Shown in pieces: positions 1 to 64,000 of a stretch of 64,000 bases of DNA (position 1 is the stretch's first letter; each line of letters starts with the position of its first letter). The stretch is taken from assembly GCF_900111455.1 (NCBI RefSeq), contig NZ_FOIE01000006.1, forward strand, positions 248,001-312,000, given 5' to 3'. Under the pieces are notes generated by a model. That model searched no databases, was not told where the DNA came from, and saw only the letters and a program-made list of their open reading frames with translations. This stretch comes from Geodermatophilus poikilotrophus (GTDB lineage: Bacteria; Actinomycetota; Actinomycetes; Mycobacteriales; Geodermatophilaceae). The translations under genes and the position numbers were made by a program.

Positions 1-785
1 TCGGGCCCGGAGGCGGCGTCGTCGGTGGCGTACAGCGACGCCTCGCCGCCCACGCACAGCGCGGTGACGTCGGCGTGGCCGCTGCTGTGCACGGAGCCCG
101 CGCCCACCGGGCGGCCGAAGACGTCGACGTGCAGCACCTTGCCGGCCAGCGACGCGGGGTCCTGGGCCAGGGGTGCGTTCCCGGTGTCGCCGGTGCCCAC
201 GAACAGCGTGCCGTCGCCGGCGAAGACCAGCCCGCCACCGTTGTGCGTCTCGCCGCGCGGGATGCCGGTGAGCACCGGGTTCGGGGTGCCGCCCATCGGG
301 AAGCGGACCACCCGGTTGTCGGTGGCGGTCGAGACGTAGGCGTAGAAGAGCCCGTCCTCGGCGAAGGTGGGCGAGAGTGCCAGGCCCAGCAGCCCCCCGT
401 CGCCGCCGGTGTCGATGCCGCTGACGGTCATGAGCTCGCGGGCGGGGGAGCGGTCCGGGAAGACCTGCAGCAGCCGCCCGGTCTCCCGCTCCCCGACGAC
501 CGCGGTGCCGTCGGGCAGCACGACCAGCCCGGTGGGGACGGTCAGGCCGGAGGCCACCACGTTCGGGTCGCCGCCGTCCTCCTCGCTCTCCGGGTCGGCC
601 GGGTCCCCCGGGCCGGGTGCCTGCGGGGACTCCGTGGGCGGCCCCACCTGCGGCGGTGGACCCTCCGGCCGCGGCCGGAAGGGGCCGGCCGGCTCGTAGC
701 CGTCGCTGCCGCACCCGGCCAGGGCGACGGCGAGCAGGGCGGCGCCGGCCAGGCCCCGTCCCCCTCGCGCGCGCTGCCGGCTCAC
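1..785 (-). CDS. PQQ-type sugar dehydrogenase family lipoprotein (3' end outside window)
   Basis: The reading frame runs from a GTG at 785 off the left edge, so the C-terminus is missing. The N-terminus has a short basic stretch, a hydrophobic helix and a lipobox ending LAGC, with lipidated Cys near residue 25. It should therefore be an exported lipoprotein. A Pro-rich linker follows, then blade-like repeats containing GGLLGLA, THNGGGLVF and FVGTGDTGN. This is typical of the glucose/sorbosone dehydrogenase (YliI-like) beta-propeller family, and the His of the HNGG motif matches the family's catalytic His. Members oxidise aldoses with PQQ; substrate and cofactor here are inferred only. The gene is divergent from the hydroxyacid dehydrogenase starting at 881. 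Confidence 0.8.
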   Translation of the reverse strand, partial: MSRQRARGGRGLAGAALLAVALAGCGSDGYEPAGPFRPRPEGPPPQVGPPTESPQAPGPGDPADPESEEDGGDPNVVASGLTVPTGLVVLPDGTAVVGERETGRLLQVFPDRSPARELMTVSGIDTGGDGGLLGLALSPTFAEDGLFYAYVSTATDNRVVRFPMGGTPNPVLTGIPRGETHNGGGLVFAGDGTLFVGTGDTGNAPLAQDPASLAGKVLHVDVFGRPVGAGSVHSSGHADVTALCVGGEASLYATDDAASGP

Positions 786-866
786 CCCTCGAACAGTACG
801 TGCGCCGGATCGCCCCGTCCCGGGTCCGGCTCCGAGCCTGCGGGGGTGCGGGGGACGGGGTCCTCC

Positions 867-872
867 TAAGGT
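867..872 (+). promoter_or_regulatory. -10-like hexamer TAAGGT, leaderless start
   Basis: TAAGGT lies exactly 8 nt before the GTG at 881. The same TANNNT plus 6 or 8 nt spacing recurs before several other genes in the window. This supports transcription starting at or next to the start codon. Confidence 0.45.
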
Positions 873-880
873 CGAGGGCC

Positions 881-1843
881 GTGCGCACCGAGTCCCGCGG
901 TCCCTCCGTCGTCGGCCCCGACGAGACGCTGCACGTCCTCGTCCCCACCCCGGCGCTGGCCGAGGAGGTCGAGCGGCTGTCCCCGCGGGTGCGCGCGTAC
1001 CCGGTGGACGCCGACGCCGGCCCACCCACCGGCGAGGCCACCCGGGCGCAGGTGTGGGTGCCGCGGGTCAACCGCGCGACCCTGCCCGGGGACGAGTTCT
1101 TCGACGCGCTGCCCCGGCTGCGCCTGGTCCAGCTGCTCAGCGCCGGCGCGGAGCGGTTCGTCGGCCACCTGCCCGAGGGCGTGCTGCTCTGCAACGCCCG
1201 CGGTGCCCACACGCCCTCGACCGCGGAGTGGGCGGTCACCGCGACGCTGGCGGCCCAGCGCGGCATCCCGTTCTTCGTCCGCGAGCAGGACGCCGGCCGC
1301 TGGTCGTTCGCCACCCACTCCTCCCTGGTCGGTGCCCGCGTGCTCGTCCTGGGCGCCGGCGACATCGGCCGCACGATCGGCCGGATGCTCGCGGGCTTCG
1401 ACGTCGAGCTGACCTCGGTCGCACGGACGCCGCGGGAGGGGGTCCACGGCACCGACGAGCTGCCCCGGCTGCTGCCGGTGGCCGACGTGGTGGTCGTCGT
1501 CGTGCCGCTCACCCCGGCCACGACCGGGATGGTGGACGCCGCCTTCCTCGCCGCCATGCCGGACGGCGCCCTGCTGGTCAACGCGGCCCGCGGCGCCGTC
1601 GTCGACACCGACGCACTCCTGGCCGAACTCTCGTCGGGCCGGCTGCGCGCCGCCCTGGACGTCACCGACCCGGAGCCGCTGCCGCCGGGCCACCCGCTCT
1701 GGTCGGCGCCCGGGCTGCTGCTCACCCCGCACGTGGCCGGGGAGGTCCCGGCGACCGACGCGCGTGCCGCGGCCGCGCTGACCGCGCAGCTGGCCCGCGT
1801 GCTGGCCGGCGAGCCGTTGGTCAACGTGGTGGACGCCTACTGA
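881..1843 (+). CDS. D-isomer-specific 2-hydroxyacid dehydrogenase
   Basis: This 320-residue protein is an NAD(P)-dependent D-2-hydroxyacid dehydrogenase. The Rossmann motif GAGDIG is at residues 158-163. The catalytic set matches the family: Arg237 in NAARGAVVD, Glu265 in DVTDPEP and His284 in TPHVAGE. The length is that of single-domain family members with no ACT domain, unlike the SerA encoded at 15934. The true substrate (glyoxylate, hydroxypyruvate or another 2-oxoacid) cannot be told from sequence. The frame is open upstream, but the GTG at 881 is chosen because a -10-like hexamer precedes it and the protein aligns from there. It is monocistronic, facing a PH-domain gene. Confidence 0.88.
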   Translation: MRTESRGPSVVGPDETLHVLVPTPALAEEVERLSPRVRAYPVDADAGPPTGEATRAQVWVPRVNRATLPGDEFFDALPRLRLVQLLSAGAERFVGHLPEGVLLCNARGAHTPSTAEWAVTATLAAQRGIPFFVREQDAGRWSFATHSSLVGARVLVLGAGDIGRTIGRMLAGFDVELTSVARTPREGVHGTDELPRLLPVADVVVVVVPLTPATTGMVDAAFLAAMPDGALLVNAARGAVVDTDALLAELSSGRLRAALDVTDPEPLPPGHPLWSAPGLLLTPHVAGEVPATDARAAAALTAQLARVLAGEPLVNVVDAY

Positions 1844-1879
1844 GGTCCCCACGGGGGCGGTCGGTGCGCCCGGCGACGG

Positions 1880-2254
1880 CTACCGGGGCTCGGCGGGAGC
1901 GGGGATGCGGCCGCCGGAGACGTCGGCCAGGCGGGGCAGGTCGCGGGCGCGCAGCACCGGCAGCCGCACCTCGGTGCGGCGGGTGGTGACCAGCCACAGG
2001 TCACCGCGCTCGGCGACGCGGATGCCCGCCACCTCACCCCACGGCACGTGCCGGGCGGCGGCCGGCGAGCGCACGGTGACGCCGTCGTCGTCGACGTCCA
2101 CCCCGACCCGCAGCACCCACGTCGCGGCCAAGACAGGCACGACGAGGAAGACGAGCGTCCAGGTGGCTGCGAAGGCCAGGGGGACGACGCAGACGGTCAG
2201 CAGGAGCACCGGCAGCAGCGCGACCCGGTTCATCCGGAAGCTGGCCGTCCCCAC
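1880..2254 (-). CDS. PH-domain (bacterial pleckstrin-like) membrane protein
   Basis: This 124-residue protein has two closely spaced hydrophobic helices at roughly residues 11-50 (LLPVLLLTVCVVPLAFA, then a Val/Leu-rich segment). A soluble part follows, with the HVPWGEVAGIRV and GDLWLVTT pattern of small actinobacterial PH-domain proteins (the low-molecular-weight antigen 6 type). Function in the family is unknown; it is probably membrane-anchored with a cytoplasmic PH fold. A GTG start at 2254 has GGGAGG upstream; a start at the Met in FRMNR is also possible. It lies just downstream of the XRE regulator on the same strand and may be cotranscribed with it. Confidence 0.7.
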   Translation of the reverse strand: MGTASFRMNRVALLPVLLLTVCVVPLAFAATWTLVFLVVPVLAATWVLRVGVDVDDDGVTVRSPAAARHVPWGEVAGIRVAERGDLWLVTTRRTEVRLPVLRARDLPRLADVSGGRIPAPAEPR

Positions 2255-2278
2255 GTCCGCACATCCTCCCAGACCCGC

Positions 2279-3103
2279 TCAGGTCGACAGCCGCGCCAGC
2301 CGGTCCGCCGCGTCGCCACCCTCCGCGGCGGTGTAGACGACGAGCTGCAGGCCCGGTGCGTCGGCCGGGGTGAGCTGGTGGTGCTCGAGCAGCAGCGTCC
2401 CGACCTGCGGGTGCTCGAAGCGCCGCTCCGAGGAGCTGAACCGGTCCACGTCGTGACTGGCCCAGCCGGCGCGGAAGTGCGGGCTGGCCGCCTCGAGCCG
2501 GGCCACCAGGTCGACCACCTCCGGGTCGGCCAGCCGCGGGCCCACCTCGGCGCGGAACTGGGTGAGGAAGCGGCGGCTGTCGGTGGCCCAGTCGCCGAGC
2601 AGGTCGCGGACGGCCGGGTCGGTGAACACCAGCCACAGCAGGTTGCGCTCGGCCGCGGGCACGGCGGCCACCCCCGGGTAGAGCCGCTGGTAGGCGCGGT
2701 TCCAGCCGGCGATCGTCCAGCCGGCGGTGATGGCGTAGGCGGGGGAGGGGCCCAGCGCGTCGAGCAGCCGCTGCACGTGGGCCGGCATGCCGTCGGCTGC
2801 GGCCGGGGCCGCGCCGCCGTACCCGGTGAGCCGCAGCACGTACTCGTGCTCGGCCGGTGACATCCGCAGCGTGCGGGCCAGCGCGTCGACCACCTGCCGC
2901 GACGGTCGGATGTCCCGGCCCTGCTCCAGCCACGTGTACCAGGTGTGGCTCACCCCGGACAGCAGCGCGACCTCCTCGCGGCGCAGCCCCGGCGTCCGCC
3001 GGGGACCACCGGCGGGCAGCCCGGCGGTTCTCGGGTCGACCTGGCGGCGGCGGGACCGGAGGAACTCCGCGAGCTCGCGGCGAGCGGTGGCGGTGGCGGG
3101 CAC
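2279..3103 (-). CDS. XRE-family regulator with MmyB-like ligand-binding domain
   Basis: About 274 residues. The N-terminal helix-turn-helix (about residues 8-75) contains [20 protein letters not shown] and [19 protein letters not shown], the hallmark of XRE regulators of the MmyB type. The rest, with [11 protein letters not shown] and [13 protein letters not shown], matches the MmyB-like ligand-binding domain. The longest open frame reaches 3412, but that overlaps ilvD on the other strand. The GTG at 3103 with CGGAG seven nt upstream leaves an intergenic region and gives the family's normal N-terminus. Being divergent from ilvD, it may sense a small molecule and control itself or ilvD; this is inference from position. 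Confidence 0.82.
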
Positions 3104-3142
3104 GGCGGGCTCCGGGAGCGGGACGTCGGTGGTGGTGTCGGT

Positions 3143-3189
3143 ACCAGTATCAATGGTCTCTCGGCGAACCCCGCCGACCGGCCTAGCAT
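3143..3189. promoter_or_regulatory. Divergent promoter region, XRE regulator / ilvD
   Basis: The ilvD side has TAGCAT (3184-3189), 8 nt before its GTG, so a leaderless transcript is likely. The other strand has GATACT (complement of 3146-3151) as a possible -10 for the regulator. Between them lies an inverted repeat ACCA-N7-TGGT (3143-3157), a candidate operator. No experimental support is visible. Confidence 0.4.
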
Positions 3190-3197
3190 CGCCGGAC

Positions 3198-4901
3198 GTG
3201 ACCACCGTGGAGGAACCCCGCACCAGCGTCGACGTGAAGCCCCGCAGCCGCGAGGTGACCGACGGCATCACCCGCGCGCCGGCCCGCGCGATGCTGCGCG
3301 CGGTCGGGATGGGCGACGACGACTGGGAGAAGCCGCAGATCGGCGTCGCCTCGTCGTGGAACGAGATCACCCCGTGCAACCTCTCGCTGGACCGGCTGGC
3401 CAAGCGGGCCAAGGAGGGCGTGCACGCCGCCGGCGGCTACCCGCTGGAGTTCGGCACCATCTCCGTCTCCGACGGCATCTCGATGGGCCACGAGGGCATG
3501 CGGGCCTCGCTGGTCTCCCGCGAGGTCATCGCCGACTCGGTCGAGACGGTCGTGTTCGCCGAGCGCCTCGACGGCACGGTGCTGCTCGCCGGCTGCGACA
3601 AGTCCCTGCCCGGCATGCTCATGGCCGCGGCCCGCCTCGACCTGGCCAGCGTGTTCGTCTACTCCGGCTCGATCCTGCCCGGACGGCTCGGGGACCGGGA
3701 CAACCTGACGATCATCGACGTCTTCGAGGGCGTCGGGGCCTGCGCCCGCGGGCTGATCAGCCGTGAGGAGCTGGACGCCATCGAGAAGGCGGCCTGCCCC
3801 GGCGAGGGCTCCTGCGGCGGCATGTACACCGCGAACACGATGGCCAGCGTCGCCGAGGCGCTGGGGATGGCCCTGCCCGGCAGTGCCGCGCCGCCGGCGC
3901 CGGACCGCCGCCGCGACGCCGTCGCGATCGCCTCCGGCGAGGCCGTGGTCAACCTGCTGCGGCAGGGGATCACCGCCCGCCAGATCATGACCCGCAAGGC
4001 GTTCGAGAACGCCATCACCGTGGTCATGGCGCTCGGCGGCTCCACCAACGCCGTGCTGCACCTGCTGGCCATCGCGCACGAGGCCGGGGTCGAGCTCACG
4101 CTGGAGGACTTCAACCGGATCGGCGACCGCACCCCGCACCTGGCCGACGTCAAGCCGTTCGGCCGGTTCGTCATGACCGACGTCGACCGCGTCGGCGGCG
4201 TCCCGGTCGTGCTGCGGGCGCTGCTCGACGCCGGCCTGCTGCACGGCGACGTGCTGACGGTGACCGGGAAGACGATGGCCGAGAACCTCGCGGAGATCGC
4301 CCCGCCGGACCTGGACGGCACGATCGTCCACGCCATGGACAACCCGATCCACCGGACCGGTGGGCTGACCATCCTCCGCGGCTCGCTGTCGCCGGACGGC
4401 GCGGTCGTGAAGTCCGCCGGCTTCGACGCCGACGTGTTCGAGGGCACCGCACGCGTCTTCGACGGCGAGCAGGGCGCCATGGACGCCGTCACCGACGGCA
4501 CGCTGCAGGCCGGCGACGTCGTGGTCATCCGCTACGAGGGCCCCCGGGGCGGGCCGGGCATGCGCGAGATGCTCGCCGTGACCGGTGCGATCAAGGGCGC
4601 GGGCCTGGGCAAGGACGTCCTGCTGCTCACCGACGGGCGGTTCTCCGGGGGGACGACGGGCCTGTGCGTCGGCCACGTCGCGCCCGAGGCCACCGACGGC
4701 GGCCCGATCGCCCTCGTGCAGGACGGCGACCGCATCCGGCTGGACCTCGCCGCCCGCACCCTCGACCTGCTGGTCGACGAGGACGAGCTGGCCCGCCGCC
4801 GGCAGGACTGGCAGCCGCTGCCCCCGCGCTACACCACCGGCGTCCTCGGCAAGTACGCCAAGCTGGTGAGCTCCGCGGCTCAGGGCGCGGTCTGCGGCTG
4901 A
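3198..4901 (+). CDS. ilvD: Dihydroxy-acid dehydratase
   Basis: This 567-residue IlvD dehydrates 2,3-dihydroxy-isovalerate and 2,3-dihydroxy-3-methylvalerate to the 2-oxoacids of valine/leucine and isoleucine synthesis. Cluster-ligand regions are visible: [12 protein letters not shown] and [17 protein letters not shown], and the family substrate/Mg motifs ([19 protein letters not shown]) are present. Length and N-terminus ([20 protein letters not shown]) are normal. The GTG at 3198 is chosen over longer frames because TAGCAT sits 8 nt upstream. It stands apart from ilvBNC, as in many actinobacteria, and is followed by a covarying-stem hairpin. Confidence 0.97.
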
Positions 4902-4906
4902 AGAAG

Positions 4907-4961
4907 GGCCTCCCTGCCCCCCACCGCTCGCAGGCTCGCGGCGGGACCCTGCAGGGAGGCC
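4907..4961 (+). repeat. Stop-linked covarying hairpin, copy A (after ilvD)
   Basis: The 5' arm GGCCTCCCTGC (4907-4917) pairs perfectly with GCAGGGAGGCC (4951-4961). The loop carries CCGCTCGCAGGCTCGCGGCGGG and then ACCCT. It begins 5 nt after the ilvD stop. The loop and 3' side recur in other copies while the stem sequence differs. A decayed second 3' half follows at about 4962-5009, including the GTTCCAGCAC string also seen after leuB. It could act as a terminator or a 3'-end stabiliser, but no U-tract follows. Confidence 0.75.
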
Positions 4962-5009
4962 GTTCCAGCACGTCACCGGCTCGCGGCGGGGTCCGGCGAG
5001 GGGCCGGGC

Positions 5010-5048
5010 GCGGGGCCGGTCCCCCCAACGGGTGAGGACCGGCCCCGC
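5010..5048 (+). terminator. Hairpin between ilvD and GGDEF-EAL gene
   Basis: The 13-nt arm GCGGGGCCGGTCC (5010-5022) is fully complementary to GGACCGGCCCCGC (5036-5048) across a 13-nt loop. There is no T-run afterwards, so rho-independent activity is uncertain. The spacing to the next gene suggests a transcription boundary. Confidence 0.5.
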
Positions 5049-5088
5049 CCACCTGTCGTCGCCCCGGCTGCCTGCCGACTGAGCAGGT

Positions 5089-7725
5089 GTGCAGAAGCTG
5101 AGGTGGTGGCTCCTCGGGAGCGCCGTGCCCGTGGGTTCCGCCTGCGCGGTGTCCGCGGGCACCTCCGGCCCGGGACACCTGGGGGACCTGGCGCTCGGCG
5201 CACTCGGCATCGCCACCGCCGTCGTCCTCTGGACCGCCGGCCGGTCCGTGCAGTCCGGGTGGCGGGGCTGGCGGCTGTTCGCCCTGGCTCCGCTGATGCC
5301 GGTGGTCGGTCTCCTCGCGGTCACCGTCGCGGCACCGGACTCCCCGTTGGAGCAGGTGGCCCTGCGCTGGCTGCCCACCGTCCCCGGCTACGTGGTCGCC
5401 GTCGTCGGCATCCTCACCCTCGTCGCCCCCTCGCGGCTGCGCGGCGGAGCCCGCCCGGCCGTCGAGCTCGCCCTCTTCCTCATTGCCTGCGCGCTGGTCG
5501 TGCAGGTGCTGGTGCTCGGTCCCGACCTCGGCTGGCTGGACCTCGACCCGAGCGGGCGCGCCGTCCTCGCCGCGGCCGTCGTCGTCACCTCGGCCACGGT
5601 GGCCGCCGCCGTCCTGCTCCTGGGCGTCATCGAGAGCCGCCGCCAGCCCATGGCGCTGGTGCTGCTGGCCGCGACGGCGCTGCTCGCCCCCGGCCGGGCG
5701 CTGGGCACCTCGGCGATGCTGACGGGGGAGGAGGCCGTCGGCGACGTCGGCCGGTTCCTCGTCGCCGGCGGGCTGGTGCTGCTCGGTGCCGCCGTCCTGC
5801 TGGACCCCGGTCCGTGCCCGGAGCCCCGCCCGCAGCCGCGCACCGGACGGTCCACCCACCTGCGCCAGCTCCTCCCGCACCTGGCCATGACGGCCGCCTG
5901 CTTCGGCGCGGCCGCGGTGTCGCTGACCGGCCACCGGATCAGCCCGGTGATCGCCGTCGGCGGCTCGCTGTGCGCCGTCCTGGCCGTGCTGCACCGCTGG
6001 CTGACCGCCCGCGAGGAGCAGCGCCTCGGCACCCGGCTGCGGCGCAGCGAGGCCTACTTCCGCTCCCTGGTCGCCACCAGCAGCGACGCGGTGCTCATCC
6101 TCGACGGCGACCTGCGGGTGACCTGGTCCTCGCCGACCCTGGGGACGACGCTCGGCGCCGCCGACGCCGTCCCGGTGGGTGCCGACCTGCTCGAGCTGGT
6201 GCACCCCGACGACGCGCTGCCGCTGGCCCGCGTCCTGCAGCCCGCGGCCGGCGCCTCCGCGCCCGCCGGTGTGCTGCGGCTGCGGCTGCGGCACGCCGAC
6301 GGCGGCTGGCGGCACCTGGAGGCCGGCTTCTCGGACCTGCGCTCGGACACCGTGGTGGGCGCCGTCGTCCTGCACTGCCGCGACACCACCGAGCGGGTCG
6401 CCCGGGAGCAGGTGCTGGAGCAGGTCGCGTTCACCGACCCGGTCACCGGGCTGCCCAACCGGGCCGGCTGCGAGCGCCTGCTCGAGCAGGCGCTCGCAGC
6501 CGGTGGGCGGGGCTGCGGCAGCCTGCTGCTCATCGAGCTCGACGGTCTGGACGAGGTGCGCGAGGACGCCGGTCGCGACGTCGTCACCGAGGTGCTGGTG
6601 GAGGTCGGCCGGCGGCTGCGGGCCACCGTGCGCAGCTCCGACGCGGTCACCCGGGTGGGAGGTGGCGCCTTCGCCGTCCTCGCCGAGGGGGCGCCGCAGG
6701 CCGTGGACCTGCTGGCCGACCGCTGCCTGTCGGTGATCGAGCAGCCGCTGGACACCGGTGCCGGCGTCTTCGACGTCAGCGCCGCCATCGGCGTGGTCGA
6801 CCTCGGTGCCGCCGGGTCGGTGCCCGACCTGCTGACCCGCGCGGAGCTCGCCGTCCGGGCGGCGAACGCCGCCGGCACCGGGACCGCGCTGCGGTACCGG
6901 CCGGCTCTGGGCAGTGCCGCCGAGCGGCGGGCCCGGCTGCGCGAGGACCTGCCCGGCGCCTGGGACCGCGGCGAGCTGTCGGTGCTGTTCCAGCCGGTGG
7001 TCTCGCTGGGCGAGCAGCGGGTGACCGGCGTCGAGGCGCTGCTGCGCTGGCAGCACCCGGAGCTCGGTGAGGTGCCCCCGGCGGAGTTCGTGCCGATCGC
7101 GGAGCGTGCCGGGGTGATCGGCGAGCTGCAGCGCTGGGCGCTGACGCACGCCGCCACGGCCGTCCTGACCCTGCCGTGCACCGGTGCGCCGCTGCGGCTG
7201 GGGGTCAACATCTCCGCCTCGCACGTCGCCGCGCGCACCCTGGTCCGCGACGTCGCCGCGGTGCTGCAGTCGACCGGGCTGGCGCCCGAGCGGCTGATCC
7301 TGGAGATCACCGAGGCGACGATCATGTCCGAGGGCGAGCACGTCGCCGTCGACATCGAGGCGCTGCGGCTCATGGGCGTCCACGTGGCGCTCGACGACTT
7401 CGGCACCGGCCGCTCCTCGCTGGCCCACCTGACCCGGTTGCCGATCGACGTGCTCAAGCTGGACCACGCCTTCGTGCTGCGGGTCGACCGCGACCCCAAG
7501 GTGCGGGCGCTGTGCGAGTCCGTCGTCTCGATCGCCGGCGCCCTGGGCCTGGACGTCGTGGCGGAGGGCGTGGAGACGCCGGCCCAGCTCGGCGCGCTGC
7601 GCGCCGCGGGCTGCGGCTTCGCGCAGGGCTTCCTGCTGGCCCGCCCGATGCGCCCGCGGGAGCTGGTCGACGTGCTCGACGACGGCGCCGGTCAGCTGTG
7701 GCCCGGTCTCGTGGCATCCCGCTGA
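5089..7725 (+). CDS. Membrane PAS-GGDEF(degenerate)-EAL protein
   Basis: An 878-residue cyclic-di-GMP protein. Residues 1-310 form several hydrophobic helices. A PAS-like domain starts near 320 (EAYFRSLVATSSDAVLILDG). The GGDEF-like domain near 450-600 carries GGGAF instead of GGDEF, so cyclase activity is probably lost. The EAL domain (about 620-870) keeps the key family residues: EALLRW, LGVNIS, EITEA, DDFGTG, LKLD, EGVETP and QGFLLARP. Phosphodiesterase activity toward c-di-GMP is therefore likely, perhaps with a GTP-sensing GGDEF remnant (inference). Its TGA overlaps the ATG of the next, similarly built gene, so the two are translationally coupled. Confidence 0.9.
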   Translation: MQKLRWWLLGSAVPVGSACAVSAGTSGPGHLGDLALGALGIATAVVLWTAGRSVQSGWRGWRLFALAPLMPVVGLLAVTVAAPDSPLEQVALRWLPTVPGYVVAVVGILTLVAPSRLRGGARPAVELALFLIACALVVQVLVLGPDLGWLDLDPSGRAVLAAAVVVTSATVAAAVLLLGVIESRRQPMALVLLAATALLAPGRALGTSAMLTGEEAVGDVGRFLVAGGLVLLGAAVLLDPGPCPEPRPQPRTGRSTHLRQLLPHLAMTAACFGAAAVSLTGHRISPVIAVGGSLCAVLAVLHRWLTAREEQRLGTRLRRSEAYFRSLVATSSDAVLILDGDLRVTWSSPTLGTTLGAADAVPVGADLLELVHPDDALPLARVLQPAAGASAPAGVLRLRLRHADGGWRHLEAGFSDLRSDTVVGAVVLHCRDTTERVAREQVLEQVAFTDPVTGLPNRAGCERLLEQALAAGGRGCGSLLLIELDGLDEVREDAGRDVVTEVLVEVGRRLRATVRSSDAVTRVGGGAFAVLAEGAPQAVDLLADRCLSVIEQPLDTGAGVFDVSAAIGVVDLGAAGSVPDLLTRAELAVRAANAAGTGTALRYRPALGSAAERRARLREDLPGAWDRGELSVLFQPVVSLGEQRVTGVEALLRWQHPELGEVPPAEFVPIAERAGVIGELQRWALTHAATAVLTLPCTGAPLRLGVNISASHVAARTLVRDVAAVLQSTGLAPERLILEITEATIMSEGEHVAVDIEALRLMGVHVALDDFGTGRSSLAHLTRLPIDVLKLDHAFVLRVDRDPKVRALCESVVSIAGALGLDVVAEGVETPAQLGALRAAGCGFAQGFLLARPMRPRELVDVLDDGAGQLWPGLVASR

Positions 7726-10415
7726 TGCCTGCCGTCCGGTCGTCCGGCCCGGTCCTCGGGCTGCTCGGGTCGCTCGCCGCCGTCACCGCGGCCCTGGAGC
7801 TGACCGGGTCCCCGCTCGCCCCCGCGCTCGTCCCCGCCTGCCTGGCCCTCGGGTCCGGCGCGACGGCGGTCGTGGCGCAGCGCGCGGCGTCCCGGCTGCC
7901 CGGCCGGTCCGCGCGGCCGTGGCGGGCGATCGCGCTGGCCACCGCGCTGCTGGCGTTCGGGCAGGTGCTGGCCACCGTGCGTTCCGGGGCGCACCTGGAG
8001 TTCGGTGGCGCGGAGGACGTGCCGATGCTGCTGGCGGTCCCGGTCGCCGTGCTCGCCGCGATGCGGCTGCTGCCCCCGCGGTCGCGCCGGTGGCCGGGCT
8101 CGCGGGCGGTGCTCGACGGCGCCATCGCCACGCTCGCCGTCGCCCTGCTCGGCCACGTGCTGCTGGCCGCCCTGCTCGCCGGTGTGCAGGGCGCGGCCGA
8201 CGGGCTGATCGCGGTCGGCTACCCGGCCGTGGGCGCGGTGCTCGTCGGGGTCGGGCTGGTCACCGTCACCGCGGTCCGCGGCGCGCGCCGGACGGCCGCG
8301 GTCTGGCTGCTGGCCGCCTCGGTCGCGATGGCCGTGGTGGCGGTGGGCGGCGCGCTCGGCCGGACGCTGGGCAGCACCGCCGCCACCGTCGTCACCGAGC
8401 AGGCCTGGCTGGCCATGCTCGCCGCGAGCGTGCTGGCCGTGCGGTCCGACCCCGGGGAGCCGGCCACCCCGGACCACGACCGGCCGATCGTCCCGCTGCG
8501 CGGCCTGGTGCTGGCCTCGGGCGTCGCGTCCGGCGTCCTGCTGCTGCTGCTCGCCGGTGCGCTGGCCGGGCGCCCGCTGGACCCGGTCGAGGCCGCTGGG
8601 GGAGCGGCGCTGGTCGCGATCACCTCGCTGCGCACCGCGCTGTGGGCGACCGACGGCTACCGGCTCACCCGGCGCCTGCTGCGCACCGAGGGCTACTTCC
8701 GCGCGCTGGTGCACAGCGGGGACGCGGTCACCCTCGTGCTCGACGGCGCCGGCCGGATCGGCTGGGCATCGGGCGCCGTGGAGGCCCAGCTGGGCTGGAC
8801 CGACCGCGAGCTCACCGGGCGGCTGCTCGCCGAGCTGCTGGACGACGGCGACCGCGACCTGGTCGCCCGGGTCGCGCAGGCGGTGCGCGGCGGCACCACG
8901 GTCGGCCTCCTGCCGGCGACCGTGCGGCTGCGGACCCGCGACGGCAGCCGGCGCGACGTCGACGTCACCGGCGCCGCCTCCGCCGGCGCCGCCCCGGCCG
9001 CCGTGTCCGGCCCCGGCGGCCGCACCGGGCTGGTCCTGCACCTGCGGGACGTCACCGACCGGAGCAGCAGCCGGCGCGAGCTGGAGCGGATGGCGTACAC
9101 CGACTTCCTCACCGGGCTGCCCAACCGCGCCCGCCTCATGGCCGCGCTCGGCGAGGTCTGGACCGCAGCGGCCCCTGGCTGCCTGCTGCTGGTGGACCTC
9201 GACGGCTTCAAGGCGGTCAACGACGTCGCCGGACACGACGCCGGCGACCGGTTGCTCTGCGAGGTGGCCGAGACGCTGCGCTCGGCGGCGCGGGAGGACG
9301 ACGTCGTGGCCCGGCTCGGCGGCGACGAGTTCGCCGTCCTCGTGCGGGCCGGCCGGGAGGAGGCCACCGTGCTCGCCGAGCGGCTGGTCGTGCTGCTCGA
9401 CCGCGACCACCGGCCGCCGGCCCCGGACGGCAGCGCCCGTGGCGGGCTGGTGCTGCCGGTGTCCGGCAGCGTCGGCGTGGCGGAGCTGCGCGCCGGCGAG
9501 GACCCCGCCGAGGCGGTCCGCCGGGCCGACCTGGCGCTGCGGGCGGCCAAGGCCGCCGGCAAGAACTGCGTCCGCACCACCGGCGAGGCGCTGGACCGGG
9601 TGGTCGACCGGCGCGCCCGGCTGGCTCGGGACCTGCCCGGAGCGATCGTCGACGGCGGCCTGTCGCTGGCGCTGCAGCCGGTCGTGGGCCTGGAGGAGGG
9701 CCGCGTCCTCGGCCTGGAGGCCCTGGTGCGCTGGCGGCACCCGGACCTGGGCGACGTCCCGCCGGAGGAGTTCGTCGGGGTGGCCGAGGACGAGGGCCTC
9801 ATCGTCCCGCTGCAGCGCTGGGTGCTCGCAGCCGCGACCGCGGCGCTCGCGCCGCTGCTGGCGGAGGGCCACGACCTGCAGCTCGGGGTGAACGTGTCCG
9901 TCCGGCACCTGCAGGCCGGCTGCCTGGCCGCCGACGTGACCCGGGCCCTCGCCGCGTCCGGCGTGCCGGCCTCCCGGCTGATGCTGGAGATCACCGAGTC
10001 GGTGCTCGTCGACGCCGAGGACCGGGTCGAGCGCGAGCTCGCCGCGCTGCGCGAGGCCGGCTGCATGATCTCGATCGACGACTTCGGCACGGGCCACTCC
10101 ACCCTCGCCCGGCTCGCCCGGCTGCCCGTCGACGTCCTCAAGATGGACCGCGACTTCGTGGCCCACATCGAGGACGACCCGCGCACCGCGGCCGTCGTCG
10201 CGAGCGTCGTGGAGCTCGGCCGCACCCTGGGCCTGGACGTCGTCGCGGAGGGCGTGGAGACCCCCGGGCAGCTGGCGGTGCTGCGCGGACTGGGCTGCCG
10301 GTTCCTCCAGGGGTACCTGCTCGGCCGCCCCGTGCCCGCCGCGGAGCTGCCTGCGGTGCTGGCCGCTCCCCGTGCGGGCGTGCTGGACGACGACCGGCTG
10401 CCGTCCCAGGTCTGA
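7725..10415 (+). CDS. Membrane PAS-GGDEF-EAL protein (both motifs intact)
   Basis: An 896-residue paralogue of the preceding gene, starting at the ATG in its TGATG overlap. About 300 residues of membrane helices are followed by a PAS-like domain (from about 320). The GGDEF domain has the exact motif GGDEF near residue 531 and REDD five residues before it, which fits the RxxD inhibitory I-site. The EAL domain has EALVRW, LGVNVS, EITES, DDFGTG, LKMD, EGVETP and QGYLLGRP. It is potentially bifunctional, making and degrading c-di-GMP with product inhibition of the cyclase. Which activity dominates cannot be read from sequence. A promoter and attenuator for ilvB follow immediately. Confidence 0.92.
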   Translation: MPAVRSSGPVLGLLGSLAAVTAALELTGSPLAPALVPACLALGSGATAVVAQRAASRLPGRSARPWRAIALATALLAFGQVLATVRSGAHLEFGGAEDVPMLLAVPVAVLAAMRLLPPRSRRWPGSRAVLDGAIATLAVALLGHVLLAALLAGVQGAADGLIAVGYPAVGAVLVGVGLVTVTAVRGARRTAAVWLLAASVAMAVVAVGGALGRTLGSTAATVVTEQAWLAMLAASVLAVRSDPGEPATPDHDRPIVPLRGLVLASGVASGVLLLLLAGALAGRPLDPVEAAGGAALVAITSLRTALWATDGYRLTRRLLRTEGYFRALVHSGDAVTLVLDGAGRIGWASGAVEAQLGWTDRELTGRLLAELLDDGDRDLVARVAQAVRGGTTVGLLPATVRLRTRDGSRRDVDVTGAASAGAAPAAVSGPGGRTGLVLHLRDVTDRSSSRRELERMAYTDFLTGLPNRARLMAALGEVWTAAAPGCLLLVDLDGFKAVNDVAGHDAGDRLLCEVAETLRSAAREDDVVARLGGDEFAVLVRAGREEATVLAERLVVLLDRDHRPPAPDGSARGGLVLPVSGSVGVAELRAGEDPAEAVRRADLALRAAKAAGKNCVRTTGEALDRVVDRRARLARDLPGAIVDGGLSLALQPVVGLEEGRVLGLEALVRWRHPDLGDVPPEEFVGVAEDEGLIVPLQRWVLAAATAALAPLLAEGHDLQLGVNVSVRHLQAGCLAADVTRALAASGVPASRLMLEITESVLVDAEDRVERELAALREAGCMISIDDFGTGHSTLARLARLPVDVLKMDRDFVAHIEDDPRTAAVVASVVELGRTLGLDVVAEGVETPGQLAVLRGLGCRFLQGYLLGRPVPAAELPAVLAAPRAGVLDDDRLPSQV

Positions 10416-10424
10416 CGACACGCG

Positions 10425-10478
10425 GTCCCACTGGATGGGACAGCGCGGTTGACGGCCCGGCTGGTCGAGGCGCACAGT
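10425..10478 (+). promoter_or_regulatory. ilvBNC promoter with upstream inverted repeat
   Basis: TTGACG (10449-10454) and CACAGT (10473-10478) are 18 nt apart, and the leader-peptide GTG begins 6 nt after the -10. Just upstream, GTCCCA-ctgga-TGGGAC (10425-10441) is an inverted repeat that could be an operator or the end of the preceding transcript. Confidence 0.55.
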
Positions 10479-10484
10479 GGCCCC

Positions 10485-10520
10485 GTGCGTCCGGCGTGCC
10501 TGCTCCTCGTAGTCGCCTAG
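10485..10520 (+). CDS. ilvB leader peptide (VRPACLLLVVA)
   Basis: An 11-codon ORF, GTG to TAG, encoding V-R-P-A-C-L-L-L-V-V-A. Three Leu codons are followed by two Val codons (GTA, GTC) directly before Ala-stop. GTA is rare in this genome style, as expected of a charging sensor. There is no Shine-Dalgarno; the promoter places the transcript start at the GTG. Two hairpins follow, the second with a T-rich tail. Attenuation of ilvBNC by a leader peptide is established in Corynebacterium; its operation here is inferred from this layout. Confidence 0.72.
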   Translation: MRPACLLLVVA

Positions 10521-10586
10521 CGCGTCGGTCCTCCCGACCGACGCGCTGACCCCTCTGTGCCCGCAGGCACGAGGGGTCTTTCGTTT
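10519..10586 (+). terminator. ilvB attenuator: stop-codon hairpin plus terminator
   Basis: Hairpin 1 pairs AGCGCGTCGGTC (10519-10530), whose first two bases are the AG of the leader stop TAG, with GACCGACGCGCT (10536-10547): 12 perfect pairs, 5-nt loop. Hairpin 2 pairs GACCCCTC-tg-TGCC (10548-10561) with GGCA-c-GAGGGGTC (10566-10578) and is followed by TTTCGTTT, a good intrinsic terminator. A ribosome held on the Leu/Val codons would cover the 5' arm of hairpin 1. How that prevents hairpin 2 is not obvious from the primary sequence. Confidence 0.7.
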
Positions 10587-10711
10587 GCGGGCCCCGACCT
10601 CCCTCCCGACGGCCGCCGGCCCGCGCCGCAGGCACCCGCGCCGCACACCGCACGGCCCCGTCCAGGGGCGCCCCGCAGAAGGCCATGACACAGGCACCGC
10701 CAGGAGACGCC

Positions 10712-12583
10712 ATGACCAGCACCACCCCGAGTGGGTCCGCCACCCGTGAGGCCGCCGAGGCACTGACCGGGGTCGAGACCACCGCCCGCTCGGTCGAGGA
10801 GGCCGCCGCCGAGCCGCTCACCGGCCTCACCGGGGCGCAGAGCCTCGTCCGGTCGCTCGAGGCGGTCGGCGTCGAGGTGGTCTTCGGCATCCCGGGCGGG
10901 GCCATCCTGCCTGCCTACGACCCGCTGTTCGACTCGCGGGTCCGCCACGTCCTGGTCCGCCACGAGCAGGGCGCCGGGCACGCCGCGCAGGGCTACGCCT
11001 CGGCCACCGGGCGGGTCGGCGTCTGCATCGCCACCTCGGGCCCGGGTGCGACCAACCTGGTCACCCCGCTGGCCGACGCCTACATGGACTCGGTCCCGAT
11101 CGTGGCGATCACCGGCCAGGTCCCGACGGCGGCGATCGGCACGGACGCCTTCCAGGAGGCGGACATCCGCGGCATCACGATGCCCATCACCAAGCACAAC
11201 TTCCTGGTCACCGACGCCCGCGAGATCCCGCAGCGGATCGCCGAGGCCTTCCACCTGGCCTCGACCGGCCGCCCCGGCCCGGTGCTCGTCGACATCCCCA
11301 AGGACGTCCTGCAGGCGACGACCGAGTTCTCCTGGCCCCCGCGGCTGGACCTGCCCGGCTACAAGCCCACCACCCGCCCGCACGGCAAGCAGGTCCGTGA
11401 GGCCGCCGCGCTGATCGCCGCCGCCCGCCGTCCGGTGCTCTACGTCGGGGGCGGCGTCCTCAAGGCCCAGGCCACCGCGGAGCTGGCCGAGCTGGTCGAG
11501 CTCACCGGCGCCCCGGTGGTCACCACGCTGATGGCCCGCGGCGCGTTCCCCGACAGCCACCCGCAGAACCTGGGCATGCCGGGCATGCACGGCAACGTCA
11601 CCGCGGTGACCGCGCTGCAGAAGGCCGACCTCATCGTCGCCCTCGGCGCCCGGTTCGACGACCGGGTCACCGGTCAGCTCTCCACGTTCGCACCGAACGC
11701 GAAGGTGGTGCACGCCGACATCGACCCAGCCGAGATCGGCAAGAACCGCAAGGCCGACGTCCCGATCGTCGGCGACGCGCGGGAGACCATCGCCGAGCTC
11801 GTCCCGGCGCTGCGGGCCGAGCACGAGGCCGGCCGCACCCCCGACCTCGCCTCCTGGTGGGCGCAGCTCGACGACTGGCGGACGCGCTACCCGCTCGGCT
11901 ACGACTGGCCCGAGGACGGCTCGCTGTCCCCGCAGTACGTGATCGAGCGGCTGGGGGCGATCGCCGGACCCGACGCGGTCTACACCTCCGGCGTCGGCCA
12001 GCACCAGATGTGGGCCGCCCAGTTCATCCGGTACGAGAAGCCGGGCACCTGGCTCAACAGCGGCGGCCTCGGGACGATGGGCTACGCCGTCCCCGCGGCG
12101 ATGGGGGCCAAGTACGGCTGCCCCGACACCACCGTCTGGGCCATCGACGGCGACGGCTGCTTCCAGATGACCAACCAGGAGCTCGCCACCTGCGCCATCG
12201 AGGGCATCCCGATCAAGGTGGCCCTCATCAACAACGGCAACCTCGGCATGGTGCGGCAGTGGCAGACCCTCTTCTACGAGGGCCGCTACTCCAACACCAA
12301 GCTGCACCCGGTGGACGCCGAGGGCCGGCCCAAGCCGGTGCGCATCCCCGACTTCGTGGCCCTCGCCGAGGCGCTGGGCTGCGTCGGCCTGCGCTGCGAG
12401 TCCAAGGACGACGTCGACGCGGTGATCGAGAAGGCCATGGCGATCGACGACGCCCCGGTGGTCATCGACTTCGTCGTCGGCGCCGACGCCCAGGTGTGGC
12501 CGATGGTCGCCGCGGGCGCCAGCAACGACGACATCCTGGCCGCGCGCGGCCTGCGCCCGGTCTTCGGCGACGGACAGGTCTAG
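10712..12583 (+). CDS. ilvB: Acetolactate synthase, large (catalytic) subunit
   Basis: 623 residues. It condenses two pyruvates to acetolactate, or pyruvate with 2-oxobutyrate to acetohydroxybutyrate, using ThDP, FAD and Mg2+. [15 protein letters not shown] and the ThDP-activating Glu (about residue 85, in [13 protein letters not shown]) are present. The C-terminal ThDP/Mg motif ([11 protein letters not shown] ... [12 protein letters not shown]) is intact. A Met at 10685 is in frame, but the ATG at 10712 has AGGAG five nt upstream and is preferred. It is the first gene of ilvBNC, under leader-peptide attenuation. The stop codon's last G starts a repeat hairpin. Confidence 0.97.
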
Positions 12584-12639
12584 GACCCCCTCTCCCCCCA
12601 CCACTCGCTCCGCTCGCGGCGGGGCCCTGAGAGGGGGCC
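12583..12639 (+). repeat. Stop-linked covarying hairpin, copy B (after ilvB)
   Basis: The arm GG-A-CCCCCTCTC (12583-12594), with a bulged A, pairs with GAGAGGGGGCC (12629-12639). The loop holds a CACTCGCTCCGCTCGCGGCGGGG variant and ends in CCCT. The first base of the arm is the G of the ilvB TAG. Because ilvN lies 38 nt further on, a full terminator here would cut the operon, so partial read-through or mRNA processing is more likely. Confidence 0.7.
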
Positions 12640-12676
12640 GACCGCTGAGCACGTTGGCACCTGGAAGGAACGTTGA

Positions 12677-14320
<1,644 letters not shown>

Positions 14321-14325
14321 GGGGA

Positions 14326-14432
14326 GGACCAGCCTCCCCCGCGGAGGACCTCGTCCGCCACGCCCCCGCAAGCCCGGGGCGAGCCTCCGGACGAGGCCAT
14401 CCGGGCTCGGCGCGGGTCCCCGGAGGGTGGCC
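14326..14432 (+). repeat. Nested pair of stop-linked hairpins, copy I (after ilvC)
   Basis: Outer arms GG-A-CCAGCCTCC (14326-14337) and GGAGGGTGGCC (14422-14432) pair with one mismatch. Inside lies a second complete hairpin, GG-A-CCTCGTCCG (14346-14357) with CGGACGAGGCC (14388-14398). Both keep the bulged-A format of the family. The inner copy appears inserted into the outer loop. Confidence 0.6.
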
Positions 14433-14449
14433 GCTCCCGCACGTCACGA

Positions 14450-14487
14450 GGAGGGCCCCTGCTGCCGAACGGCAGCAGGGGCCCTCC
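14450..14487. terminator. Strong bidirectional hairpin ending ilvBNC
   Basis: GGAGGGCCCCTGCTGCC (14450-14466), loop GAAC, and the exact complement (14471-14487) give a 17-bp perfect stem. It lies between ilvC and a convergent minus-strand gene ending at 14503, so it can serve both directions. No clear T-tract on either side. Confidence 0.7.
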
Positions 14488-14502
14488 GCCGTTCCCGGAG
14501 AC

Positions 14503-14937
14503 TCAGCCGTCGCGGTGCGCGGCGAACCACTCGCGGGACGGTGCCTGCAGCAGGAGCACCACGGCGCCGACGGCGAGCAGCAGGAGCAGTGCGGGCAGGA
14601 GGCTCACGCCCTGACCCTGCAGGAAACCGACGACGAGGCCGACCAGGGCGACGACCCCGGTGACCGCCGACGCAGCGACCAGGGGCCGGCGGTCGCGGCC
14701 CCGGAGGACCGAGACGGCGCCCCAGAGGCACGTCGCCGTCAGCGCGAGGTAGAGAACGCCGAACAGCGCCAGCAGGCCCGACTCGGCGCTGAACGTGAAG
14801 GACACCAGCGCCACCAGGAACAGCAGCGTGGCCTCCGCGAAGCCCGCGATGCCCGCCATGAGGACGTGCGGCGGCCGCTGTGGCACTCCGGCCCCGGGAC
14901 GACCGGTCGAGGACACGGGGCGCTCCCCTCGGGGCAT
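14503..14937 (-). CDS. Hypothetical four-helix membrane protein
   Basis: 144 residues: a short polar N-terminus, four hydrophobic segments from about residue 27 to 131, and a C-terminal REWFAAHRDG. It shares this layout and the WFAAHR/FYAAHR tail with the neighbouring upstream protein, so the two look like diverged paralogues. Its ATG overlaps the upstream TGA by one base (TGATG), indicating translational coupling. Function unknown. Confidence 0.65.
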   Translation of the reverse strand: MPRGERPVSSTGRPGAGVPQRPPHVLMAGIAGFAEATLLFLVALVSFTFSAESGLLALFGVLYLALTATCLWGAVSVLRGRDRRPLVAASAVTGVVALVGLVVGFLQGQGVSLLPALLLLLAVGAVVLLLQAPSREWFAAHRDG

Positions 14938-15746
14938 CAGCGGCCGGCCCGCCGGGCGCGGTGCGCGGCGTAGAACTGCGCGGCCGGCCGCAGGCAGAGC
15001 AGCACGACGATCGCCAGGGCCGCGAGGAAGACGAGCAGGGAGAACACGACCTCGCCCCCACCCACCCCGCCGGTGGCGACCTCGGAGAGGACGGCGAGCA
15101 GGAACAGCCCGGTGACCGCCACGGCGATCGCCCCGCCCACCAGCAGCAGCACGCGGCTGCGCCCGGTCAGCGCGCGCACCGAACCCCAGATCATGAGCGC
15201 CGTCCAGATGAGGGCGAGCACCCCGAAGCCGATCCCGAAGAGCAACGCGAAGTCGGTGACCTCGCCGATCTCGCTGGGGTCGACGTCGCTCAGGGTGGGG
15301 TCACTGGCGACGACGTCCTCGAGGACGGTCCCCACCAGCGCCCCGCCGAGGAGCAGGCCGAGGGCCGTCAGCGCGCCGACCGCGCTGAAGACGAAGCCGA
15401 GCACCGCGGCCACCACGACCGGCGCGGGCCGGGCCGGCACCGCCGTCTGGCCGTACGGCCCGTACTGACCGCCGTACTGCCCGTACTGCCCGTACTGCAG
15501 CCCGTACTGACCCTGGGGTGGGTACTGGCCGTAGCCGCCCGGCTGGCCGTACTGCGGGTACCCGGACCCGCCGTGCGGCTGGACCTGCGGCTGCCCCGGG
15601 CCGTGGGGGGAGGGCTGGTACTGCTGGCCCCCGTACGGCTGCCCCTGCTGCCCGCCCGACCCGTACTGCGGCGGCTGCCCGTACTGCTGCGGGGGCTGGT
15701 ACCGCGGGTCGGTGCTCGAGCCGTGCTCGTCGTCGTGGGTGCTCAT
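14937..15746 (-). CDS. Membrane protein with Gln/Tyr/Gly/Pro-rich disordered N-terminus
   Basis: 269 residues. The first ~100 are low complexity, dominated by QYGQ, GQYG and PPQ units (for example QYGQYGQYGGQYGPYG), with almost no hydrophobic core, like other actinobacterial PYGQ-rich membrane proteins. Then come four predicted helices, with an acidic extracytoplasmic loop (DPTLSDVDPSEIGE) between helices 1 and 2, and a C-terminal FYAAHRARR tail. The start ATG at 15746 follows GGAGGGGACC. No enzymatic motif is visible. A role in membrane or cell-envelope organisation is speculation; the disordered tail may drive self-association. Confidence 0.68.
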   Translation of the reverse strand: MSTHDDEHGSSTDPRYQPPQQYGQPPQYGSGGQQGQPYGGQQYQPSPHGPGQPQVQPHGGSGYPQYGQPGGYGQYPPQGQYGLQYGQYGQYGGQYGPYGQTAVPARPAPVVVAAVLGFVFSAVGALTALGLLLGGALVGTVLEDVVASDPTLSDVDPSEIGEVTDFALLFGIGFGVLALIWTALMIWGSVRALTGRSRVLLLVGGAIAVAVTGLFLLAVLSEVATGGVGGGEVVFSLLVFLAALAIVVLLCLRPAAQFYAAHRARRAGR

Positions 15747-15919
15747 GGTCCCCTCCGTCAGCGCCGGCGTCCCGCCGACCGTTCGCGACCAGGACGACGG
15801 CCTGGTCGTGCGCCAGGATGTCGGCCCGTCCGCACCCGGGCAAGCGACCCCACCCCTCCGGCGGGGGGTGCCCGAGGACGGGGGGCGGGGTGGTCGGCCC
15901 CGCGGCGGGCGGTCGTCCC

Positions 15920-15925
15920 TAGGCT
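15920..15925 (+). promoter_or_regulatory. -10 hexamer TAGGCT of serA
   Basis: TAGGCT followed by 8 nt and the GTG at 15934, the spacing used by leuB and ddl. It predicts a leaderless serA mRNA. Confidence 0.5.
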
Positions 15926-15933
15926 GTGCTCCC

Positions 15934-17535
15934 GTGACCACGACTGCGCCCGTCGTCCTGATCGCCGAGGAACTCGCCCCCAGCGTGCTGGAGGTGCTGG
16001 GGCGCGACGTCGAGATCCGGCACGTCGACGGCGCCGACCGCGCCGCCCTGCTGCCGGCGCTGGCCGACGCCTCGGCGGTGATGATCCGCAGCGCCACGCA
16101 GATCGACGCCGAGGCGCTGGCCGCCGCTCCGAACCTGAAGGTGGTCGCCCGGGCCGGCATCGGCCTGGACAACGTCGACGTGCCCGCGGCCACCGAGCGC
16201 GGCGTCCTGGTCGTCAACGCGCCAACGTCGAACATCGTCAGCGCGGCCGAGCACGCGGTGGCGCTGCTGCTGGCCGCCGCCCGGCACATCCCGGCCGCCG
16301 ACGCGTCGCTGCGCGAGGGCGCCTGGAAGCGCTCCAAGTTCACCGGCGTCGAGGTCACCGACAAGGTCGTCGGCGTGGTCGGGCTGGGCCGGATCGGCCA
16401 GCTGGTCGCCCAGCGCCTGGCCGCCTTCGGGGTCACGCTGATCGCCTACGACCCCTACATCCAGCCGGGCCGCGCCGCGCAGCTCGGCGTCCGCATGGTG
16501 TCGCTGGAGGAGCTGCTCCGCGAGGCGGACTTCATCACCATCCACCTGCCCAAGACGCCGGAGACCCTCGGCCTCATCGGCGCCGCCGAGCTGGCCACCA
16601 CCAAGCGCGGCGTGATCATCGTCAACGCCGCCCGCGGCGGGCTGGTCGACGAGGCCGCCCTCGCCGAGGCGCTGGCATCGGGCCAGGTCGGCGCGGCCGG
16701 CATCGACGTCTACGCCACGGAGCCGTGCACCGACAGCCCGCTGTTCGGGCTGGCCAACACCGTCGTGACCCCGCACCTGGGCGCCTCGACGACGGAGGCG
16801 CAGGACAAGGCCGGCACCGCGGTGGCCCACTCGGTGCGGCTGGCGCTGCAGGGCGAGTTCGTGCCGGACGCGGTGAACGTCCAGGCCGGCGGGGTCGTCG
16901 CCGAGGACGTCCGCCCCGGCCTGCCGCTGGCCGAGAAGCTCGGCCGCGTGTTCACCGCCGTCGCCGGCGGGCTGGCCCAGTCGGTCACCGTCGACGTCCG
17001 CGGCAAGATCGCCGAGTTCGACGACTCGGTCCTGCAGCTCGCCGTCCTCAGGGGCGTCTTCTCCGACGTCGTGGCGGAGCAGGTCACCTACGTCAACGCC
17101 CCGCTGTTCGCCGACCAGCGCGGCCTGGAGGTCGCGCTCACCACCGACGTGGAGAGCCCCGACTACCGCAACCTGATCCGGGTCCGCGGCGCGATGTCCG
17201 ACGGCACCGAGGTGACCGTCTCGGGCACCCTCTTCGGCAAGAACCAGGTGCCCAAGCTGGTCGAGGTCAACGGCTTCGACATGGACCTGGACGCGGCGGG
17301 CTACCTGCTCTTCTTCGTCTACACCGACCGGCCCGGCGTCGTCGGCACGGTCGGCGCGGCGCTGGGCGAGGCGGGCGTCAACATCGCCGGCGCGCAGGTC
17401 AGCCGCACCACCCGCGGCGGCGAGGCGCTCATGGCGGTGACCGTCGACAGCCCCGTCCCGGCCGAGCTGCTCGGCGACATCGCCGGCCGGATCGGCGCGC
17501 GTGAGGCCCGCTCCGCGGACCTGACCCCCCGCTGA
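15934..17535 (+). CDS. serA: D-3-phosphoglycerate dehydrogenase
   Basis: 533 residues, the long actinobacterial form with catalytic, intervening (ASB) and C-terminal ACT domains. It oxidises 3-phosphoglycerate to phosphohydroxypyruvate, the first step of serine synthesis. Visible motifs: [24 protein letters not shown] (NAD binding), [22 protein letters not shown] (catalytic Arg), and HLGAST with the catalytic His. The ACT domain ([20 protein letters not shown]) is the serine feedback site in the family. The GTG at 15934 is preferred to upstream in-frame starts because of the -10 hexamer 8 nt before it. It lies between ilvBNC and leuB. Confidence 0.96.
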
Positions 17536-17537
17536 CC

Positions 17538-17543
17538 TAGGGT
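17538..17543 (+). promoter_or_regulatory. -10 hexamer TAGGGT of leuB
   Basis: TAGGGT lies 8 nt before the leuB ATG, only 2 nt after the serA stop. It implies an independent leaderless transcript. Confidence 0.5.
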
Positions 17544-17551
17544 CGGTGCCC

Positions 17552-18574
17552 ATGCGCCTGGCAGTGATCCCTGGAGACGGCATCGGCCCGGAGGTGGTGG
17601 CCGAGGGCCTCAAGGTCCTCCGCGCGGTCGCTCCCGACGTCGAGAGCACCCCCTACGACCTCGGTGCGTCGCGGTGGCAGCGCACCGGCGAGCTGCTGCC
17701 CGACACGGTGCTCGACGAGCTGCGCCAGCACGACGCGATCCTGCTGGGTGCCATCGGCGACCCGAGCGTCCCGCCGGGCATCCTCGAGCGCGGGCTGCTG
17801 CTGCGGCTGCGCTTCGAGCTCGACCACCACGTCAACCTGCGACCGGCCCGCCTCTTCGACGGCGTCCGCAGCCCGCTGGCCGCCCCCGGCGCCATCGACA
17901 TGCTCTGCGTGCGCGAGGGGACCGAGGGGCCCTACGTCGGGAACGGCGGCGTGCTGCGCCGCGACACCCCGCACGAGGTGGCCACCGAGGTCAGCCTGAA
18001 CACCGCGTTCGGCGTGGAGCGGGTCGTCCGCTACGCCTTCGAGCGGGCCCTGGCCCGGCCGCGCCGGCACCTGACGCTGATCCACAAGACCAACGTGCTC
18101 ACCCACGCCGGGTCGCTGTGGTCGCGGACGGTCGAGGAGGTCTCCGCGGAGTTCCCCGAGGTCACCGTCGCCTACCAGCACGTCGACGCGGCCTCGATGT
18201 TCTTCGTGACCGACCCGGGCCGCTTCGACGTCATCGTCACCGACAACCTCTTCGGCGACATCGTCACCGACCTGGCGGCGGCCGTCACCGGCGGCATCGG
18301 GCTGGCCGCCAGCGGCAACCTCGACGCCTCGGGCACGAACCCCAGCATGTTCGAGCCGGTGCACGGCTCGGCCCCGGACATCGCCGGGAAGGGCGTCGCC
18401 GACCCGACGGCCACGGTGCTGTCGGCGGGGCTGCTGCTCGACCACCTCGGCCGTGCCGACCAGTCCCGCAAGGTCAACGCCGCGGTCGCCTTCGACCTCT
18501 CCACCCGCGACCCGGAGGCCCAGGTCCGCACCGAGGAGGTCGGCGACCGGCTCGCCGCGCTCGCCGGCGGCTGA
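17552..18574 (+). CDS. leuB: 3-isopropylmalate dehydrogenase
   Basis: 340 residues, the short actinobacterial LeuB. It oxidatively decarboxylates 3-isopropylmalate to 2-oxoisocaproate (leucine), and 3-methylmalate to 2-oxobutyrate in the citramalate route. Motifs: [43 protein letters not shown] (catalytic Asp/metal) and [14 protein letters not shown] (NAD binding). The ATG at 17552 is chosen over a GTG two codons earlier because the TAGGGT hexamer is spaced for it. cimA, whose product can share LeuB downstream, is the next gene. Confidence 0.97.
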
Positions 18575-18578
18575 GAGA

Positions 18579-18715
18579 GGACCCCTCTGCCCCCCGCCGC
18601 TCGCAGGCTCGCGGCGGGACCCTGCAGAGGGGCCGTTCCAGCACCTCACCGGGCTCGCGGCGGGACCCTGCAGAGGGGCCGTTCCAGCACCCCACCGCGC
18701 TCGCGGCGGGACGGG
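18579..18715 (+). repeat. Stop-linked covarying hairpin, copy D with tandem 3' halves (after leuB)
   Basis: GG-A-CCCCTCTGC (18579-18590) pairs with GCAGAGGGGCC (18624-18634) around CCGCCGCTCGCAGG and CTCGCGGCGGGACCCT. The 3' half, GCTCGCGGCGGGACCCT plus GCAGAGGGGCC plus GTTCCAGCACC, is then repeated (second arm 18670-18680), and a third copy breaks off near 18715. It begins 4 nt after the leuB stop. Tandem 3' halves suggest growth by slippage or recombination. Confidence 0.72.
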
Positions 18716-18803
18716 TCCTGTGGGCTCCTGACGGTCGGCCGCCCGCCGTCATCCGGACACGCACCTGCCGGGGACGGCGGGGCGCGTGCTTCACTGGAGG
18801 GCG

Positions 18804-18836
18804 ATGTCGCCCACCCGCACGATCATCATCGCCTAG
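18804..18836 (+). CDS. cimA leader peptide (MSPTRTIIIA)
   Basis: A 10-codon ORF, ATG to TAG, encoding M-S-P-T-R-T-I-I-I-A. Three consecutive Ile (ATC) codons precede Ala-stop, and the stop is built into the following hairpin. GGAGGG sits close upstream (3 nt) and TTCACT could serve as a -10, so either initiation mode is possible. The Ile run matches the product of the pathway controlled by the next gene. This argues that the gene is citramalate synthase and that its transcription responds to isoleucyl-tRNA. Confidence 0.72.
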   Translation: MSPTRTIIIA

Positions 18837-18897
18837 CGCGCAGTCCACTCCCCGGACCGCGCGCAGACCTCCCGTTCCCGGGAGGTCTTCTTCGTGT
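18836..18897 (+). terminator. cimA attenuator: stop-codon hairpin plus terminator
   Basis: Hairpin 1 pairs GCGCGCAGTCC (18836-18846), starting at the last base of the leader TAG, with GGACCGCGCGC (18854-18864), 10 of 11 pairs. Hairpin 2 pairs GACCTCCCG (18866-18874) with CGGGAGGTC (18879-18887), loop TTCC, followed by TTCTTCGTG. The order leader peptide, stop-codon hairpin, T-tailed terminator is the same as before ilvB, and TCGCCTAGCGCG is identical in both. Confidence 0.7.
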
Positions 18898-18930
18898 CTG
18901 GGGCCGTTGCGCCGTCCCCTGGAGGACACC

Positions 18931-20505
18931 GTGCCGACCAGCACCGACTTCCACGTCTTCGACACCACGCTGCGCGACGGCGCCCAGCGCGAGGGCGTGA
19001 GCTACTCCGTCGCCGACAAGCTGGCCGTCGCCCGGCTGCTCGACGAGATCGGCGTCGGCTTCATCGAGGGCGGCTGGCCGGGCGCGCTGCCCAAGGACAC
19101 CGAGTTCTTCGCCCGCGCCCGCACCGAGCTCAAGCTCCGGCACGCCCAGCTGGTCGCGTTCGGTTCCACCCGCAAGGCCGGCGTCCGGGTCGAGGACGAC
19201 CCCCAGGTGCGCGCGCTGCTGGACGCGGAGACGCCGGTGGTCTGCCTGGTCGCCAAGTCCGACGTCCGGCACGTGCGCGACGCGCTGCGGACCACGCTGG
19301 AGGAGAACCTGGCGATGGTGGGTGACACCGTCGCCTTCCTCGTCGGCCACGGCCGGCGCGTCTTCGTCGACTGCGAGCACTTCTTCGACGGGTACGCCGC
19401 CGACCCCGACCACGGCGTCGAGGTGCTGCGGACCGCGTTCGCCGCCGGCGCCGAGGTCGGCGTCCTGTGCGACACCAACGGCGGCATGCTGCCGATGGGC
19501 GTGGGCCGGGTCGTCGCGGACGTCCGCGCGCGGGTCGAGGGCAAGCTGGGCATCCACTGCCAGGACGACACCGGCTGCGCGGTCGCCAACACCCTGGCCG
19601 CCGTCGAGGCCGGTGCCACCCACGTGCAGGGGACGGCGAACGGCTACGGCGAGCGCGCCGGCAACGCCGACACCTTCTCCCTGATCGGCAACCTGGTCAC
19701 CAAGATGGGTCTGCCGGTCGTGCCGGCCGAGTGCATGCGCGAGCTGCAGCGGGTCAGCCACGCCATCGCCGAGCTGGCCAACATCGCGCCGGACGACCAC
19801 CAGCCGTTCGTCGGGGCGTCCGCGTTCGCGCACAAGGCCGGGCTGCACGCCAGCGCCATCAAGGTCAGCCCGGAGCTCTACAACCACCTCGACCCGGCGG
19901 TCGTGGGCAACGACATGCGCATCCTCGTCACCGAGATGGCCGGCCGGGCGTCGGTGGAGCTCAAGGGCCGGGAGCTCGGCGTCGACCTCGACGGGCACGC
20001 CGACGTCATCGGCCGGGTCGTCGACCGGGTCAAGGTGCTGGAGGCCGACGGCTGGTCGTTCGAGGCCGCCGACGCCTCCTTCGAGCTGCTGCTGCGCGCC
20101 GAGCTGCCCGACGCGCCGCCGCCGCTGTTCGAGCTGGAGAGCTACCGGACTTCCGTCGAGCACTGGGGCAACGGCGACGTGGTCAGCGAGGCCACCGTGA
20201 AGGTGCACGTCGACGGCGAGCGGATCATCTCGACCGGCGAGGGCAACGGCCCGGTCAACGCCCTGGACAACGCGCTGCGCCAGGCGCTGGTCAGCCGGTA
20301 CCCGCAGCTGGCCGACGTCTCGCTGGCCGACTACAAGGTGCGCATCCTGGGCTGGAAGGGCGGCACCGGCGCCACGACCCGCGTGCTCATCGACACGACC
20401 GACGGGGTGGGGGAGTGGACCACCGTCGGCGTCCACGACAACATCGTCGAGGCCTCCTGGCACGCCCTGGTCGACGCGCTCACCTACGCCGTCCGCAACC
20501 GCTGA
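18931..20505 (+). CDS. cimA: (R)-citramalate synthase
   Basis: 524 residues. It condenses pyruvate and acetyl-CoA to (R)-citramalate, the first step of a threonine-independent isoleucine pathway. The N-terminus has the HMGL/IPMS-family metal and substrate motif FDTTLRDGAQREGV. The stretch FIEGGWPGALPKDTEFF distinguishes the CimA-type family from LeuA. HCQDDTGCAVANTLAA and HVQGTANGYGERAGN carry further active-site residues, and the C-terminal third is a LeuA-type regulatory/dimer domain. GTG at 18931 with GGAGG five nt upstream. The Ile-rich leader upstream independently supports the assignment. LeuCD and LeuB, also in this window, can complete the route to 2-oxobutyrate. Confidence 0.93.
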   Translation: MPTSTDFHVFDTTLRDGAQREGVSYSVADKLAVARLLDEIGVGFIEGGWPGALPKDTEFFARARTELKLRHAQLVAFGSTRKAGVRVEDDPQVRALLDAETPVVCLVAKSDVRHVRDALRTTLEENLAMVGDTVAFLVGHGRRVFVDCEHFFDGYAADPDHGVEVLRTAFAAGAEVGVLCDTNGGMLPMGVGRVVADVRARVEGKLGIHCQDDTGCAVANTLAAVEAGATHVQGTANGYGERAGNADTFSLIGNLVTKMGLPVVPAECMRELQRVSHAIAELANIAPDDHQPFVGASAFAHKAGLHASAIKVSPELYNHLDPAVVGNDMRILVTEMAGRASVELKGRELGVDLDGHADVIGRVVDRVKVLEADGWSFEAADASFELLLRAELPDAPPPLFELESYRTSVEHWGNGDVVSEATVKVHVDGERIISTGEGNGPVNALDNALRQALVSRYPQLADVSLADYKVRILGWKGGTGATTRVLIDTTDGVGEWTTVGVHDNIVEASWHALVDALTYAVRNR

Positions 20506-20536
20506 CCCCGGGCGGCGGACTCGCGGTCCGGCGGCT

Positions 20537-20584
20537 GCGCGGAGGAGGACCTGTCCGGGGTCCGGGACAGGTCCTCCTCCGCGC
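20537..20584. terminator. 20-bp palindromic terminator after cimA
   Basis: The arm at 20537-20556 (GCGCGGAGGAGGACCTGTCC) is exactly complementary to 20565-20584, with an 8-nt loop. It lies between cimA and a convergent minus-strand gene ending at 20600, so it can stop transcription from both sides. Confidence 0.75.
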
Positions 20585-20599
20585 GACGGAGCGCGGTCC

Positions 20600-21007
20600 T
20601 CAGTGCGCGTACTCGTCCAGGCGCCACCACATCGCCAGTGCCATGGCGGGGAGCATCAGCACGTGCCCGGCGGTGAACAGGAACGAGCCGGACACCGCGC
20701 CCGCCCAGTAGGGCACCAGCAGGACGGCGAACGGCACGTACATCGCCGCGGACATCTCCGCGATCGCCGGCCACGAGTGGCCGCGGAAGCGCATCCAGGC
20801 GGCCATCGCGACGGCCATGTTGGTGGCCATGACCACGGCGTGCACGTCGACCCGGTCGTCCACGCCGGGCCAGAGCAGGGCCTCGAGCGGACCCAGGACC
20901 ACCATCCCGACCACCATCGCGACGACCATCTCGAGGTAGTGGCGGACGAGGTGCCAGGTGTGCCGGCCGGGGCTGTGCGTGTGCCGGGGAGGGGTCTGCG
21001 TCGTCAT
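20600..21007 (-). CDS. Met-rich small membrane protein, unknown function
   Basis: 135 residues. A His-rich N-terminus (HTHSPGRHTWHLVRHYLEM) is followed by about four helices unusually rich in Met (MVVAMVVGMVVL, VVMATNMAVAMAAWM, HVLMLPAMALAMWW). ATG at 21007; an in-frame start further upstream (21070) would add an unlikely basic stretch. I do not recognise a defined family. The His/Met content might suggest a metal link, but no CxxC or MxxM-type site is clear. It ends tail to tail with cimA, next to a two-component system. Confidence 0.6.
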   Translation of the reverse strand: MTTQTPPRHTHSPGRHTWHLVRHYLEMVVAMVVGMVVLGPLEALLWPGVDDRVDVHAVVMATNMAVAMAAWMRFRGHSWPAIAEMSAAMYVPFAVLLVPYWAGAVSGSFLFTAGHVLMLPAMALAMWWRLDEYAH

Positions 21008-21086
21008 GCGACAGAGGGTCGGACGCCGCGCCGTCCCTGCCAGGTGCCGGAGGTCACGGTCGCCGGTCACCTCTCGGCATGACCCC

Positions 21087-21740
21087 TCAGAGCAGGTCGA
21101 GGGCCCGGGCGCGCAGCGCCGCCTGGGTGCGGTCGCGGGCGCCCAGCTTGCCCAGCACGTTCGTCACGTGGTTCTTGACCGTGCCCTCGGCCAGGAACAG
21201 TGCCGTCGCGATCTCCCGGTTGCTGCGCCCGTCGGCCAGCAGCCGGAGGACGTCGAGCTCGCGGTCGGACAGCGGCACGACCAGCGGCTGCGGCCGGGGC
21301 CGGGGGGCGTCGTCCAGCTGCGCGAAGCGGGCCACAACCTTGGCCGCCACCGACGGCTGCAGCACCGACTCCCCGCGAGCGGCCGACAGCACCGCCTCGA
21401 CCAGGCGGTCGGAGGACACGTCCTTGAGCAGGTAGCCCAGCGCGCCGGCCCGCAGCGCGGCGAAGACGTCCTCGTCGTCGTCGAACGTCGTCAGCGCCAG
21501 CACCCGGACGCCGGGCTGCTCCACCCGCAGCCGCCGGGTCGCGGCGATGCCGTCGAGCACCGGCATGTGCAGGTCCATGAGGACGACGTCGGGCTGCCGC
21601 GCGGCCGCCCGTTCCAGCGCCTGCTGCCCGTCGCCGGCCTCCCCGACGACCTCGACCTCGGGCCGGGCGCCCAGCAGGGTGACCAGCGCCTCGCGGAACA
21701 GCGCCTGGTCGTCGACCACCAGCACGCGGACGACGCTCAC
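21087..21740 (-). CDS. NarL/FixJ-type response regulator
   Basis: 217 residues. The receiver domain (1-120) has the acidic pair Asp10-Asp11, the phospho-acceptor Asp56 in VVLMDLHMP, and Lys in YLLKDVS. The C-terminal LuxR helix-turn-helix (about 150-215) contains LSDRELDVLRLLADGRSNREIA and EGTVKNHVTNVL. It should bind DNA after phosphorylation by the kinase encoded directly upstream, whose stop overlaps this start by 4 nt. The signal and targets are unknown. Confidence 0.93.
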   Translation of the reverse strand: MSVVRVLVVDDQALFREALVTLLGARPEVEVVGEAGDGQQALERAAARQPDVVLMDLHMPVLDGIAATRRLRVEQPGVRVLALTTFDDDEDVFAALRAGALGYLLKDVSSDRLVEAVLSAARGESVLQPSVAAKVVARFAQLDDAPRPRPQPLVVPLSDRELDVLRLLADGRSNREIATALFLAEGTVKNHVTNVLGKLGARDRTQAALRARALDLL

Positions 21741-22873
21741 CCCGGCACCTCGACCAGCAGTTCGGTGCCGCCGCCCGGCACCGACGCCACGCTCAGCTGC
21801 CCGCCGGCGCGCGCCGCCCGCTCCCGCAACCCCAGCAGGCCGAAGGCGCCCGGGTCCTCGCCGCGCCGTCGGGCCGGCAGACCGCGGCCGTCGTCCCGCA
21901 CCGCCAGCCGCACCGCGCCGTCGGCGCCGTAGGTCAGGGTCACCCGGGCCGAGGCGGCCCCGGCGTGCTTGCGGACGTTGGTCAGCCCCTCCTGCGCCGA
22001 CCGGAAGAGGGACTCCTCGGCCTCGGCGGGCAGCGGCCGCTCGCTGCCGACGACCTCGAGCGTCGCGGGGACGCCGGCGGCGGAGACCTCCGCGACCAGG
22101 GCCTCGAGCGCGGTGCGCAGCGGCGGCGTCGTCCGGGGCTCGCGCAGGGTCGCCACTGACCGGCGGACCTCGGCCAGCGCCTCACTGGCCTGGTGCTGCG
22201 CCTTGGCCAGGACCTCGTCGGCGCGGCCGGGGTCGGTCGGCAGCACGGCCCGGGCGGCCTGCACCTGCATCTGGACGACGGTCAGGTGGTGGCCGAGGCC
22301 GTCGTGGATGTCGCGGGCCAGCCGGTTGCGCTCCCGGGTGGTCGCCAGCTCCTCGGCCTGGGCGGCGTACCCGCGCAGCCGCTCGTTGGCCTCGGCCAGC
22401 TCGCCCCGGGCCCGCTGCTCCCGCTGGAGCAGTGCGGTGACGACCGCGGTGAAGACCGCGGCGCCCAGCGCTCCCAGGCCGTTGCGCGCGAAGTCCGCCC
22501 AGCTCATCCCCAGGTGCACGAGGGGGATGGCGGCGGTGACCAGTGCGGCCGCCGGCAGGGGGAGGAGCAGCACGCTCTGGCTGACCAGCACCAGCAGCAG
22601 CAGCGTCGCCCCGACCCCGGCACCCGTCGCGCCGAAGAGCAGGACACCGAGCGGCAGCTGGAGGCACACGTGCCCGGCCGCCAGCCAGTACCGGCGCGGG
22701 ACGGGCTGGCGGGCCAGCCACGGGAGCGCGAGGAGCGCGTGCGCCGCGTACGTCACGCCGAGGGCGACGGCGAGCAGCGGGTGCGGGTCGTCGGTCGCCT
22801 CGACCACGACCGTGAGCAGCGCCAGCAGGGTGAGCACCGCCAGGGCCCGGGTCACCGCGCCACTGTGCGGCAC
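21737..22873 (-). CDS. NarL-type sensor histidine kinase
   Basis: 378 residues. About five hydrophobic segments fill residues 8-150 with only short loops, so it probably senses through the membrane or in it. A coiled linker (about 150-180) leads to the HisKA_3 dimerisation helix with the phospho-acceptor His190 in RDIHDGLGHH. The HATPase domain has QEGLTNVRKHAGA (N box), DDGRGLP (G1) and GAFGLLGLRERA (G2). It forms an operon with the response regulator. Confidence 0.92.
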   Translation of the reverse strand: MPHSGAVTRALAVLTLLALLTVVVEATDDPHPLLAVALGVTYAAHALLALPWLARQPVPRRYWLAAGHVCLQLPLGVLLFGATGAGVGATLLLLVLVSQSVLLLPLPAAALVTAAIPLVHLGMSWADFARNGLGALGAAVFTAVVTALLQREQRARGELAEANERLRGYAAQAEELATTRERNRLARDIHDGLGHHLTVVQMQVQAARAVLPTDPGRADEVLAKAQHQASEALAEVRRSVATLREPRTTPPLRTALEALVAEVSAAGVPATLEVVGSERPLPAEAEESLFRSAQEGLTNVRKHAGAASARVTLTYGADGAVRLAVRDDGRGLPARRRGEDPGAFGLLGLRERAARAGGQLSVASVPGGGTELLVEVPG

Positions 22874-22919
22874 CCCGGGTTGCTGGTCAACGTCCCGGTC
22901 GCCGTCCCGGAGGCTGACA

Positions 22920-22957
22920 CGCCGGCGGCCCCTCCCGACGGGGGAGGGCCGCCGGCG
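22920..22957 (-). terminator. Terminator hairpin of the monooxygenase/VOC operon
   Basis: Arms 22920-22931 and 22946-22957 give 12 perfect pairs (CGCCGGCGGCCC with GGGCCGCCGGCG), and the stem continues inward with a bulge around a GACG loop. It is 28 nt beyond the stop codon at 22986 on the minus strand. Confidence 0.6.
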
Positions 22958-22985
22958 CGTGCTCGGCCCGAGGGAGTCCGGGTGC

Positions 22986-23315
22986 TCAGTTCCTGGGCTG
23001 GACCTCGCCCATGGGGCCGAAGCCGCTGACCTCCGGGGCGTCGATGTAGATGATCTGCGGCTGCTCGGCGACCAGGTCCGACATCCAGTCGAAGGCCGCC
23101 TTGGCGTGGGGGGTGGCCACGTGCGAGGCGCCGGCCGCTGAGTCCCGGAACCCCTCGATGCAGACGAAGGTGTTCGGGTCCTCGACGCTGCGCGACCACT
23201 CGAAGAACAGGCTGCCCTCCTCGGCGTTCACCGCGCGGGCGTACTCGTCGGCGTGGGTGCGGAACTCGTCGATGCGGTCCGGGCGGACGGGCATCTTGAT
23301 GACGATCAGGATCAT
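22986..23315 (-). CDS. Antibiotic biosynthesis monooxygenase (ABM) domain protein
   Basis: 109 residues forming one ferredoxin-like ABM domain: MILIVIKMPVRPDRIDEF, then EEGSLFFEWSRSVEDPNTF and EGFRDSAAGASHVATPHAKA, the usual pattern. Members are small cofactor-free oxygenases, haem-degrading enzymes or quinol monooxygenases; the substrate here is unknown. The ATG at 23315 has AGGAGA five nt upstream, so the longer open frame into the VOC gene is not used. Probably cotranscribed with the VOC gene upstream (25-nt gap). Confidence 0.8.
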   Translation of the reverse strand: MILIVIKMPVRPDRIDEFRTHADEYARAVNAEEGSLFFEWSRSVEDPNTFVCIEGFRDSAAGASHVATPHAKAAFDWMSDLVAEQPQIIYIDAPEVSGFGPMGEVQPRN

Positions 23316-23340
23316 GTCGGTCTCCTCTGTCAGGACTCGG

Positions 23341-23721
23341 TCACAGCGGGTCGAGGCGGCGGCGCAGGAGGCAGAACTCGTTGCCCTCCGGGTCGGCCAG
23401 CACGTGGAAGCTCTCGTCGCCGGACTGGCCGACGTCCGCACGGGTGGCCCCCAGCGCGAGCAGCGGTTCCAGCTCGGCGTCCTGGTCGCGGTCGGTGGGG
23501 CTGACGTCGACGTGCAGCCGCACCTTGCCCGGTGTCGGCTCGGCCACCGGCGCGAACACGATCGTCGGCGCCGGGCCGCCGAAGCCGGCCGCCGGGCCGA
23601 TCTCCACGCCGCCGTCGTCCTCCCGGCCGAGGACCTCGTACCCGAGGACCTCCGCCCAGAAGACCGCCAGCGACTCCGGGTCCCGGCTGTCCACCACGAG
23701 CTCGGAGAAACGGCAGGCCAT
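23341..23721 (-). CDS. VOC-family (glyoxalase/bleomycin-resistance fold) protein
   Basis: 126 residues with two beta-alpha-beta-beta-beta halves: [26 protein letters not shown] at the start, and a C-terminal half with [32 protein letters not shown], with its His, and the Glu near the end are likely metal ligands. The substrate is unknown. TAGCGT lies 6 nt before the ATG on the minus strand, so the mRNA is probably leaderless. Its promoter abuts the divergent FAH promoter. Confidence 0.8.
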
Positions 23722-23727
23722 GGGGGC

Positions 23728-23775
23728 ACGCTAGGTCCTCCTCCGCGGGGACGCGCGCAGAACGCCGACTAGCCT
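23728..23775. promoter_or_regulatory. Back-to-back -10 hexamers, VOC gene and FAH gene
   Basis: TAGCGT on the minus strand (23728-23733) is 6 nt before the VOC ATG. TAGCCT on the plus strand (23770-23775) is 6 nt before the FAH GTG. The two leaderless starts face away from each other across 60 nt. Confidence 0.5.
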
Positions 23776-23781
23776 CGGAGC

Positions 23782-24594
23782 GTGCGCATCGTCCGCTTCG
23801 CCTCGCCCTCGGGCATGTCCTTCGGCGTCCTCGACGGCGACGGCCAGGTCGCCCAGATCGAGGGCCACCCGTTCGGGACCATCTCCTTCACCGGTCAGCG
23901 CCACGCCCAGGCCGACGTCCGGCTGCTCTCGCCGATCCTGCCGAGCAAGGTGGTGGCCGTCGGCAAGAACTACACGGCGCACGTCGAGGAGATGGGCACC
24001 GGCGACGCCCCGTCCCAGCCGCTGCTGTTCCTCAAGCCGTCGACGACGGTCATCGGCCCGGGCGACGCCATCCGCATCCCGCCGGGCAGCACCAACGTGC
24101 ACCACGAGGTCGAGCTGGCCGTCGTCATCGGCGCCCGCGGCGCCCGCCACGTCACCCCCGAGCAGGCGCTGGGCAGCGTGTTCGGCTACACGATCGCCAA
24201 CGACGTCACCGAGCGGGACATGCAGGCCGGCGACGGGCAGTGGACCCGCGCGAAGGGCTTCGACTCCTTCTGCCCGCTGGGCCCTTGGATCGAGACCGAC
24301 CTCGCCGGTCTGGGCAAGGACCCCGCCGACCTCGAGGTCACCTGCACGGTGGACGGCGAGCTGCGCCAGTCCGGCCGCACCAGCCAGCTGCTGTTCGGCA
24401 TCCCGACGCTGGTCTCCCACATCTCGCAGGTGATGACCCTGCTGCCGGGCGACGTGGTGCTCACCGGAACCCCGTCCGGCGTCGGGCCGATCCGGCCCGG
24501 CCAGCGGGTCGAGTGCGCCATCGAGGGCCTGGGGTCCCTGGTCAACGGCGTCAGCGGCGCCGACACCGCCTCCACCGCCGGCGGCCTGCGGTGA
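23782..24594 (+). CDS. Fumarylacetoacetate hydrolase (FAH) family protein
   Basis: 270 residues. Family motifs are clear: [39 protein letters not shown] (metal-binding Glu pair), [14 protein letters not shown] and [13 protein letters not shown]. Such enzymes hydrolyse or decarboxylate 2-oxo acids such as acylpyruvates or oxaloacetate; the exact substrate is not readable here. GTG at 23782 with TAGCCT 6 nt before it. The stop overlaps the gltX GTG (GTGA), so gltX is translated from the same mRNA. This pairing is common in actinobacteria, with no obvious biochemical reason. Confidence 0.88.
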
Positions 24595-26096
24595 CCGCGA
24601 CCGGCTTCCCGCCCACCGACCCGACGACGACCCGCACCCGGTTCTGCCCGTCGCCGACGGGCATGGTGCACGTCGGCCTGCTCCGCACGGCGCTGTTCAA
24701 CTGGGCGCACGCCCGGCACACCGGCGGCACGTTCGTCGTCCGCATCGAGGACACCGACGCCTCCCGCGACTCCGAGGAGTCCTACCGGCACCTGCTGGAC
24801 AGCCTGCGCTGGCTGGGCCTGGAGTGGGACGAGGGCCCGGAGGCCGGCGGTCCGCACGGGCCCTACCGGCAGTCCGAACGGCACGAGGTCTACCGCGAGG
24901 TCGCCCAGGAGCTGCTGGCGGCGGGGCACGCCTACGAGTCCTTCTCCACCAACGAGGAGGTCGAGGCCCGCCGGCTGGCCGCGGGGCAGGACCCCAAGCT
25001 CGGCTACGACAACGCCGACCGGTTCCTGACCCACGAGCAGAAGGCGGCCTTCCGCGCCGAGGGCCGCGAGCCGGTGCTGCGGCTGCGGATGCCGGACGAG
25101 GACCTCGCCTGGACCGACCTGGTCCGCGGGGAGATCCGCTTCGCCGCCGGCTCGGTGCCCGACTTCGTCATCGTCCGGGCCACCGGGGTGCCGCTCTACC
25201 CGTTCGTCAACCCGGTGGACGACGCCCTGATGGGCATCACCGACGTCCTGCGCGGCGAGGACCTGCTGCCCTCCACGCCGCGGCAGCTGGCGCTCTACGC
25301 CGCGCTGACCGACATCGGCGTGGCCTCCGGCGCACCCCGCTTCGGCCACCTGCCCTACGTGACGGGCGAGGGCCGCAAGAAGCTGTCCAAGCGCGACCCG
25401 CAGTCCAACGTCGACGTGTACCGCGAGCGCGGCTTCGTCCCCGAGGGGTTCGCCAACTACCTCGCGCTGCTGGGCTGGTCGATCGCCGAGGACCGCGACG
25501 TCTTCTCGATGGCCGAGATGGTCGAGGCCTTCGACATCACCCGGGTCAGCGCGAACCCGGCCCGCTTCGACCTCAAGAAGGCCGAGGCGATCAACGCCAC
25601 CCACCTGCGCGCGCTGCCGGTGGAGGACTTCACCGCGCGGGTGGTGCCGTTCCTCGCCCGCGCCGGACTGGTCAGCGAACCGCCGACGGCCGAGCAACGT
25701 CGCGTCCTCGACGCCATCGCCCCGCTGGCCCAGGAGCGCATGATCGTCCTCTCCGACGCCGTGGGGCTGCTCGGCTTCCTGTTCGTCGACGACGTGGAGA
25801 TCGACCCGGCGGCCGCGGCCAAGCAGCTGGCCGGCCCGGAGGCGGCGGAGGTGCTCGACGCCGCCGCGACCGCCCTGCGCGAGCTGCCCGACTGGAGCAC
25901 CGGCGACATCGAGGCTGCGCTCAAGGAGGCGCTCGTCGAGGGACTGGGCCGCAAGCCACGCCAGGCGTTCGGCCCGGTGCGCGTCGCGGTCAGCGGGCGC
26001 ACCGTGTCGCCGCCGCTCTACGAGTCCATCGAGCTGCTCGGCCGGGAGCGCACCCTGGCCCGCCTCACCGCGGCCCGGGCCGCCGTCCCCGGATGA
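24591..26096 (+). CDS. gltX: Glutamyl-tRNA synthetase
   Basis: 501 residues, class I synthetase. The HIGH-type signature is in [31 protein letters not shown] follows, and the KMSKS-type loop is KKLSKRDPQ. The C-terminal third is the all-helical anticodon-binding domain. Actinobacteria generally lack GlnRS and use a non-discriminating GluRS plus GatCAB, so this enzyme probably charges both tRNA-Glu and tRNA-Gln; genes for both lie about 1.3 kb downstream. GTG start at 24591 inside the FAH stop. Confidence 0.96.
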
Positions 26097-26100
26097 CCCG

Positions 26101-27360
26101 GTGAGCGCAGCGGTACCGCCGGGCTGGCCCGCGGCGGACGACGAGCCCTACCGGGGGCCGCCGCCGACCGGTCCCTACGGCGCGCCGCCGTACGTCCCCG
26201 GGGCGCTGTACGGCGTGCAAGCGCCGCCTCCCACGGGAGTGGGAGCCGGGCCGGTCCCGTGGCCGCTCGGTCCGGTGCCGCTGCAGCCGGGACCGCACAC
26301 GGCCCCGCCGTGGGGGCCCCCGCCCGGGATGCAGTGGCAGCCGGCGCCGGGCACCCCACCGCACGACACGCCGGTCGAGTTCCTGCAGGCCATGCGCAGC
26401 CGCAGCTGGCGCTGGTGGCGCCCGCTGCTGGGTCTGCTGCTGTTCACGGCCGTCTACCTCGTCGCCGCCGTCGTGGTGATCGTGGCCGGGTTCGCCGTCG
26501 GGGCCTTCCCCGACCCCACGGCGATCGACCCGACCGACCTCACCGACCCCACCCTGCTGCTGCTCACCAACCTCTCGCTGATCGTCGCGATCCCCTGCGT
26601 CTGGCTGGCGTGGGTCGCCGCCCACGGCATGCGCCCCGGCTGGTCGTCGTCGGTGCTCGCCCGGCTGCGCTGGCGGCTGCTGCTGCCCTCCACGCTCCTG
26701 TCGCTGCCCACGCTCGGGCTCGGCCTCCTGCTCAGCGTCCTGCTGGGCTTCGTGGCCGGGGACTGGGAGGCCACCGGCCCGGTGGCCGGCTTCGGGTGGC
26801 TGCTGCTCGTCGTGCTGCTGACCACGCCGCTGCAGTCGGCCGCGGAGGAGTACGTGTTCCGCGGCTACCTCAGCCAGGCGATCGCCGGGTGGGTGGGCCG
26901 GCCGCAGGCGGGTGCCGTGGTGGCCGGGGTGCTGACCGCTGCCCTGTTCTCGGCCGCCCACCTGCCGCCCGACGTCTGGACGTTCCTGGACAGGTTCGCC
27001 TTCGGGCTGGCCGCCTCGGCCGTCGTCTGGCTGACCGGGGGGCTCGAGGCGGCGATCGTGCTGCACGCGGCCAACAACGTCGTGGTCTTCCTCCTGGCCG
27101 GCTCGCTGGGGGAGGGGGTGGCCACCGAGTCCGTCGCGGACGGCACCGGCGTCCTCGTGGTGCTCGTCGACCTGCTCGCCCTGGCCGCGTACGTCGCCCT
27201 GGTCGCCCGCTCCCGCCGCCGGCTGCGGCCGGAGGTGCGCAGTGCCGCCTTCGACCTGCGACCACCGTCACCGAGGGGGGTGCCCTGGCCGTCTCCGGTC
27301 ATCGGGTATGGTGTTGTCCAGCGCCGCGAGGTGCAGTACCACCCTTGGGGTATGGGGTAA
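26101..27360 (+). CDS. CPBP-family intramembrane protease, 3' end overlapping tRNA-Gln
   Basis: 419 residues. The first ~95 are Pro/Gly-rich and disordered (PPPTGPYGAPPYVPG). About eight membrane helices follow. Putative CPBP (CAAX protease/bacteriocin-processing) catalytic motifs are EEYVFRGYL (motif 1 Glu-Glu and Arg), FSAAHLP (motif 2 His) and LHAANN (motif 3 His/Asn). Targets are unknown. It begins 4 nt after the gltX stop. The only in-frame stop is TAA at 27358-27360, which lies inside tRNA-Gln, so the last codons (WGMG-stop) are also the tRNA 5' acceptor and D-arm. Confidence 0.82.
   Translation: MSAAVPPGWPAADDEPYRGPPPTGPYGAPPYVPGALYGVQAPPPTGVGAGPVPWPLGPVPLQPGPHTAPPWGPPPGMQWQPAPGTPPHDTPVEFLQAMRSRSWRWWRPLLGLLLFTAVYLVAAVVVIVAGFAVGAFPDPTAIDPTDLTDPTLLLLTNLSLIVAIPCVWLAWVAAHGMRPGWSSSVLARLRWRLLLPSTLLSLPTLGLGLLLSVLLGFVAGDWEATGPVAGFGWLLLVVLLTTPLQSAAEEYVFRGYLSQAIAGWVGRPQAGAVVAGVLTAALFSAAHLPPDVWTFLDRFAFGLAASAVVWLTGGLEAAIVLHAANNVVVFLLAGSLGEGVATESVADGTGVLVVLVDLLALAAYVALVARSRRRLRPEVRSAAFDLRPPSPRGVPWPSPVIGYGVVQRREVQYHPWGMG
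27307..27312 (+). promoter_or_regulatory. -10-like TATGGT before tRNA-Gln
   Basis: TATGGT, preceded by GGG, lies 33 nt before the mature tRNA 5' end and within the CPBP coding sequence. No convincing -35 element is visible, so the call is tentative. Confidence 0.35.
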
Positions 27361-27417
27361 TTGGCAGCCCGACGGTTTCTGGTTCCGTTAGTCTAGGTTC
27401 GAGTCCTGGTACCCCAG
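27346..27417 (+). tRNA. tRNA-Gln (CTG anticodon)
   Basis: The cloverleaf folds with acceptor TGGGGTA / TACCCCA and discriminator G; D-arm GGG...CCC; anticodon stem ACGG with CCGT closed by a T-T pair; loop TTCTGGT, anticodon CTG; and T-arm CTAGG-TTCGAGT-CCTGG. CCA is not encoded. The first 15 nt overlap the 3' end of the CPBP reading frame. Confidence 0.93.
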
Positions 27418-27418
27418 C

Positions 27419-27451
27419 GAGGAAGCTGTCTGCCTGGAGACACAGTTCCTC
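27419..27451 (+). other. Inter-tRNA hairpin
   Basis: GAGGAA (27419-27424) pairs with TTCCTC (27446-27451), and inside it CTGTCT pairs imperfectly with AGACACAG. It starts right after tRNA-Gln. With no T-run it is more likely an RNA-processing signal in a polycistronic tRNA transcript than a terminator. Confidence 0.45.
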
Positions 27452-27464
27452 AGCACCACCGCAC

Positions 27465-27537
27465 GGCCCCGTCGTCTAGCGGCCCAGGACGCCGCCCTCT
27501 CACGGCGGTAGCGAGGGTTCGAATCCCTTCGGGGCTA
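27465..27537 (+). tRNA. tRNA-Glu (CTC anticodon), copy 1
   Basis: 73 nt: acceptor GGCCCCG / CGGGGCT with discriminator A; D-arm GTCTAGCGGCCCAGGAC; anticodon stem CCGCC/GGCGG with loop CTCTCAC (anticodon CTC); T-arm GAGGG-TTCGAAT-CCCTT. CCA is not encoded. The sequence is identical to the copy at 27641. Confidence 0.95.
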
Positions 27538-27545
27538 CAGCGAGC

Positions 27546-27577
27546 GAGAGCCCCCGGTCACCCGACCGGGGGCTCTC
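27546..27577 (+). terminator. Terminator after tRNA-Glu copy 1
   Basis: GAGAGCCCCCGGTC (27546-27559), loop ACCC, and the perfect complement (27564-27577): 14 pairs, followed by GTCGTC. The same hairpin recurs after copy 2. Confidence 0.75.
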
Positions 27578-27640
27578 GTCGTCTCCGGGGTGCCCCCGGT
27601 GTCCGGGCCGGGTGCGGCGCGTGGCAGCATGGACGTGCAC

Positions 27641-27713
27641 GGCCCCGTCGTCTAGCGGCCCAGGACGCCGCCCTCTCACGGCGGTAGCGAGGGTTCGAAT
27701 CCCTTCGGGGCTA
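27641..27713 (+). tRNA. tRNA-Glu (CTC anticodon), copy 2
   Basis: Identical over 73 nt to copy 1 and spaced 176 nt from it, with the same downstream terminator. CAGCAT at 27625-27630 could be a -10, so this copy may have its own promoter. Confidence 0.95.
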
Positions 27714-27721
27714 CAGCGGGT

Positions 27722-27753
27722 GAGAGCCCCCGGTCACCCGACCGGGGGCTCTC
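27722..27753 (+). terminator. Terminator after tRNA-Glu copy 2
   Basis: Same 14-bp stem and ACCC loop as at 27546-27577; only the few bases between tRNA and stem differ. Part of the tandem duplication. Confidence 0.75.
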
Positions 27754-27855
27754 GTCGTGCCAGGACCCACCGGAGTGGCCTGGTCGCTGGGGCGGGTCTA
27801 GCGTCGGGGCGCCGCTCATGCACCGTGGTGACCGGCGGGAAGGCGGGGCGCACCA

Positions 27856-28944
27856 GTGATCCGGACGAGTCGTCGGCTGGCCGACGGCCGGGAGATCCTC
27901 TACTTCGACGCCGGGGACACCGCGCCGCCGCGGGACGCCGAGGATCCCCGCGACCTGCCTCCCGTCAGCACCCGGTCGCAGCTGCGGTGGGACCCGCTGC
28001 TCGGGGAGTGGGTGGTCCTGGCCTCGCACCGGCAGACGCGGACCTTCCTGCCGCCGGCGGACCTCTGCCCGCTGTGCCCCACGCGGCCCGGCCGCGAGGC
28101 CACCGAGGTGCCCGAGGCCGACTACCAGGTGGTCGTCTTCGAGAACCGCTTCCCCTCGCTGGCCACGGCCGTCGAGCGCGACGTCCCCCCGACCGCGCCC
28201 GGCGCACCGCTCACCGAGCTGCGGCCCGGCTTCGGCCGCTGCGAGGTCGTCGTCTTCACCAGCGAGCACGACCGGTCCTTCGCCACGCTCGGTGCCGACC
28301 GCGCCCGGCTGGTGGTCGACGTGTGGGCCGAGCGGACCGCGGAGCTGTCGGCGATCGAGGGGGTCGAGCAGGTCTACGTCTTCGAGAACTCCGGCGAGGA
28401 GATCGGGGTGACCCTCTCCCACCCGCACGGGCAGGTGTACGCCTACCCGTTCGTCCCGCCGCGGGTGGAGAAGGTGCTGGCCTCGGTCGAGCGGCACCGG
28501 CGCGAGACCGGCGGCGACCTGTTCGCCGACGTGGTGTCCGCCGAGCGTGCCGGGCCGCGGGTGGTCGCCGCCAACGAGCACTGGACGGCGTTCGTGCCGG
28601 CCGCCGCGCGCTGGCCCTACGAGCTGCTGGTGTTCCCGCACCGCCGGGTGCCCGACCTACCCGCGCTCACGGCTGCGGAGCGCGACTCGCTGGCCGGGGT
28701 GTACCTCGACGTGCTGGGCCGCTTCGCCCGCCGCTTCGACACCCCGATGCCCTACATCGCCTCCTGGAACCAGGCGCCGGTCACCCGCGGGCGCGAGGAC
28801 TGGTGGCTGCACCTGCAGCTGTTCTCGCTGCGCCGGGCGCCCGGGAAGCTGAAGTACCTGGCCGGCTCGGAGTCCGGCATGGGCGCCTTCATCAGCGACA
28901 CCACCCCGGAGGACGTCGCGGAGCAGTTGCGGACCGTGCGGTGA
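27856..28944 (+). CDS. galT: Galactose-1-phosphate uridylyltransferase
   Basis: 362 residues. It exchanges UMP between UDP-glucose and galactose-1-phosphate in the Leloir pathway. The active-site HPHGQ motif, with the nucleophilic His, is in VTLSHPHGQVYAYPF. The CPLCP Cys pair near residue 75 is the usual Zn site, and VFENRFPSL and the C-terminal HLQLFS segment (Zn/Fe His) are also typical. GTG at 27856. Its TGA overlaps the galK GTG, so both are made together. No galE is in the window. Confidence 0.95.
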   Translation: MIRTSRRLADGREILYFDAGDTAPPRDAEDPRDLPPVSTRSQLRWDPLLGEWVVLASHRQTRTFLPPADLCPLCPTRPGREATEVPEADYQVVVFENRFPSLATAVERDVPPTAPGAPLTELRPGFGRCEVVVFTSEHDRSFATLGADRARLVVDVWAERTAELSAIEGVEQVYVFENSGEEIGVTLSHPHGQVYAYPFVPPRVEKVLASVERHRRETGGDLFADVVSAERAGPRVVAANEHWTAFVPAAARWPYELLVFPHRRVPDLPALTAAERDSLAGVYLDVLGRFARRFDTPMPYIASWNQAPVTRGREDWWLHLQLFSLRRAPGKLKYLAGSESGMGAFISDTTPEDVAEQLRTVR

Positions 28945-30098
28945 GCGCGGCCGACCGGGCGCGCCAGGCCTTCGCGGAGGCCTTCGGCGGGCAGCCGGAG
29001 GGGATCTGGGCCGCGCCCGGCCGGGTGAACGTGATCGGTGAGCACACCGACTACAACGAGGGCTTCGTGCTGCCGGTGGCGCTGCCGCACACCACGCGCG
29101 CCGCGGTCGCCCGCCGGGACGACGGGCTGGTCGCACTGGTCTCCGCGCAGCACCCCGGCGACCGGGTGGAGCTGCCGGTCGCGGAGCTGGCGCCGGGGCG
29201 GCCGGACGGCTGGGCCGGCTACCCGGCCGGCGTCGTCGACGTGCTGCGCGACCGCGTGCCCGGCGGGGTGAGCGTGCTGGTCGACGGGGACGTCCCGGCG
29301 GGCATGGGCCTGTCGTCGTCGGCCGCGCTGTCCTGCTCGGTGGCGCTGGCGCTGCGCGACCTGGCCGCCCCCGAGCTCGCCGTCGCCGACCTGGTCGACG
29401 TCGCCCGGCGGGCGGAGAACGACTTCGTCGGCGCGCCCACCGGCATCCTCGACCAGTCCGCGTCGCTGCTGTGCACCGCCGGCCACGCGCTGTTCCTCGA
29501 CACCCGCGACCGCGGCTCCGAGCAGGTGCCGCTGGACCTGCGGGCGGCCGGCCTGGAGCTGCTCGTCGTCGACACGGGGACGACGCACGACCACGCCACC
29601 GGCGGCTACGGCGACCGGCGCCGCGAGTGCGAGCAGGCCACCGAGCGGCTCGGGGTGCGCGCCCTGCGCGACGTCCCGGACGTGGCCGCGCTCGCCCCGC
29701 TCGACGACGGGACGCCCGAGGGGGGTGTGCTGCTGCGCCGCGCCCGGCACATCGTGACCGAGAACGCCCGGGTGCTGGAGGTCGTGCGGATCCTGCGCGA
29801 GACCGCGGACCCGGCGGCGATCGGGCCGGTGCTGACCGCCGGGCACGCCTCGCTGCGGGACGACTTCGAGATCTCCACCGTCGAGCTCGACACCGCCGTG
29901 GCGACCGCGCTGGAGGCCGGCGCCACCGGTGCCCGCATGGTGGGCGGCGGCTTCGGCGGGAGTGCCGTGGTGCTGGTCGACGCCGGCCGCACCGGGACCG
30001 TCGCGCGGGCGATCACCGACCGCTTCGCGCAGCGCGGCTTCGCGCCTCCGCGGGCCTTCGCGGTCGTGCCCGCCGCAGGTGCCCGGCGCCTGGCCTGA
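28941..30098 (+). CDS. galK: Galactokinase
   Basis: 385 residues, a GHMP kinase that phosphorylates galactose at C1 with ATP. The N-terminal galactokinase signature is GRVNVIGEHTDYNEGFVLPV. The ATP loop is GDVPAGMGLSSSAAL, with the catalytic Asp region GAPTGILDQSASL (Asp/Arg pair partly expected there). The C-terminal GHMP motif is MVGGGFGGSAV. It starts within the galT stop and is followed by a short GC-rich spacer with a duplicated CTGGACGGGGCCGCG string (30120-30157). Confidence 0.95.
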   Translation: MSAADRARQAFAEAFGGQPEGIWAAPGRVNVIGEHTDYNEGFVLPVALPHTTRAAVARRDDGLVALVSAQHPGDRVELPVAELAPGRPDGWAGYPAGVVDVLRDRVPGGVSVLVDGDVPAGMGLSSSAALSCSVALALRDLAAPELAVADLVDVARRAENDFVGAPTGILDQSASLLCTAGHALFLDTRDRGSEQVPLDLRAAGLELLVVDTGTTHDHATGGYGDRRRECEQATERLGVRALRDVPDVAALAPLDDGTPEGGVLLRRARHIVTENARVLEVVRILRETADPAAIGPVLTAGHASLRDDFEISTVELDTAVATALEAGATGARMVGGGFGGSAVVLVDAGRTGTVARAITDRFAQRGFAPPRAFAVVPAAGARRLA

Positions 30099-30162
30099 CC
30101 CGCACCCCCGGAGGTCACCCTGGACGGGGCCGCGGCGAGCCGCTGGACGGGGCCGCGTCCGG

Positions 30163-31269
30163 TCACCCGAGGACCGTCACCGGCACCCGCTGCACCAGGT
30201 TGTTCGCCATGCCCTGCCGGTTCCACACCTGCTCGGTGGGCTGGCTGCCCTCGGCGTCGGTCGCGCGGGCGAGCAGCTCCCAGCTGCCCGGCTCCGCCGT
30301 CCAGGGGAACGTCCAGGCCCGCCAGGCCCACGGGTGCGCCGGGTCGGCCGGCGCGACCTCGGCGGGGGACCAGGTGGCCCCGCCGTCCGTGCTGACCTCG
30401 ACGCCCTGGATCGGCGCCCGGCCGGACCACGCCCGCCCGGTGAGCGTCACCGGGCCCGGGCGCAGGAAGCGTTCGCGGGTCATGAAGTCCGGCCAGCCGG
30501 GTGGGGCGAGCAGCGCCCGGGGCGCGATGCGGGTGACCGGCTCGCCGGCCTCGGCGGCGTCCACCTTCAGCCGGTAGGCGGTGGTGTTCTGGTAGCCGTC
30601 GAAGGGTCGGTCGAGCACCTCGATGCGGGTCAGCCACTTGACGTGCGCCATGCCGTACCAGCCGGGCACCAGCAGTCGCAGCGGAGCGCCGTGCTGCGGC
30701 GGTAGCGGCATCCCGTTCATCCCCCAGACCAGCAGCACCTCCGGGCGCACCGCCTCGGCCAGCGGCAGGCCCCGCGCGTAGTCCTGCTCGACGCCGCGCT
30801 CCACACCGTGGTCGGCACCGGTGAAGGCGACGTCGACCGCGCCGTCGGCCGGACCGGCCTCCTCCAGCAGCGGGGCCAGCGGGGTGCCGGTCCACTCGGC
30901 GGTGCCGACGGCCTCGAGCAGCCAGGGCTGGCTCACCGGCCGCGGCTCGTAGCGGGCGCGGCCGTTGCCGGCGCACTCGAGCAGCACCCGTGAGGTGACG
31001 GCCGGGCGGCGGCGCAGGTCGTCGAGGCTGAGCCGCAGCGGCCGGGCGACCGCCCCGCCGACCTCCAGCGACCAGGTCGCCGGGTCGACGGCGGGGATGT
31101 CGTAGTGCGTGAGCACGTAGTGCAGCCCCGGCGGGGTCACGTCGTAGCGCAGCGCCTCCAGCGGCATCCCGTGGTTGCGGGTGGCCAGCGCCAGCTCGTC
31201 GAGGCCGATGCCCTCGCCGGGCGCGGCGATCCGGGCGCGGCTGCGGTGCGTGGGCTCGGTGGCGGTCAT
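30163..31269 (-). CDS. Sulfite-oxidase-family molybdopterin enzyme
   Basis: 368 residues. The molybdopterin domain (about 20-240) includes the Mo-ligand Cys in LLECAGNGR, plus LLVWGMNGMPLPPQHGAPLR and WYGMAHVKWL. The C-terminal dimerisation domain is immunoglobulin-like (GRAWSGRAPIQGVEVSTDGG). There is no haem domain and no twin-arginine signal, so a cytoplasmic enzyme similar to plant-type sulfite oxidase is likely. The electron acceptor is unknown, and other substrates are possible. ATG at 31269, with a usable frame beyond it that lacks similarity. It faces galK tail to tail. Confidence 0.87.
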   Translation of the reverse strand: MTATEPTHRSRARIAAPGEGIGLDELALATRNHGMPLEALRYDVTPPGLHYVLTHYDIPAVDPATWSLEVGGAVARPLRLSLDDLRRRPAVTSRVLLECAGNGRARYEPRPVSQPWLLEAVGTAEWTGTPLAPLLEEAGPADGAVDVAFTGADHGVERGVEQDYARGLPLAEAVRPEVLLVWGMNGMPLPPQHGAPLRLLVPGWYGMAHVKWLTRIEVLDRPFDGYQNTTAYRLKVDAAEAGEPVTRIAPRALLAPPGWPDFMTRERFLRPGPVTLTGRAWSGRAPIQGVEVSTDGGATWSPAEVAPADPAHPWAWRAWTFPWTAEPGSWELLARATDAEGSQPTEQVWNRQGMANNLVQRVPVTVLG

Positions 31270-31441
31270 GGGTCCAGTCTTCGCCGGGCGGCCCCCGAGG
31301 GGAACTACCCGGGCGCTCAGCCGGTCGGCAGTCAGCGGCCGGGTGCGCGTGGCCAGGTCCCCCCGCCGTCCCGCTGGGTCGACCACGGGGTTGCAGGCGA
31401 CCCGCGACGACATGCAGCAGCCCCATGGTCCATACCGGAGG

Positions 31442-31479
31442 GCCGGAGGGCCGGAGGGAGGGAGGGAGGGAGGCGGGGG
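31442..31479 (+). other. G-run tract, candidate G-quadruplex
   Basis: GGAGGGCC units run into GGGAGGGAGGGAGGG (31456-31470) and GGCGGGGG. Single-A loops favour a stable parallel quadruplex. It lies 24-60 nt beyond the stop of the IclR gene, on the strand opposite to its mRNA. The rest of 31270-31493 shows no gene. Confidence 0.5.
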
Positions 31480-31493
31480 CCAGGGCCCCTCGC

Positions 31494-32195
31494 TCAGCGG
31501 ACGGCGCGGGAGATCGCGCCCGCGGCCTCGAGCACCGCGCCCACCACCTCGGGGGCGGGACGGCGGCCCAGCCGCTCGACCGGCCCGGAGATGGAGACCG
31601 CCCCCAGCACCGCCCCGGCCGAGTCGCGGACCGGCGCCGACAGCGACGCCACCCCGGGCTCGCGCTCGGCGATGCTGTGCGCCCAGCCCCGGCGGCGGAC
31701 GTCGAGCAGCGTGCGGGCCGTGAAGCTGGCGCTGGGCAGCAGCGGCGTGACCTCCTCGGCGGGGGCGAAGGCGAGCAGCGCGTGGGCCGCCGAGCCGGCG
31801 GTCAGCGGCAGCCGCGCCCCGACCGGCACGGTGTCGCGCAGCCCGTGCGCCCGCTCGGCGGCGGCCACGCACACCCGGCTCGCGCCGTCCCGGACGTAGA
31901 ACTGGGCGCTCTCCCCGCTGGTGTCGCGCAGGGTGACCAGGTGCCGGCCGGCCAGCTCGGCGAGGTCGGCGATCCCGCGGCCCAGCTCGGCCAGCGCCGG
32001 GCCGGGCGCCCACGCGCCGACCGGGGTGCGCCGGACCAGGCGGTGTCCCTCCAGGGCCACGGCCAGGCGGTGGGCGGTCGCCCGGGGCAGCCCGGTGCGC
32101 TCCACGAGCTCGGCGAGGGTCGCGGGCTCGGCGGCGACGGCGCGGAGGATGGCCACCGCTTTGTCCAGCACGGCGACGGGGTTAGGCTGTCCCAC
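31494..32195 (-). CDS. ndgR: IclR-family regulator of leuCD (NdgR/LtbR type)
   Basis: About 233 residues. The N-terminal winged helix is [20 protein letters not shown] with recognition helix [14 protein letters not shown]. The C-terminal IclR effector domain has [31 protein letters not shown] and [12 protein letters not shown], which closely recall Streptomyces NdgR. NdgR and Corynebacterium LtbR are known to control the divergent leuCD genes. The frame opens at a GTG at 32216, but the GTG at 32195 better matches the family N-terminus; the exact start is uncertain. The start region overlaps the likely operator, so autoregulation is plausible. Confidence 0.85.
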
Positions 32196-32220
32196 ACAGC
32201 AATACTCGCATCCCACAGCG
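32183..32220. promoter_or_regulatory. ndgR/leuC divergent operator-promoter
   Basis: Contains the inverted repeat GCTGT-cccac-ACAGC (32187-32201), overlapping a direct repeat TCCCACA (two copies 21 nt apart). AATACT (32201-32206) is a possible leuC -10, and the opposite strand of the same bases could serve ndgR. In related bacteria the IclR regulator binds between these genes. Confidence 0.5.
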
Positions 32221-32278
32221 TGAGATGACCAGCCCGGTCCTCGCCAGGGAGCGGGCCCCGACCCCGGAGGGACCAGCC

Positions 32279-33703
32279 GTGCCGAAGACCCTGGCGGAGA
32301 AGGTCTACGACGCCCACGTCGTGCGCAGCGCCGCGGGCGAGCCGGACCTGCTCTACATCGACCTGCACCTGGTGCACGAGGTGACCAGCCCGCAGGCGTT
32401 CGACGGCCTCCGCGCCGCCGGCCGCACCGTGCGCCACCCCGAGCTCACGATGGCCACCGAGGACCACAACGTCCCGACGCTGGAGATCCTCAAGCCCATC
32501 GCCGACCCGGTCAGCCGCGCGCAGGTCGAGGCGCTGCGGAAGAACGCCGCCGAGTTCGGCATCCGGCTGGCCCCCATGGGCGACCGCGACCAGGGCATCG
32601 TGCACGTGATCGGCCCGCAGCTGGGGCTGACCCAGCCGGGCACGACCATCGTCTGCGGCGACAGCCACACCTCCACGCACGGCGCCTTCGGTGCACTGGC
32701 CTTCGGCATCGGCACCAGCGAGGTCGAGCACGTGCTCGCGACGCAGACCCTGCCGCAGTACCGGCCCAAGCAGATGGCCGTGACCGTCGACGGCGAGCTG
32801 CCCGAGGGCGTCTCGTCGAAGGACGTCATCCTGGCCGTCATCGCGGAGATCGGCACCAACGGTGCCGCCGGCCACGTCATCGAGTACCGCGGCAGCGCCA
32901 TCGAGGCGCTGTCGATGGAGGCCCGGATGACGATCTGCAACATGTCGATCGAGGCCGGCGCCCGCGCCGGGCTGATCGCGCCGGACGAGACCACCTTCGA
33001 GTTCCTGCGGGGCCGCCCGCACGCGCCGCAGGGCGCGGACTGGGACGCCGCCGTCGAGTACTGGCGCACGCTGCGCACCGACGAGGGTGCGGTCTTCGAC
33101 ACCGAGGTCGTGCTCGACGCGGCGTCCCTGACGCCGTTCGTCACCTGGGGCACCAACCCCGGCCAGGGCCTGCCGATCGCGGAGTCGGTGCCCGACCCGG
33201 CCGCCATCGCCGACGAGGGCGAGCGCCGTGCCGCCGAGCAGGCGCTGGCGTACATGGGCCTGACCCCCGGCACGCCGCTGCGCGAGATCGAGGTGGACAC
33301 CGTCTTCCTCGGCTCCTGCACCAACGGACGGATCGAGGACCTGCGGATCGCCGCCGAGCTACTGCGGGGCAAGCACATCGACCCGGACACCCGCATGCTC
33401 GTCGTCCCCGGGTCGGTCGGCGTCAAGCTGCAGGCCGAGGCGGAGGGCCTGGACCGGGTGTTCACCGAGGCCGGTGCAGAGTGGCGTGGCGCCGGGTGCT
33501 CGATGTGCCTGGGCATGAACCCCGACCAGCTCAAGCCCGGGGAGCGGTCGGCCTCGACCAGCAACCGCAACTTCCAGGGCCGGCAGGGCAAGGGCGGGCG
33601 CACCCACCTGGTGTCGCCGTCGGTCGCCGCGGCCACCGCGCTGACCGGGCGGCTCACCGCCCCCGCCGACCTGGCCGACGCCCCCGTCCCGGCCACCGTC
33701 TGA
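32279..33703 (+). CDS. leuC: 3-isopropylmalate/citramalate isomerase, large subunit
   Basis: 474 residues, aconitase family with a 4Fe-4S cluster. It isomerises 2- to 3-isopropylmalate with LeuD, and can process citramalate to 3-methylmalate. [12 protein letters not shown] begins the family domain. Cluster Cys ligands are in [11 protein letters not shown] and [25 protein letters not shown] and [11 protein letters not shown] are also present. The longer frame from 32225 is rejected: the GTG at 32279 has GGAGGGA 6 nt upstream and gives the standard N-terminus. Confidence 0.96.
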
Positions 33704-33726
33704 CCCGCACTGGAGCACTGATCGCC

Positions 33727-34332
33727 ATGGACGCCTTCACCACGCACACCGGCACCGCGGCCCCGCTGCGCCGCAGCGCCGTCGACACCGACCAGATCAT
33801 CCCCGCGGAGTACCTCAAGCGGATCACCCGCACCGGGTTCGAGGACGGCCTGTTCGTCGCCTGGCGCAGGAACGAGCCCGACTTCGTGCTCAACCAGCCG
33901 CGGTACGCCGACGCGTCGATCCTCGTGGCCGGTCCCGACTTCGGCACCGGGTCCTCCCGCGAGCACGCCTGCTGGGCGCTGCTCGACGGCGGGTTCCGCG
34001 TGGTCATCAGCTCGCGGTTCGCCGACATCTTCAAGAACAACTCGACCAAGTCCGGGCTGCTCACGGTCATCCTGCCGCAGGCCGAGGTCGAGGCGCTGTG
34101 GGCGGCGGCGGAGGCCGACCCCACCACGCAGGTGACCGTCGACCTGCAGGACAAGCAGGTCACCTACGGCGGGCACCGCGTGCCGTTCGAGATCGACGAC
34201 TACACCCGGTGGCGGCTGCTGGAGGGCCTCGACGACGTCGGGCTCACCGAGCGGCACCTCACCGACATCGAGGCCTTCGAGGCCCGCCGTCCGGCCTGGC
34301 TGCCCAAGGCGCTCCCGGCCCAGCCCGCCTGA
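33727..34332 (+). CDS. leuD: 3-isopropylmalate/citramalate isomerase, small subunit
   Basis: 201 residues, normal for LeuD. Motifs: [25 protein letters not shown], then [17 protein letters not shown], the swivelling-domain active-site loop, and [21 protein letters not shown] at 33727 follows leuC by 23 nt. In many actinobacteria hupB comes next; here the next gene is mutT1 on the other strand, with an 82-nt gap holding nothing recognisable. Confidence 0.96.
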
Positions 34333-34415
34333 GGACGGGGTCGCCCTCCCGCTGCGTCCCGGTGGTCGTCCACGACCGACCGCGCGAGCCCACGGGGGTG
34401 GGGAGGAGGGGTGCT

Positions 34416-35363
34416 TCAGCGCAGGCCGGTGACGGCCGGCTCCTCGGCGCTGTCGGCCGAGAAGTCCCGGTAGTAGTCGGCCGACAGCGCGCCCGGTCGC
34501 CCGCCCAGCACCCACGTGCTGCCCTTCGCCGCAGGCGGGTGCAGCGCGCCGGGAACGCCGGCGAAGCGGACGCCGAGTGCCGCCAGCACCGACGGGATCG
34601 CCCCGCCCTGGCTGCAGACGACGGCCACTCCCGGCTCCCCACGCGGGCCGAGCAGCCGCTCGACCGCGCCGAGGGCCGCCTGCGGATCGGCGGCGAACTC
34701 CTCCTCGCCGAGCGGGGGCAGTGGGTCGATGCCCCGGCCCAGCCGGTCGGCCAGCGGCTCGAGGGTCTCCCGGCAGCGGACCCGCTCGGCGCTCAGCAGC
34801 TCCACCGGCCGGAACAGCGGCAGCACCGCGGCCAGCCGCGCCGCCTGCCGGCGGCCCCTGGCATCCAGGGGCCGAAGCTCGTCGGGCCCGTCCCAGTCCG
34901 ACTTGCTGCCGGCCTTGGCGTGCCGGACCAACAGCAGCGAGGGCTCCCGCGGGACGTCGGCGCGTGCCAGGTCGGCCAGCACGGCGCGGTCGTGGGCGTG
35001 GCTGACCAGCGAGCAGGCCTCCTCGACCGGCAGCCAGCGCAGCTCGTCGACCTCGTCGTTGGGTGCGAACTCCCCGCCGACCACCCGCATCAGCCAGTAG
35101 TCGACCCGCTTGGGACCCTCCGCCACCTCGTACTCGGTGCGCACGCTGCGCCGTCCGACGACGACCTCCAGCCCGGTCTCCTCGGCCACCTCGCGCACCG
35201 CGGTCTCCAGCAGGTGCTCGCCCTCGTCGGGCTTGCCCTTGGGCAGCGACCAGTCGTCGTACTTGGGCCGGTGCACCAGCGCGGTCTGGAGGCCGCCGCC
35301 GTCCGCCGGGCGCCACAGCGCGCCGCCGGCCGCGCGGACGAGACGGCCGCCCTCAGCCGGCAT
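34416..35363 (-). CDS. mutT1: MutT1-type NUDIX hydrolase fused to histidine phosphatase
   Basis: 315 residues in two domains. Residues 1-145 are a NUDIX domain with a complete box, [14 protein letters not shown] followed by REVAEETGL. Residues 155-315 are a histidine phosphatase of the RHG/SixA type ([12 protein letters not shown]). This fusion is the mycobacterial MutT1 arrangement, which removes 8-oxo-dGTP and related oxidised or dinucleotide substrates. It starts inside the last codons of ppk (11-nt overlap), and the ppk-mutT1 neighbourhood is conserved in mycobacteria. A link between polyphosphate/nucleotide stress and pool cleaning is suggested. Confidence 0.92.
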
Positions 35364-37419
35364 GGTCCACCGCCGCCGCCATCAGGGCGGCCTGGTAGTC
35401 GCACTCACCGCTGCGCGTCCACGCGCCGTCGCTGCCCAGCTCCCAGCAGCGCACGCCGTCGGCCATCGCGGCGTCGAAGACGTCCTGCAGCTGGCGCGCG
35501 GCGGTGTCGTCGCACACCCGCAGCAGCACCTCGACGCGGCGGTCGAGGTTGCGGTGCATCAGGTCGGCGCTGCCGAGCCACCACTCACCCTCGCCGCCGT
35601 TGGCGAACCACATCGCCCGGGAGTGCTCCAGGAAGCGGCCGACGATGGAGCGCACCCGGATGTTCTCCGACAGGCCCGGGACGCCGGGGCGCAGCGAGCA
35701 GATGCCGCGGATCAGCAGCTCCACCGGCACGCCGGCCGCCGACGCCTCGTAGAGGGCGTCGATGAGCTCCTCGTCGACCAGCGAGTTCACCTTGATGCGG
35801 ATGCCGGCCGGCCGGCCCTCGCGGGCGTTGCGGGCCTCCCGCCGGATCTTCTCCACCAGCCCGGGGCGGATGCTGTGCGGCGCCACCATGAACCGGCGGT
35901 AGGTCGTCTGCCGCGAGTAGCCGGTGAGCGTGTTGAACAGGTCGGTCAGGTCGGCGCCCACCCGCGGGTCGGCGGTCAGGATGCCGAGGTCCTCGTAGAG
36001 CCGGGCGGTCTTGGGGTTGTAGTTGCCCGTGCCGATGTGGCAGTAGCGGCGGATCACGCCGTGCTCCCGGCGCACCACCAGCGCCGTCTTGCAGTGGGTC
36101 TTGAGCCCCACCAGCCCGTAGACGACGTGGCAGCCGGCCCGCTCCAGCGACCGGGCCCAGCTGATGTTGGCCTCCTCGTCGAAGCGCGCCTTGATCTCCA
36201 CGAGGACGACGACCTGCTTGCCGGCGTGCGCGGCGTCGATGAGCGCGTTCACGATCGGCGAGTCACCCGAGGTCCGGTACAGGGTCTGCTTGATCGCCAG
36301 CACGTCCGGGTCGGCGGCGGCCTGCTCGATGAAGCGCTGCACGCTGGTCGCGAACGAGTGGTACGGGTGGTGGACGAGCACGTCGCCCTCCCGCAGCGTG
36401 GCGAACACGCTCTTGGGCGTCTCGCCCTCGCTGAGCCGCGGGTGGGTGGCCGGCACGAACGGCTCGTCCTTGAGCTCCGGGCGGTCGAGCCCGTAGAGCT
36501 CCCACAGCGCGGCGAGGTCGAGCAGCCCGGGCACGTGGACGACGTCGGACTTGCCGACCTCCAGCTCGCTGACCAGCACGTCGAGGATCGCCGGGTCCAT
36601 CGGCTCGGCGACCTCCAGCCGCACCGCCGGCCCGAAGCGGCGGCGGGCCAGCTCGCGTTCCAGGGCCTGCAGCAGGTCCTCGTCGCGGTCCTCCTCCACC
36701 TCCAGGTCGGCGTTGCGGGTGACCCGGAACAGGTGGTGGCCGATGACGTCGAGGCCGGGGAACAGCTGCGGCAGGTGCGCCGCGATGAGGTCCTCGAGGG
36801 GCAGGAACGTCGCACCCGGGGCCGGGTCGGCACCCCCCACGGGCACGAACCGCGGCACGTTGTTGGGCACCTTGAGCCGGGCGAAGCGCGGGGCGCCGGT
36901 GTCGGGGTCGCGGACCTGGACGGCGAGGTTCAGCGACAGCCCGCTGATGTAGGGGAACGGGTGGGCCGGGTCGACCGCCAGCGGGGTCAGCACCGGGAAC
37001 ACCTGGTCGCGGAAGTACTCCCGCAGCCGCTTGGTCTCGTCGTCGGCCAGCTCGCCCCAGTGCACGATCCGGATGCCGGACTCCTCCAGGCGCGGGCTGA
37101 TGTCCTTGGTGAAGACGTCGGCGTGCCGGTGCACCAGGTCGCGGGTCCGCTCGGTGACCAGCGCCAGCTGCTCGCGGATGGTCAGCCCGTCGGGCGAGCG
37201 GACCGTCAGCCCGGTGCTCTGCCGGCGCTTCAACCCGGCGATGCGGACCATGTAGAACTCGTCGAGGTTGCCGGCGAAGATCGCCAGGAACTTGACCCGC
37301 TCCAGCAGCGGCAGGGAGTCGTCCTCCGCCAGCTCGAGCACACGGGAGTTGAAGTCCAGCCACGACAGCTCGCGGTTGATGTACCGGTCGGCCGGGGCGC
37401 CGGATCTGGTCGGGGGCAC
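35353..37419 (-). CDS. ppk1: Polyphosphate kinase 1
   Basis: 688 residues. It reversibly polymerises the gamma-phosphate of ATP into polyphosphate. N-terminal [17 protein letters not shown] and [12 protein letters not shown] are family signatures. The autophosphorylated His lies in [21 protein letters not shown], near residue 460, followed by the second catalytic segment with [17 protein letters not shown] start at 37419. It overlaps mutT1 by 11 nt, so the two are coupled. Confidence 0.97.
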
Positions 37420-37467
37420 GGGCTCATCGTGCCGCAGTCCGGTTGCCGGTGCGTGACCAGCAGCAGG

Positions 37468-38106
37468 TCAGCCGGAGGCCCGGGTCGCCCCGCCGAGCAG
37501 TGCCGCGGTGTGCGGCCCGACGCCCAGCGCGAGGGCGCCGCGCAGGTCGCCGGGCGTGTCCACGTCCCGCTCCAGGCCGGGCCAGTCGCCGGTCAGCGGA
37601 ACGGCGCCGCCGGCCGCGTGCCGCCGCGCCGACCCGGCCCCGAAGGCGGGGGAGAGGCCGGTGCCGGCGGCGGTGAGCAGCGTCGTCCCGGTGCCCTGCG
37701 CGTCGGGGACGAAGCAGCGCGGCGCGGCCTCCGCCGCGGCCAGGGCGGCGGTCAGCTCCTCCGGGCGCAGGGCCGGCAGGTCCGAGGAGAGCGCCGCCAC
37801 CGCCGTCCCCCCGGTGGCGCGGGCGCCGTGCTCGAGGGCCGGGTTGAGGCCGCGGTCGGGCTCGTCGGGGACCGTGCGGGCACCCAGCCGGGTGACCTCC
37901 GCGGCGGCCGCGGGGTCGTCGGTGACGACCAGGACGCCGGCGACGGCGGGGGAGGCCAGTGCCGCGGCGACGGTGTCGGCGAGCAGCGCCAGGACCAGCC
38001 GGTCGTGCGCGTCCGGCGGGCCCTCCAGGCCCTCGGGCAGCGGCGTGAGGCGGCTCTTGGCCAGCGGCAGCCGCTTCGCCGGGACGACGACCGACCACGC
38101 GCGCAC
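37468..38106 (-). CDS. cofC: Phospholactate/phosphoenolpyruvate guanylyltransferase (F420 synthesis)
   Basis: 212 residues, the CofC/FbiD family. It activates phosphoenolpyruvate or 2-phospholactate with GTP for the side chain of coenzyme F420. Motifs: VVVPAKRLPLAKSRL (nucleotide-binding start), VLVVTDDP, DRGLNPALEHG and SSDLPALRPEEL. The open frame reaches 38193, but the GTG at 38106 matches the usual N-terminus, and CACATT lies 6 nt before it on the minus strand. A presence of F420-dependent enzymes elsewhere in the genome is implied. Confidence 0.9.
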   Translation of the reverse strand: MRAWSVVVPAKRLPLAKSRLTPLPEGLEGPPDAHDRLVLALLADTVAAALASPAVAGVLVVTDDPAAAAEVTRLGARTVPDEPDRGLNPALEHGARATGGTAVAALSSDLPALRPEELTAALAAAEAAPRCFVPDAQGTGTTLLTAAGTGLSPAFGAGSARRHAAGGAVPLTGDWPGLERDVDTPGDLRGALALGVGPHTAALLGGATRASG

Positions 38107-38246
38107 GGCCACAATGTGAGCACACCGGCGCCGGGGTGCGGACCGGGCGGCTGCACCCCGGTGCGCTCCGGGGACCGACCCAGGGCCGATCATGGGCTCT
38201 CACGACGTCCCGGCCGGCAGTGGCCGGGCGCAGGAGGGAGGAACCG

Positions 38247-39062
38247 GTGACGCAGGACGGGTTCCCGCAGACCGGGGTGTCGCGCCGTGCCGGAGCCCCG
38301 CCGTCCCGGTGGCGCACCCGCAGGCCGCTGCCGCCGGCGCTGCTGTTCTGCGTCGCGGTCATCTACCCGGTCACCGCGCTGCTGTTCCGGATGCGGTACC
38401 GGCACGCCGAGCGCTTCCCCCGCACCGGCCCGGTGCTCCTGGTGGCCAACCACGTGTCCGTGCTCGACCCGCTGGCCTGCGCGCGGCTGGTCTGGGACTG
38501 CGGCCGCGTGCCGCACTTCCTGGCCAAGGAGGCGGTCTTCACCGGGCTCGCCGGCAGGATCCTGCGCGCCGCCGGGCAGATCCCGGTCGCCCGCGGCCGG
38601 GCCGACGCCCGCGCGTCCCTGGCGGCCGCCGAGGCCGACCTGGCCGCCGGCAACGTCGTCGTGATCTACCCGGAGGGGTCGGTGACCCGGGACCCCGACT
38701 GGTGGCCCATGGAGGCCCGCACCGGGGTGGCGCGGCTGGCGCTGACCACCGACGCCGTCGTCCTCCCGGTGGCGCAGTGGGGTCCGCAGCGGGTGCACGA
38801 CTACCACACCAAGCAGCTGCGCCTGCGGCTGCGCGCGCCCGCCGACCACCTGGTCGGCGAGCCGCTGGACCTCACCGACCTGCGGGCCCAGGTCCGCGCC
38901 GGCCGGCCGATGACCGGGGACCTGCTGCGCGAGGTGACCGACCGGATGATGGCCTGCGTGCGCGACCAGCTGGCCGAGCTCCGCGGGGAGCCGGCACCTC
39001 CCACGAGCACCCCCCACCCGCGGCGCGCGCTGCCCGGTGACCTGCCGGGGAGTGCCGCGTGA
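38247..39062 (+). CDS. plsC: 1-acyl-glycerol-3-phosphate acyltransferase
   Basis: 271 residues. One hydrophobic helix ([19 protein letters not shown]) precedes the acyltransferase domain. The HX4D catalytic motif is NHVSVLDP, the second block is [13 protein letters not shown], and the substrate block is [18 protein letters not shown]. It acylates lysophosphatidate in phospholipid synthesis. GTG at 38247 has a long AGGAGGGAGGA tract upstream. The end overlaps the gpsA GTG by 4 nt, an operon making glycerol-3-phosphate and its acylated products. Confidence 0.92.
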
Positions 39063-40069
39063 GGGCGTCCACGGGGTCCCGGGCCGCCGTCCTGGGGGCC
39101 GGTTCCTGGGGGACCACCTTCGCGAAGGTGCTGGCCGACGCCGGCTGCACGGTGCTGCTGCACGCCCGCCGTCCGGAGCTGGCGCACGCGATCGGCGAGA
39201 CCCGCGAGAACGCCGAGTACCTGCCCGGCATCCGGCTGCCCGACCGGCTGCGCGCCACCGCGGACGCCGCCGAGGCCCTCGCCGACGCCGAGATCGTGGT
39301 GCTCGCCGTCCCCTCACAGTCGCTGCGGGACAACCTCACCGAGTGGGCGCCGCTGCTGCCGGCCGACGCGGTCCTGCTCTCGCTGATGAAGGGCATCGAG
39401 CTGGGCAGCACCAAGCGGATGAGCCAAGTGATCTGCGAGGTCACCGGCGCCGGCCCCGACCGGGTCGCCGCGCTGTCGGGCCCGAACCTGGCGCGCGAGA
39501 TCGCCGAGGAGCAGCCGGCCGCCACCGTGGTGGCCTGCACCGACCACGACCGCGCGGCGCAGGTGCAGGCGGCCTGCCACACCCCCTACTTCCGCCCGTA
39601 CACCAACCAGGACCTCGTGGGCTGCGAGCTCGGCGGGGCGGTGAAGAACGTCATCGCACTGGCCTGCGGCATTACCGAGGGCATGGGCTTCGGCGACAAC
39701 ACCCGCGCCTCGCTCATCACCCGCGGCCTCGCCGAGACCGCCCGGCTCGGTGCCGCCCTCGGTGCCGAGCCGGCCACCTTCGCCGGGCTCGCCGGGCTGG
39801 GCGACCTGGTGGCCACCTGCAGCTCCCCGCTGTCGCGCAACCGGACGTTCGGGGAGCGGCTGGGGCGCGGCATGTCCGTCGAGGAGGTGCAGCGGAGCAC
39901 CCGGCAGGTGGCCGAGGGGGTCAAGAGCTGCCGGTCGGTGCTGGACCTGGCGCGGGCGCACGGGGTCGACGTGCCGCTCACCGAGGCGGTCGTCCGGGTG
40001 TGCCACGACGGCGTCCCCGTGACGCAGATGGTCAAGGAGATCATGTCCCGGGAAGCGAAGCCGGAGTGA
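39059..40069 (+). CDS. gpsA: NAD(P)-dependent glycerol-3-phosphate dehydrogenase
   Basis: 336 residues. It reduces dihydroxyacetone phosphate to sn-glycerol-3-phosphate for phospholipids. N-terminal [18 protein letters not shown] is the dinucleotide motif. [26 protein letters not shown] and [16 protein letters not shown] (catalytic Lys) are family blocks, with [14 protein letters not shown] near the C-terminal domain. Coupled upstream to plsC and downstream to the PLP lyase by 4-nt overlaps. Confidence 0.97.
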
Positions 40070-41199
40070 CCGACGGGACGTGGGGCGACGGCACCCGCTC
40101 GGTCCGGGCCGGTGAGGAGGCGCCCGTGCCGGGCGCGCCGCTGCGGCCCTCGCCGGTCTTCGCCGCCCCGTACCACCTGGGCGACCGCCCACCCCGCGCG
40201 GACGGCGCCGACGCCTACGCGCGCACCGAGCACCCCACGCTGCGGGTCTTCGAGGCGGCGGTCGGCGAGCTCGACGGCGGCCGGTGCCTGTCCTTCGCGA
40301 CCGGCATGGCCGCGATCAGCGCGGCGGTGCTGGCGGTCGTGCGGGCCGGCGACCGCGTGGTGCTGCCGTCGGACGGCTACTACGCGACCCGCCTGCTGGC
40401 CGGCGACGAGCTCGAGCGCTACGGCGTGACCGTCGAGTACGTGGCCACCCCGGAGATCGGTGCGGTCGCGGCTCGCGGCGACCTCGAGGGTGCCCGGTTC
40501 GTGCTGCTCGAGACGCCGAGCAACCCGCTGCTGGACGTCTGCGACATCGCCGCCGTCGCCCGCGCCACCCGTGCCGCCGGAGCCGTGCTCGCCGTCGACA
40601 ACACGACCGCCACCCCCCTGGGCCAGCGGCCGCTGGCGCTGGGCGCCGACCTGACCGTCGGCAGCGACACCAAGGCGCTCACCGGCCACAGCGACCTGCT
40701 GCTCGGCCACGTCAGCACCACCGACGAGGCGCTGTACGCGAGCCTGAAGTCCTTCCGCGACCACACCGGCGGCACGCCCGGCCCCTTCGAGGCGTGGCTG
40801 GGGCACCGCTCGATGAGCACGCTGGACCTGCGGCTGGCCCGGCAGGCGGCCACCGCGGCGGCGGTCGCCGACCTCCTGGCCGCGCACCCGGCGGTGGGCG
40901 GCGTCCGCTGGCCGTGGCGGCCCGGGGACCCCTCGTACGACCTCGCCGCCCGGCAGATGCTGCGCCCGAACGGTGTCGTCTCCGCCGAGCTGCCCGACGC
41001 GGCGGCGGTCGCGCGGCTGCTGGCGGCCGGCCGGCTCTGGACGGCGGCCACCAGCTTCGGCGGGGTGCACAGCACCGTCGACCGGCGGGCGCAGTGGGGT
41101 GGGGACGCCGTCCCGGAGGGGTTCGTGCGGCTGTCCTGCGGCATCGAGGACACCGCCGACCTGGTGGCCGACCTCACCGCCGCGCTGGACGCGGTCTGA
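40066..41199 (+). CDS. Cystathionine gamma-lyase/synthase-type PLP enzyme
   Basis: 377 residues, a Cys/Met-metabolism PLP enzyme. [28 protein letters not shown] matches the N-terminal family block. [48 protein letters not shown] and the PLP-binding Lys in [18 protein letters not shown] are present. Whether it cleaves cystathionine, uses O-acylhomoserine or acts on another thiol amino acid is not clear; the gpsA-linked actinobacterial copies are usually called cystathionine gamma-lyase. Its stop and the pcs-like stop are only 6 nt apart, tail to tail. Confidence 0.86.
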
Positions 41200-41205
41200 G
41201 GCGGC

Positions 41206-42009
41206 TCAGCCGGTCGCGGCCGGCTCACCGCGCCGACGGCGGGCCGCCCGCGCGGTCAGCCACAGGCTCACCCCGACGTAGTAGACGAGGTAGGACAGCG
41301 ACAGCGCCACCACGACCGGGTGCGGGTCGGGCACCTGCAGCAGCAGGACGGCGTAGCTGACCAGCCAGACCACCGTCAGCGCGAGGCTCAGCCCGCGCAG
41401 CGCCTGTGTGCGCGAGGGGTACAGGTAGCGGACCGGCACGAAGACCAGGAGCGAGCAGACCACCAGCACCGCCGCGATCGCGCCCGGCCCGAGATCCAGG
41501 ACGACGGCGTAGAAGGCGACGACGTTCCAGTAGCTGGGGAAGCCCAGGAAGGTGTGGTCGTCGGTCTTCGCGTCCACCCGGCAGAACTGGTAGCTGGAGG
41601 CCAGCAGCGGCAGCGCGGCCACGACCCACCCGAGCACGCCGTCGGGCAGCGACCCGGTGGTCCACAGCAGCACGACGGGGGCGAAGGCGTAGGTCAGGTA
41701 GTCGACGATGTCGTCGAGCCGCGCCCCGTCGAACCAGGGGATCGTCTCCTTGACCCGCATCCGGCGGGCGAGCATCCCGTCGGTGCCGTCGATGACGAGG
41801 GCGACCAGGCCCAGCCAGAGCGCGGCCACCGCGTCGCCGTCGAACGCGGCGAGCACGATGAGCAGCGCCAGCACCGTGCCGCTGGCGGTGTAGAGGTGCA
41901 CGGCGGCCCCGGCCAGCCGCAGCCCGCGCGGGAAGGACGGCGGGACGACGTCGTCGGCCGCCGTCCCCGGGAGGCTCCCGCCAGGCGGGACGGCCAGGTT
42001 CTCGCGCAT
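41206..42009 (-). CDS. CDP-alcohol phosphatidyltransferase, phosphatidylcholine synthase-like
   Basis: About 267 residues with eight hydrophobic helices. The CDP-OH-P motif is complete: [10 protein letters not shown], then [12 protein letters not shown]. The pattern [14 protein letters not shown] and [14 protein letters not shown] closely recalls bacterial phosphatidylcholine synthase (Pcs), which joins choline to CDP-diacylglycerol. Choline specificity is inferred from these segments. The frame can also begin at a GTG at 42027, six codons earlier. It is divergent from ddl and close to plsC-gpsA, which supply phosphatidate. Confidence 0.8.
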
Positions 42010-42087
42010 CGACGACGAGGTTCCCACACCGCCGGTGCCGCGGCGCGGTCCACCGCCCGTCGTCCGGGCACGGTGGGCGGCCTCGAC

Positions 42088-42093
42088 TAGGGT
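42088..42093 (+). promoter_or_regulatory. -10 hexamer TAGGGT of ddl
   Basis: TAGGGT with 8 nt to the ddl ATG, identical in sequence and spacing to leuB. It predicts a leaderless mRNA. Confidence 0.5.
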
Positions 42094-42101
42094 CGGCCGC
42101 G

Positions 42102-43256
42102 ATGAGCGGACAGGCGGGCAAGCTGCGGATCGCGGTCGTCTTCGGCGGCCGCAGCGCGGAACACTCCATCTCCTGCGTCTCCGCCGGGGCCGTCCTCGCG
42201 GCGCTGGACCCCGACCGGTACGACGTCGTCCCCGTGGGCATCGCCCGCGACGGCCGCTGGGTGCTCGCCGACCCGGCGCAGCGCCTGGCGATCGCCGAGG
42301 GGGAGCTGCCGGAGGTCACGGGCGGGACGGCGGTCTCCCTGGTGGGCGATCCGGGAGGACGGGGGCTGGCCGTCCTCGAGCCGGCCGCCGGCCCGGCCTC
42401 CGCGCTGACCGAGGTGGACGTCGTCTTCCCGGTGCTGCACGGCGCGTACGGCGAGGACGGCACCATCCAGGGGCTGCTGGAGATGAGCGGCATCCCCTAC
42501 GTGGGCTCGGGCGTCTTCGCCAGCGCGGCGTCGATGGACAAGGAGTTCACCAAGAAGCTGCTGGCGGCCGCCGGGCTGCCGCAGGGTGCCCACGTCGTGC
42601 TGCGGGACGCGTCGGGCGCGGTGTCGGCCGACCCCGGCGTGCTCGACGACGCGGACCGCGAGCGGCTGGGTCTGCCGGTGTTCGTGAAGCCCTGCCGCGC
42701 CGGGTCCAGCATCGGGATCACCAAGGTGGCCGACTGGGCGCAGTTCCCCGAGGCGGTGGCGACCGCCGCCGCGGTCGACCCCAAGGTGATCGTGGAGGCC
42801 GCCGTCCCCGGACGGGAGGTGGAGTGCGGCGTGCTCGCCCGGCCGGACGGGCCCCCGCAGGCCAGCCTGCCGGCCGAGGTCCGGCTGCGCCCGGGCACCG
42901 AGTGGTACGACTTCGCCGCCAAGTACCTCGACGACTCGGTCGACTTCGACGTGCCGGCCGACCTCACCCCGGAGCAGACCCGGCTGGTGCAGGAGGCCGC
43001 GCGCAAGGCGTTCCTGGCGCTGGACTGCCGAGGCCTGGCGCGGGTCGACTTCTTCCTCGGCACCGGCCCGGACGGCGCCGACCGGCTCGTGGTCAACGAG
43101 GTCAACACCATGCCCGGCTTCACCCCGATCTCGATGTACCCGCGGATGTGGGCGGCGACCGGCGTCGACTTCGCCACGCTGGTGGACCGGCTCGTCGAGG
43201 TCGCCCTGGCCGCCCACCCGGCTGCCGAGGCGACGCTGGACGGCACCCGGGCGTGA
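42102..43256 (+). CDS. ddl: D-alanine--D-alanine ligase
   Basis: 384 residues, ATP-grasp enzyme making D-Ala-D-Ala for peptidoglycan. N-terminal [20 protein letters not shown] is the family signature; [17 protein letters not shown] and [17 protein letters not shown] (ATP loop) follow. Metal ligands lie in ARVDFFLG and [19 protein letters not shown]. An insertion relative to E. coli Ddl is usual in actinobacteria. Its stop overlaps the start of the next lipoprotein gene (GTGA). Confidence 0.97.
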
Positions 43257-43900
43257 GCCCGCCGGCGGTCGTCCGGCACGGCGGCCTGGTGCTGCTGCTG
43301 GCCCTGCTGCCGGGCTGCGCGACCCCGGCCGACGGCGGGGCGTCCGCCGCACCCGCCGCAGAGACGCCGGACACCCCCCAGCAGCTCGAGGAGCTGGTCG
43401 TCCCCGCCGTGGCGTCCGGCCTGCCGCGGGTCCCCGACGACGCCCTGTCACCCCCGGCGGGGGAGAAGTCGGTGGAGGACGTCGCCGGCTACGCCGAGGA
43501 CGCCGCCCGCGAGCGCGAGGTGCTGCACGACTACGGCTACCGGTTCGGCTGGGAGCGCTACTGGGGGTCCGGGTCGGGTCCGCTGACCACCGTCTTCACC
43601 CACCAGTTCCGGACGCCCGAGGGCGCCGCGGCCTTCACCCGGGACGTGGCCGAGCACGACGGCGACGTCTACGGGGGTGTGCTGCGCGAGGAGCCGCCGG
43701 TGCTGCCCGCCGGCTGCCGGCTGCTGCAGCTCGACCGGGGTGCCCCGGCGGTCGGGGTGACCTCGCCGGCGGCGTTCGCGTGGTGCGCGCGAGGGGTGTT
43801 CAGCGTCGCGGTCACCGCCGTCGGCGGGTCGGTGGACGCGGTGACCGAGGAGGTGCGGGCCGTGGTGGTGGCCCAGCTGGACCGGCTGCCCCCGTCCTGA
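43253..43900 (+). CDS. Hypothetical lipoprotein coupled to ddl
   Basis: 215 residues. The signal peptide ends in a lipobox, LLPGC, near residue 24, and a Pro/Ala-rich linker follows. The soluble part has no enzymatic motif I recognise: [17 protein letters not shown] and [21 protein letters not shown] suggest the mixed alpha/beta folds of small exported binding proteins. The GTG at 43253 lies in the ddl stop, so expression is tied to ddl. An envelope role is inferred from that only. Confidence 0.7.
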
Positions 43901-43924
43901 CGGACGCCGGTGACGGGACGGGGC

Positions 43925-44021
43925 GGCCACCCTCCAGGGTCCCGCCGGCCCCGCCCGGAGCTCGCTGCGAGCCTGCGAGCGGTGAGGAGGACGGGGTCTC
44001 CGAGTGGGGGGAGGGTGGTCC
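43925..44021 (-). repeat. Stop-linked covarying hairpin, copy E (after the DUF3515 gene)
   Basis: Read on the minus strand: GG-A-CCACCCTCC (44021-44010) pairs with GGAGGGTGGCC (43935-43925). The loop contains ACCGCTCGCAGGCTCGC and ends GGCGGGACCCT. It begins 4 nt beyond the minus-strand stop at 44026, in the same orientation as that gene. The loop is longer than in other copies. Confidence 0.68.
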
Positions 44022-44025
44022 TCCT

Positions 44026-44568
44026 TCAGCCGCCGGCGTCGACCGGCTGCACGGGGAGGGTGCCGTCGAGGACCGGGCCGAGCGCGGTGACCGGCGCGCT
44101 GTCGGTGTCCGCCGAGACGGTCACGCGCACGTACACCGGCCGGTCGACGGCGGTCCACACGATGCTGTCGGGGTCGCTGGTGTCCACCAGCCAGTCGACC
44201 CCGTTGACCTTGATCAGCGGGGACGTCGGCTCCAGCGCGGCCGGCCGCTCGACGCCGCAGACCAGCACGACCGGCGGCTCGCCCCAGGCGTAGGCGTAGG
44301 GGCTGGCGGACTGCACCGGGCGGGACGGCTCGCCGGCCAGCTCGAGCGGGAGCGCGCCCATCAGGGCGGGGCACGCGGCGTCGGCCTCCGGGGTCACCGG
44401 GGGGACCTCCACCGGCAGCGGTGGCAGCTCGGCCCGCCCCGGGGCCGGCGTCCCGCCGACGTCGGCGACCACGTCGTCGGCCTGGTCCCCGGCGGTGTCG
44501 TCCTCCCCGCCGAGGACGCGGGTAAGCACCAGGAGCACGACCACCAGCGGCAGGGCGACCGCGGTCAC
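44026..44568 (-). CDS. DUF3515-type membrane-anchored protein
   Basis: 180 residues from the GTG at 44568: one N-terminal helix (VALPLVVVLLVLTRV), an acidic linker, then an extracytoplasmic domain with CPALMGALP, AWGEPPVVLVCGVERP and NGVDWLVDT, the usual DUF3515 blocks. Function unknown. With this start the helix lacks a basic cytoplasmic flank. Reading back in frame reaches CTG at 44664 in the sequence CTGA, overlapping the Lrp stop, and adds 32 residues including RRVALVV. The real start may therefore be that CTG or something I cannot see. Confidence 0.72.
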   Translation of the reverse strand: MTAVALPLVVVLLVLTRVLGGEDDTAGDQADDVVADVGGTPAPGRAELPPLPVEVPPVTPEADAACPALMGALPLELAGEPSRPVQSASPYAYAWGEPPVVLVCGVERPAALEPTSPLIKVNGVDWLVDTSDPDSIVWTAVDRPVYVRVTVSADTDSAPVTALGPVLDGTLPVQPVDAGG

Positions 44569-44660
44569 GACGAGCGCGACGCGGCGCAGCGGGTCGTCCG
44601 GTCGGGACGGCCGCGGCGACGGCTCCCCGGTGTCCGGGGCGGGGTTCTCGGTCAGCGCGC

Positions 44661-44894
44661 TCAGATGTTGACGACGGGGCAGGTCAGCGTGCGGGTGATG
44701 CCGTCGACCGACTGCACCCGGGCGACGACCAGCCGGCCGAGCTCGTCGACGGTCTCGGCCTCGGCCCGCACGATCACGTCGTAGGGACCCGTGACGTCCT
44801 CGGCCTTGGTGACACCCGAGATCTCGCTGATGCTCGACGCCACCTGGGCGGCCTTGCCGACTTCGGTCTGGATGAGGATGTAGGCGTGGACCAC
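44661..44894 (-). CDS. Stand-alone Lrp/AsnC ligand-binding domain protein
   Basis: 77 residues. AYILIQTEVGKAAQVASSI, GVTKAEDVTGPYDVIVRAEA and VQSVDGITRTLTCPVV form one RAM-type (Lrp/AsnC effector) domain without a DNA-binding part. Such proteins may bind amino acids and partner with full-length Lrp members. The GTG at 44894 has GAGGAAAGG 6 nt upstream, so the longer Ala/Pro-rich extension is rejected. It is divergent from thiL and just upstream of the DUF3515 gene. Confidence 0.85.
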   Translation of the reverse strand: MVHAYILIQTEVGKAAQVASSISEISGVTKAEDVTGPYDVIVRAEAETVDELGRLVVARVQSVDGITRTLTCPVVNI

Positions 44895-44986
44895 GGGAGA
44901 CCTTTCCTCGGGCGGCGCTGCGGGTGCGGCGTGCGCGCCGGCGGGCGGACAGTTCGGCAACCTACCCCAGCGGGCTGGAGGGACCG

Positions 44987-46021
44987 GTGACTCGTCCCCG
45001 CCCGCTGGTCCCGCGGGACGACCCCGCCGACAGCGTGCGGGTCGTCGGCGAGTTCGGCGTGATCGCCCGCGTGCTCGCGCGCTCCGGTACGGCCCGGGTC
45101 GCCGACGTCGGACCCGGTGACGACGCCGCCGTGCTCCGCGCCCCCGACGGCCGCGTGGTCGCGACCACGGACGTCCTCGTCGAGGGCCGGCACTTCCGGC
45201 GCGACTGGTCCTCGGCCGAGGACGTCGGGCACAAGGCGGCCGCGGCCAACCTCGCCGACGTCGCCGCGATGGGCGGGGTGACGACCGCGCTGCTGGTCGG
45301 GCTGGCCTGCCCGCCGGACACCCCGACGACGTGGCTGGAGGGCGTGGCCGCCGGACTGGCCGCGGAGTGCGCGCCGCTGGGGGCGGCCGTCGTCGGCGGC
45401 GACACGGTGTCGTCGGCCCCCGACAGCGGCGCCGTCGTCCTGTCGGTGACCGCGCTGGGCGACCTGGGGGGCCGGGCGCCGGTGCTGCGCTCGGGTGCCC
45501 GGCCGGGGGACGTGCTCGCCCTGGCCGGCCGGCTCGGCTGGTCGGCGTGCGGTCTGGCCGTGCTGCGGCGCGGGTTCACCAGCCCGGCCGCGGCGGTGGC
45601 CGCGCACCGCCGTCCGGCGCCGCCCTACGCCGCCGGGCCGGCCGCGGCCGACGCCGGTGCGACGGCGATGTGCGACGTCAGCGACGGGCTGCTGGCCGAC
45701 GCCGGGCACCTGGCCGAGGAGAGCGGCGTGCTCGTCGACGTCGACCGGGCGGCGCTGGTCCGGGCGACCCTGGAGCTGCCCGGCCCGCTGCAGCAGGTGG
45801 CGGCCGCCCTCGGCGGGGACCCGATGGCGTGGGTGCTGACCGGTGGGGAGGACCACGCGCTGCTGGCGACCTTCCCCGCCGGGTCCGCGCTGCCGGAGGG
45901 TTGGGTGCCGATCGGCACGGTGCACGCCGGGGGCGCCGGCGTGCGGGTCGACGGCGAACCGGCCGAGGCGGCGGCCGCGGCCGTCGGGGCGGAGGGGACC
46001 GGGCATGCGCACTTCCGCTGA
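44987..46021 (+). CDS. thiL: Thiamine-monophosphate kinase
   Basis: 344 residues. It phosphorylates TMP to thiamine diphosphate, the cofactor of acetolactate synthase. ADVGPGDDAAVL (metal site), TTDVLVEGRHF, KAAAANLADVAAMGG, VVGGDTVSS and MCDVSDGLLADAGHL are family motifs, with LTGGEDHALLATF near the C-terminus. GTG at 44987 with GGAGGGA upstream. The following acetyltransferase starts 17 nt inside its 3' end. Confidence 0.95.
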   Translation: MTRPRPLVPRDDPADSVRVVGEFGVIARVLARSGTARVADVGPGDDAAVLRAPDGRVVATTDVLVEGRHFRRDWSSAEDVGHKAAAANLADVAAMGGVTTALLVGLACPPDTPTTWLEGVAAGLAAECAPLGAAVVGGDTVSSAPDSGAVVLSVTALGDLGGRAPVLRSGARPGDVLALAGRLGWSACGLAVLRRGFTSPAAAVAAHRRPAPPYAAGPAAADAGATAMCDVSDGLLADAGHLAEESGVLVDVDRAALVRATLELPGPLQQVAAALGGDPMAWVLTGGEDHALLATFPAGSALPEGWVPIGTVHAGGAGVRVDGEPAEAAAAAVGAEGTGHAHFR

Positions 46022-46514
46022 GGCCCGGCTGGCCGACGGCCGCCCGGTCACGCTCCGGGCCGTGGCCTACGACGACCCGCTCGCCCGCGAGATGGTGGCC
46101 CGTGTGCAGCAGGAGTACGTGACCCGCTACGGCGGTCCCGACGAGGCGGTCGTCGACCCGGCCGAGTTCACCCCACCGGCCGGGCTGTTCCTCGTCGCCG
46201 AGGTGGACGGCGTCCCCGCGGGGTGCGGCGGCTGGCGGGTGCACGAGCCGGGCGTGGCCGAGGTCAAGCGCGTGTACGTGGCGCCCGGGTTCCGCCGGCA
46301 GGGCCTGGCGCAGCTGCTCATGGCCGCGCTCGAGGAGAGCGCGGCCGCGGCCGGCGCCCGGTCGGTGGTGCTGAACTCCGGGTCCCGGCAGCCGGAGGCG
46401 CTGGCGCTGTACGCCACCCTCGGCTACACCTCTGCACCCGGGTACGGCGTGTACGCCGGCCTGCCCGGGGCGGTGTTCCTGGGCAAGGGACTGGACGATG
46501 AGGAGGAGCGGTGA
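46005..46514 (+). CDS. GNAT-family N-acetyltransferase
   Basis: 169 residues. The central GNAT block is complete: VAEVKRVYVAPGFRRQGLAQLLMAALEE, with the RRQGLA acetyl-CoA loop, then VVLNSGSRQPEALALYATLGYT. The substrate is unknown. ATG at 46005 with GGAGGGG upstream, overlapping thiL by 17 nt and the kinase-like gene by 4 nt. In many actinobacteria ung follows thiL; here this gene and the next occupy that position. Confidence 0.87.
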   Translation: MRTSAEARLADGRPVTLRAVAYDDPLAREMVARVQQEYVTRYGGPDEAVVDPAEFTPPAGLFLVAEVDGVPAGCGGWRVHEPGVAEVKRVYVAPGFRRQGLAQLLMAALEESAAAAGARSVVLNSGSRQPEALALYATLGYTSAPGYGVYAGLPGAVFLGKGLDDEEER

Positions 46515-47143
46515 GCGGAGCCGGTGTGGTGACGATCTCGGCTTCCTACGGCGCGGGCGGTGACCAGGTCGGTCCGGCCGTCGCCGCGCACCTGGGCCTG
46601 GTCTTCCACGACCGGGCCATCCCCGCGCAGGTGGCCGGCCGGCTCGGCGTCCCGCTGGCCGAGGCGGAGGCCAACGACGAGACCGTCGCCCGTGGGCTGT
46701 GGCGCATCGTCGCCTCCCTCGGCAGCATGCCCGACCCGATGGGCGGCGTCGTCCCGGTGACCGAGCAGCTCGACGAGCGGACGTTCCGGCTGCAGACCGA
46801 GCGGGTGGTGCGCGAGATCGCCGACGGGCCGGGCGGGGTGGTCCTCGGCCGTGCCGCCGCGCTGGTGCTCGGCGACCGGCCCGGCACGCTGCACGTCCGC
46901 CTCGACGGCCCCGAGGAGCGGCGGCTCGACGCGGTCGTGGTGCGCACCGGGCGCCCGCGCGACGAGGTGCGGCGGGAGCTGCGGGCCAACGACGCGGCGC
47001 GGGAGGGGTACGTGCGGCGGTCCTACCGCGTCGACGCGACCTCGCCGCGCAGCTACCACCTGGTGATCGACAGCACGGCCCTGCCGTTGCAGACGGTCGT
47101 CGACCTCGTGGTCGACGCCGCCCGCGCCCGCGGCATCGGCTGA
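46511..47143 (+). CDS. Cytidylate kinase-like family protein
   Basis: 210 residues. The N-terminal VVTISASYGAGGDQVGPAVA is the P-loop variant of the cytidylate-kinase-like family. VFHDRAIPAQVAGRLG, GVVLGRAAALVLGDRP (base-side loop) and LRANDAAREGYVRRSY (lid) follow. True Cmk activity is not assured because members often lack CMP-specific residues. It is the last gene of the thiL operon and ends before a 16-bp palindrome. Confidence 0.82.
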   Translation: MSGAGVVTISASYGAGGDQVGPAVAAHLGLVFHDRAIPAQVAGRLGVPLAEAEANDETVARGLWRIVASLGSMPDPMGGVVPVTEQLDERTFRLQTERVVREIADGPGGVVLGRAAALVLGDRPGTLHVRLDGPEERRLDAVVVRTGRPRDEVRRELRANDAAREGYVRRSYRVDATSPRSYHLVIDSTALPLQTVVDLVVDAARARGIG

Positions 47144-47193
47144 GGTCCTCGCCTCGCCGGGGACAAGCGGGGGGCAGCCGGCCCGGGACGCGA

Positions 47194-47227
47194 CGGAGCC
47201 CGGAGGTCCGAGGACCTCCGGGCTCCG
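47194..47227. terminator. Palindromic terminator between thiL operon and rpmB
   Basis: CGGAGCCCGGAGGTCC (47194-47209) and its complement (47212-47227) form a long stem closed by a tiny loop after fraying. Lying between convergent transcripts, it can serve both. Confidence 0.65.
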
Positions 47228-47238
47228 TGTGGCGTTCG

Positions 47239-47342
47239 GCCCCTGCAGGGTCCCGCCGCGAGCTCGCGGGTGGCGAGAGCAGGGCCGGCCCCGCGTCAGG
47301 GTCCCGGCCCGAGCTCGCGAGGGCTGGGGGGACGCGGGGTCC
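47239..47342 (-). repeat. Stop-linked covarying hairpin, copy F with trailing half (after rpmB)
   Basis: On the minus strand GG-A-CCCCGCGTC (47342-47331) pairs with GACGCGGGGCC (47297-47287), with CGGGACCCT just before the 3' arm. It starts 4 nt beyond the rpmB stop. A second unit follows (GGCCCTGC ... GCGAGCTCGCGGCGGGACCCTGCAGGGGCC, to 47239), again resembling a partial copy. The same stem sequence is used by the copy after sepIVA. Confidence 0.68.
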
Positions 47343-47346
47343 TTCG

Positions 47347-47538
47347 TCAGGCGCGCACGACCTTGCCCGCCCGGATGCACGAGGTGCAGGCGTTGATGCG
47401 GCGACGGTTGCCCGGGGCGACGAGCGCCCGCACGGACTGGATGTTCGGGTTCCAACGGCGCGGCGTGCGGCGGTGCGAGTGCGACACCGACATACCGAAA
47501 CCGGGCCCCTTGCCACAGACATCGCACACGGCAGCCAC
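47347..47538 (-). CDS. rpmB: Ribosomal protein bL28
   Basis: 63 residues. MAAVCDVCGKGPGFGMSVSHSHRRT and RWNPNIQ are typical L28. Two CxxC pairs (CDVC near 5-8, CTSC near 51-54) mark the zinc-binding C+ form. ATG at 47538, with GGGAGTG upstream. It is divergent from the DAK gene. Confidence 0.97.
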   Translation of the reverse strand: MAAVCDVCGKGPGFGMSVSHSHRRTPRRWNPNIQSVRALVAPGNRRRINACTSCIRAGKVVRA

Positions 47539-47700
47539 GGTGGATCACTCCCAGAGATTCGTTTCACGGACGGCGGCACGCCGACGCGCCCGCACACAGA
47601 CCAACGGAGAGTCTAGCCGTTCCCCGGCGGCGACGTCGCGGAGGGCGGCCGGAGCGCGCCCGGGCCCCGTTGCGCGCCCGGCGCCGTCGGTCCGCGTGGG

Positions 47701-47706
47701 TACCCT
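47701..47706 (+). promoter_or_regulatory. -10 hexamer TACCCT of the DAK-recG operon
   Basis: TACCCT lies 6 nt before the GTG at 47713, consistent with a leaderless transcript for DAK, recG, rsmD and coaD. Confidence 0.48.
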
Positions 47707-47712
47707 CCGGCC

Positions 47713-49341
47713 GTGCTGCCGGCGCTCGACGACGCCGCGGTCGGCCAGTGGTGCCGGGCCGCGGTCGCCGTGCTGTCCGCGGCGCGGGGCCGCCTCGACG
47801 ACCTCAACGTCTTCCCCGTGCCCGACGGCGACACCGGGACCAACCTGCTGGCCACCGCCGAGGCCGCCCTGGCCACGCTCGACGAGGCCGGTCCCGACCG
47901 GGCCGAGCCGGCCTGGGCGCTCGTGGCCCGCGGTGCCGTGCTGGGCGCCCGCGGCAACTCCGGCACCATCCTCGCCCAGCTGTGGCGCGGGCTGGCCGAC
48001 CAGCTGGCGGGCCAGCCCCCGGCCGACGGGCCCACCCTCGCCGCCGCGCTGCAGAAGGCCGCCGACAGCGCCTACGGCGCCGTCGCCGACCCGGAGGAGG
48101 GGACGTTCCTCACGGTGGCGCGGGCCGGCGGTGAGGCGGCGGTCGCCGCGGTCGCCGGCGGGCACACCGGCCTGGGCGAGGTGGTGCGGGCCGCGGCGGA
48201 CGGCGCCCGTGCCGCCCTCGAGGCGACGCCGGGACAGCTGGCCGCGCTGCGCGACGCAGGCGTGGTCGACGCAGGGGGAGCGGGGCTGTGCCTGGTCCTC
48301 GACGCCCTGGTCGCCACGGTGACCGGTGCCGAGCCCGACCGCCCGCCGCTGGTCCGCCGGGCCGAGCGCGGCCTGCACGCCGGGCACCACCACGGGCACG
48401 ACCCCGGCGACCTGCCCCACCAGCCGCCCGCCGGCCCGGGCAGCGAGGTGCAGTACCTGCTCGCCGACAGCGACGAGGTCGCCGTGGCCAAGCTGCAGGA
48501 CCGGCTGGCCGCCCTCGGCGACAGCCTGGTGGTCGTCGGCGTCGACACCCCCGGCGGGCGCGAGTGGAACGTGCACGTGCACGTCGGCGACGTCGGCGCG
48601 GCCATCGAGGCCGGCATCGAGGCCGGCCGGCCGTACCGCATCTCGGTGACCCCGCTGGCCCCGGTGCGGGCGCCGGCGCCGGCCCCCGGCGCGCGTGCGG
48701 TCGTCGCGATCGTCCCCGGTGGCGGGCTCGCCGAGCTGTTCACCGACGAGGGCGCCACCGTCGTCCCCTGCGGCCCCGGCGGCGTGGCCGAGGACGACGT
48801 GCTCGCCGCGGTCCTGGGGTCCGGCGCGGCCGGCGTCGTCGTGCTGCCCAACGACCCGACCCTCACCGCCCTGGCCTCCCGCGCCGCCGAGCGCGCCCGC
48901 GAGGAGGGGCGCGACGTCGCGGTCGTCCCCACCCGCTCGCCGGTGCAGGGCCTCGCGGCGCTCGCCGTCGCCGACCCCTCCCGGCGCTTCGGCGACGACA
49001 TCGTCACGATGGCCGAGGCGGCCGCGGCCACCCGCTGGGCCGAGGTCGCCGTCGCCGAGCACGAGGCGCTGACCAGCGCCGGCCGCTGCGCGCCCGGCGA
49101 CGTGCTGGGCTCGGCGGAGGGCGACGTCCTGCTCATCGGCAGGGAGCCGGCCGCGGTCGCCTGCGAGCTGCTCGACCGCATGCTCTCCGCCGGCGGGGAG
49201 CTGGTCACCGTCGTCGCCGGCTCCGACACCGACCTCGCCGACGCCGTCTGCGCGCACGTGGCGGGGGTGCACCCGACCGTCGAGGTGACCCGCTACGACG
49301 GCGCACCCGAGGGGGTCCGGCTGCAGGTGGGGGTGGAGTAG
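47713..49341 (+). CDS. DAK2-domain (FakA-like) protein
   Basis: 542 residues. The N-terminal DhaL/DAK2 domain has NVFPVPDGDTGTNLL (Mg/ATP Asp residues) and ARGNSGTILAQLWRGLAD. The C-terminal half contains GGREWNVHVHV and VVAIVPGGGLAELF, the FakA/YloV pattern. FakA-type proteins phosphorylate fatty acids held by FakB; that role here is inferred. A His-rich stretch (HAGHHHGHD, near residue 220) in the middle may bind metal or be a linker. The stop TAG overlaps the recG GTG (TAGTG), as is common for this pair. Confidence 0.86.
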   Translation: MLPALDDAAVGQWCRAAVAVLSAARGRLDDLNVFPVPDGDTGTNLLATAEAALATLDEAGPDRAEPAWALVARGAVLGARGNSGTILAQLWRGLADQLAGQPPADGPTLAAALQKAADSAYGAVADPEEGTFLTVARAGGEAAVAAVAGGHTGLGEVVRAAADGARAALEATPGQLAALRDAGVVDAGGAGLCLVLDALVATVTGAEPDRPPLVRRAERGLHAGHHHGHDPGDLPHQPPAGPGSEVQYLLADSDEVAVAKLQDRLAALGDSLVVVGVDTPGGREWNVHVHVGDVGAAIEAGIEAGRPYRISVTPLAPVRAPAPAPGARAVVAIVPGGGLAELFTDEGATVVPCGPGGVAEDDVLAAVLGSGAAGVVVLPNDPTLTALASRAAERAREEGRDVAVVPTRSPVQGLAALAVADPSRRFGDDIVTMAEAAAATRWAEVAVAEHEALTSAGRCAPGDVLGSAEGDVLLIGREPAAVACELLDRMLSAGGELVTVVAGSDTDLADAVCAHVAGVHPTVEVTRYDGAPEGVRLQVGVE

Positions 49342-51521
49342 TGGCCGTCGACATGGCCACCCGGCTGGACCGGGTGCTCGGCGCCAAGACCGCCAAGGCG
49401 ATGGCCGAGCAGCTCGAGCTGTACACGGTGCGCGACCTGCTGCGGCACTACCCGCGCCGGTACGCCAAGCGCGGGGAGATGACCCGCCTCGACGACCTCC
49501 AGGTCGGCGACCGGGTGACCGTGCTGGCCCAGGTGCGCAAGGTGGCCACGCGGAAGATGCGCAACCGCCCGGGCACCCTCACCGAGGTCACCGTGGGCGA
49601 CGGCGCGGGGTCCATGCAGCTGGTCTTCTTCAACCGCAGGCACGCGAACCTGCGCGAGGGGGCCTGGGGGCTGTTCGCCGGCACCGTCGGCGAGTACCGC
49701 AGGAGCAAGCAGTTCGCCCACCCGGACTGCCACCTCATCACCGGGGACGACGACACGGACTGGGCCCGCGCGCTCATCCCGATCTACCCGGCGAGCAAGG
49801 ACGTCTCCAGCTGGGTCATCCAGAAGTCGGTCCGGCTGCTGCTCGACGCCTCCGGCGGCTTCGGCTTCGTCGAGGACCCGCTGCCCGAGGAGCTGCGCAC
49901 CCGGCACGGGCTGCCCAGCCTGGCGGCGGCGCTGCTCGACATCCACCGGCCCACCTCCGACGATGACGTCGAGCGGGCCGGGTACCGGCTCAAGTGGGAC
50001 GAGGCGCTCACCCTCCAGCTGACCCTCGCCGCCCGCCGCCGCGCCGCCGCGCTGGAGCCCGGGATCGCCCGGCCGCGACGCCCCGGGGGCCTGCTGGACG
50101 CCGTCGACGCGGCCCTGCCGTTCGCGCTCACCGACGGCCAGTGCGCGGTGGGGGAGGAGCTCGCCGCCGAGCTGGCCCGCGAGCAGCCCATGCACCGGCT
50201 GCTGCAGGGCGAGGTCGGCGCCGGCAAGACCGTCGTCGCGCTGCGCGCCATGGCCCAGGTCGTCGACGCCGGCGGCCAGGCCGCGCTGCTGGCCCCCACC
50301 GAGGTGCTCGCCGCCCAGCACGCGCGCAGCATCGGCGCGATGCTCGGCCCGCTGGGTCGCGCCGGCGAGCTGGACGGCGACCCGGCCGGCACCCGCGTGG
50401 TGCTGCTCACCGGCTCGCAGAAGGCCGCTGCGCGCCGGCAGGGCCGCGCCGCGGTGGCCGACGGCAGCGCCGGCATCGTCGTCGGCACGCACGCGCTGCT
50501 GCAGGAGGGCGTGGACTTCGCGGACCTCGGCCTGGTCGTCATCGACGAGCAGCACCGCTTCGGCGTCGAGCAGCGCGACGCGCTGCGGGCCAAGGGCAAC
50601 CGGCCCCCGCACGTGCTGGTGATGACCGCGACGCCGATCCCGCGGACGGTCGCGATGACCGTCTACGGCGACCTGGAGACCTCCACGCTGCGCCAGCTGC
50701 CGGGCGGGCGCGGCGGGGTGGCCAGCTCGGTGGTCCCGGTCCGCGACAAGCCGGCCTGGCTCGACCGCGCCTGGGAGCGGCTGCGCGAGGAGGTCGCCGC
50801 CGGCCGGCAGGCCTACGTCGTCTGCCCGCGCATCGGTGAGGACGCCGCCACCGAGGAGGAGCCCGACGACGCCGACGGTGCCCCGGCCGGGGAGGGCTCG
50901 GACCGCCGTCCGCCGCTGGCCGTCCTCGACGTGGCCGAGGATTTGCGCGCCGGGCCGCTGGCCGGGCTGCGCCTGGAGGTGCTGCACGGCCGGATGACCC
51001 CGGAGGACAAGGAGGCGCGGATGCGCGCCTTCGCCGCGGGGGAGGTCGACGTCCTGGTCGCCACCACCGTCGTCGAGGTCGGCGTCGACGTGCCCAACGC
51101 CACCGTGATGGTCGTGATGGACGCCGACCGCTTCGGCGTCAGCCAGCTCCACCAGCTGCGCGGCCGGGTGGCCCGTGGCAGGCACCAGGGCCTGTGCCTG
51201 CTGGTCTCCGAGGCGTCTGCGCCCTCGGCCACCGGGCAGCGGCTGGCTGCGGTGGCCGGCACCTCCGACGGGTTCGAGCTGGCCCGGCTGGACCTGGAGA
51301 CCCGCCGCGAGGGCGACGTGCTGGGTGCCGCGCAGTCCGGCCGCCGCTCGGGCATCAGGATGCTCTCCCTGCTGGAGGACGAGCAGCTCATCGCCGAGGC
51401 CCGCACGGAGGCCACCGCGCTGCTGGCCACCGACCGCGGGCTGGCCGACTTCCCGGGTCTGGCGGTGGAGGTGGCCGCGCTGGCCACCGACGAGCGCGCG
51501 GAGTACCTGGAGAAGGCGTGA
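49341..51521 (+). CDS. recG: ATP-dependent DNA helicase RecG
   Basis: 726 residues. The N-terminal wedge/OB domain is followed by the helicase core: LLQGEVGAGKTVVAL (Walker A), VVIDEQHRFGVEQRD (DExH), VMTATPIPRT, and VEVGVDVPNATVMVVMDADRFG with QLRGRVARG (motif VI). It remodels stalled forks and Holliday junctions. An acidic insertion (TEEEPDDADGAPAGEG) sits between helicase motifs. Starts at GTG 49341 in the DAK stop; a Met four codons later is an alternative. Confidence 0.97.
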   Translation: MAVDMATRLDRVLGAKTAKAMAEQLELYTVRDLLRHYPRRYAKRGEMTRLDDLQVGDRVTVLAQVRKVATRKMRNRPGTLTEVTVGDGAGSMQLVFFNRRHANLREGAWGLFAGTVGEYRRSKQFAHPDCHLITGDDDTDWARALIPIYPASKDVSSWVIQKSVRLLLDASGGFGFVEDPLPEELRTRHGLPSLAAALLDIHRPTSDDDVERAGYRLKWDEALTLQLTLAARRRAAALEPGIARPRRPGGLLDAVDAALPFALTDGQCAVGEELAAELAREQPMHRLLQGEVGAGKTVVALRAMAQVVDAGGQAALLAPTEVLAAQHARSIGAMLGPLGRAGELDGDPAGTRVVLLTGSQKAAARRQGRAAVADGSAGIVVGTHALLQEGVDFADLGLVVIDEQHRFGVEQRDALRAKGNRPPHVLVMTATPIPRTVAMTVYGDLETSTLRQLPGGRGGVASSVVPVRDKPAWLDRAWERLREEVAAGRQAYVVCPRIGEDAATEEEPDDADGAPAGEGSDRRPPLAVLDVAEDLRAGPLAGLRLEVLHGRMTPEDKEARMRAFAAGEVDVLVATTVVEVGVDVPNATVMVVMDADRFGVSQLHQLRGRVARGRHQGLCLLVSEASAPSATGQRLAAVAGTSDGFELARLDLETRREGDVLGAAQSGRRSGIRMLSLLEDEQLIAEARTEATALLATDRGLADFPGLAVEVAALATDERAEYLEKA

Positions 51522-52072
51522 CGCGGCTGATCGCAGGTGTGGCCGGCGGGCGGCGGTTGACGGTGCCCCCGTCGGGGGTGCGGCCCACCCGCGACCGTGC
51601 CCGGGAGGGGTTGTTCAACAGCCTGGGCACCCTGCTGGACCTCGACGGCGCCGCGGTCCTGGACCTCTACGCCGGGTCCGGGGCGCTGGGGTTGGAGGCG
51701 CTCAGCCGCGGCGCGTCCCGGGTGGTGTTCGTCGAGAACGGCCCGCGGGTGCTGCCGGTGCTGCGGGCCAACCTCGAGGCGGTCGGCCTGCCCGGCGGGC
51801 GCATCGTGTCCGGCTCGGTGCCCTCCGTTGTCGCCGGGCCGCCGCCGGCCCGTTTCGACCTCGTCCTCGCCGATCCGCCCTACGCCACGCCGCTGCCCGA
51901 GGTCCTCGGCGTGCTGGCGGCGCTGCTCAGCGGGGAGTGGCTGGCCGAGGGCGCGGTCGTCGTGGTCGAGCGCTCCAGCCGCGAGGCGCCCTTCGAGTGG
52001 CCGACACCCCTGCGCGGACTGCGCGACCGTCGCTACGGCGAGGCCGTGCTCCGGTACGGTCGCTGTCCGTGA
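51518..52072 (+). CDS. rsmD: 16S rRNA (guanine966-N2)-methyltransferase
   Basis: 184 residues, N6/N2-MTase of the RsmD family. SAM site VLDLYAGSGALGLEALSRGA, catalytic DPPY in LVLADPPYATPL, and the N-terminal GGRRLTVPPSGVRPTRDRAREGLFN. It methylates G966 of 16S rRNA (E. coli numbering). It starts in the recG stop, and its own stop overlaps the coaD GTG. Confidence 0.95.
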   Translation: MTRLIAGVAGGRRLTVPPSGVRPTRDRAREGLFNSLGTLLDLDGAAVLDLYAGSGALGLEALSRGASRVVFVENGPRVLPVLRANLEAVGLPGGRIVSGSVPSVVAGPPPARFDLVLADPPYATPLPEVLGVLAALLSGEWLAEGAVVVVERSSREAPFEWPTPLRGLRDRRYGEAVLRYGRCP

Positions 52073-52551
52073 GGCGAGCGGTCTGCCCCGGGTCGTTCGA
52101 CCCCGTGACGAACGGCCACGTCGACGTCGTCAGCCGGGCTGCGGCCCTGTACGACGAACTGGTCGTCGCCGTCCTGGTGAACCCCGGCAAGGCCGGGCTG
52201 TTCACCGTCGACGAGCGCATCGCGCTGCTGCGCGACGCGCTCGTCGACGTGCCCAACGTGGTCGTCGACAGCTTCCAGGGCCTGCTCGTCGACTACTGCC
52301 GCAGCAACGACATCCCGGTGATCGTCAAGGGGCTGCGCGCGGTCAGCGACTTCGAGTACGAGCTGCAGATGGCGCAGATGAACCGCGAGCTGGCCGGGGT
52401 GGAGACGCTCTTCGTGCCCACGGCCCCGCAGGTCGGCCACCTGTCCTCCAGTCTGGTCAAGCAGATCGCCACCTTCGGCGGCGACGTCTCGGGGCTGGTG
52501 CCCAAGGCCGTGCACGAGCGGCTCACCGCGCACCGGGAGCAGGGCACGTGA
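52069..52551 (+). CDS. coaD: Phosphopantetheine adenylyltransferase
   Basis: 160 residues. It transfers AMP to 4'-phosphopantetheine in CoA synthesis. CPGSFDPVTNGHVDVV holds the nucleotidyltransferase (T/HxGH) site. VIVKGLRAVSDFEYELQMAQMN and HLSSSLVKQIATFGGDV carry substrate and allosteric residues. Length is typical. Fourth gene of the DAK-recG-rsmD-coaD operon, with 4-nt overlaps throughout. Confidence 0.97.
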   Translation: MRRAVCPGSFDPVTNGHVDVVSRAAALYDELVVAVLVNPGKAGLFTVDERIALLRDALVDVPNVVVDSFQGLLVDYCRSNDIPVIVKGLRAVSDFEYELQMAQMNRELAGVETLFVPTAPQVGHLSSSLVKQIATFGGDVSGLVPKAVHERLTAHREQGT

Positions 52552-52624
52552 CCGGGCTCGCGAGGTCGTGCGAGGACACCGCACCGCCGGTCGCGGCCCC
52601 GACGAGCGCCGGTGAGGAGGAGAT

Positions 52625-53314
52625 GTGACCGAGGTCGTCTACCGGCTGTACGAGACCGTCGACGAGCTCAGCAGCGTCATCGAGAACGCGCGCAGCGTGC
52701 CGATGTCCGGCGGCTCCTGCATGGTCCCCCGCGACGTCGTGCTCGACCTGCTGGACGACCTCCGCGAGAACCTGCCGGCCGAGGTGCACAAGGCCGGCGC
52801 GATCGTCGAGCAGCGCACCGAGATCCTCCAGCAGGCGCAGGCCGAGGCCGAACGGCTGACCGGCCGCACCCGCAGCGAGACCGAGCAGGTGGTCGGCGCG
52901 GCCCGGCGGCAGCGCGAGGAGATCCTCGGCACGGCCCGTCGGCAGCGCGACGACCTGCTGGCCCGCGCCCAGGCCGAGGCCGAGGACCTGCTCGCCCGCG
53001 CCGAGGAGGAGGCCGAGCAGGTCGCCGAGGAGGCCCGCCGGCAGTACGAGGCACTGATCGCCGACGCCCAGGCCCAGCAGGCCGAGATCCTGGCGGCCGC
53101 GCAGGCCGAGCACGAGCGGCTGATCAGCGAGACGGAGGTCTACCGGGGCGCGGTCGACCGCGCCGACGAGCTCGGGGCGCAGACCGCCGCGGACGTCGCC
53201 CGGATGCGCACCGAGGTCGACGAGTACGTCGACACCCGGCTCGCCGACTTCGGCGGCACCCTGGAGCGGATGCTGCGCTCGGTGGAGAAGGCACGCGCCA
53301 ACCTCCGCGATTGA
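52625..53314 (+). CDS. sepIVA: SepIVA-like DivIVA-family coiled-coil protein
   Basis: 229 residues. A short N-terminal globular part (YRLYETVDELSSVIENARSV, then VPRDVVLDLLDDLRENLP) is followed by a long Ala/Glu/Arg/Gln coiled coil (residues 70-180) with heptad-like QAEAERL and RRQREEIL units. It ends in VDEYVDTRLADFGGTLERML. This matches mycobacterial SepIVA (Rv2927c/MSMEG_2416), a septum and cell-elongation factor, in both sequence style and position beside coaD and yceD. GTG at 52625 after GAGGAGGAGAT. The copy-G hairpin begins one base after its stop. Confidence 0.88.
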   Translation: MTEVVYRLYETVDELSSVIENARSVPMSGGSCMVPRDVVLDLLDDLRENLPAEVHKAGAIVEQRTEILQQAQAEAERLTGRTRSETEQVVGAARRQREEILGTARRQRDDLLARAQAEAEDLLARAEEEAEQVAEEARRQYEALIADAQAQQAEILAAAQAEHERLISETEVYRGAVDRADELGAQTAADVARMRTEVDEYVDTRLADFGGTLERMLRSVEKARANLRD

Positions 53315-53315
53315 G

Positions 53316-53388
53316 GGACCCCGCGTCCCCCGCAGGCCCGGGACGGGGCCGTGACTCGGGGCCGTCCGGGGGGTCTCGACGCGGGGCC
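53316..53388 (+). repeat. Stop-linked covarying hairpin, copy G (after sepIVA)
   Basis: GG-A-CCCCGCGTC (53316-53327) pairs with GACGCGGGGCC (53378-53388). The stem is the same as copy F. The loop is more diverged and lacks a clean CGGGACCCT. The region up to 53465 holds no gene. Confidence 0.62.
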
Positions 53389-53465
53389 GCCCGGACCGTC
53401 ACCACGCCGGGGGCGGTGCCCTGCAGGGGCTCCTCCGGGCCGGACGGGCCGCGTCGCGCATCGGG

Positions 53466-53471
53466 TAGGCT
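53466..53471 (+). promoter_or_regulatory. -10-like TAGGCT of the yceD-rpmF operon
   Basis: TAGGCT lies 54 nt before the yceD ATG, so this transcript would have a leader of about 45 nt rather than being leaderless. The -35 side is not clear. Confidence 0.4.
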
Positions 53472-53525
53472 GGGTACCTGGTCCGACCGCCGGAGGTCCC
53501 CGCACCCCGGCCGGGCCTCCCCCCG

Positions 53526-54170
53526 ATGCCTACCGCGAGTACCGACATGCCTGCCGCACAGCCGCCCCGCCCAGGCGCCGCGTCCCCGGACGCCCGGCGT
53601 CCCGGCGCCAACCCCTGGTCCGTGGACCTGCGCGAGCTCGGCCGCCGCGCCGGCTCGATGCAGGAGCTGGAGCGCGCGCTGCCGGCGCCCGCCGACTGGC
53701 GGGTCGAGCTCATCGGCGTCCCCGAGGGGGCCGAGGTCCGGCTCCGGCTGCGGCTGGAGTCGGTGATGGAGGGCGTGCTGGTCACCGGCGAGGTCGACGT
53801 CCCCGTCACCGGTTCGTGCGCGCGCTGCCTGGAGCCGATCGAGGACACCCTCGAGCTCGACGTCCAGGAGCTGTTCGCCTACGCGGGCAGCACCACCGAG
53901 GCCACCAGCGAGGAGGACGAGGTCCGCCGCGTCGAGGGCGACCACATCGACCTCGAGCCGATGGTCCGCGACCTCGTCGTCCTGGGCCTCCCGCTCGCGC
54001 CGACCTGCACCGAGGACTGCGCCGGCCTGTGCGTCGACTGCGGGCAGCGCCTCGACGACCTGCCCGCCGACCACACGCACGAGCAGCTCGACCCGCGCTG
54101 GGCCGGGCTCGCCGGCCGTTTCGCCTCCGCACCGGGCACCCCCGGTGCGGACAACCCAGAGGAGAACTGA
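53526..54170 (+). CDS. yceD: YceD/DUF177 protein
   Basis: 214 residues. It carries the DUF177 pattern: [29 protein letters not shown] with a CxxC pair, and ECxxDCxxLCxxC as [15 protein letters not shown]. It is probably zinc-binding and linked to ribosome or rRNA metabolism because of its fixed position before rpmF. The N-terminus is Pro-rich. ATG at 53526 lacks a strong ribosome site; a Met eight codons later is an alternative. One base separates its stop from the rpmF start. Confidence 0.88.
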
Positions 54171-54171
54171 C

Positions 54172-54351
54172 GTGGCCGTCCCGAAGCGGAAGATGTCCCG
54201 CGCCAACACCCGCGCCCGGCGCTCGCAGTGGAAGGCGTCCGCGCCCACCCTGACGCCGTGCCCGAACCGCGCCTGCGGCCAGCCCAAGCCGCCGCACCAG
54301 GCCTGCCCGAACTGCGGGCAGTACGCGGGCCGTCAGGTCCTCTCGGTCTGA
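54172..54351 (+). CDS. rpmF: Ribosomal protein bL32
   Basis: 59 residues. [21 protein letters not shown] is the conserved L32 start. CPNRAC and CPNC form the zinc-binding (C+) site near residues 32-50. GTG at 54172 after GAGGAGAACTGA. Cotranscribed with yceD and probably rnc. Confidence 0.97.
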
Positions 54352-54368
54352 CCTCGGCAGGACCAGCC

Positions 54369-55181
54369 GTGGGGACGACGGCCACCGGTACCCAGCCCAC
54401 TGCGGGCGGGGCCGCCGGCCGTTCCCCGGCCGGTGTGGCGCACGCCGACCGCGCGGCCGCCTGGCTCCTCGACGCCCTGGGTGTCGAGCTGCCCGGCGGC
54501 CTGCTGGCGTTGGCGCTGACCCACCGGTCCTACGCCTACGAGCACGGCGGGCTGCCCACCAACGAGCGCCTGGAGTTCCTCGGGGACTCGGTGCTCGGCC
54601 TGGTCGTCACCGACGAGCTGTACCGGCGGCACCCCGAGCTGCCCGAGGGCCGGCTGGCCAAGCTGCGCGCCTCGGTGGTCAACATGACCTCGCTGGCCGG
54701 CGTCGCCCGCCGGCTCGGTGACGGCGGCCTGGGTCCGCACCTGCTGCTCGGCCGCGGTGAGGAGACCACCGGCGGCCGGGAGAAGGACTCGATCCTCGCC
54801 GACGCCGTCGAGGCGATCATCGGGGCCGTGCACGTCGGGCTCGGCCTGGACACCGCCGCGGCGATCGTGCACCGCCTGTTCGACCCGCTGCTCGACCAGG
54901 CCGCCACCCGCGGCGCCGGCCTGGACTGGAAGACCAGCCTGCAGGAGCTCGGCGCCCGGCTGGGGCTCGGTGCGCCGACCTACGTGGTCGAGGACACCGG
55001 CCCCGACCACGCCAAGACCTTCACCGCCGCCGTCGTCCTCGCCAGCACGGTGCACGGCCGCGGCGCCGGCCGCACCAAGAAGGCCGCCGAGCAGGAGGCC
55101 GCCGAGGCCGCCTGGCACGCCCTCTCCGACGGCGCCGGCAGCGACGGCGCGGCCGTCGCGGCCGGGTCCGGGGCGAGCTGA
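54369..55181 (+). CDS. rnc: Ribonuclease III
   Basis: 270 residues. The RNase III signature [15 protein letters not shown] lies near residues 65-80, with the second acidic site [11 protein letters not shown]. The C-terminal double-stranded-RNA-binding domain starts near 180 ([34 protein letters not shown]). It cleaves rRNA precursors and other duplex RNAs, which makes long hairpins in this genome possible substrates. GTG at 54369 with AGGA upstream. Confidence 0.97.
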
Positions 55182-55187
55182 TCCGAC

Positions 55188-56066
55188 GTGCCCGAGCTGC
55201 CCGAGGTCGAGGTGGTCCGGCGCGGCTTGGAGCGCTGGGTCGCCGGACGCTCCGTCGCCTCCGTCGAGGTCCACCACCCGCGCGCCGTCCGCCGCCACCT
55301 CGGGGGCGCCGAGCACTTCGCCGCCGCGCTGACCGGGCGCACCCTCGCCGCCGCCCACCGCCGCGGCAAGTACCTGTGGCTGCCGTTGGCCGAGGACGAC
55401 GGCACGCCGGCCGGCCAGGCGCTCGTCGCCCACCTCGGGATGAGCGGCCAGCTGCTGGTCGAGAAGCCCGCCCAGCCCGACGAGACCCACCTGCGCGCCC
55501 GCGTCACCTTCACCGACGGCGGTCGGGAACTGCGCTTCGTCGACCAGCGCACGTTCGGCGGGCTGGCGGTGGAGGACACCGGTGAGGGCGACGCCGTGCC
55601 GCCCCGGGTCGCGCACATCGCGATCGACCCGCTGGACCCGGCCTTCGACGAGGCGGAGTTCTCCACCCGGCTGCGTCGGCGGCGCACGGAGGTCAAGCGC
55701 GCGCTGCTGGACCAGACGCTGATCGGCGGCGTCGGCAACATCTACGCCGACGAGTCGCTGTGGCGCGCCCGGTTGCACGGCAGCCGCCCGACCGACCGGC
55801 TCACCCGGGCCCAGGTCGGCGCGCTGCTGGAGGGTGTGCGCGACGTCCTCCACGAGAGCCTGGCGCAGGGCGGCACCTCCTTCGACTCGCTGTACGTCGA
55901 CGTCAACGGGCAGAGCGGGTACTTCTCCCGGCACCTGGCCGTCTACGGCCAGGTGGACCGGCCGTGCCCGCGCTGCGGGACGCCGATCGTCCGCGAGTCC
56001 TTCATGAACCGCTCGAGCTACAGCTGCCCGCAGTGCCAGCCGCTCCCGAGGGCCCGCCGCTCGTGA
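55188..56066 (+). CDS. mutM: Formamidopyrimidine-DNA glycosylase
   Basis: 292 residues. [14 protein letters not shown] holds the catalytic Pro2 and Glu3. HRRGKYLW and [13 protein letters not shown] are substrate blocks. The helix-two-turn-helix ([17 protein letters not shown]) and the C-terminal zinc finger ([25 protein letters not shown]) are complete. It removes 8-oxoguanine and works alongside the pool cleaner MutT1. GTG start at 55188. Confidence 0.97.
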
Positions 56067-56142
56067 GCGGGCAGCGGCGGGAGCCCGTCAGCGGGGAGCG
56101 AGCGAGGCGCGGGGCGCCCCGCCGGAGCGAACGGGGGGAGTC

Positions 56143-56412
56143 GTGACGCGGCGCGCGGTCGCCCTGGTCTCGGGCTCGGTGCAGGGCGTCGGCTACCGCT
56201 GGTTCGTCCGCGGACGGGCCGCGGCGGCGGGACTGGCGGGGTCGGCGACGAACCTGCCCGACGGGTGCGTCGAGGTCGTGCTCGAGGGGGAGGACGCCGC
56301 GGTGGAGGCCGTCCTCGTCGAGCTGCAGGGCGCTCAGGCGCCCGGTGCGGTGACGCGGGTCGACGTCCGGGACGAGCCGGTCCAGGGGATCTCCGGGTTC
56401 ACGACGGCGTGA
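56143..56412 (+). CDS. acyP: Acylphosphatase
   Basis: 89 residues. VSGSVQGVGYRWFVRGRAAA carries the active-site Arg, and ATNLPDGCVEVVLEG the catalytic Asn. It hydrolyses carboxyl-phosphate bonds in small metabolites. GTG at 56143 with GGGGGGAG upstream. It lies between mutM and smc, a position conserved in actinobacteria. Confidence 0.93.
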   Translation: MTRRAVALVSGSVQGVGYRWFVRGRAAAAGLAGSATNLPDGCVEVVLEGEDAAVEAVLVELQGAQAPGAVTRVDVRDEPVQGISGFTTA

Positions 56413-56456
56413 CGAACGTGACACCTCCCCGACACGGGGGCGTTGGAGTGTGCCCG

Positions 56457-56485
56457 TTGACCTGCGTGTCCTGGCCTGTCACCCT
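56457..56485 (+). promoter_or_regulatory. Promoter of the 63-aa coiled-coil gene
   Basis: TTGACC (56457-56462) and CACCCT (56480-56485), spaced 17 nt, give a start near 56492 and a leader of about 70 nt. GAAAGG (56545-56550) is the likely ribosome site. Confidence 0.55.
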
Positions 56486-56561
56486 GGGAACACACGGACC
56501 GCGCCGACCGTCGTACGGGGCGCAGGTCACACCCTCACGCAGTCGAAAGGCCGTTGTTGCC

Positions 56562-56753
56562 ATGGCCAAGGCCCTGTTCGGTCACGTCGTCGCCCCCGCG
56601 GAGCTCCGCGTAGCCGAGGAGAACGCCGTCCTGCGAGCCCGGGTGCGCCGACTGGAGCAGGAACTGCAGGAGCTGCGCGCCCAGCGCGACGCCGCCATCG
56701 CCCACGAGCTGCTCAGCCTGGCCGGCGACAACGCCGAGCCCGCGCTCGCCTAG
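56562..56753 (+). CDS. Small conserved coiled-coil protein between acyP and smc
   Basis: 63 residues. MAKALFGHVVAPAELRVAEE is followed by a Leu-heptad helix (NAVLRARVRRLEQELQELRAQ) and a short tail. It looks like a dimeric coiled coil. Proteins beginning MAKALxGH are common in actinobacteria but functionally uncharacterised to my knowledge. A clear promoter and leader suggest it is well expressed. The hairpin copy H follows its stop. Confidence 0.75.
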   Translation: MAKALFGHVVAPAELRVAEENAVLRARVRRLEQELQELRAQRDAAIAHELLSLAGDNAEPALA

Positions 56754-56758
56754 TAGAG

Positions 56759-56814
56759 GGACCCCTCTGCCCCCCGCCACTCGCAGGCTCGCGACGGGAC
56801 CCTGCAGAGGGGCC
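56759..56814 (+). repeat. Stop-linked covarying hairpin, copy H (before smc)
   Basis: GG-A-CCCCTCTGC (56759-56770) pairs with GCAGAGGGGCC (56804-56814). The loop is CCGCCACTCGCAGG plus CTCGCGACGGGACCCT. It begins 5 nt after the stop of the 63-aa gene. Its stem matches the copy after leuB. Confidence 0.72.
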
Positions 56815-56840
56815 GGCAGCCGGGCGGGGGATGGGCTGTC

Positions 56841-59800
56841 GTGCACCTGTCCGGTCTGACGCTCAAGGGCTTCAAGTCCTTCGCGTCCACGACGACCCTG
56901 CGCCTGGAGCCGGGGATCACCGCAGTCGTCGGCCCCAACGGGTCCGGCAAGTCGAACGTCGTCGACGCCATCGCCTGGGTCCTGGGTGAGCAGGGGGCCA
57001 AGAGCCTGCGCGGCGGCAAGATGGAGGACGTCATCTTCGCCGGCACCGCCGGCCGCCCGGCTCTGGGCCGGGCCGAGGTCACGCTCACCATTGACAACTC
57101 CGACGGCGCACTGCCCATCGACTACACCGAGGTGTCGATCACCCGTCGGATGTACCGCTCCGGGGAGAGCGAGTACGAGATCAACGGGGACAAGGTCCGG
57201 CTGCTCGACGTCCAGGAGCTGCTCAGCGACTCCGGCATCGGCCGCGAGATGCACGTCATCGTCGGGCAGGGCCAGCTCGACGCCGTCCTCTCCGGCCGCC
57301 CGGAGGACCGCCGCGCCTTCATCGAGGAGGCCGCCGGCGTCCTCAAGCACCGCAAGCGCAAGGAGAAGGCGCTCCGCAAGCTCGACGCGATGCAGGCCAA
57401 CCTCGACCGGCTCGCCGACCTCACCGCCGAGCTGCGCCGCCAGCTGAAGCCGCTGGGCCGGCAGGCCGAGGTCGCCCGCCGCGCGGCCGGCGTGCAGGCC
57501 GACCTCCGCGACGCCCGGCTCCGGCTGCTCGCCGACGACCTCGTGCGGCTGCGCGACGCGCTGGACGCGGACGTCGCCGACGAGACCGCCGCCCGGCAGC
57601 GACGTGCCGTCGTCGAGGCGGAGCTGGCGCGGGCGTCGACGCGCGAGTCGGCGCTCGAGGTCCAGCTCGCGGCCGACGCCCCGCTGCTGGCCACCGGCCA
57701 GGACACCTGGTACCGGCTGTCGGCCCTCACCGAGCGCTTCCGCGGCGTCGCGCAGCTGGCCGCCGAGCGGCACCGCCACCTCTCCGCCGCCCCGCCCGCG
57801 GCCGCCGCCGGCCGGGACCCCGACCAGCTCGAGGCCGAGGCCGACCGGGTCGCCGCCACCGAGGAGCAGCTGGCCGCAGGGCTGGCGGCCGAGCGCGGCC
57901 GGCTGGCGTCCGCCGTCGCGACCCGCACCGAGCTGGAGACCGCCCTCACCGAGGCCGAGCGGGCCTGGGTGGCCGCCGCCCGCGCGCTGGCCGACCGCCG
58001 CGAGGGCCTCGCCCGGCTCTCCGGCCAGGTCGCCGCCGCCCGCTCCCGCGTCGCTGCAGGGGAGTCGGAGATCGAGCGGCTCGCGCTCGCCGCCGGCGAG
58101 GCCGCCGAGCGCGCCGAGGTCGCCGCCGAGCGGCTGGCCGAGCGCCGGGGGGCGGTGGCCGAGCAGGAGGACGGCGACGTCGCGCTGGTCACCGCCCACC
58201 AGGACGCCGTCGCCGCGCACGCCGAGGCGGCCCGGGCGGTCACCGAGCTGGCCGCCGCGGAGCGCGCCGCCGAGCGCGACCGCGCCTCCTGGCAGGCCCG
58301 GCGCGACACCCTCGCCCAAGGGCTGGCGCCGGCCGACGGGGCCGCGGCCGTGCTCGCCGCCGACCTGCCCGGCGTGCTGGGCCCGTTCGCCGACCGGGTG
58401 ACCGTCGCGCCCGGTGGGGAGGTCGCGCTGGCGGCCGCCCTGGCCGGCATGGCCGACGCCCTCGTCGTCGACTCCGTCGCCGGAGCCGCCGCGGCGCTGG
58501 CACACCTCAAGGACGTCGACGGCGGCCGGGCCGGGCTGCTCGTCACCGGCGGCCTGCCCGCACTGCCCCGGGAGGGCTGGCCGGAGCTCCTTGAGGGCGT
58601 GCGCTGGGCCCGCGACCTCGTCGACGCCCCCGAGGAGCTGCACCCGGCCCTGGACCGCGCGCTGGACCGGGTCGCCGTCGTGCCCGGCCTGGACGCCGCC
58701 GTCACCCTCGTCGGCACCCACCCGCGGGTGCGGGCGGTGACCGCGGACGGCGACCTGGTCGGCTCCGACTGGTCGGCCGGCGGCCAGGCCAACGCCCCCT
58801 CCGGCCTCGAGGTCCGCGCCCGGGTCGACGACGCCGGCCGGGAGCTGGCCGCCGCGGCCGCCCGCGCCGCCGAGCTCGCCGATCGGCTGGCCGCCGCGCG
58901 CGAGACCGCCCGTGCGCGCTCCGCCGACGTCGACGAGGCCCTCGCCGCGCGCCAGGCCGCCGACCGCAGTCGCTCCGCGGTCGCCGCGCAGCTGGCCGAG
59001 CTCGGTGCCGCCGCCCGGTCCGCCGCCGCCGAGGCCGAGCGCTCCTCGGCCGCCCGGGTCCGGGCCGAGCAGGCGCTGGAGCAGGCGCAGACCGCGCTCA
59101 CCGGGCTGGAGCAGCGGCTGGCCGAGGCCGAGGCGGCGCCGGTCGAGGAGGAGCCCGACCCCGCCGAGCGGGACCGGCTGCGGCTGGAGGCGGCCGCGGC
59201 TCGGCAGGCCGAGACCGAGGCGCGGCTGGCCGTCCGCACCGCCGAGGAGCGGGCCCGGGCGTTGTCCGGGCGGGCCGAGTCGCTGCGCCGGCAGGCCCGC
59301 CAGGAACGCGCCGCCCGTGAGCGCGCCGCCGCTGCCCGGGTGGCCCGCGAGCGGGGCGCGCAGGTCGCCTCCCGGGTGCGGTCCGGCGCGGAGGCGGCGC
59401 TCACCGCGCTAGCGTCGTCCCTCGCCCGGGCCGTCGTGGAGCGGGACGAGCTGGCCCGCGTGCGCACCGCCCGCGAGGCCGAGCTGCTGGAGGTGCGCGT
59501 CGCCGTCCGCGCCGCCACCGCCGAGCTGGAGCGGCTGACCGACGAGGTGCACCGCGACGAGGTGGCCCGCGCCGAGCAGCGCTACCGCATCGAGGCGCTG
59601 GAGGGCCGGGCGGCCGAGGAGTACGGCGTCGACCTGCCCACCCTGCTCGGCGAGTACGGGCCCGCCGCCCCGGTGCCGCCCACCCCGGCGCAGGTCGCCG
59701 CCGCGCAGGCCGCGGGGGAACCCGAGCCGGCCCCGGTGCCCTACGACCGTGCCGCCCAGGAACGCCGTGCCGCCAGGGCCGAGCGCGACCTGACCACGCT

Positions 59801-60407
59801 GGGCAAGGTCAACCCGCTGGCGCTGGAGGAGTTCGCGGCGCTGGAGGAGCGGCACGGCTTCCTGGCCACGCAGCTCGAGGACCTCAAGGCGACCCGCCGC
59901 GACCTGCTCACCGTCGTCCGCGAGGTCGACGGGCGCATCCACGACGTCTTCGCCTCGGCCTTCGCCGACGTGCAGCGGGAGTTCGAGCAGGTCTTCGCCG
60001 TGCTCTTCCCGGGCGGGCACGGCCGGCTGCACCTGACCGACCCCGAGGACCTGCTCACCACCGGCGTCGAGGTGGAGGCCCGCCCGCCCGGCAAGAAGGT
60101 CAAGCGGCTCTCGCTGCTGTCCGGCGGCGAACGGTCGCTGACCGCCGTCGCGCTGCTCGTGGCGATCTTCCGGGCCCGGCCCTCGCCGTTCTACGTGCTC
60201 GACGAGGTCGAGGCCGCGCTCGACGACGTCAACCTCGGCCGGCTGCTCACGCTCGTCGGGCAGCTGCGCGCGACCTCGCAGCTGATCGTCATCACGCACC
60301 AGAAGCGGACGATGGAGATCGCCGACGCGCTGTACGGCGTCAGCATGCGCGGCGACGGCATCACCGGCGTCATCAGCCAGCGCCTCCGGGAGGCCGAGAG
60401 CGCCTGA
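56841..60407 (+). CDS. smc: Chromosome segregation SMC ATPase
   Basis: 1188 residues. The N-terminal ATPase half has LTLKGFKSFASTTTL and the Walker A VVGPNGSGKSNVVDAI, with the Q loop GQGQLDAVLSGRPEDRR. Long Ala/Glu/Arg coiled coils flank a hinge at about 500-640 (GVLGPFADRVTVAPGGEV). The C-terminal half carries the signature LSLLSGGERSLTAVALL and Walker B PFYVLDEVEAALDD. It compacts and segregates the chromosome with ScpAB. GTG at 56841. The next gene starts at its stop codon region (ATGGCC at 60407). Confidence 0.97.
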   Translation: MHLSGLTLKGFKSFASTTTLRLEPGITAVVGPNGSGKSNVVDAIAWVLGEQGAKSLRGGKMEDVIFAGTAGRPALGRAEVTLTIDNSDGALPIDYTEVSITRRMYRSGESEYEINGDKVRLLDVQELLSDSGIGREMHVIVGQGQLDAVLSGRPEDRRAFIEEAAGVLKHRKRKEKALRKLDAMQANLDRLADLTAELRRQLKPLGRQAEVARRAAGVQADLRDARLRLLADDLVRLRDALDADVADETAARQRRAVVEAELARASTRESALEVQLAADAPLLATGQDTWYRLSALTERFRGVAQLAAERHRHLSAAPPAAAAGRDPDQLEAEADRVAATEEQLAAGLAAERGRLASAVATRTELETALTEAERAWVAAARALADRREGLARLSGQVAAARSRVAAGESEIERLALAAGEAAERAEVAAERLAERRGAVAEQEDGDVALVTAHQDAVAAHAEAARAVTELAAAERAAERDRASWQARRDTLAQGLAPADGAAAVLAADLPGVLGPFADRVTVAPGGEVALAAALAGMADALVVDSVAGAAAALAHLKDVDGGRAGLLVTGGLPALPREGWPELLEGVRWARDLVDAPEELHPALDRALDRVAVVPGLDAAVTLVGTHPRVRAVTADGDLVGSDWSAGGQANAPSGLEVRARVDDAGRELAAAAARAAELADRLAAARETARARSADVDEALAARQAADRSRSAVAAQLAELGAAARSAAAEAERSSAARVRAEQALEQAQTALTGLEQRLAEAEAAPVEEEPDPAERDRLRLEAAAARQAETEARLAVRTAEERARALSGRAESLRRQARQERAARERAAAARVARERGAQVASRVRSGAEAALTALASSLARAVVERDELARVRTAREAELLEVRVAVRAATAELERLTDEVHRDEVARAEQRYRIEALEGRAAEEYGVDLPTLLGEYGPAAPVPPTPAQVAAAQAAGEPEPAPVPYDRAAQERRAARAERDLTTLGKVNPLALEEFAALEERHGFLATQLEDLKATRRDLLTVVREVDGRIHDVFASAFADVQREFEQVFAVLFPGGHGRLHLTDPEDLLTTGVEVEARPPGKKVKRLSLLSGGERSLTAVALLVAIFRARPSPFYVLDEVEAALDDVNLGRLLTLVGQLRATSQLIVITHQKRTMEIADALYGVSMRGDGITGVISQRLREAESA

Positions 60408-61242
60408 TGGCCGAGGCGGACGGGCTGCGGGTGCTCACCTGGAACCTGTGGTGGCGCTTCGGCGCCTGGCAGGACCGGCAGACGGCGATCGAAGCGGAGC
60501 TGGCGGCCGCGCGGCCCGACGTCTGCGCGCTGCAGGAGGTCTGGATCGGCCCCGAGGGTGACCAGGCCGAGCTGCTCGCCGGGCGGCTGGGCATGCACGC
60601 GGTCGTCGCCCCGAGCCCGGCGCCGGGACGCTGGCAGCGCCGCCTCGGGGATCCGGCCATCGGCTTCGCCAACGCCGTCCTCAGCCGCTGGCCGATCACC
60701 CGCAGCGCCGTCCACGACTTGCCGGCCCACCCCGGGAGGACGGAGAGCGAACCGTCCTGCACGCGGAGATCGCCGCCCCGGGCGGGACGGTCGACGTGTT
60801 CACCACGCAGCTGGACTCCGCTCCCGACCGCTCGGCCACGCGCTGCGCCCAGGTGGAGGAGGTCGTGCGTTTCGTCGCGGCCCGCGCCGGCACGGCGCAC
60901 CCGCCGGTGGTCACCGGTGACCTGAACGCCGAGCCGGACTCCGACGAGATCCGGCGGCTGTGCGGGCACAAGACCGCACCGGTCGTGCCGGGCACCGTGC
61001 TCGTCGACGCCTGGCGCTACGCCGGTTCGGGTGAGGCGGGCTGGACCTGGGACCGGCGCAACCCGCACGTGGCGGCGACCTTCGAGCCGAGCGCGCGGAT
61101 CGACTACGTGCTGGTCGGACCGCCCACCGCCGGGGGGCGCGGACACGTGCGCGGCGTCCGGCTCGTCGGCGACCGGCCCGTCGACGGCGTGTGGCCGTCG
61201 GACCACTGCGGGGTGCTCGCCGAACTCGGGGGCGCCCGGTGA
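60407..61242 (+). pseudogene. Endonuclease/exonuclease/phosphatase family gene with frameshift
   Basis: The first frame (from 60407) gives LTWNLWWRFG, CALQEVWIGPEGDQ and FANAVLSRWPI, then degenerates to Arg/Pro/Ser-rich sequence after LPAHPGR near 60735. From there the -1 frame continues the family: REDGERTVLHAEIAAPG, VVTGDLNAEPDSDEI, RIDYVLVG and SDHCGVLAEL, stopping at 61242. One missing base in CCCCGGGAGG (about 60730-60739) explains it. Intact, it would be about 278 residues. It may be a real pseudogene or a sequencing error in a GC homopolymer. It abuts the smc stop. Confidence 0.8.
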
Positions 61243-61571
61243 TCGGAGTCCGACGGGTCGCACCGGCGGAGGAGGCGGTGCTCCGCGACGTCCGGCTGCG
61301 CGCGCTGCTCGATGCACCGTCGGCCTTCGCCTCACCCCACGACCGCGAGGTGGCCTTCGGCGAGGACGAGTGGCGTGGCCGGATCGCCGGTGGTCCGTGG
61401 TGGCCGGCGTACGCGGACGGCGCACGGACGGTGGGCCTCTGGGTGGCCGACGGCAACGACCGCGCGCGCCGGTCCCACGAGCGCCTCGGCTCCACCGGCA
61501 CGGACGAGCGGCAGCCCCTGCCCAGCGATCCGGGCACCAGCGAGGAGCGGGTGGAGCGCGTCCTCCGCTAG
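61239..61571 (+). pseudogene. GNAT acetyltransferase lacking its acetyl-CoA core
   Basis: 110 residues from GTG 61239, which overlaps the EEP stop. The start (IGVRRVAPAEEAVLRDVRLR, DAPSAFASPHDREVAF) and the end (LWVADGNDRARRSHERLG, ERQPLPSDPGTSEERVERVL) are typical of a GNAT subfamily. The middle, including the (R/Q)xxGxG acetyl-CoA loop and about 45 residues, is absent; DGARTVGL joins directly to WVADGN. The frame is kept, so a product could be made but should be inactive. It ends tail to tail with the next gene, overlapping by CTAG. Confidence 0.72.
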
Positions 61572-62383
61572 ACCCCGGAGCGCACCTCGAGGTCGACGAC
61601 CAGCGGCAGGTGGTCGGAGGCGCCGGCGGCGTCCAGCACGTGCGCCCGGGTCACGCCGACGCCGGGGGAGACCCACACCTGGTCGATCCGCCGGTGCGGG
61701 CGCCGGGCCGGGTGCGTCCCGCCGCGCCGGGCCTGCCAGAACCGCCAGCCGGCCCGGTCCTCGCGGTCGGGGGCCAGCTCCCAGGCGTCGGTGAAGCGCC
61801 CGGTCAGCGGGGCCAGCTCGGGGGCCCGGGGGTCGGCGTTGAAGTCCCCCACGAGGACGCCGGTCTCCATCGGCTCGGTGTGCAGCTGCGCGATCGCGGC
61901 GATCTGCTCCGCGCGCTCCTCCGGGGAGCGGGTGGAGAGGTGGGTGGTCGTCACCCACAGCGCGGCGCCGTCGAGCTCGACCATGGTCCGCAGCGCGCTG
62001 CGCGGCTCGCCGCTGCCGGGCAGCGGGTGGACGTCGCTGATCAGGATGGGCAGCCGGGACAGCAGCGCGTTGCCGTACTGGCGGCGCAGGCCCTCGTCCC
62101 GGCGCGGCTCGTCGATCGCCGGACCCCAGGCCAGCTGCATGTCCAGCGCCCGGGACAGCAGCAGGGCCTGGTCGACGTCCTCGCTGCGCCCGCCGAAGTG
62201 CCGGTCCACCTCCTGCAGGCAGATGAGGTCGGCGTCCGCGGCGGCGAGCACCGTGGCCAGCCGGGGGAGGTCGTGGCGGCCGTCGTCCCCGACGCCGTGG
62301 TGGGTGTTGAAGGTGACCAGCCGGACCGGGACCGGCGGCTGGTCGGGACCGGGAGCGGGCCTCGTGCCCAGGGGGTCGCTCAC
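61568..62383 (-). CDS. Endonuclease/exonuclease/phosphatase family protein
   Basis: 271 residues with a complete EEP fold: VRLVTFNTHHGVGDDG, LICLQEVDRHF (catalytic Glu), YGNALLSRLPI, WVTTTHLSTRS, TGVLVGDFNADPRAPEL (Asp/Asn) and ASDHLPLVVDLEV (final Asp-His). There is no signal peptide. The substrate (DNA, phospholipid or inositol phosphate) is unknown. The GTG at 62383 has GAGGAGGGA upstream; the open frame runs far beyond only because the GC content removes stops. It is the intact counterpart of the frameshifted EEP gene. Confidence 0.86.
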   Translation of the reverse strand: MSDPLGTRPAPGPDQPPVPVRLVTFNTHHGVGDDGRHDLPRLATVLAAADADLICLQEVDRHFGGRSEDVDQALLLSRALDMQLAWGPAIDEPRRDEGLRRQYGNALLSRLPILISDVHPLPGSGEPRSALRTMVELDGAALWVTTTHLSTRSPEERAEQIAAIAQLHTEPMETGVLVGDFNADPRAPELAPLTGRFTDAWELAPDREDRAGWRFWQARRGGTHPARRPHRRIDQVWVSPGVGVTRAHVLDAAGASDHLPLVVDLEVRSGV

Positions 62384-62466
62384 GAATCCCTCCTCGCTGG
62401 CGCTCGTCGGCTCCGTTCGCGGGCGCTGCTGTGCCCATGGTGAGCTCGCGAGCTCGCTCGTCCGCG

Positions 62467-64000
62467 TCAGCCTGTCACCTCCGCCGGGACCGGGTTCGAC
62501 AGCGGCAGATCGGCGACCAGCCGCAGCCGCTCCTGGCCCTCGTCGTCCCGGTCGCTGACGAACAGCCGGAAGGAGGCGTCGCGGTCGTGCAGCACCAGCT
62601 CGCCGAGCTGGTTGCCGAAGTACGGTCCGGCCTGCTTGGCCCAGTCCAGCTCCGAGGGGCGGACCCGGGCCAGGCGGGACACCCCCGTGGTGAGCCGGCG
62701 GGCCCAGCGGCTCCAGCCGATGCGGAAGCCCACCCGGATCGGGTGCGGCGCCTGGTTGTGCAGCGGGGACACGGTCAGCTGGTGCACCCGGGTGCTCAGG
62801 CCGTCGGGTTGCACCAGCTCGGCGGCGTAGGCGTGGTGGACGTCGCCGGAGAGCACCAGCACGGTCGCCGGCGCCCGACCCCGCTCGCCCCGGGCCAGCC
62901 CGACCAGGGCACGGCCCAGCCGCTCGAAGGAGTCGCCGAACGCGGCCCAGTGCTCGAGGTCGGCGGCCTGGCGGAGCTGTTCGGAGACCCAGCCCAGCGG
63001 ACGGCCCAGGTGCCGCCGGACGAGCGTCTCGTTCCACCGCTCCACCTGGTGGATGGCGTGCGGCAGCAGCCAGGGCAGCGAGGTCCCCAGCACCAGGTGC
63101 TCGACCCCCTCGTCGACGGCGCGGCGCATCGCCGCCTCCACCCAGGCGAACTCGTCCTCGTCGAGCATCCCGCGGGCGGACTCCTCCAGCACCCGGCCGG
63201 CGCGGCTGTCGACCATGATCATCCGCGCCTCGCCCCAGTGCCGCACGTAGCTCCAGCGGACCGAGCGGGGATCGCGGTCGGCGGCCTCGGCCATGGCCTG
63301 CAGCACCGGCTCGGCATCGTCGCGGTGCTCCTGGACCGCCCGCCAGGTCTCGTTGTCGGCCAGCTCCTGCGGGCTGAGGTTGCCCAGGTGCTGGTAGACC
63401 CAGTAGCTGACCAGGCCTCCGCAGATGCGGCGGGTCCACCAGTCCTGTCCGGTCACCTTGCGGCGCCATGCGGCGGAGGTGTTCCAGTCGTCGATCATCT
63501 CGTGGTCGTCGAAGATCATCGACGACGGCACGGTCGACAGCAGCCAGCGCACCTGCGGATCGCTCCAGGACTCGGCGTAGAGCCGGGTGTACTCCTCGAA
63601 GTCGTCGACCTGGGCGTTCCGCGGGGTCGGCCGCTGCCGGCGCAGGGAGAGCCACTGGCGGGTCGCGCGGGTGAGCTCGTCGGCGTAGACCTGGTCGCCG
63701 AGCAGCACCAGCGCGTCGGGCCAGGTGTCCTCGGGCTGGCCGGTCAGTCTCGCGGCATAGGTGTCCAGCGCGTCGGGCGGGATGCCCTCGTCGGCGTCGA
63801 CGGTGCTGGGGGTGGCGTAGCGGCACGAGCCGAAGGCGATGGTGAACGGTCCGGGCCGGCCCGGCGTCCGGATCCGGCTGCGCGGGAACGCTGACGAGGC
63901 CTCCGGCCACACCTGCTCGCCGTCGTCCCCGTCGACGGAGAGGCGCACCTCGTAGGGCGTGGTGCTGCCCGGCTCCAGCCCCTCGACGACGACCAGGGCG
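62467..64000 (-). CDS. PhoD-type alkaline phosphatase family protein (5' end outside window)
   Basis: The frame enters from the right edge with TTPYEVRLSVDGDDGEQ, so the start is missing; more than 500 residues are visible. PhoD-like metallophosphatase blocks are clear: FTIAFGSCRYA, LVLLGDQVYADEL (metal Asp), MIFDDHEMIDDWNTS, LVLGTSLPWLLP and VLVLSGDVHHAYAAEL. Family members are Ca/Fe-dependent phosphodiesterases or phosphatases, usually exported. Whether this one has a signal peptide cannot be seen. It is upstream of the EEP gene on the same strand, with an 83-nt gap holding the palindrome GAGCTCGCGAGCTC (62442-62455). Confidence 0.86.
   Translation of the reverse strand, partial: ALVVVEGLEPGSTTPYEVRLSVDGDDGEQVWPEASSAFPRSRIRTPGRPGPFTIAFGSCRYATPSTVDADEGIPPDALDTYAARLTGQPEDTWPDALVLLGDQVYADELTRATRQWLSLRRQRPTPRNAQVDDFEEYTRLYAESWSDPQVRWLLSTVPSSMIFDDHEMIDDWNTSAAWRRKVTGQDWWTRRICGGLVSYWVYQHLGNLSPQELADNETWRAVQEHRDDAEPVLQAMAEAADRDPRSVRWSYVRHWGEARMIMVDSRAGRVLEESARGMLDEDEFAWVEAAMRRAVDEGVEHLVLGTSLPWLLPHAIHQVERWNETLVRRHLGRPLGWVSEQLRQAADLEHWAAFGDSFERLGRALVGLARGERGRAPATVLVLSGDVHHAYAAELVQPDGLSTRVHQLTVSPLHNQAPHPIRVGFRIGWSRWARRLTTGVSRLARVRPSELDWAKQAGPYFGNQLGELVLHDRDASFRLFVSDRDDEGQERLRLVADLPLSNPVPAEVTG

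Follow-up and report, generated by a model that had tools for sequence, protein, structure and literature searches.

Stop-codon-linked hairpins of Geodermatophilus poikilotrophus as probable REP-like mobile repeats

In the 64,000-nucleotide stretch of the Geodermatophilus poikilotrophus genome analysed here (the window), nine genes are followed by a hairpin which starts at or shortly after the stop codon and has the orientation of its gene, and the stems of these hairpins vary from copy to copy while staying paired. This raises the question of whether they are RNA structures kept by selection at the 3′ ends of transcripts, as an earlier note on this DNA had concluded, or copies of a mobile DNA repeat. 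We believe, with a probability of about 0.8, that they are non-autonomous, REP-like mobile palindromic repeats.

Copies in the window and architecture of the repeat

All nine hairpins were found at the positions given for them and all of them fold (gene names are as assigned in the earlier note). On the plus strand, type-A copies follow ilvD (4903..4962; 81.6 bits with the covariance model), where the tail TTCCAGCACGTCACCGG comes next, leuB (18576..18635; 83.8 bits, the highest score in the window) and a gene for 63 aa (56756..56815; 77.6 bits). Two other type-A copies on this strand overlap stop codons, those of ilvB (TAG; 12580..12640; 76.2 bits; loop variant GCTCCGC) and ilvN (TAA; 13203..13261; 63.8 bits), and the orthologues of the ilvB copy in relatives bear other, still paired, stems. 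On the minus strand, a type-A copy follows rpmB (47286..47345; 77.1 bits).

The copies after ilvC, the DUF3515 gene and sepIVA are nested or degenerate. After ilvC, a degenerate outer copy (14326..14432, plus strand) holds a type-B-like second copy inside its loop (14343-14399, plus strand), the score of 43.8 bits being that of the inner copy only, and a separate terminator-like inverted repeat comes next. The DUF3515 gene is followed on the minus strand by a composite, in which a type-B copy (43946-44002; 44.2 bits) is nested in the loop of an outer type-A copy (43925..44021). The sepIVA copy (53313..53388, plus strand) is degenerate or rearranged and matches the model over 53313-53364 (29.9 bits). 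The 46 nt at 18652..18697 (plus strand) repeat the 3′ half of the leuB copy with 98% identity (family D2), and are an earlier copy's remnant or a tandem duplication. To the nine, announced as a minimum, the model added two copies, namely a partial second copy directly downstream of the rpmB copy (47241..47284, minus strand; 35.1 bits) and a copy without stop linkage (810..866, minus strand; 31.6 bits), whose 5′ end abuts a −10-like TANNNT box 14 nt from the called start at 881. The window contains 11 covariance-model matches at E<=0.01, and an Rfam search of it at the gathering score returned three tRNAs only, with no match to the repeat.

The repeat is dispersed, REP-like and 55-75 nt long. 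Its core is a double hairpin of two stacked stems. The foot is RRAGG and includes a bulged A, the outer stem is variable, 8-9 bp long and has G-C first pairs, the internal loop between it and the inner stem is asymmetric and reads close to ACCCT on its 3′ side, and the terminal loop of about 10 nt is near TCGCAGGCTC. The foot of GG and bulged A, which had been noticed before, is present in most copies, while the ilvD copy has G in place of the A. On the 5′ side, RRA mostly precedes GG[AG]C; type-A copies often have the tail TTCCAGCAC(G/C)TCACC, and the 3′ flanks, judged by eye, read GGCCG and then often TTCCAGC, or are otherwise GC-rich. As reported earlier, no U-tract was seen by eye after the nine hairpins, unlike in an intrinsic (rho-independent) terminator. 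Nested copies were also seen by eye, and we claim no nesting rate because a test based on complementary 8-nt arms had a background of about 10% in random intergenic windows and missed nested copies that are visible by eye.

Copy number, range and placement

At E<=0.01, 149 matches (65 + 53 + 31) were found in 370.6 + 400 + 400 kb of this genome, which extrapolates from 1.17 Mb to about 600 copies in the 4.83-Mb genome, and a genome-wide search gave at least 152 matches, with 150 of 13730 candidates scored. The comparison genome G048 had 72 matches in 400 kb. The earlier expectation of dozens to hundreds of copies with covariation was borne out, with hundreds of copies and strong covariation, and the numbers exceed the 100 dispersed intergenic palindromic copies per genome that are required of a REP. 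A match was present in 101 of 112 Geodermatophilaceae genomes and, in an order-wide sample, in 60 of 298 genomes, 58 of the 60 belonging to Geodermatophilaceae; at most 18 candidates per genome were scored in the order search and 48 in the family search, so that per-genome counts are lower bounds. Two near-complete sister genomes, G001 and G029, gave no match among the candidates scored (up to 48 each), and G007, G017 and G075 gave 4, 2 and 5. Outside the family, the match in G169 lies beside a 663-nt stretch that is 92% identical to a Geodermatophilaceae genome, and is therefore likely to be contamination; the other match outside the family is in G160. In the genomes sampled, the repeat is nearly confined to one bacterial family.

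By gene context, the 149 copies comprise 67 tandem-sense, 17 tandem-antisense, 54 convergent and 8 divergent ones, and copies inside called genes are rare (3). Like REPs, they are found for the most part downstream of ORFs, where the neighbouring genes are unidirectional or convergent. The orientation of the gene, which the copies had been said always to follow, is kept by the nine in the window and not by the family as a whole, given the 17 antisense and 8 divergent copies; some of the antisense cases are due to small genes missed by the gene caller (rpmB, for example), and one has no called neighbour. The predicted confinement to 3′ ends describes most copies.

In 82 of the 149 copies the 5′ end is no more than 3 nt away from a sense stop codon, and in 50 it is at exactly +1, a peak which was seen again in G048. 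TAA or TAG made up 7 of 20 stop codons overlapped by the element, compared to 80 of 693 genes overall (Fisher p 0.005). All 11 non-nested copies whose 5′ end faces a gene start no more than 30 nt away abut a TANNNT box, compared to 36 of 5290 background windows, although this rule was noticed and tested on the same data and the background includes genes within operons. These 11 copies represent 9 distinct sites, because two pairs are orthologous between this genome and G048, and a further 400 kb of this genome had no case eligible for the rule. The 5′ end is often placed, to near-nucleotide precision, right against a stop codon or a −10-like box.

Paired stem changes and orthologous sites

The outer stems change in pairs between copies and likewise in place at orthologous sites. 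Covariation was 0.313 among the 69 matches of contig C14 (E<=0.05), compared to 0.108 after shuffling and 0.03-0.07 when the partner was slid, and 0.293 compared to 0.116 among the 60 matches of contig C17 (E<=0.05), both alignments being fitted to the covariance model. Pairing was far above chance on both contigs, in support of the earlier observation of varying yet paired stems. The C14 alignment had 177 cells changed on both sides and 16 on one side, with 99 unpaired cells. Orthologous ilvB-ilvN copies showed 17 both-side versus 3 one-side cells in an alignment of 12 of 14 copies, which leaves out L001 (same letters as L155) and L163 (type B); in these orthologues the inner stem is poorly kept (helix 3, 67.6% of cells), and two of five measures were within the shuffles (64 and 349 of 500). 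The 56 rare-stem copies carried 48 single-arm and 51 paired changes, and 20 of them were perfectly paired. Over 1160 stem pairs read in the sense strand, we counted 13 G-T versus 22 A-C mismatches (two-sided p 0.18), and mean pairing was 6.4 of 8 in 12 promoter-edge copies versus 6.6 in 67 stop-linked copies. This lack of a G-U excess and the similar pairing at promoter edges argue against selection on sense RNA as the sole cause.

Among 310 orthologous junctions of this genome and G048, 50 were occupied in both, 11 only in this genome, 15 only in G048 and 234 in neither. Slot sharing was thus strong (odds ratio about 71), as is equally expected if the hairpin is useful at those places. The two matches had opposite orientations in 10 of 42 one-to-one slots, and in the 11 of the 42 with both arms of at least 7, the usable pairs left by an arm finder that failed in many copies, 2 shared an arm and 9 differed. 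For example, junction 258 is an occupied/empty pair with gaps of 6 and 72 nt, and junction 181 is another, where the gene of this genome ends 3 codons earlier with TGA at the element's edge; an occupied/empty pair alone does not separate insertion from deletion. At ilvB-ilvN, an element-like hairpin was identified in 16 of 26 congeners by a strict test and in 3 more by eye, while 7 had no element and gaps of 2-26 nt. This gap was also short in five copy-poor or copy-free family genomes. A reversed copy was seen in L007. These comparisons, which pair genomes at the species level only and leave single events undated, revealed neither a target-site duplication nor an excision product. Copies that are polymorphic in presence, reversed and nested at orthologous sites, together with the two sister genomes without a match, contradict the earlier preference for an RNA hairpin over a mobile DNA repeat.

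Competing explanations and a proposed mode of spread

A cis-acting RNA hairpin, acting in termination, processing or stability and kept at 3′ ends by selection for pairing in the transcript, would fit the covariation on C14 and C17, the in-place paired changes at ilvB, the 121 of 149 copies downstream of a sense gene (67 tandem-sense + 54 convergent) and the slots shared between species. We nevertheless regard it as unlikely, in view of presence/absence, inversion and replacement at orthologous sites, the two genomes without a match, the absent G-U excess, the similarly paired promoter-edge copies and the copies sitting between the consecutive genes ilvB, ilvN and ilvC. Moreover, ilvC is followed by a separate long inverted repeat whether or not the element is there, with 10 or more perfect base pairs in 21 of 25 genomes, and termination was rejected as the main account because of this. 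The paired changes could also be unselected, if replication template switching in a quasi-palindrome copies arm onto arm in mobile DNA that is inert in other respects, a possibility that competes with the selected-structure part of our explanation and not with mobility. PMC8794818 describes hairpins maintained in this way in RNA genes, with multibase paired changes without a G-U intermediate, and the changes seen here likewise need no G-U step, although here the process is proposed for a mobile repeat family. The excess of both-side cells on C14, the lack of a G-U preference and the similar pairing at promoter edges are in line with it. However, neither the bulged A nor the asymmetry of the internal loop should survive pure arm correction, yet both persist, and the 99 unpaired cells and the 48 uncorrected single-arm changes in rare stems also speak against it, which makes this account possible but somewhat doubtful.

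Known repeats offer partial parallels. According to Di Nocera et al. 2013 (PMC3733652), the GTAG and CGTC REP super-families are high-copy short palindromes, mostly between unidirectional and convergent genes and often <20 bp from ORF 3′ ends; families include units with different stems, GTAG REP termini can supply the stop codon, and CGTC REPs are without a known transposase. The Geodermatophilaceae repeat shares the short palindromes, the high copy number, the closeness to ORF 3′ ends, the differing stems and probably an end that supplies the stop. Its double hairpin is longer, however, with an internal loop that is asymmetric, and its 5′ foot lacks the unpaired GTAG of GTAG REPs. CGTC is present only in the type-A tail, without the stem of 8-9 bp, the first pairs of A-T and the loop of 4-5 nt that go with it in CGTC REPs. 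The main text of that paper has no mention of actinobacteri-, Geodermatophilus, Blastococcus or Frankia, and no description of the repeat was found among the titles and abstract openings surveyed from open-licence PMC papers. It is very improbable that we are dealing with a classical member of the GTAG superfamily of REPs, mobilised by RAYT. The number of copies, the unpaired foot, the bulge in the stem and the closeness to ORF 3′ ends would suit one, but the GTAG foot is absent from copies and flanks, and the Y1/RAYT profile PF01797 had no match in this genome and matched 0 of 112 family genomes (control, 5 of 14), a transposase too divergent for the profile being the only escape. This result also separates the repeat from TnpA_REP/REPIN systems, which it resembles as miniature non-autonomous mobile DNA. 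Their recognition, as outlined in PMC8266576 and PMC3116915, uses an unpaired bulge and a foot motif and depends little on the upper stem or loop, and recognition of this type would allow variable but paired stems. MIRUs are described in PMC12548453 as mobile and as inserting at start codons with a coupled ORF. A MIRU-like translational-coupling repeat inserting at operon gene junctions would agree with an actinobacterial, apparently mobile element at gene junctions that separates ilvB and ilvN, where relatives without it have a short or overlapping junction. It is hardly credible here, since our repeat forms hairpins, its docking sites are stop codons and −10-like boxes, just 1 of the 54 tandem-sense copies has the downstream start no more than 20 nt away, and 54 of 149 copies are between convergent genes.

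We therefore return to mobile, REP-like repeats as our preferred explanation. Some enzyme would recognise the folded single strand by its shape (bulge, internal loop, loop) and would join the element's 5′ end beside a T-purine-A sequence; the end of the element would rebuild or supply the stop codon, so that insertion would be tolerated. Newer copies may overwrite occupied slots, often by entering the loop of the copy already there, and paired stem changes may stem from a structural requirement, from replication template switching in the hairpin, or from both. More tentatively, we suggest a non-Y1 mover that reads DNA or RNA shape, docking at stops and −10 boxes with the stop supplied in part, and stems rewritten in pairs by template switching, so that covariation would arise in mobile DNA. 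Reverse transcriptase (PF00078) was detected in 48 of 108 genomes, and reverse transcription was rejected as the mover because PF00078 is absent from this genome despite its many copies. An autonomous parent with a gene inside the loop would show as 5′ and 3′ halves separated by 0.26-4.5 kb. A scan of C14, C17, the G048 stretch and L001-L013 gave 0 such cases, with only 46 five-prime arms fitting the strict pattern.

The repeat is of the REP class and numbers in the hundreds per genome, yet the high-GC actinobacterial family that carries it gave no RAYT match among 112 genomes. Another mobiliser therefore probably exists, and the copy-free sisters G001 and G029 permit a search for it. Promoters, too, may be edited by the repeat, as its abutment of −10-like boxes suggests. 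E. coli REPs have a reported effect on terminating ribosomes or 3′ exonucleases; by analogy, a transcribed copy would form, about 4 nt past the stop, a stable hairpin that could slow either of them. If our sample is typical, hundreds of genes per genome gain a strong hairpin just past the stop, so that its influence on termination, ribosome release and mRNA stability can be put to the test. The repeat is also a warning that significant stem covariation with stop linkage, usually read as a sign of functional RNA, can come from mobile DNA.

Hairpin copies in the window, the genome and the family

All nine hairpins that the earlier note had claimed in the window were present at their places, and all of them fold. 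The window is 248001-312000 of contig C14. R1, a covariance model of the element, was built on 6 copies of the window and 11 of relatives (17 in all) and gave 11 matches in the window at E≤0.01; linkage to stop codons held for the nine hairpins, while the match at 810-866 on the minus strand was not stop-linked. Rfam at gathering score returned three tRNAs and no other family match in the window. The gene names used there (ilvB, ilvN, ilvC, leuB, rpmB) were assigned from sequence reading in the earlier note.

Two subtypes could be told apart by eye. In type A the outer stems vary, the internal loop is close to ACCCT, and the tail TTCCAGCAC(G/C)TCACC is often present. The internal loop of type B is CCTC, and its stem is in most cases CCCCGTCC, which among all arms occurs most often (42 of 145 usable copies). 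Copies of type B repeatedly turned up within type A loops, and three copies stand in a row after ilvB in the relative G058. After leuB, the 3′ half of the element forms a 46-nt tandem repeat (window 18606-18697); similar remnants of a 3′ half after other copies (C17:263080, 165749 and 334275) look as if the 5′ half of old copies had been overwritten by new ones. Two other repeats lie in the window: a 122-nt duplication (27461-27758, 98%) including two tRNA genes (27465-27537 and 27641-27713), and segments common to two neighbouring large genes (5089-10415, about 2.7-kb spacing, 73-76% identity), which suggest tandem paralogues.

The 4.83-Mb draft genome contained at least 152 matches when the best 150 of 13730 candidates were scored. 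At E≤0.01, R1 matched 65 of 69 listed in the C14 contig stretch (370.6 kb), 53 of 60 in C17 (400 kb, excluding two printed as 0.01) and 31 in C7 (400 kb), giving 149 copies in 1.17 Mb. Extrapolated from these stretches, which are not random, the number is about 600 per genome. Density was uneven: of the 31 copies on C7, just 3 lay in C7:1-200000. This 200 kb (L215-L224), in which GC (73.2%) and called coding density (0.77) are both lower, is possibly an acquired region that the element has not colonised.

Matches occurred in at least 101 of 112 Geodermatophilaceae genomes, with at most the 48 best candidates scored per genome, and in 60 of 298 genomes sampled across the order, 58 in the family and 2 outside. 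Family-type copies were seen in G160:C17 (L203) and G169:C6 (L204), whose genomes are filed under other families; the stretch beside the G169 match is 92% identical to a Geodermatophilaceae member, which points to contamination by a contig of that family.

Pairing and paired changes in the stems

The claim that stems vary while pairing is kept was borne out. Covariation scores were 0.313 vs 0.108 shuffled for 69 C14 matches and 0.293 vs 0.116 for 60 C17 matches, and in the 69-match set both-side changes were found in 177 cells and one-side changes in 16, and 99 cells were unpaired. These counts lean towards structure because related copies were aligned by fitting to the model; the sliding control (0.03-0.08) supports the counts. 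In twelve ilvB-slot copies chosen by the loop GCTCCGC, 99.2% of outer-stem cells were paired, with 17 both-side vs 3 one-side cells, and the outer stem therefore does change in pairs in place; the inner stem was less well kept (helix 3, 67.6%), and two of the five measures were no higher than in shuffles.

Two results argue against sense-RNA selection as the only cause of such pairing. Selection on RNA should favour G-U, yet sense-strand mismatches in 1160 stem pairs (145 usable copies of 190) were G-T in 13 and A-C in 22 (p 0.18 for the difference). Promoter-edge copies were also paired like stop-linked ones, with means of 6.4 (12 copies) and 6.6 (67 copies) Watson-Crick pairs of 8. Compared with the nearest common stem, 56 rare-arm copies showed 51 paired and 48 single-arm changes, and only 20 were perfectly paired, which argues against perfect stem maintenance. 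One study (PMC8794818) describes template switching as capable of forming hairpins and preserving them through paired changes of several bases; it is one likely origin of the paired stem changes.

Occupied slots, stop codons and promoter edges

We compared C14 with the related species G048, whose best flank matches average 96% identity. Of 310 orthologous junctions, both genomes had a copy at 50, just the own genome at 11 and just G048 at 15; 234 were empty in both. Slots are strongly shared but contents are not: orientation was opposite in 10 of 42 one-to-one slots, and outer arms differed in 9 of 11 slot pairs with both arms readable. Among occupied/empty pairs, junction 258 measured 6 vs 72 nt, and at junction 181 the own gene is three codons shorter, ending at TGA on the element's edge. 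At the ilvB-ilvN junction of 26 congeners, an element-like hairpin was present in 16 by a strict test and in 3 more by eye, with both types as well as nested copies among them; seven had a gap of 2-26 nt and lacked the element, and the gap was also short in the five family genomes in which matches are few or lacking (G001, G029, G007, G017 and G075). The copy after ilvN is reversed in L007. In 21 of 25 congeners ilvC is followed by an inverted repeat, perfect over at least 10 bp, whether the element is present or not (in a few it is not the same hairpin), and the element is thus not needed as terminator there. Short palindromes upstream of ilvC differ among relatives, mostly where the element is missing, and are possibly regulator sites; those in the ilvN-ilvC spacer are TTTATCGCGATAAA-like in G055, G047, G062, G060 and L011, and AAAGTGGCCACTTT-like in G057, L008 and L010.

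By neighbouring genes, the 149 copies were 67 tandem-sense, 17 tandem-antisense, 54 convergent, 8 divergent and 3 in called genes, some 'antisense' copies being really stop-linked because our home-made gene caller missed small genes such as rpmB. The sense stop lay within 3 nt of the start of 82 of 149 copies, and 50 shared one exact phase, with the model start one base past the stop (stop codon, 4 nt, GGAC); G048 showed the same peak. TAA/TAG were used in 7 of 20 element-overlapped stops vs 80 of 693 genes overall (Fisher p 0.005), and a TGA absent from the host loop stands at the left end of some nested copies; together these suggest that the stop codon is provided or restored by the element's end. 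According to work that RepRanger (PMC12306157) cites, ribosomes stall at REPs lying within 15 nt of a stop, and by analogy a hairpin this close may affect ribosome release.

Among 36 copies judged non-nested with the 5′ end facing a neighbouring gene's start (C14, C17 and G048), 11 lay within 30 nt of the start, and all 11 abutted a TANNNT box, vs 1 of 25 lying further away; as background, such a box was found in 36 of 5290 windows taken upstream of every called start, also within operons. The 11 copies represent 9 distinct sites, with two orthologous pairs between the two genomes. This rule was noticed and tested in the same data; a new 400-kb sample that could have repeated it independently held 0 eligible copies.

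Proposed recognition by shape and the mobilising enzyme

The best reading takes the hairpins for non-autonomous, REP-like elements whose folded strands would be recognised by shape. TnpA_REP of E. coli is reported (PMC8266576) to require the GTAG foot together with an unpaired bulge but to tolerate changes in upper stem and loop; this would be a model for stems that vary with pairing kept. The element works like the REPs described in PMC3733652, but the features tested place it with neither the GTAG nor the CGTC REPs, and it differs from MIRU by placement. We saw no description of it among titles and abstract openings from the open-licence literature.

The Y1 (RAYT) profile matched in 0 of 112 family genomes, which speaks against such a transposase as mobiliser, and the presence of reverse transcriptases does not follow copy number among family genomes. 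With the best 150 candidates scored, G007, G017 and G075 had 4, 2 and 5 matches, and the near-complete family genomes G001 and G029 had none, although most sister species reach the scoring limit of 48 candidates. As a natural experiment, G001 and G029 could lead to the mobiliser.
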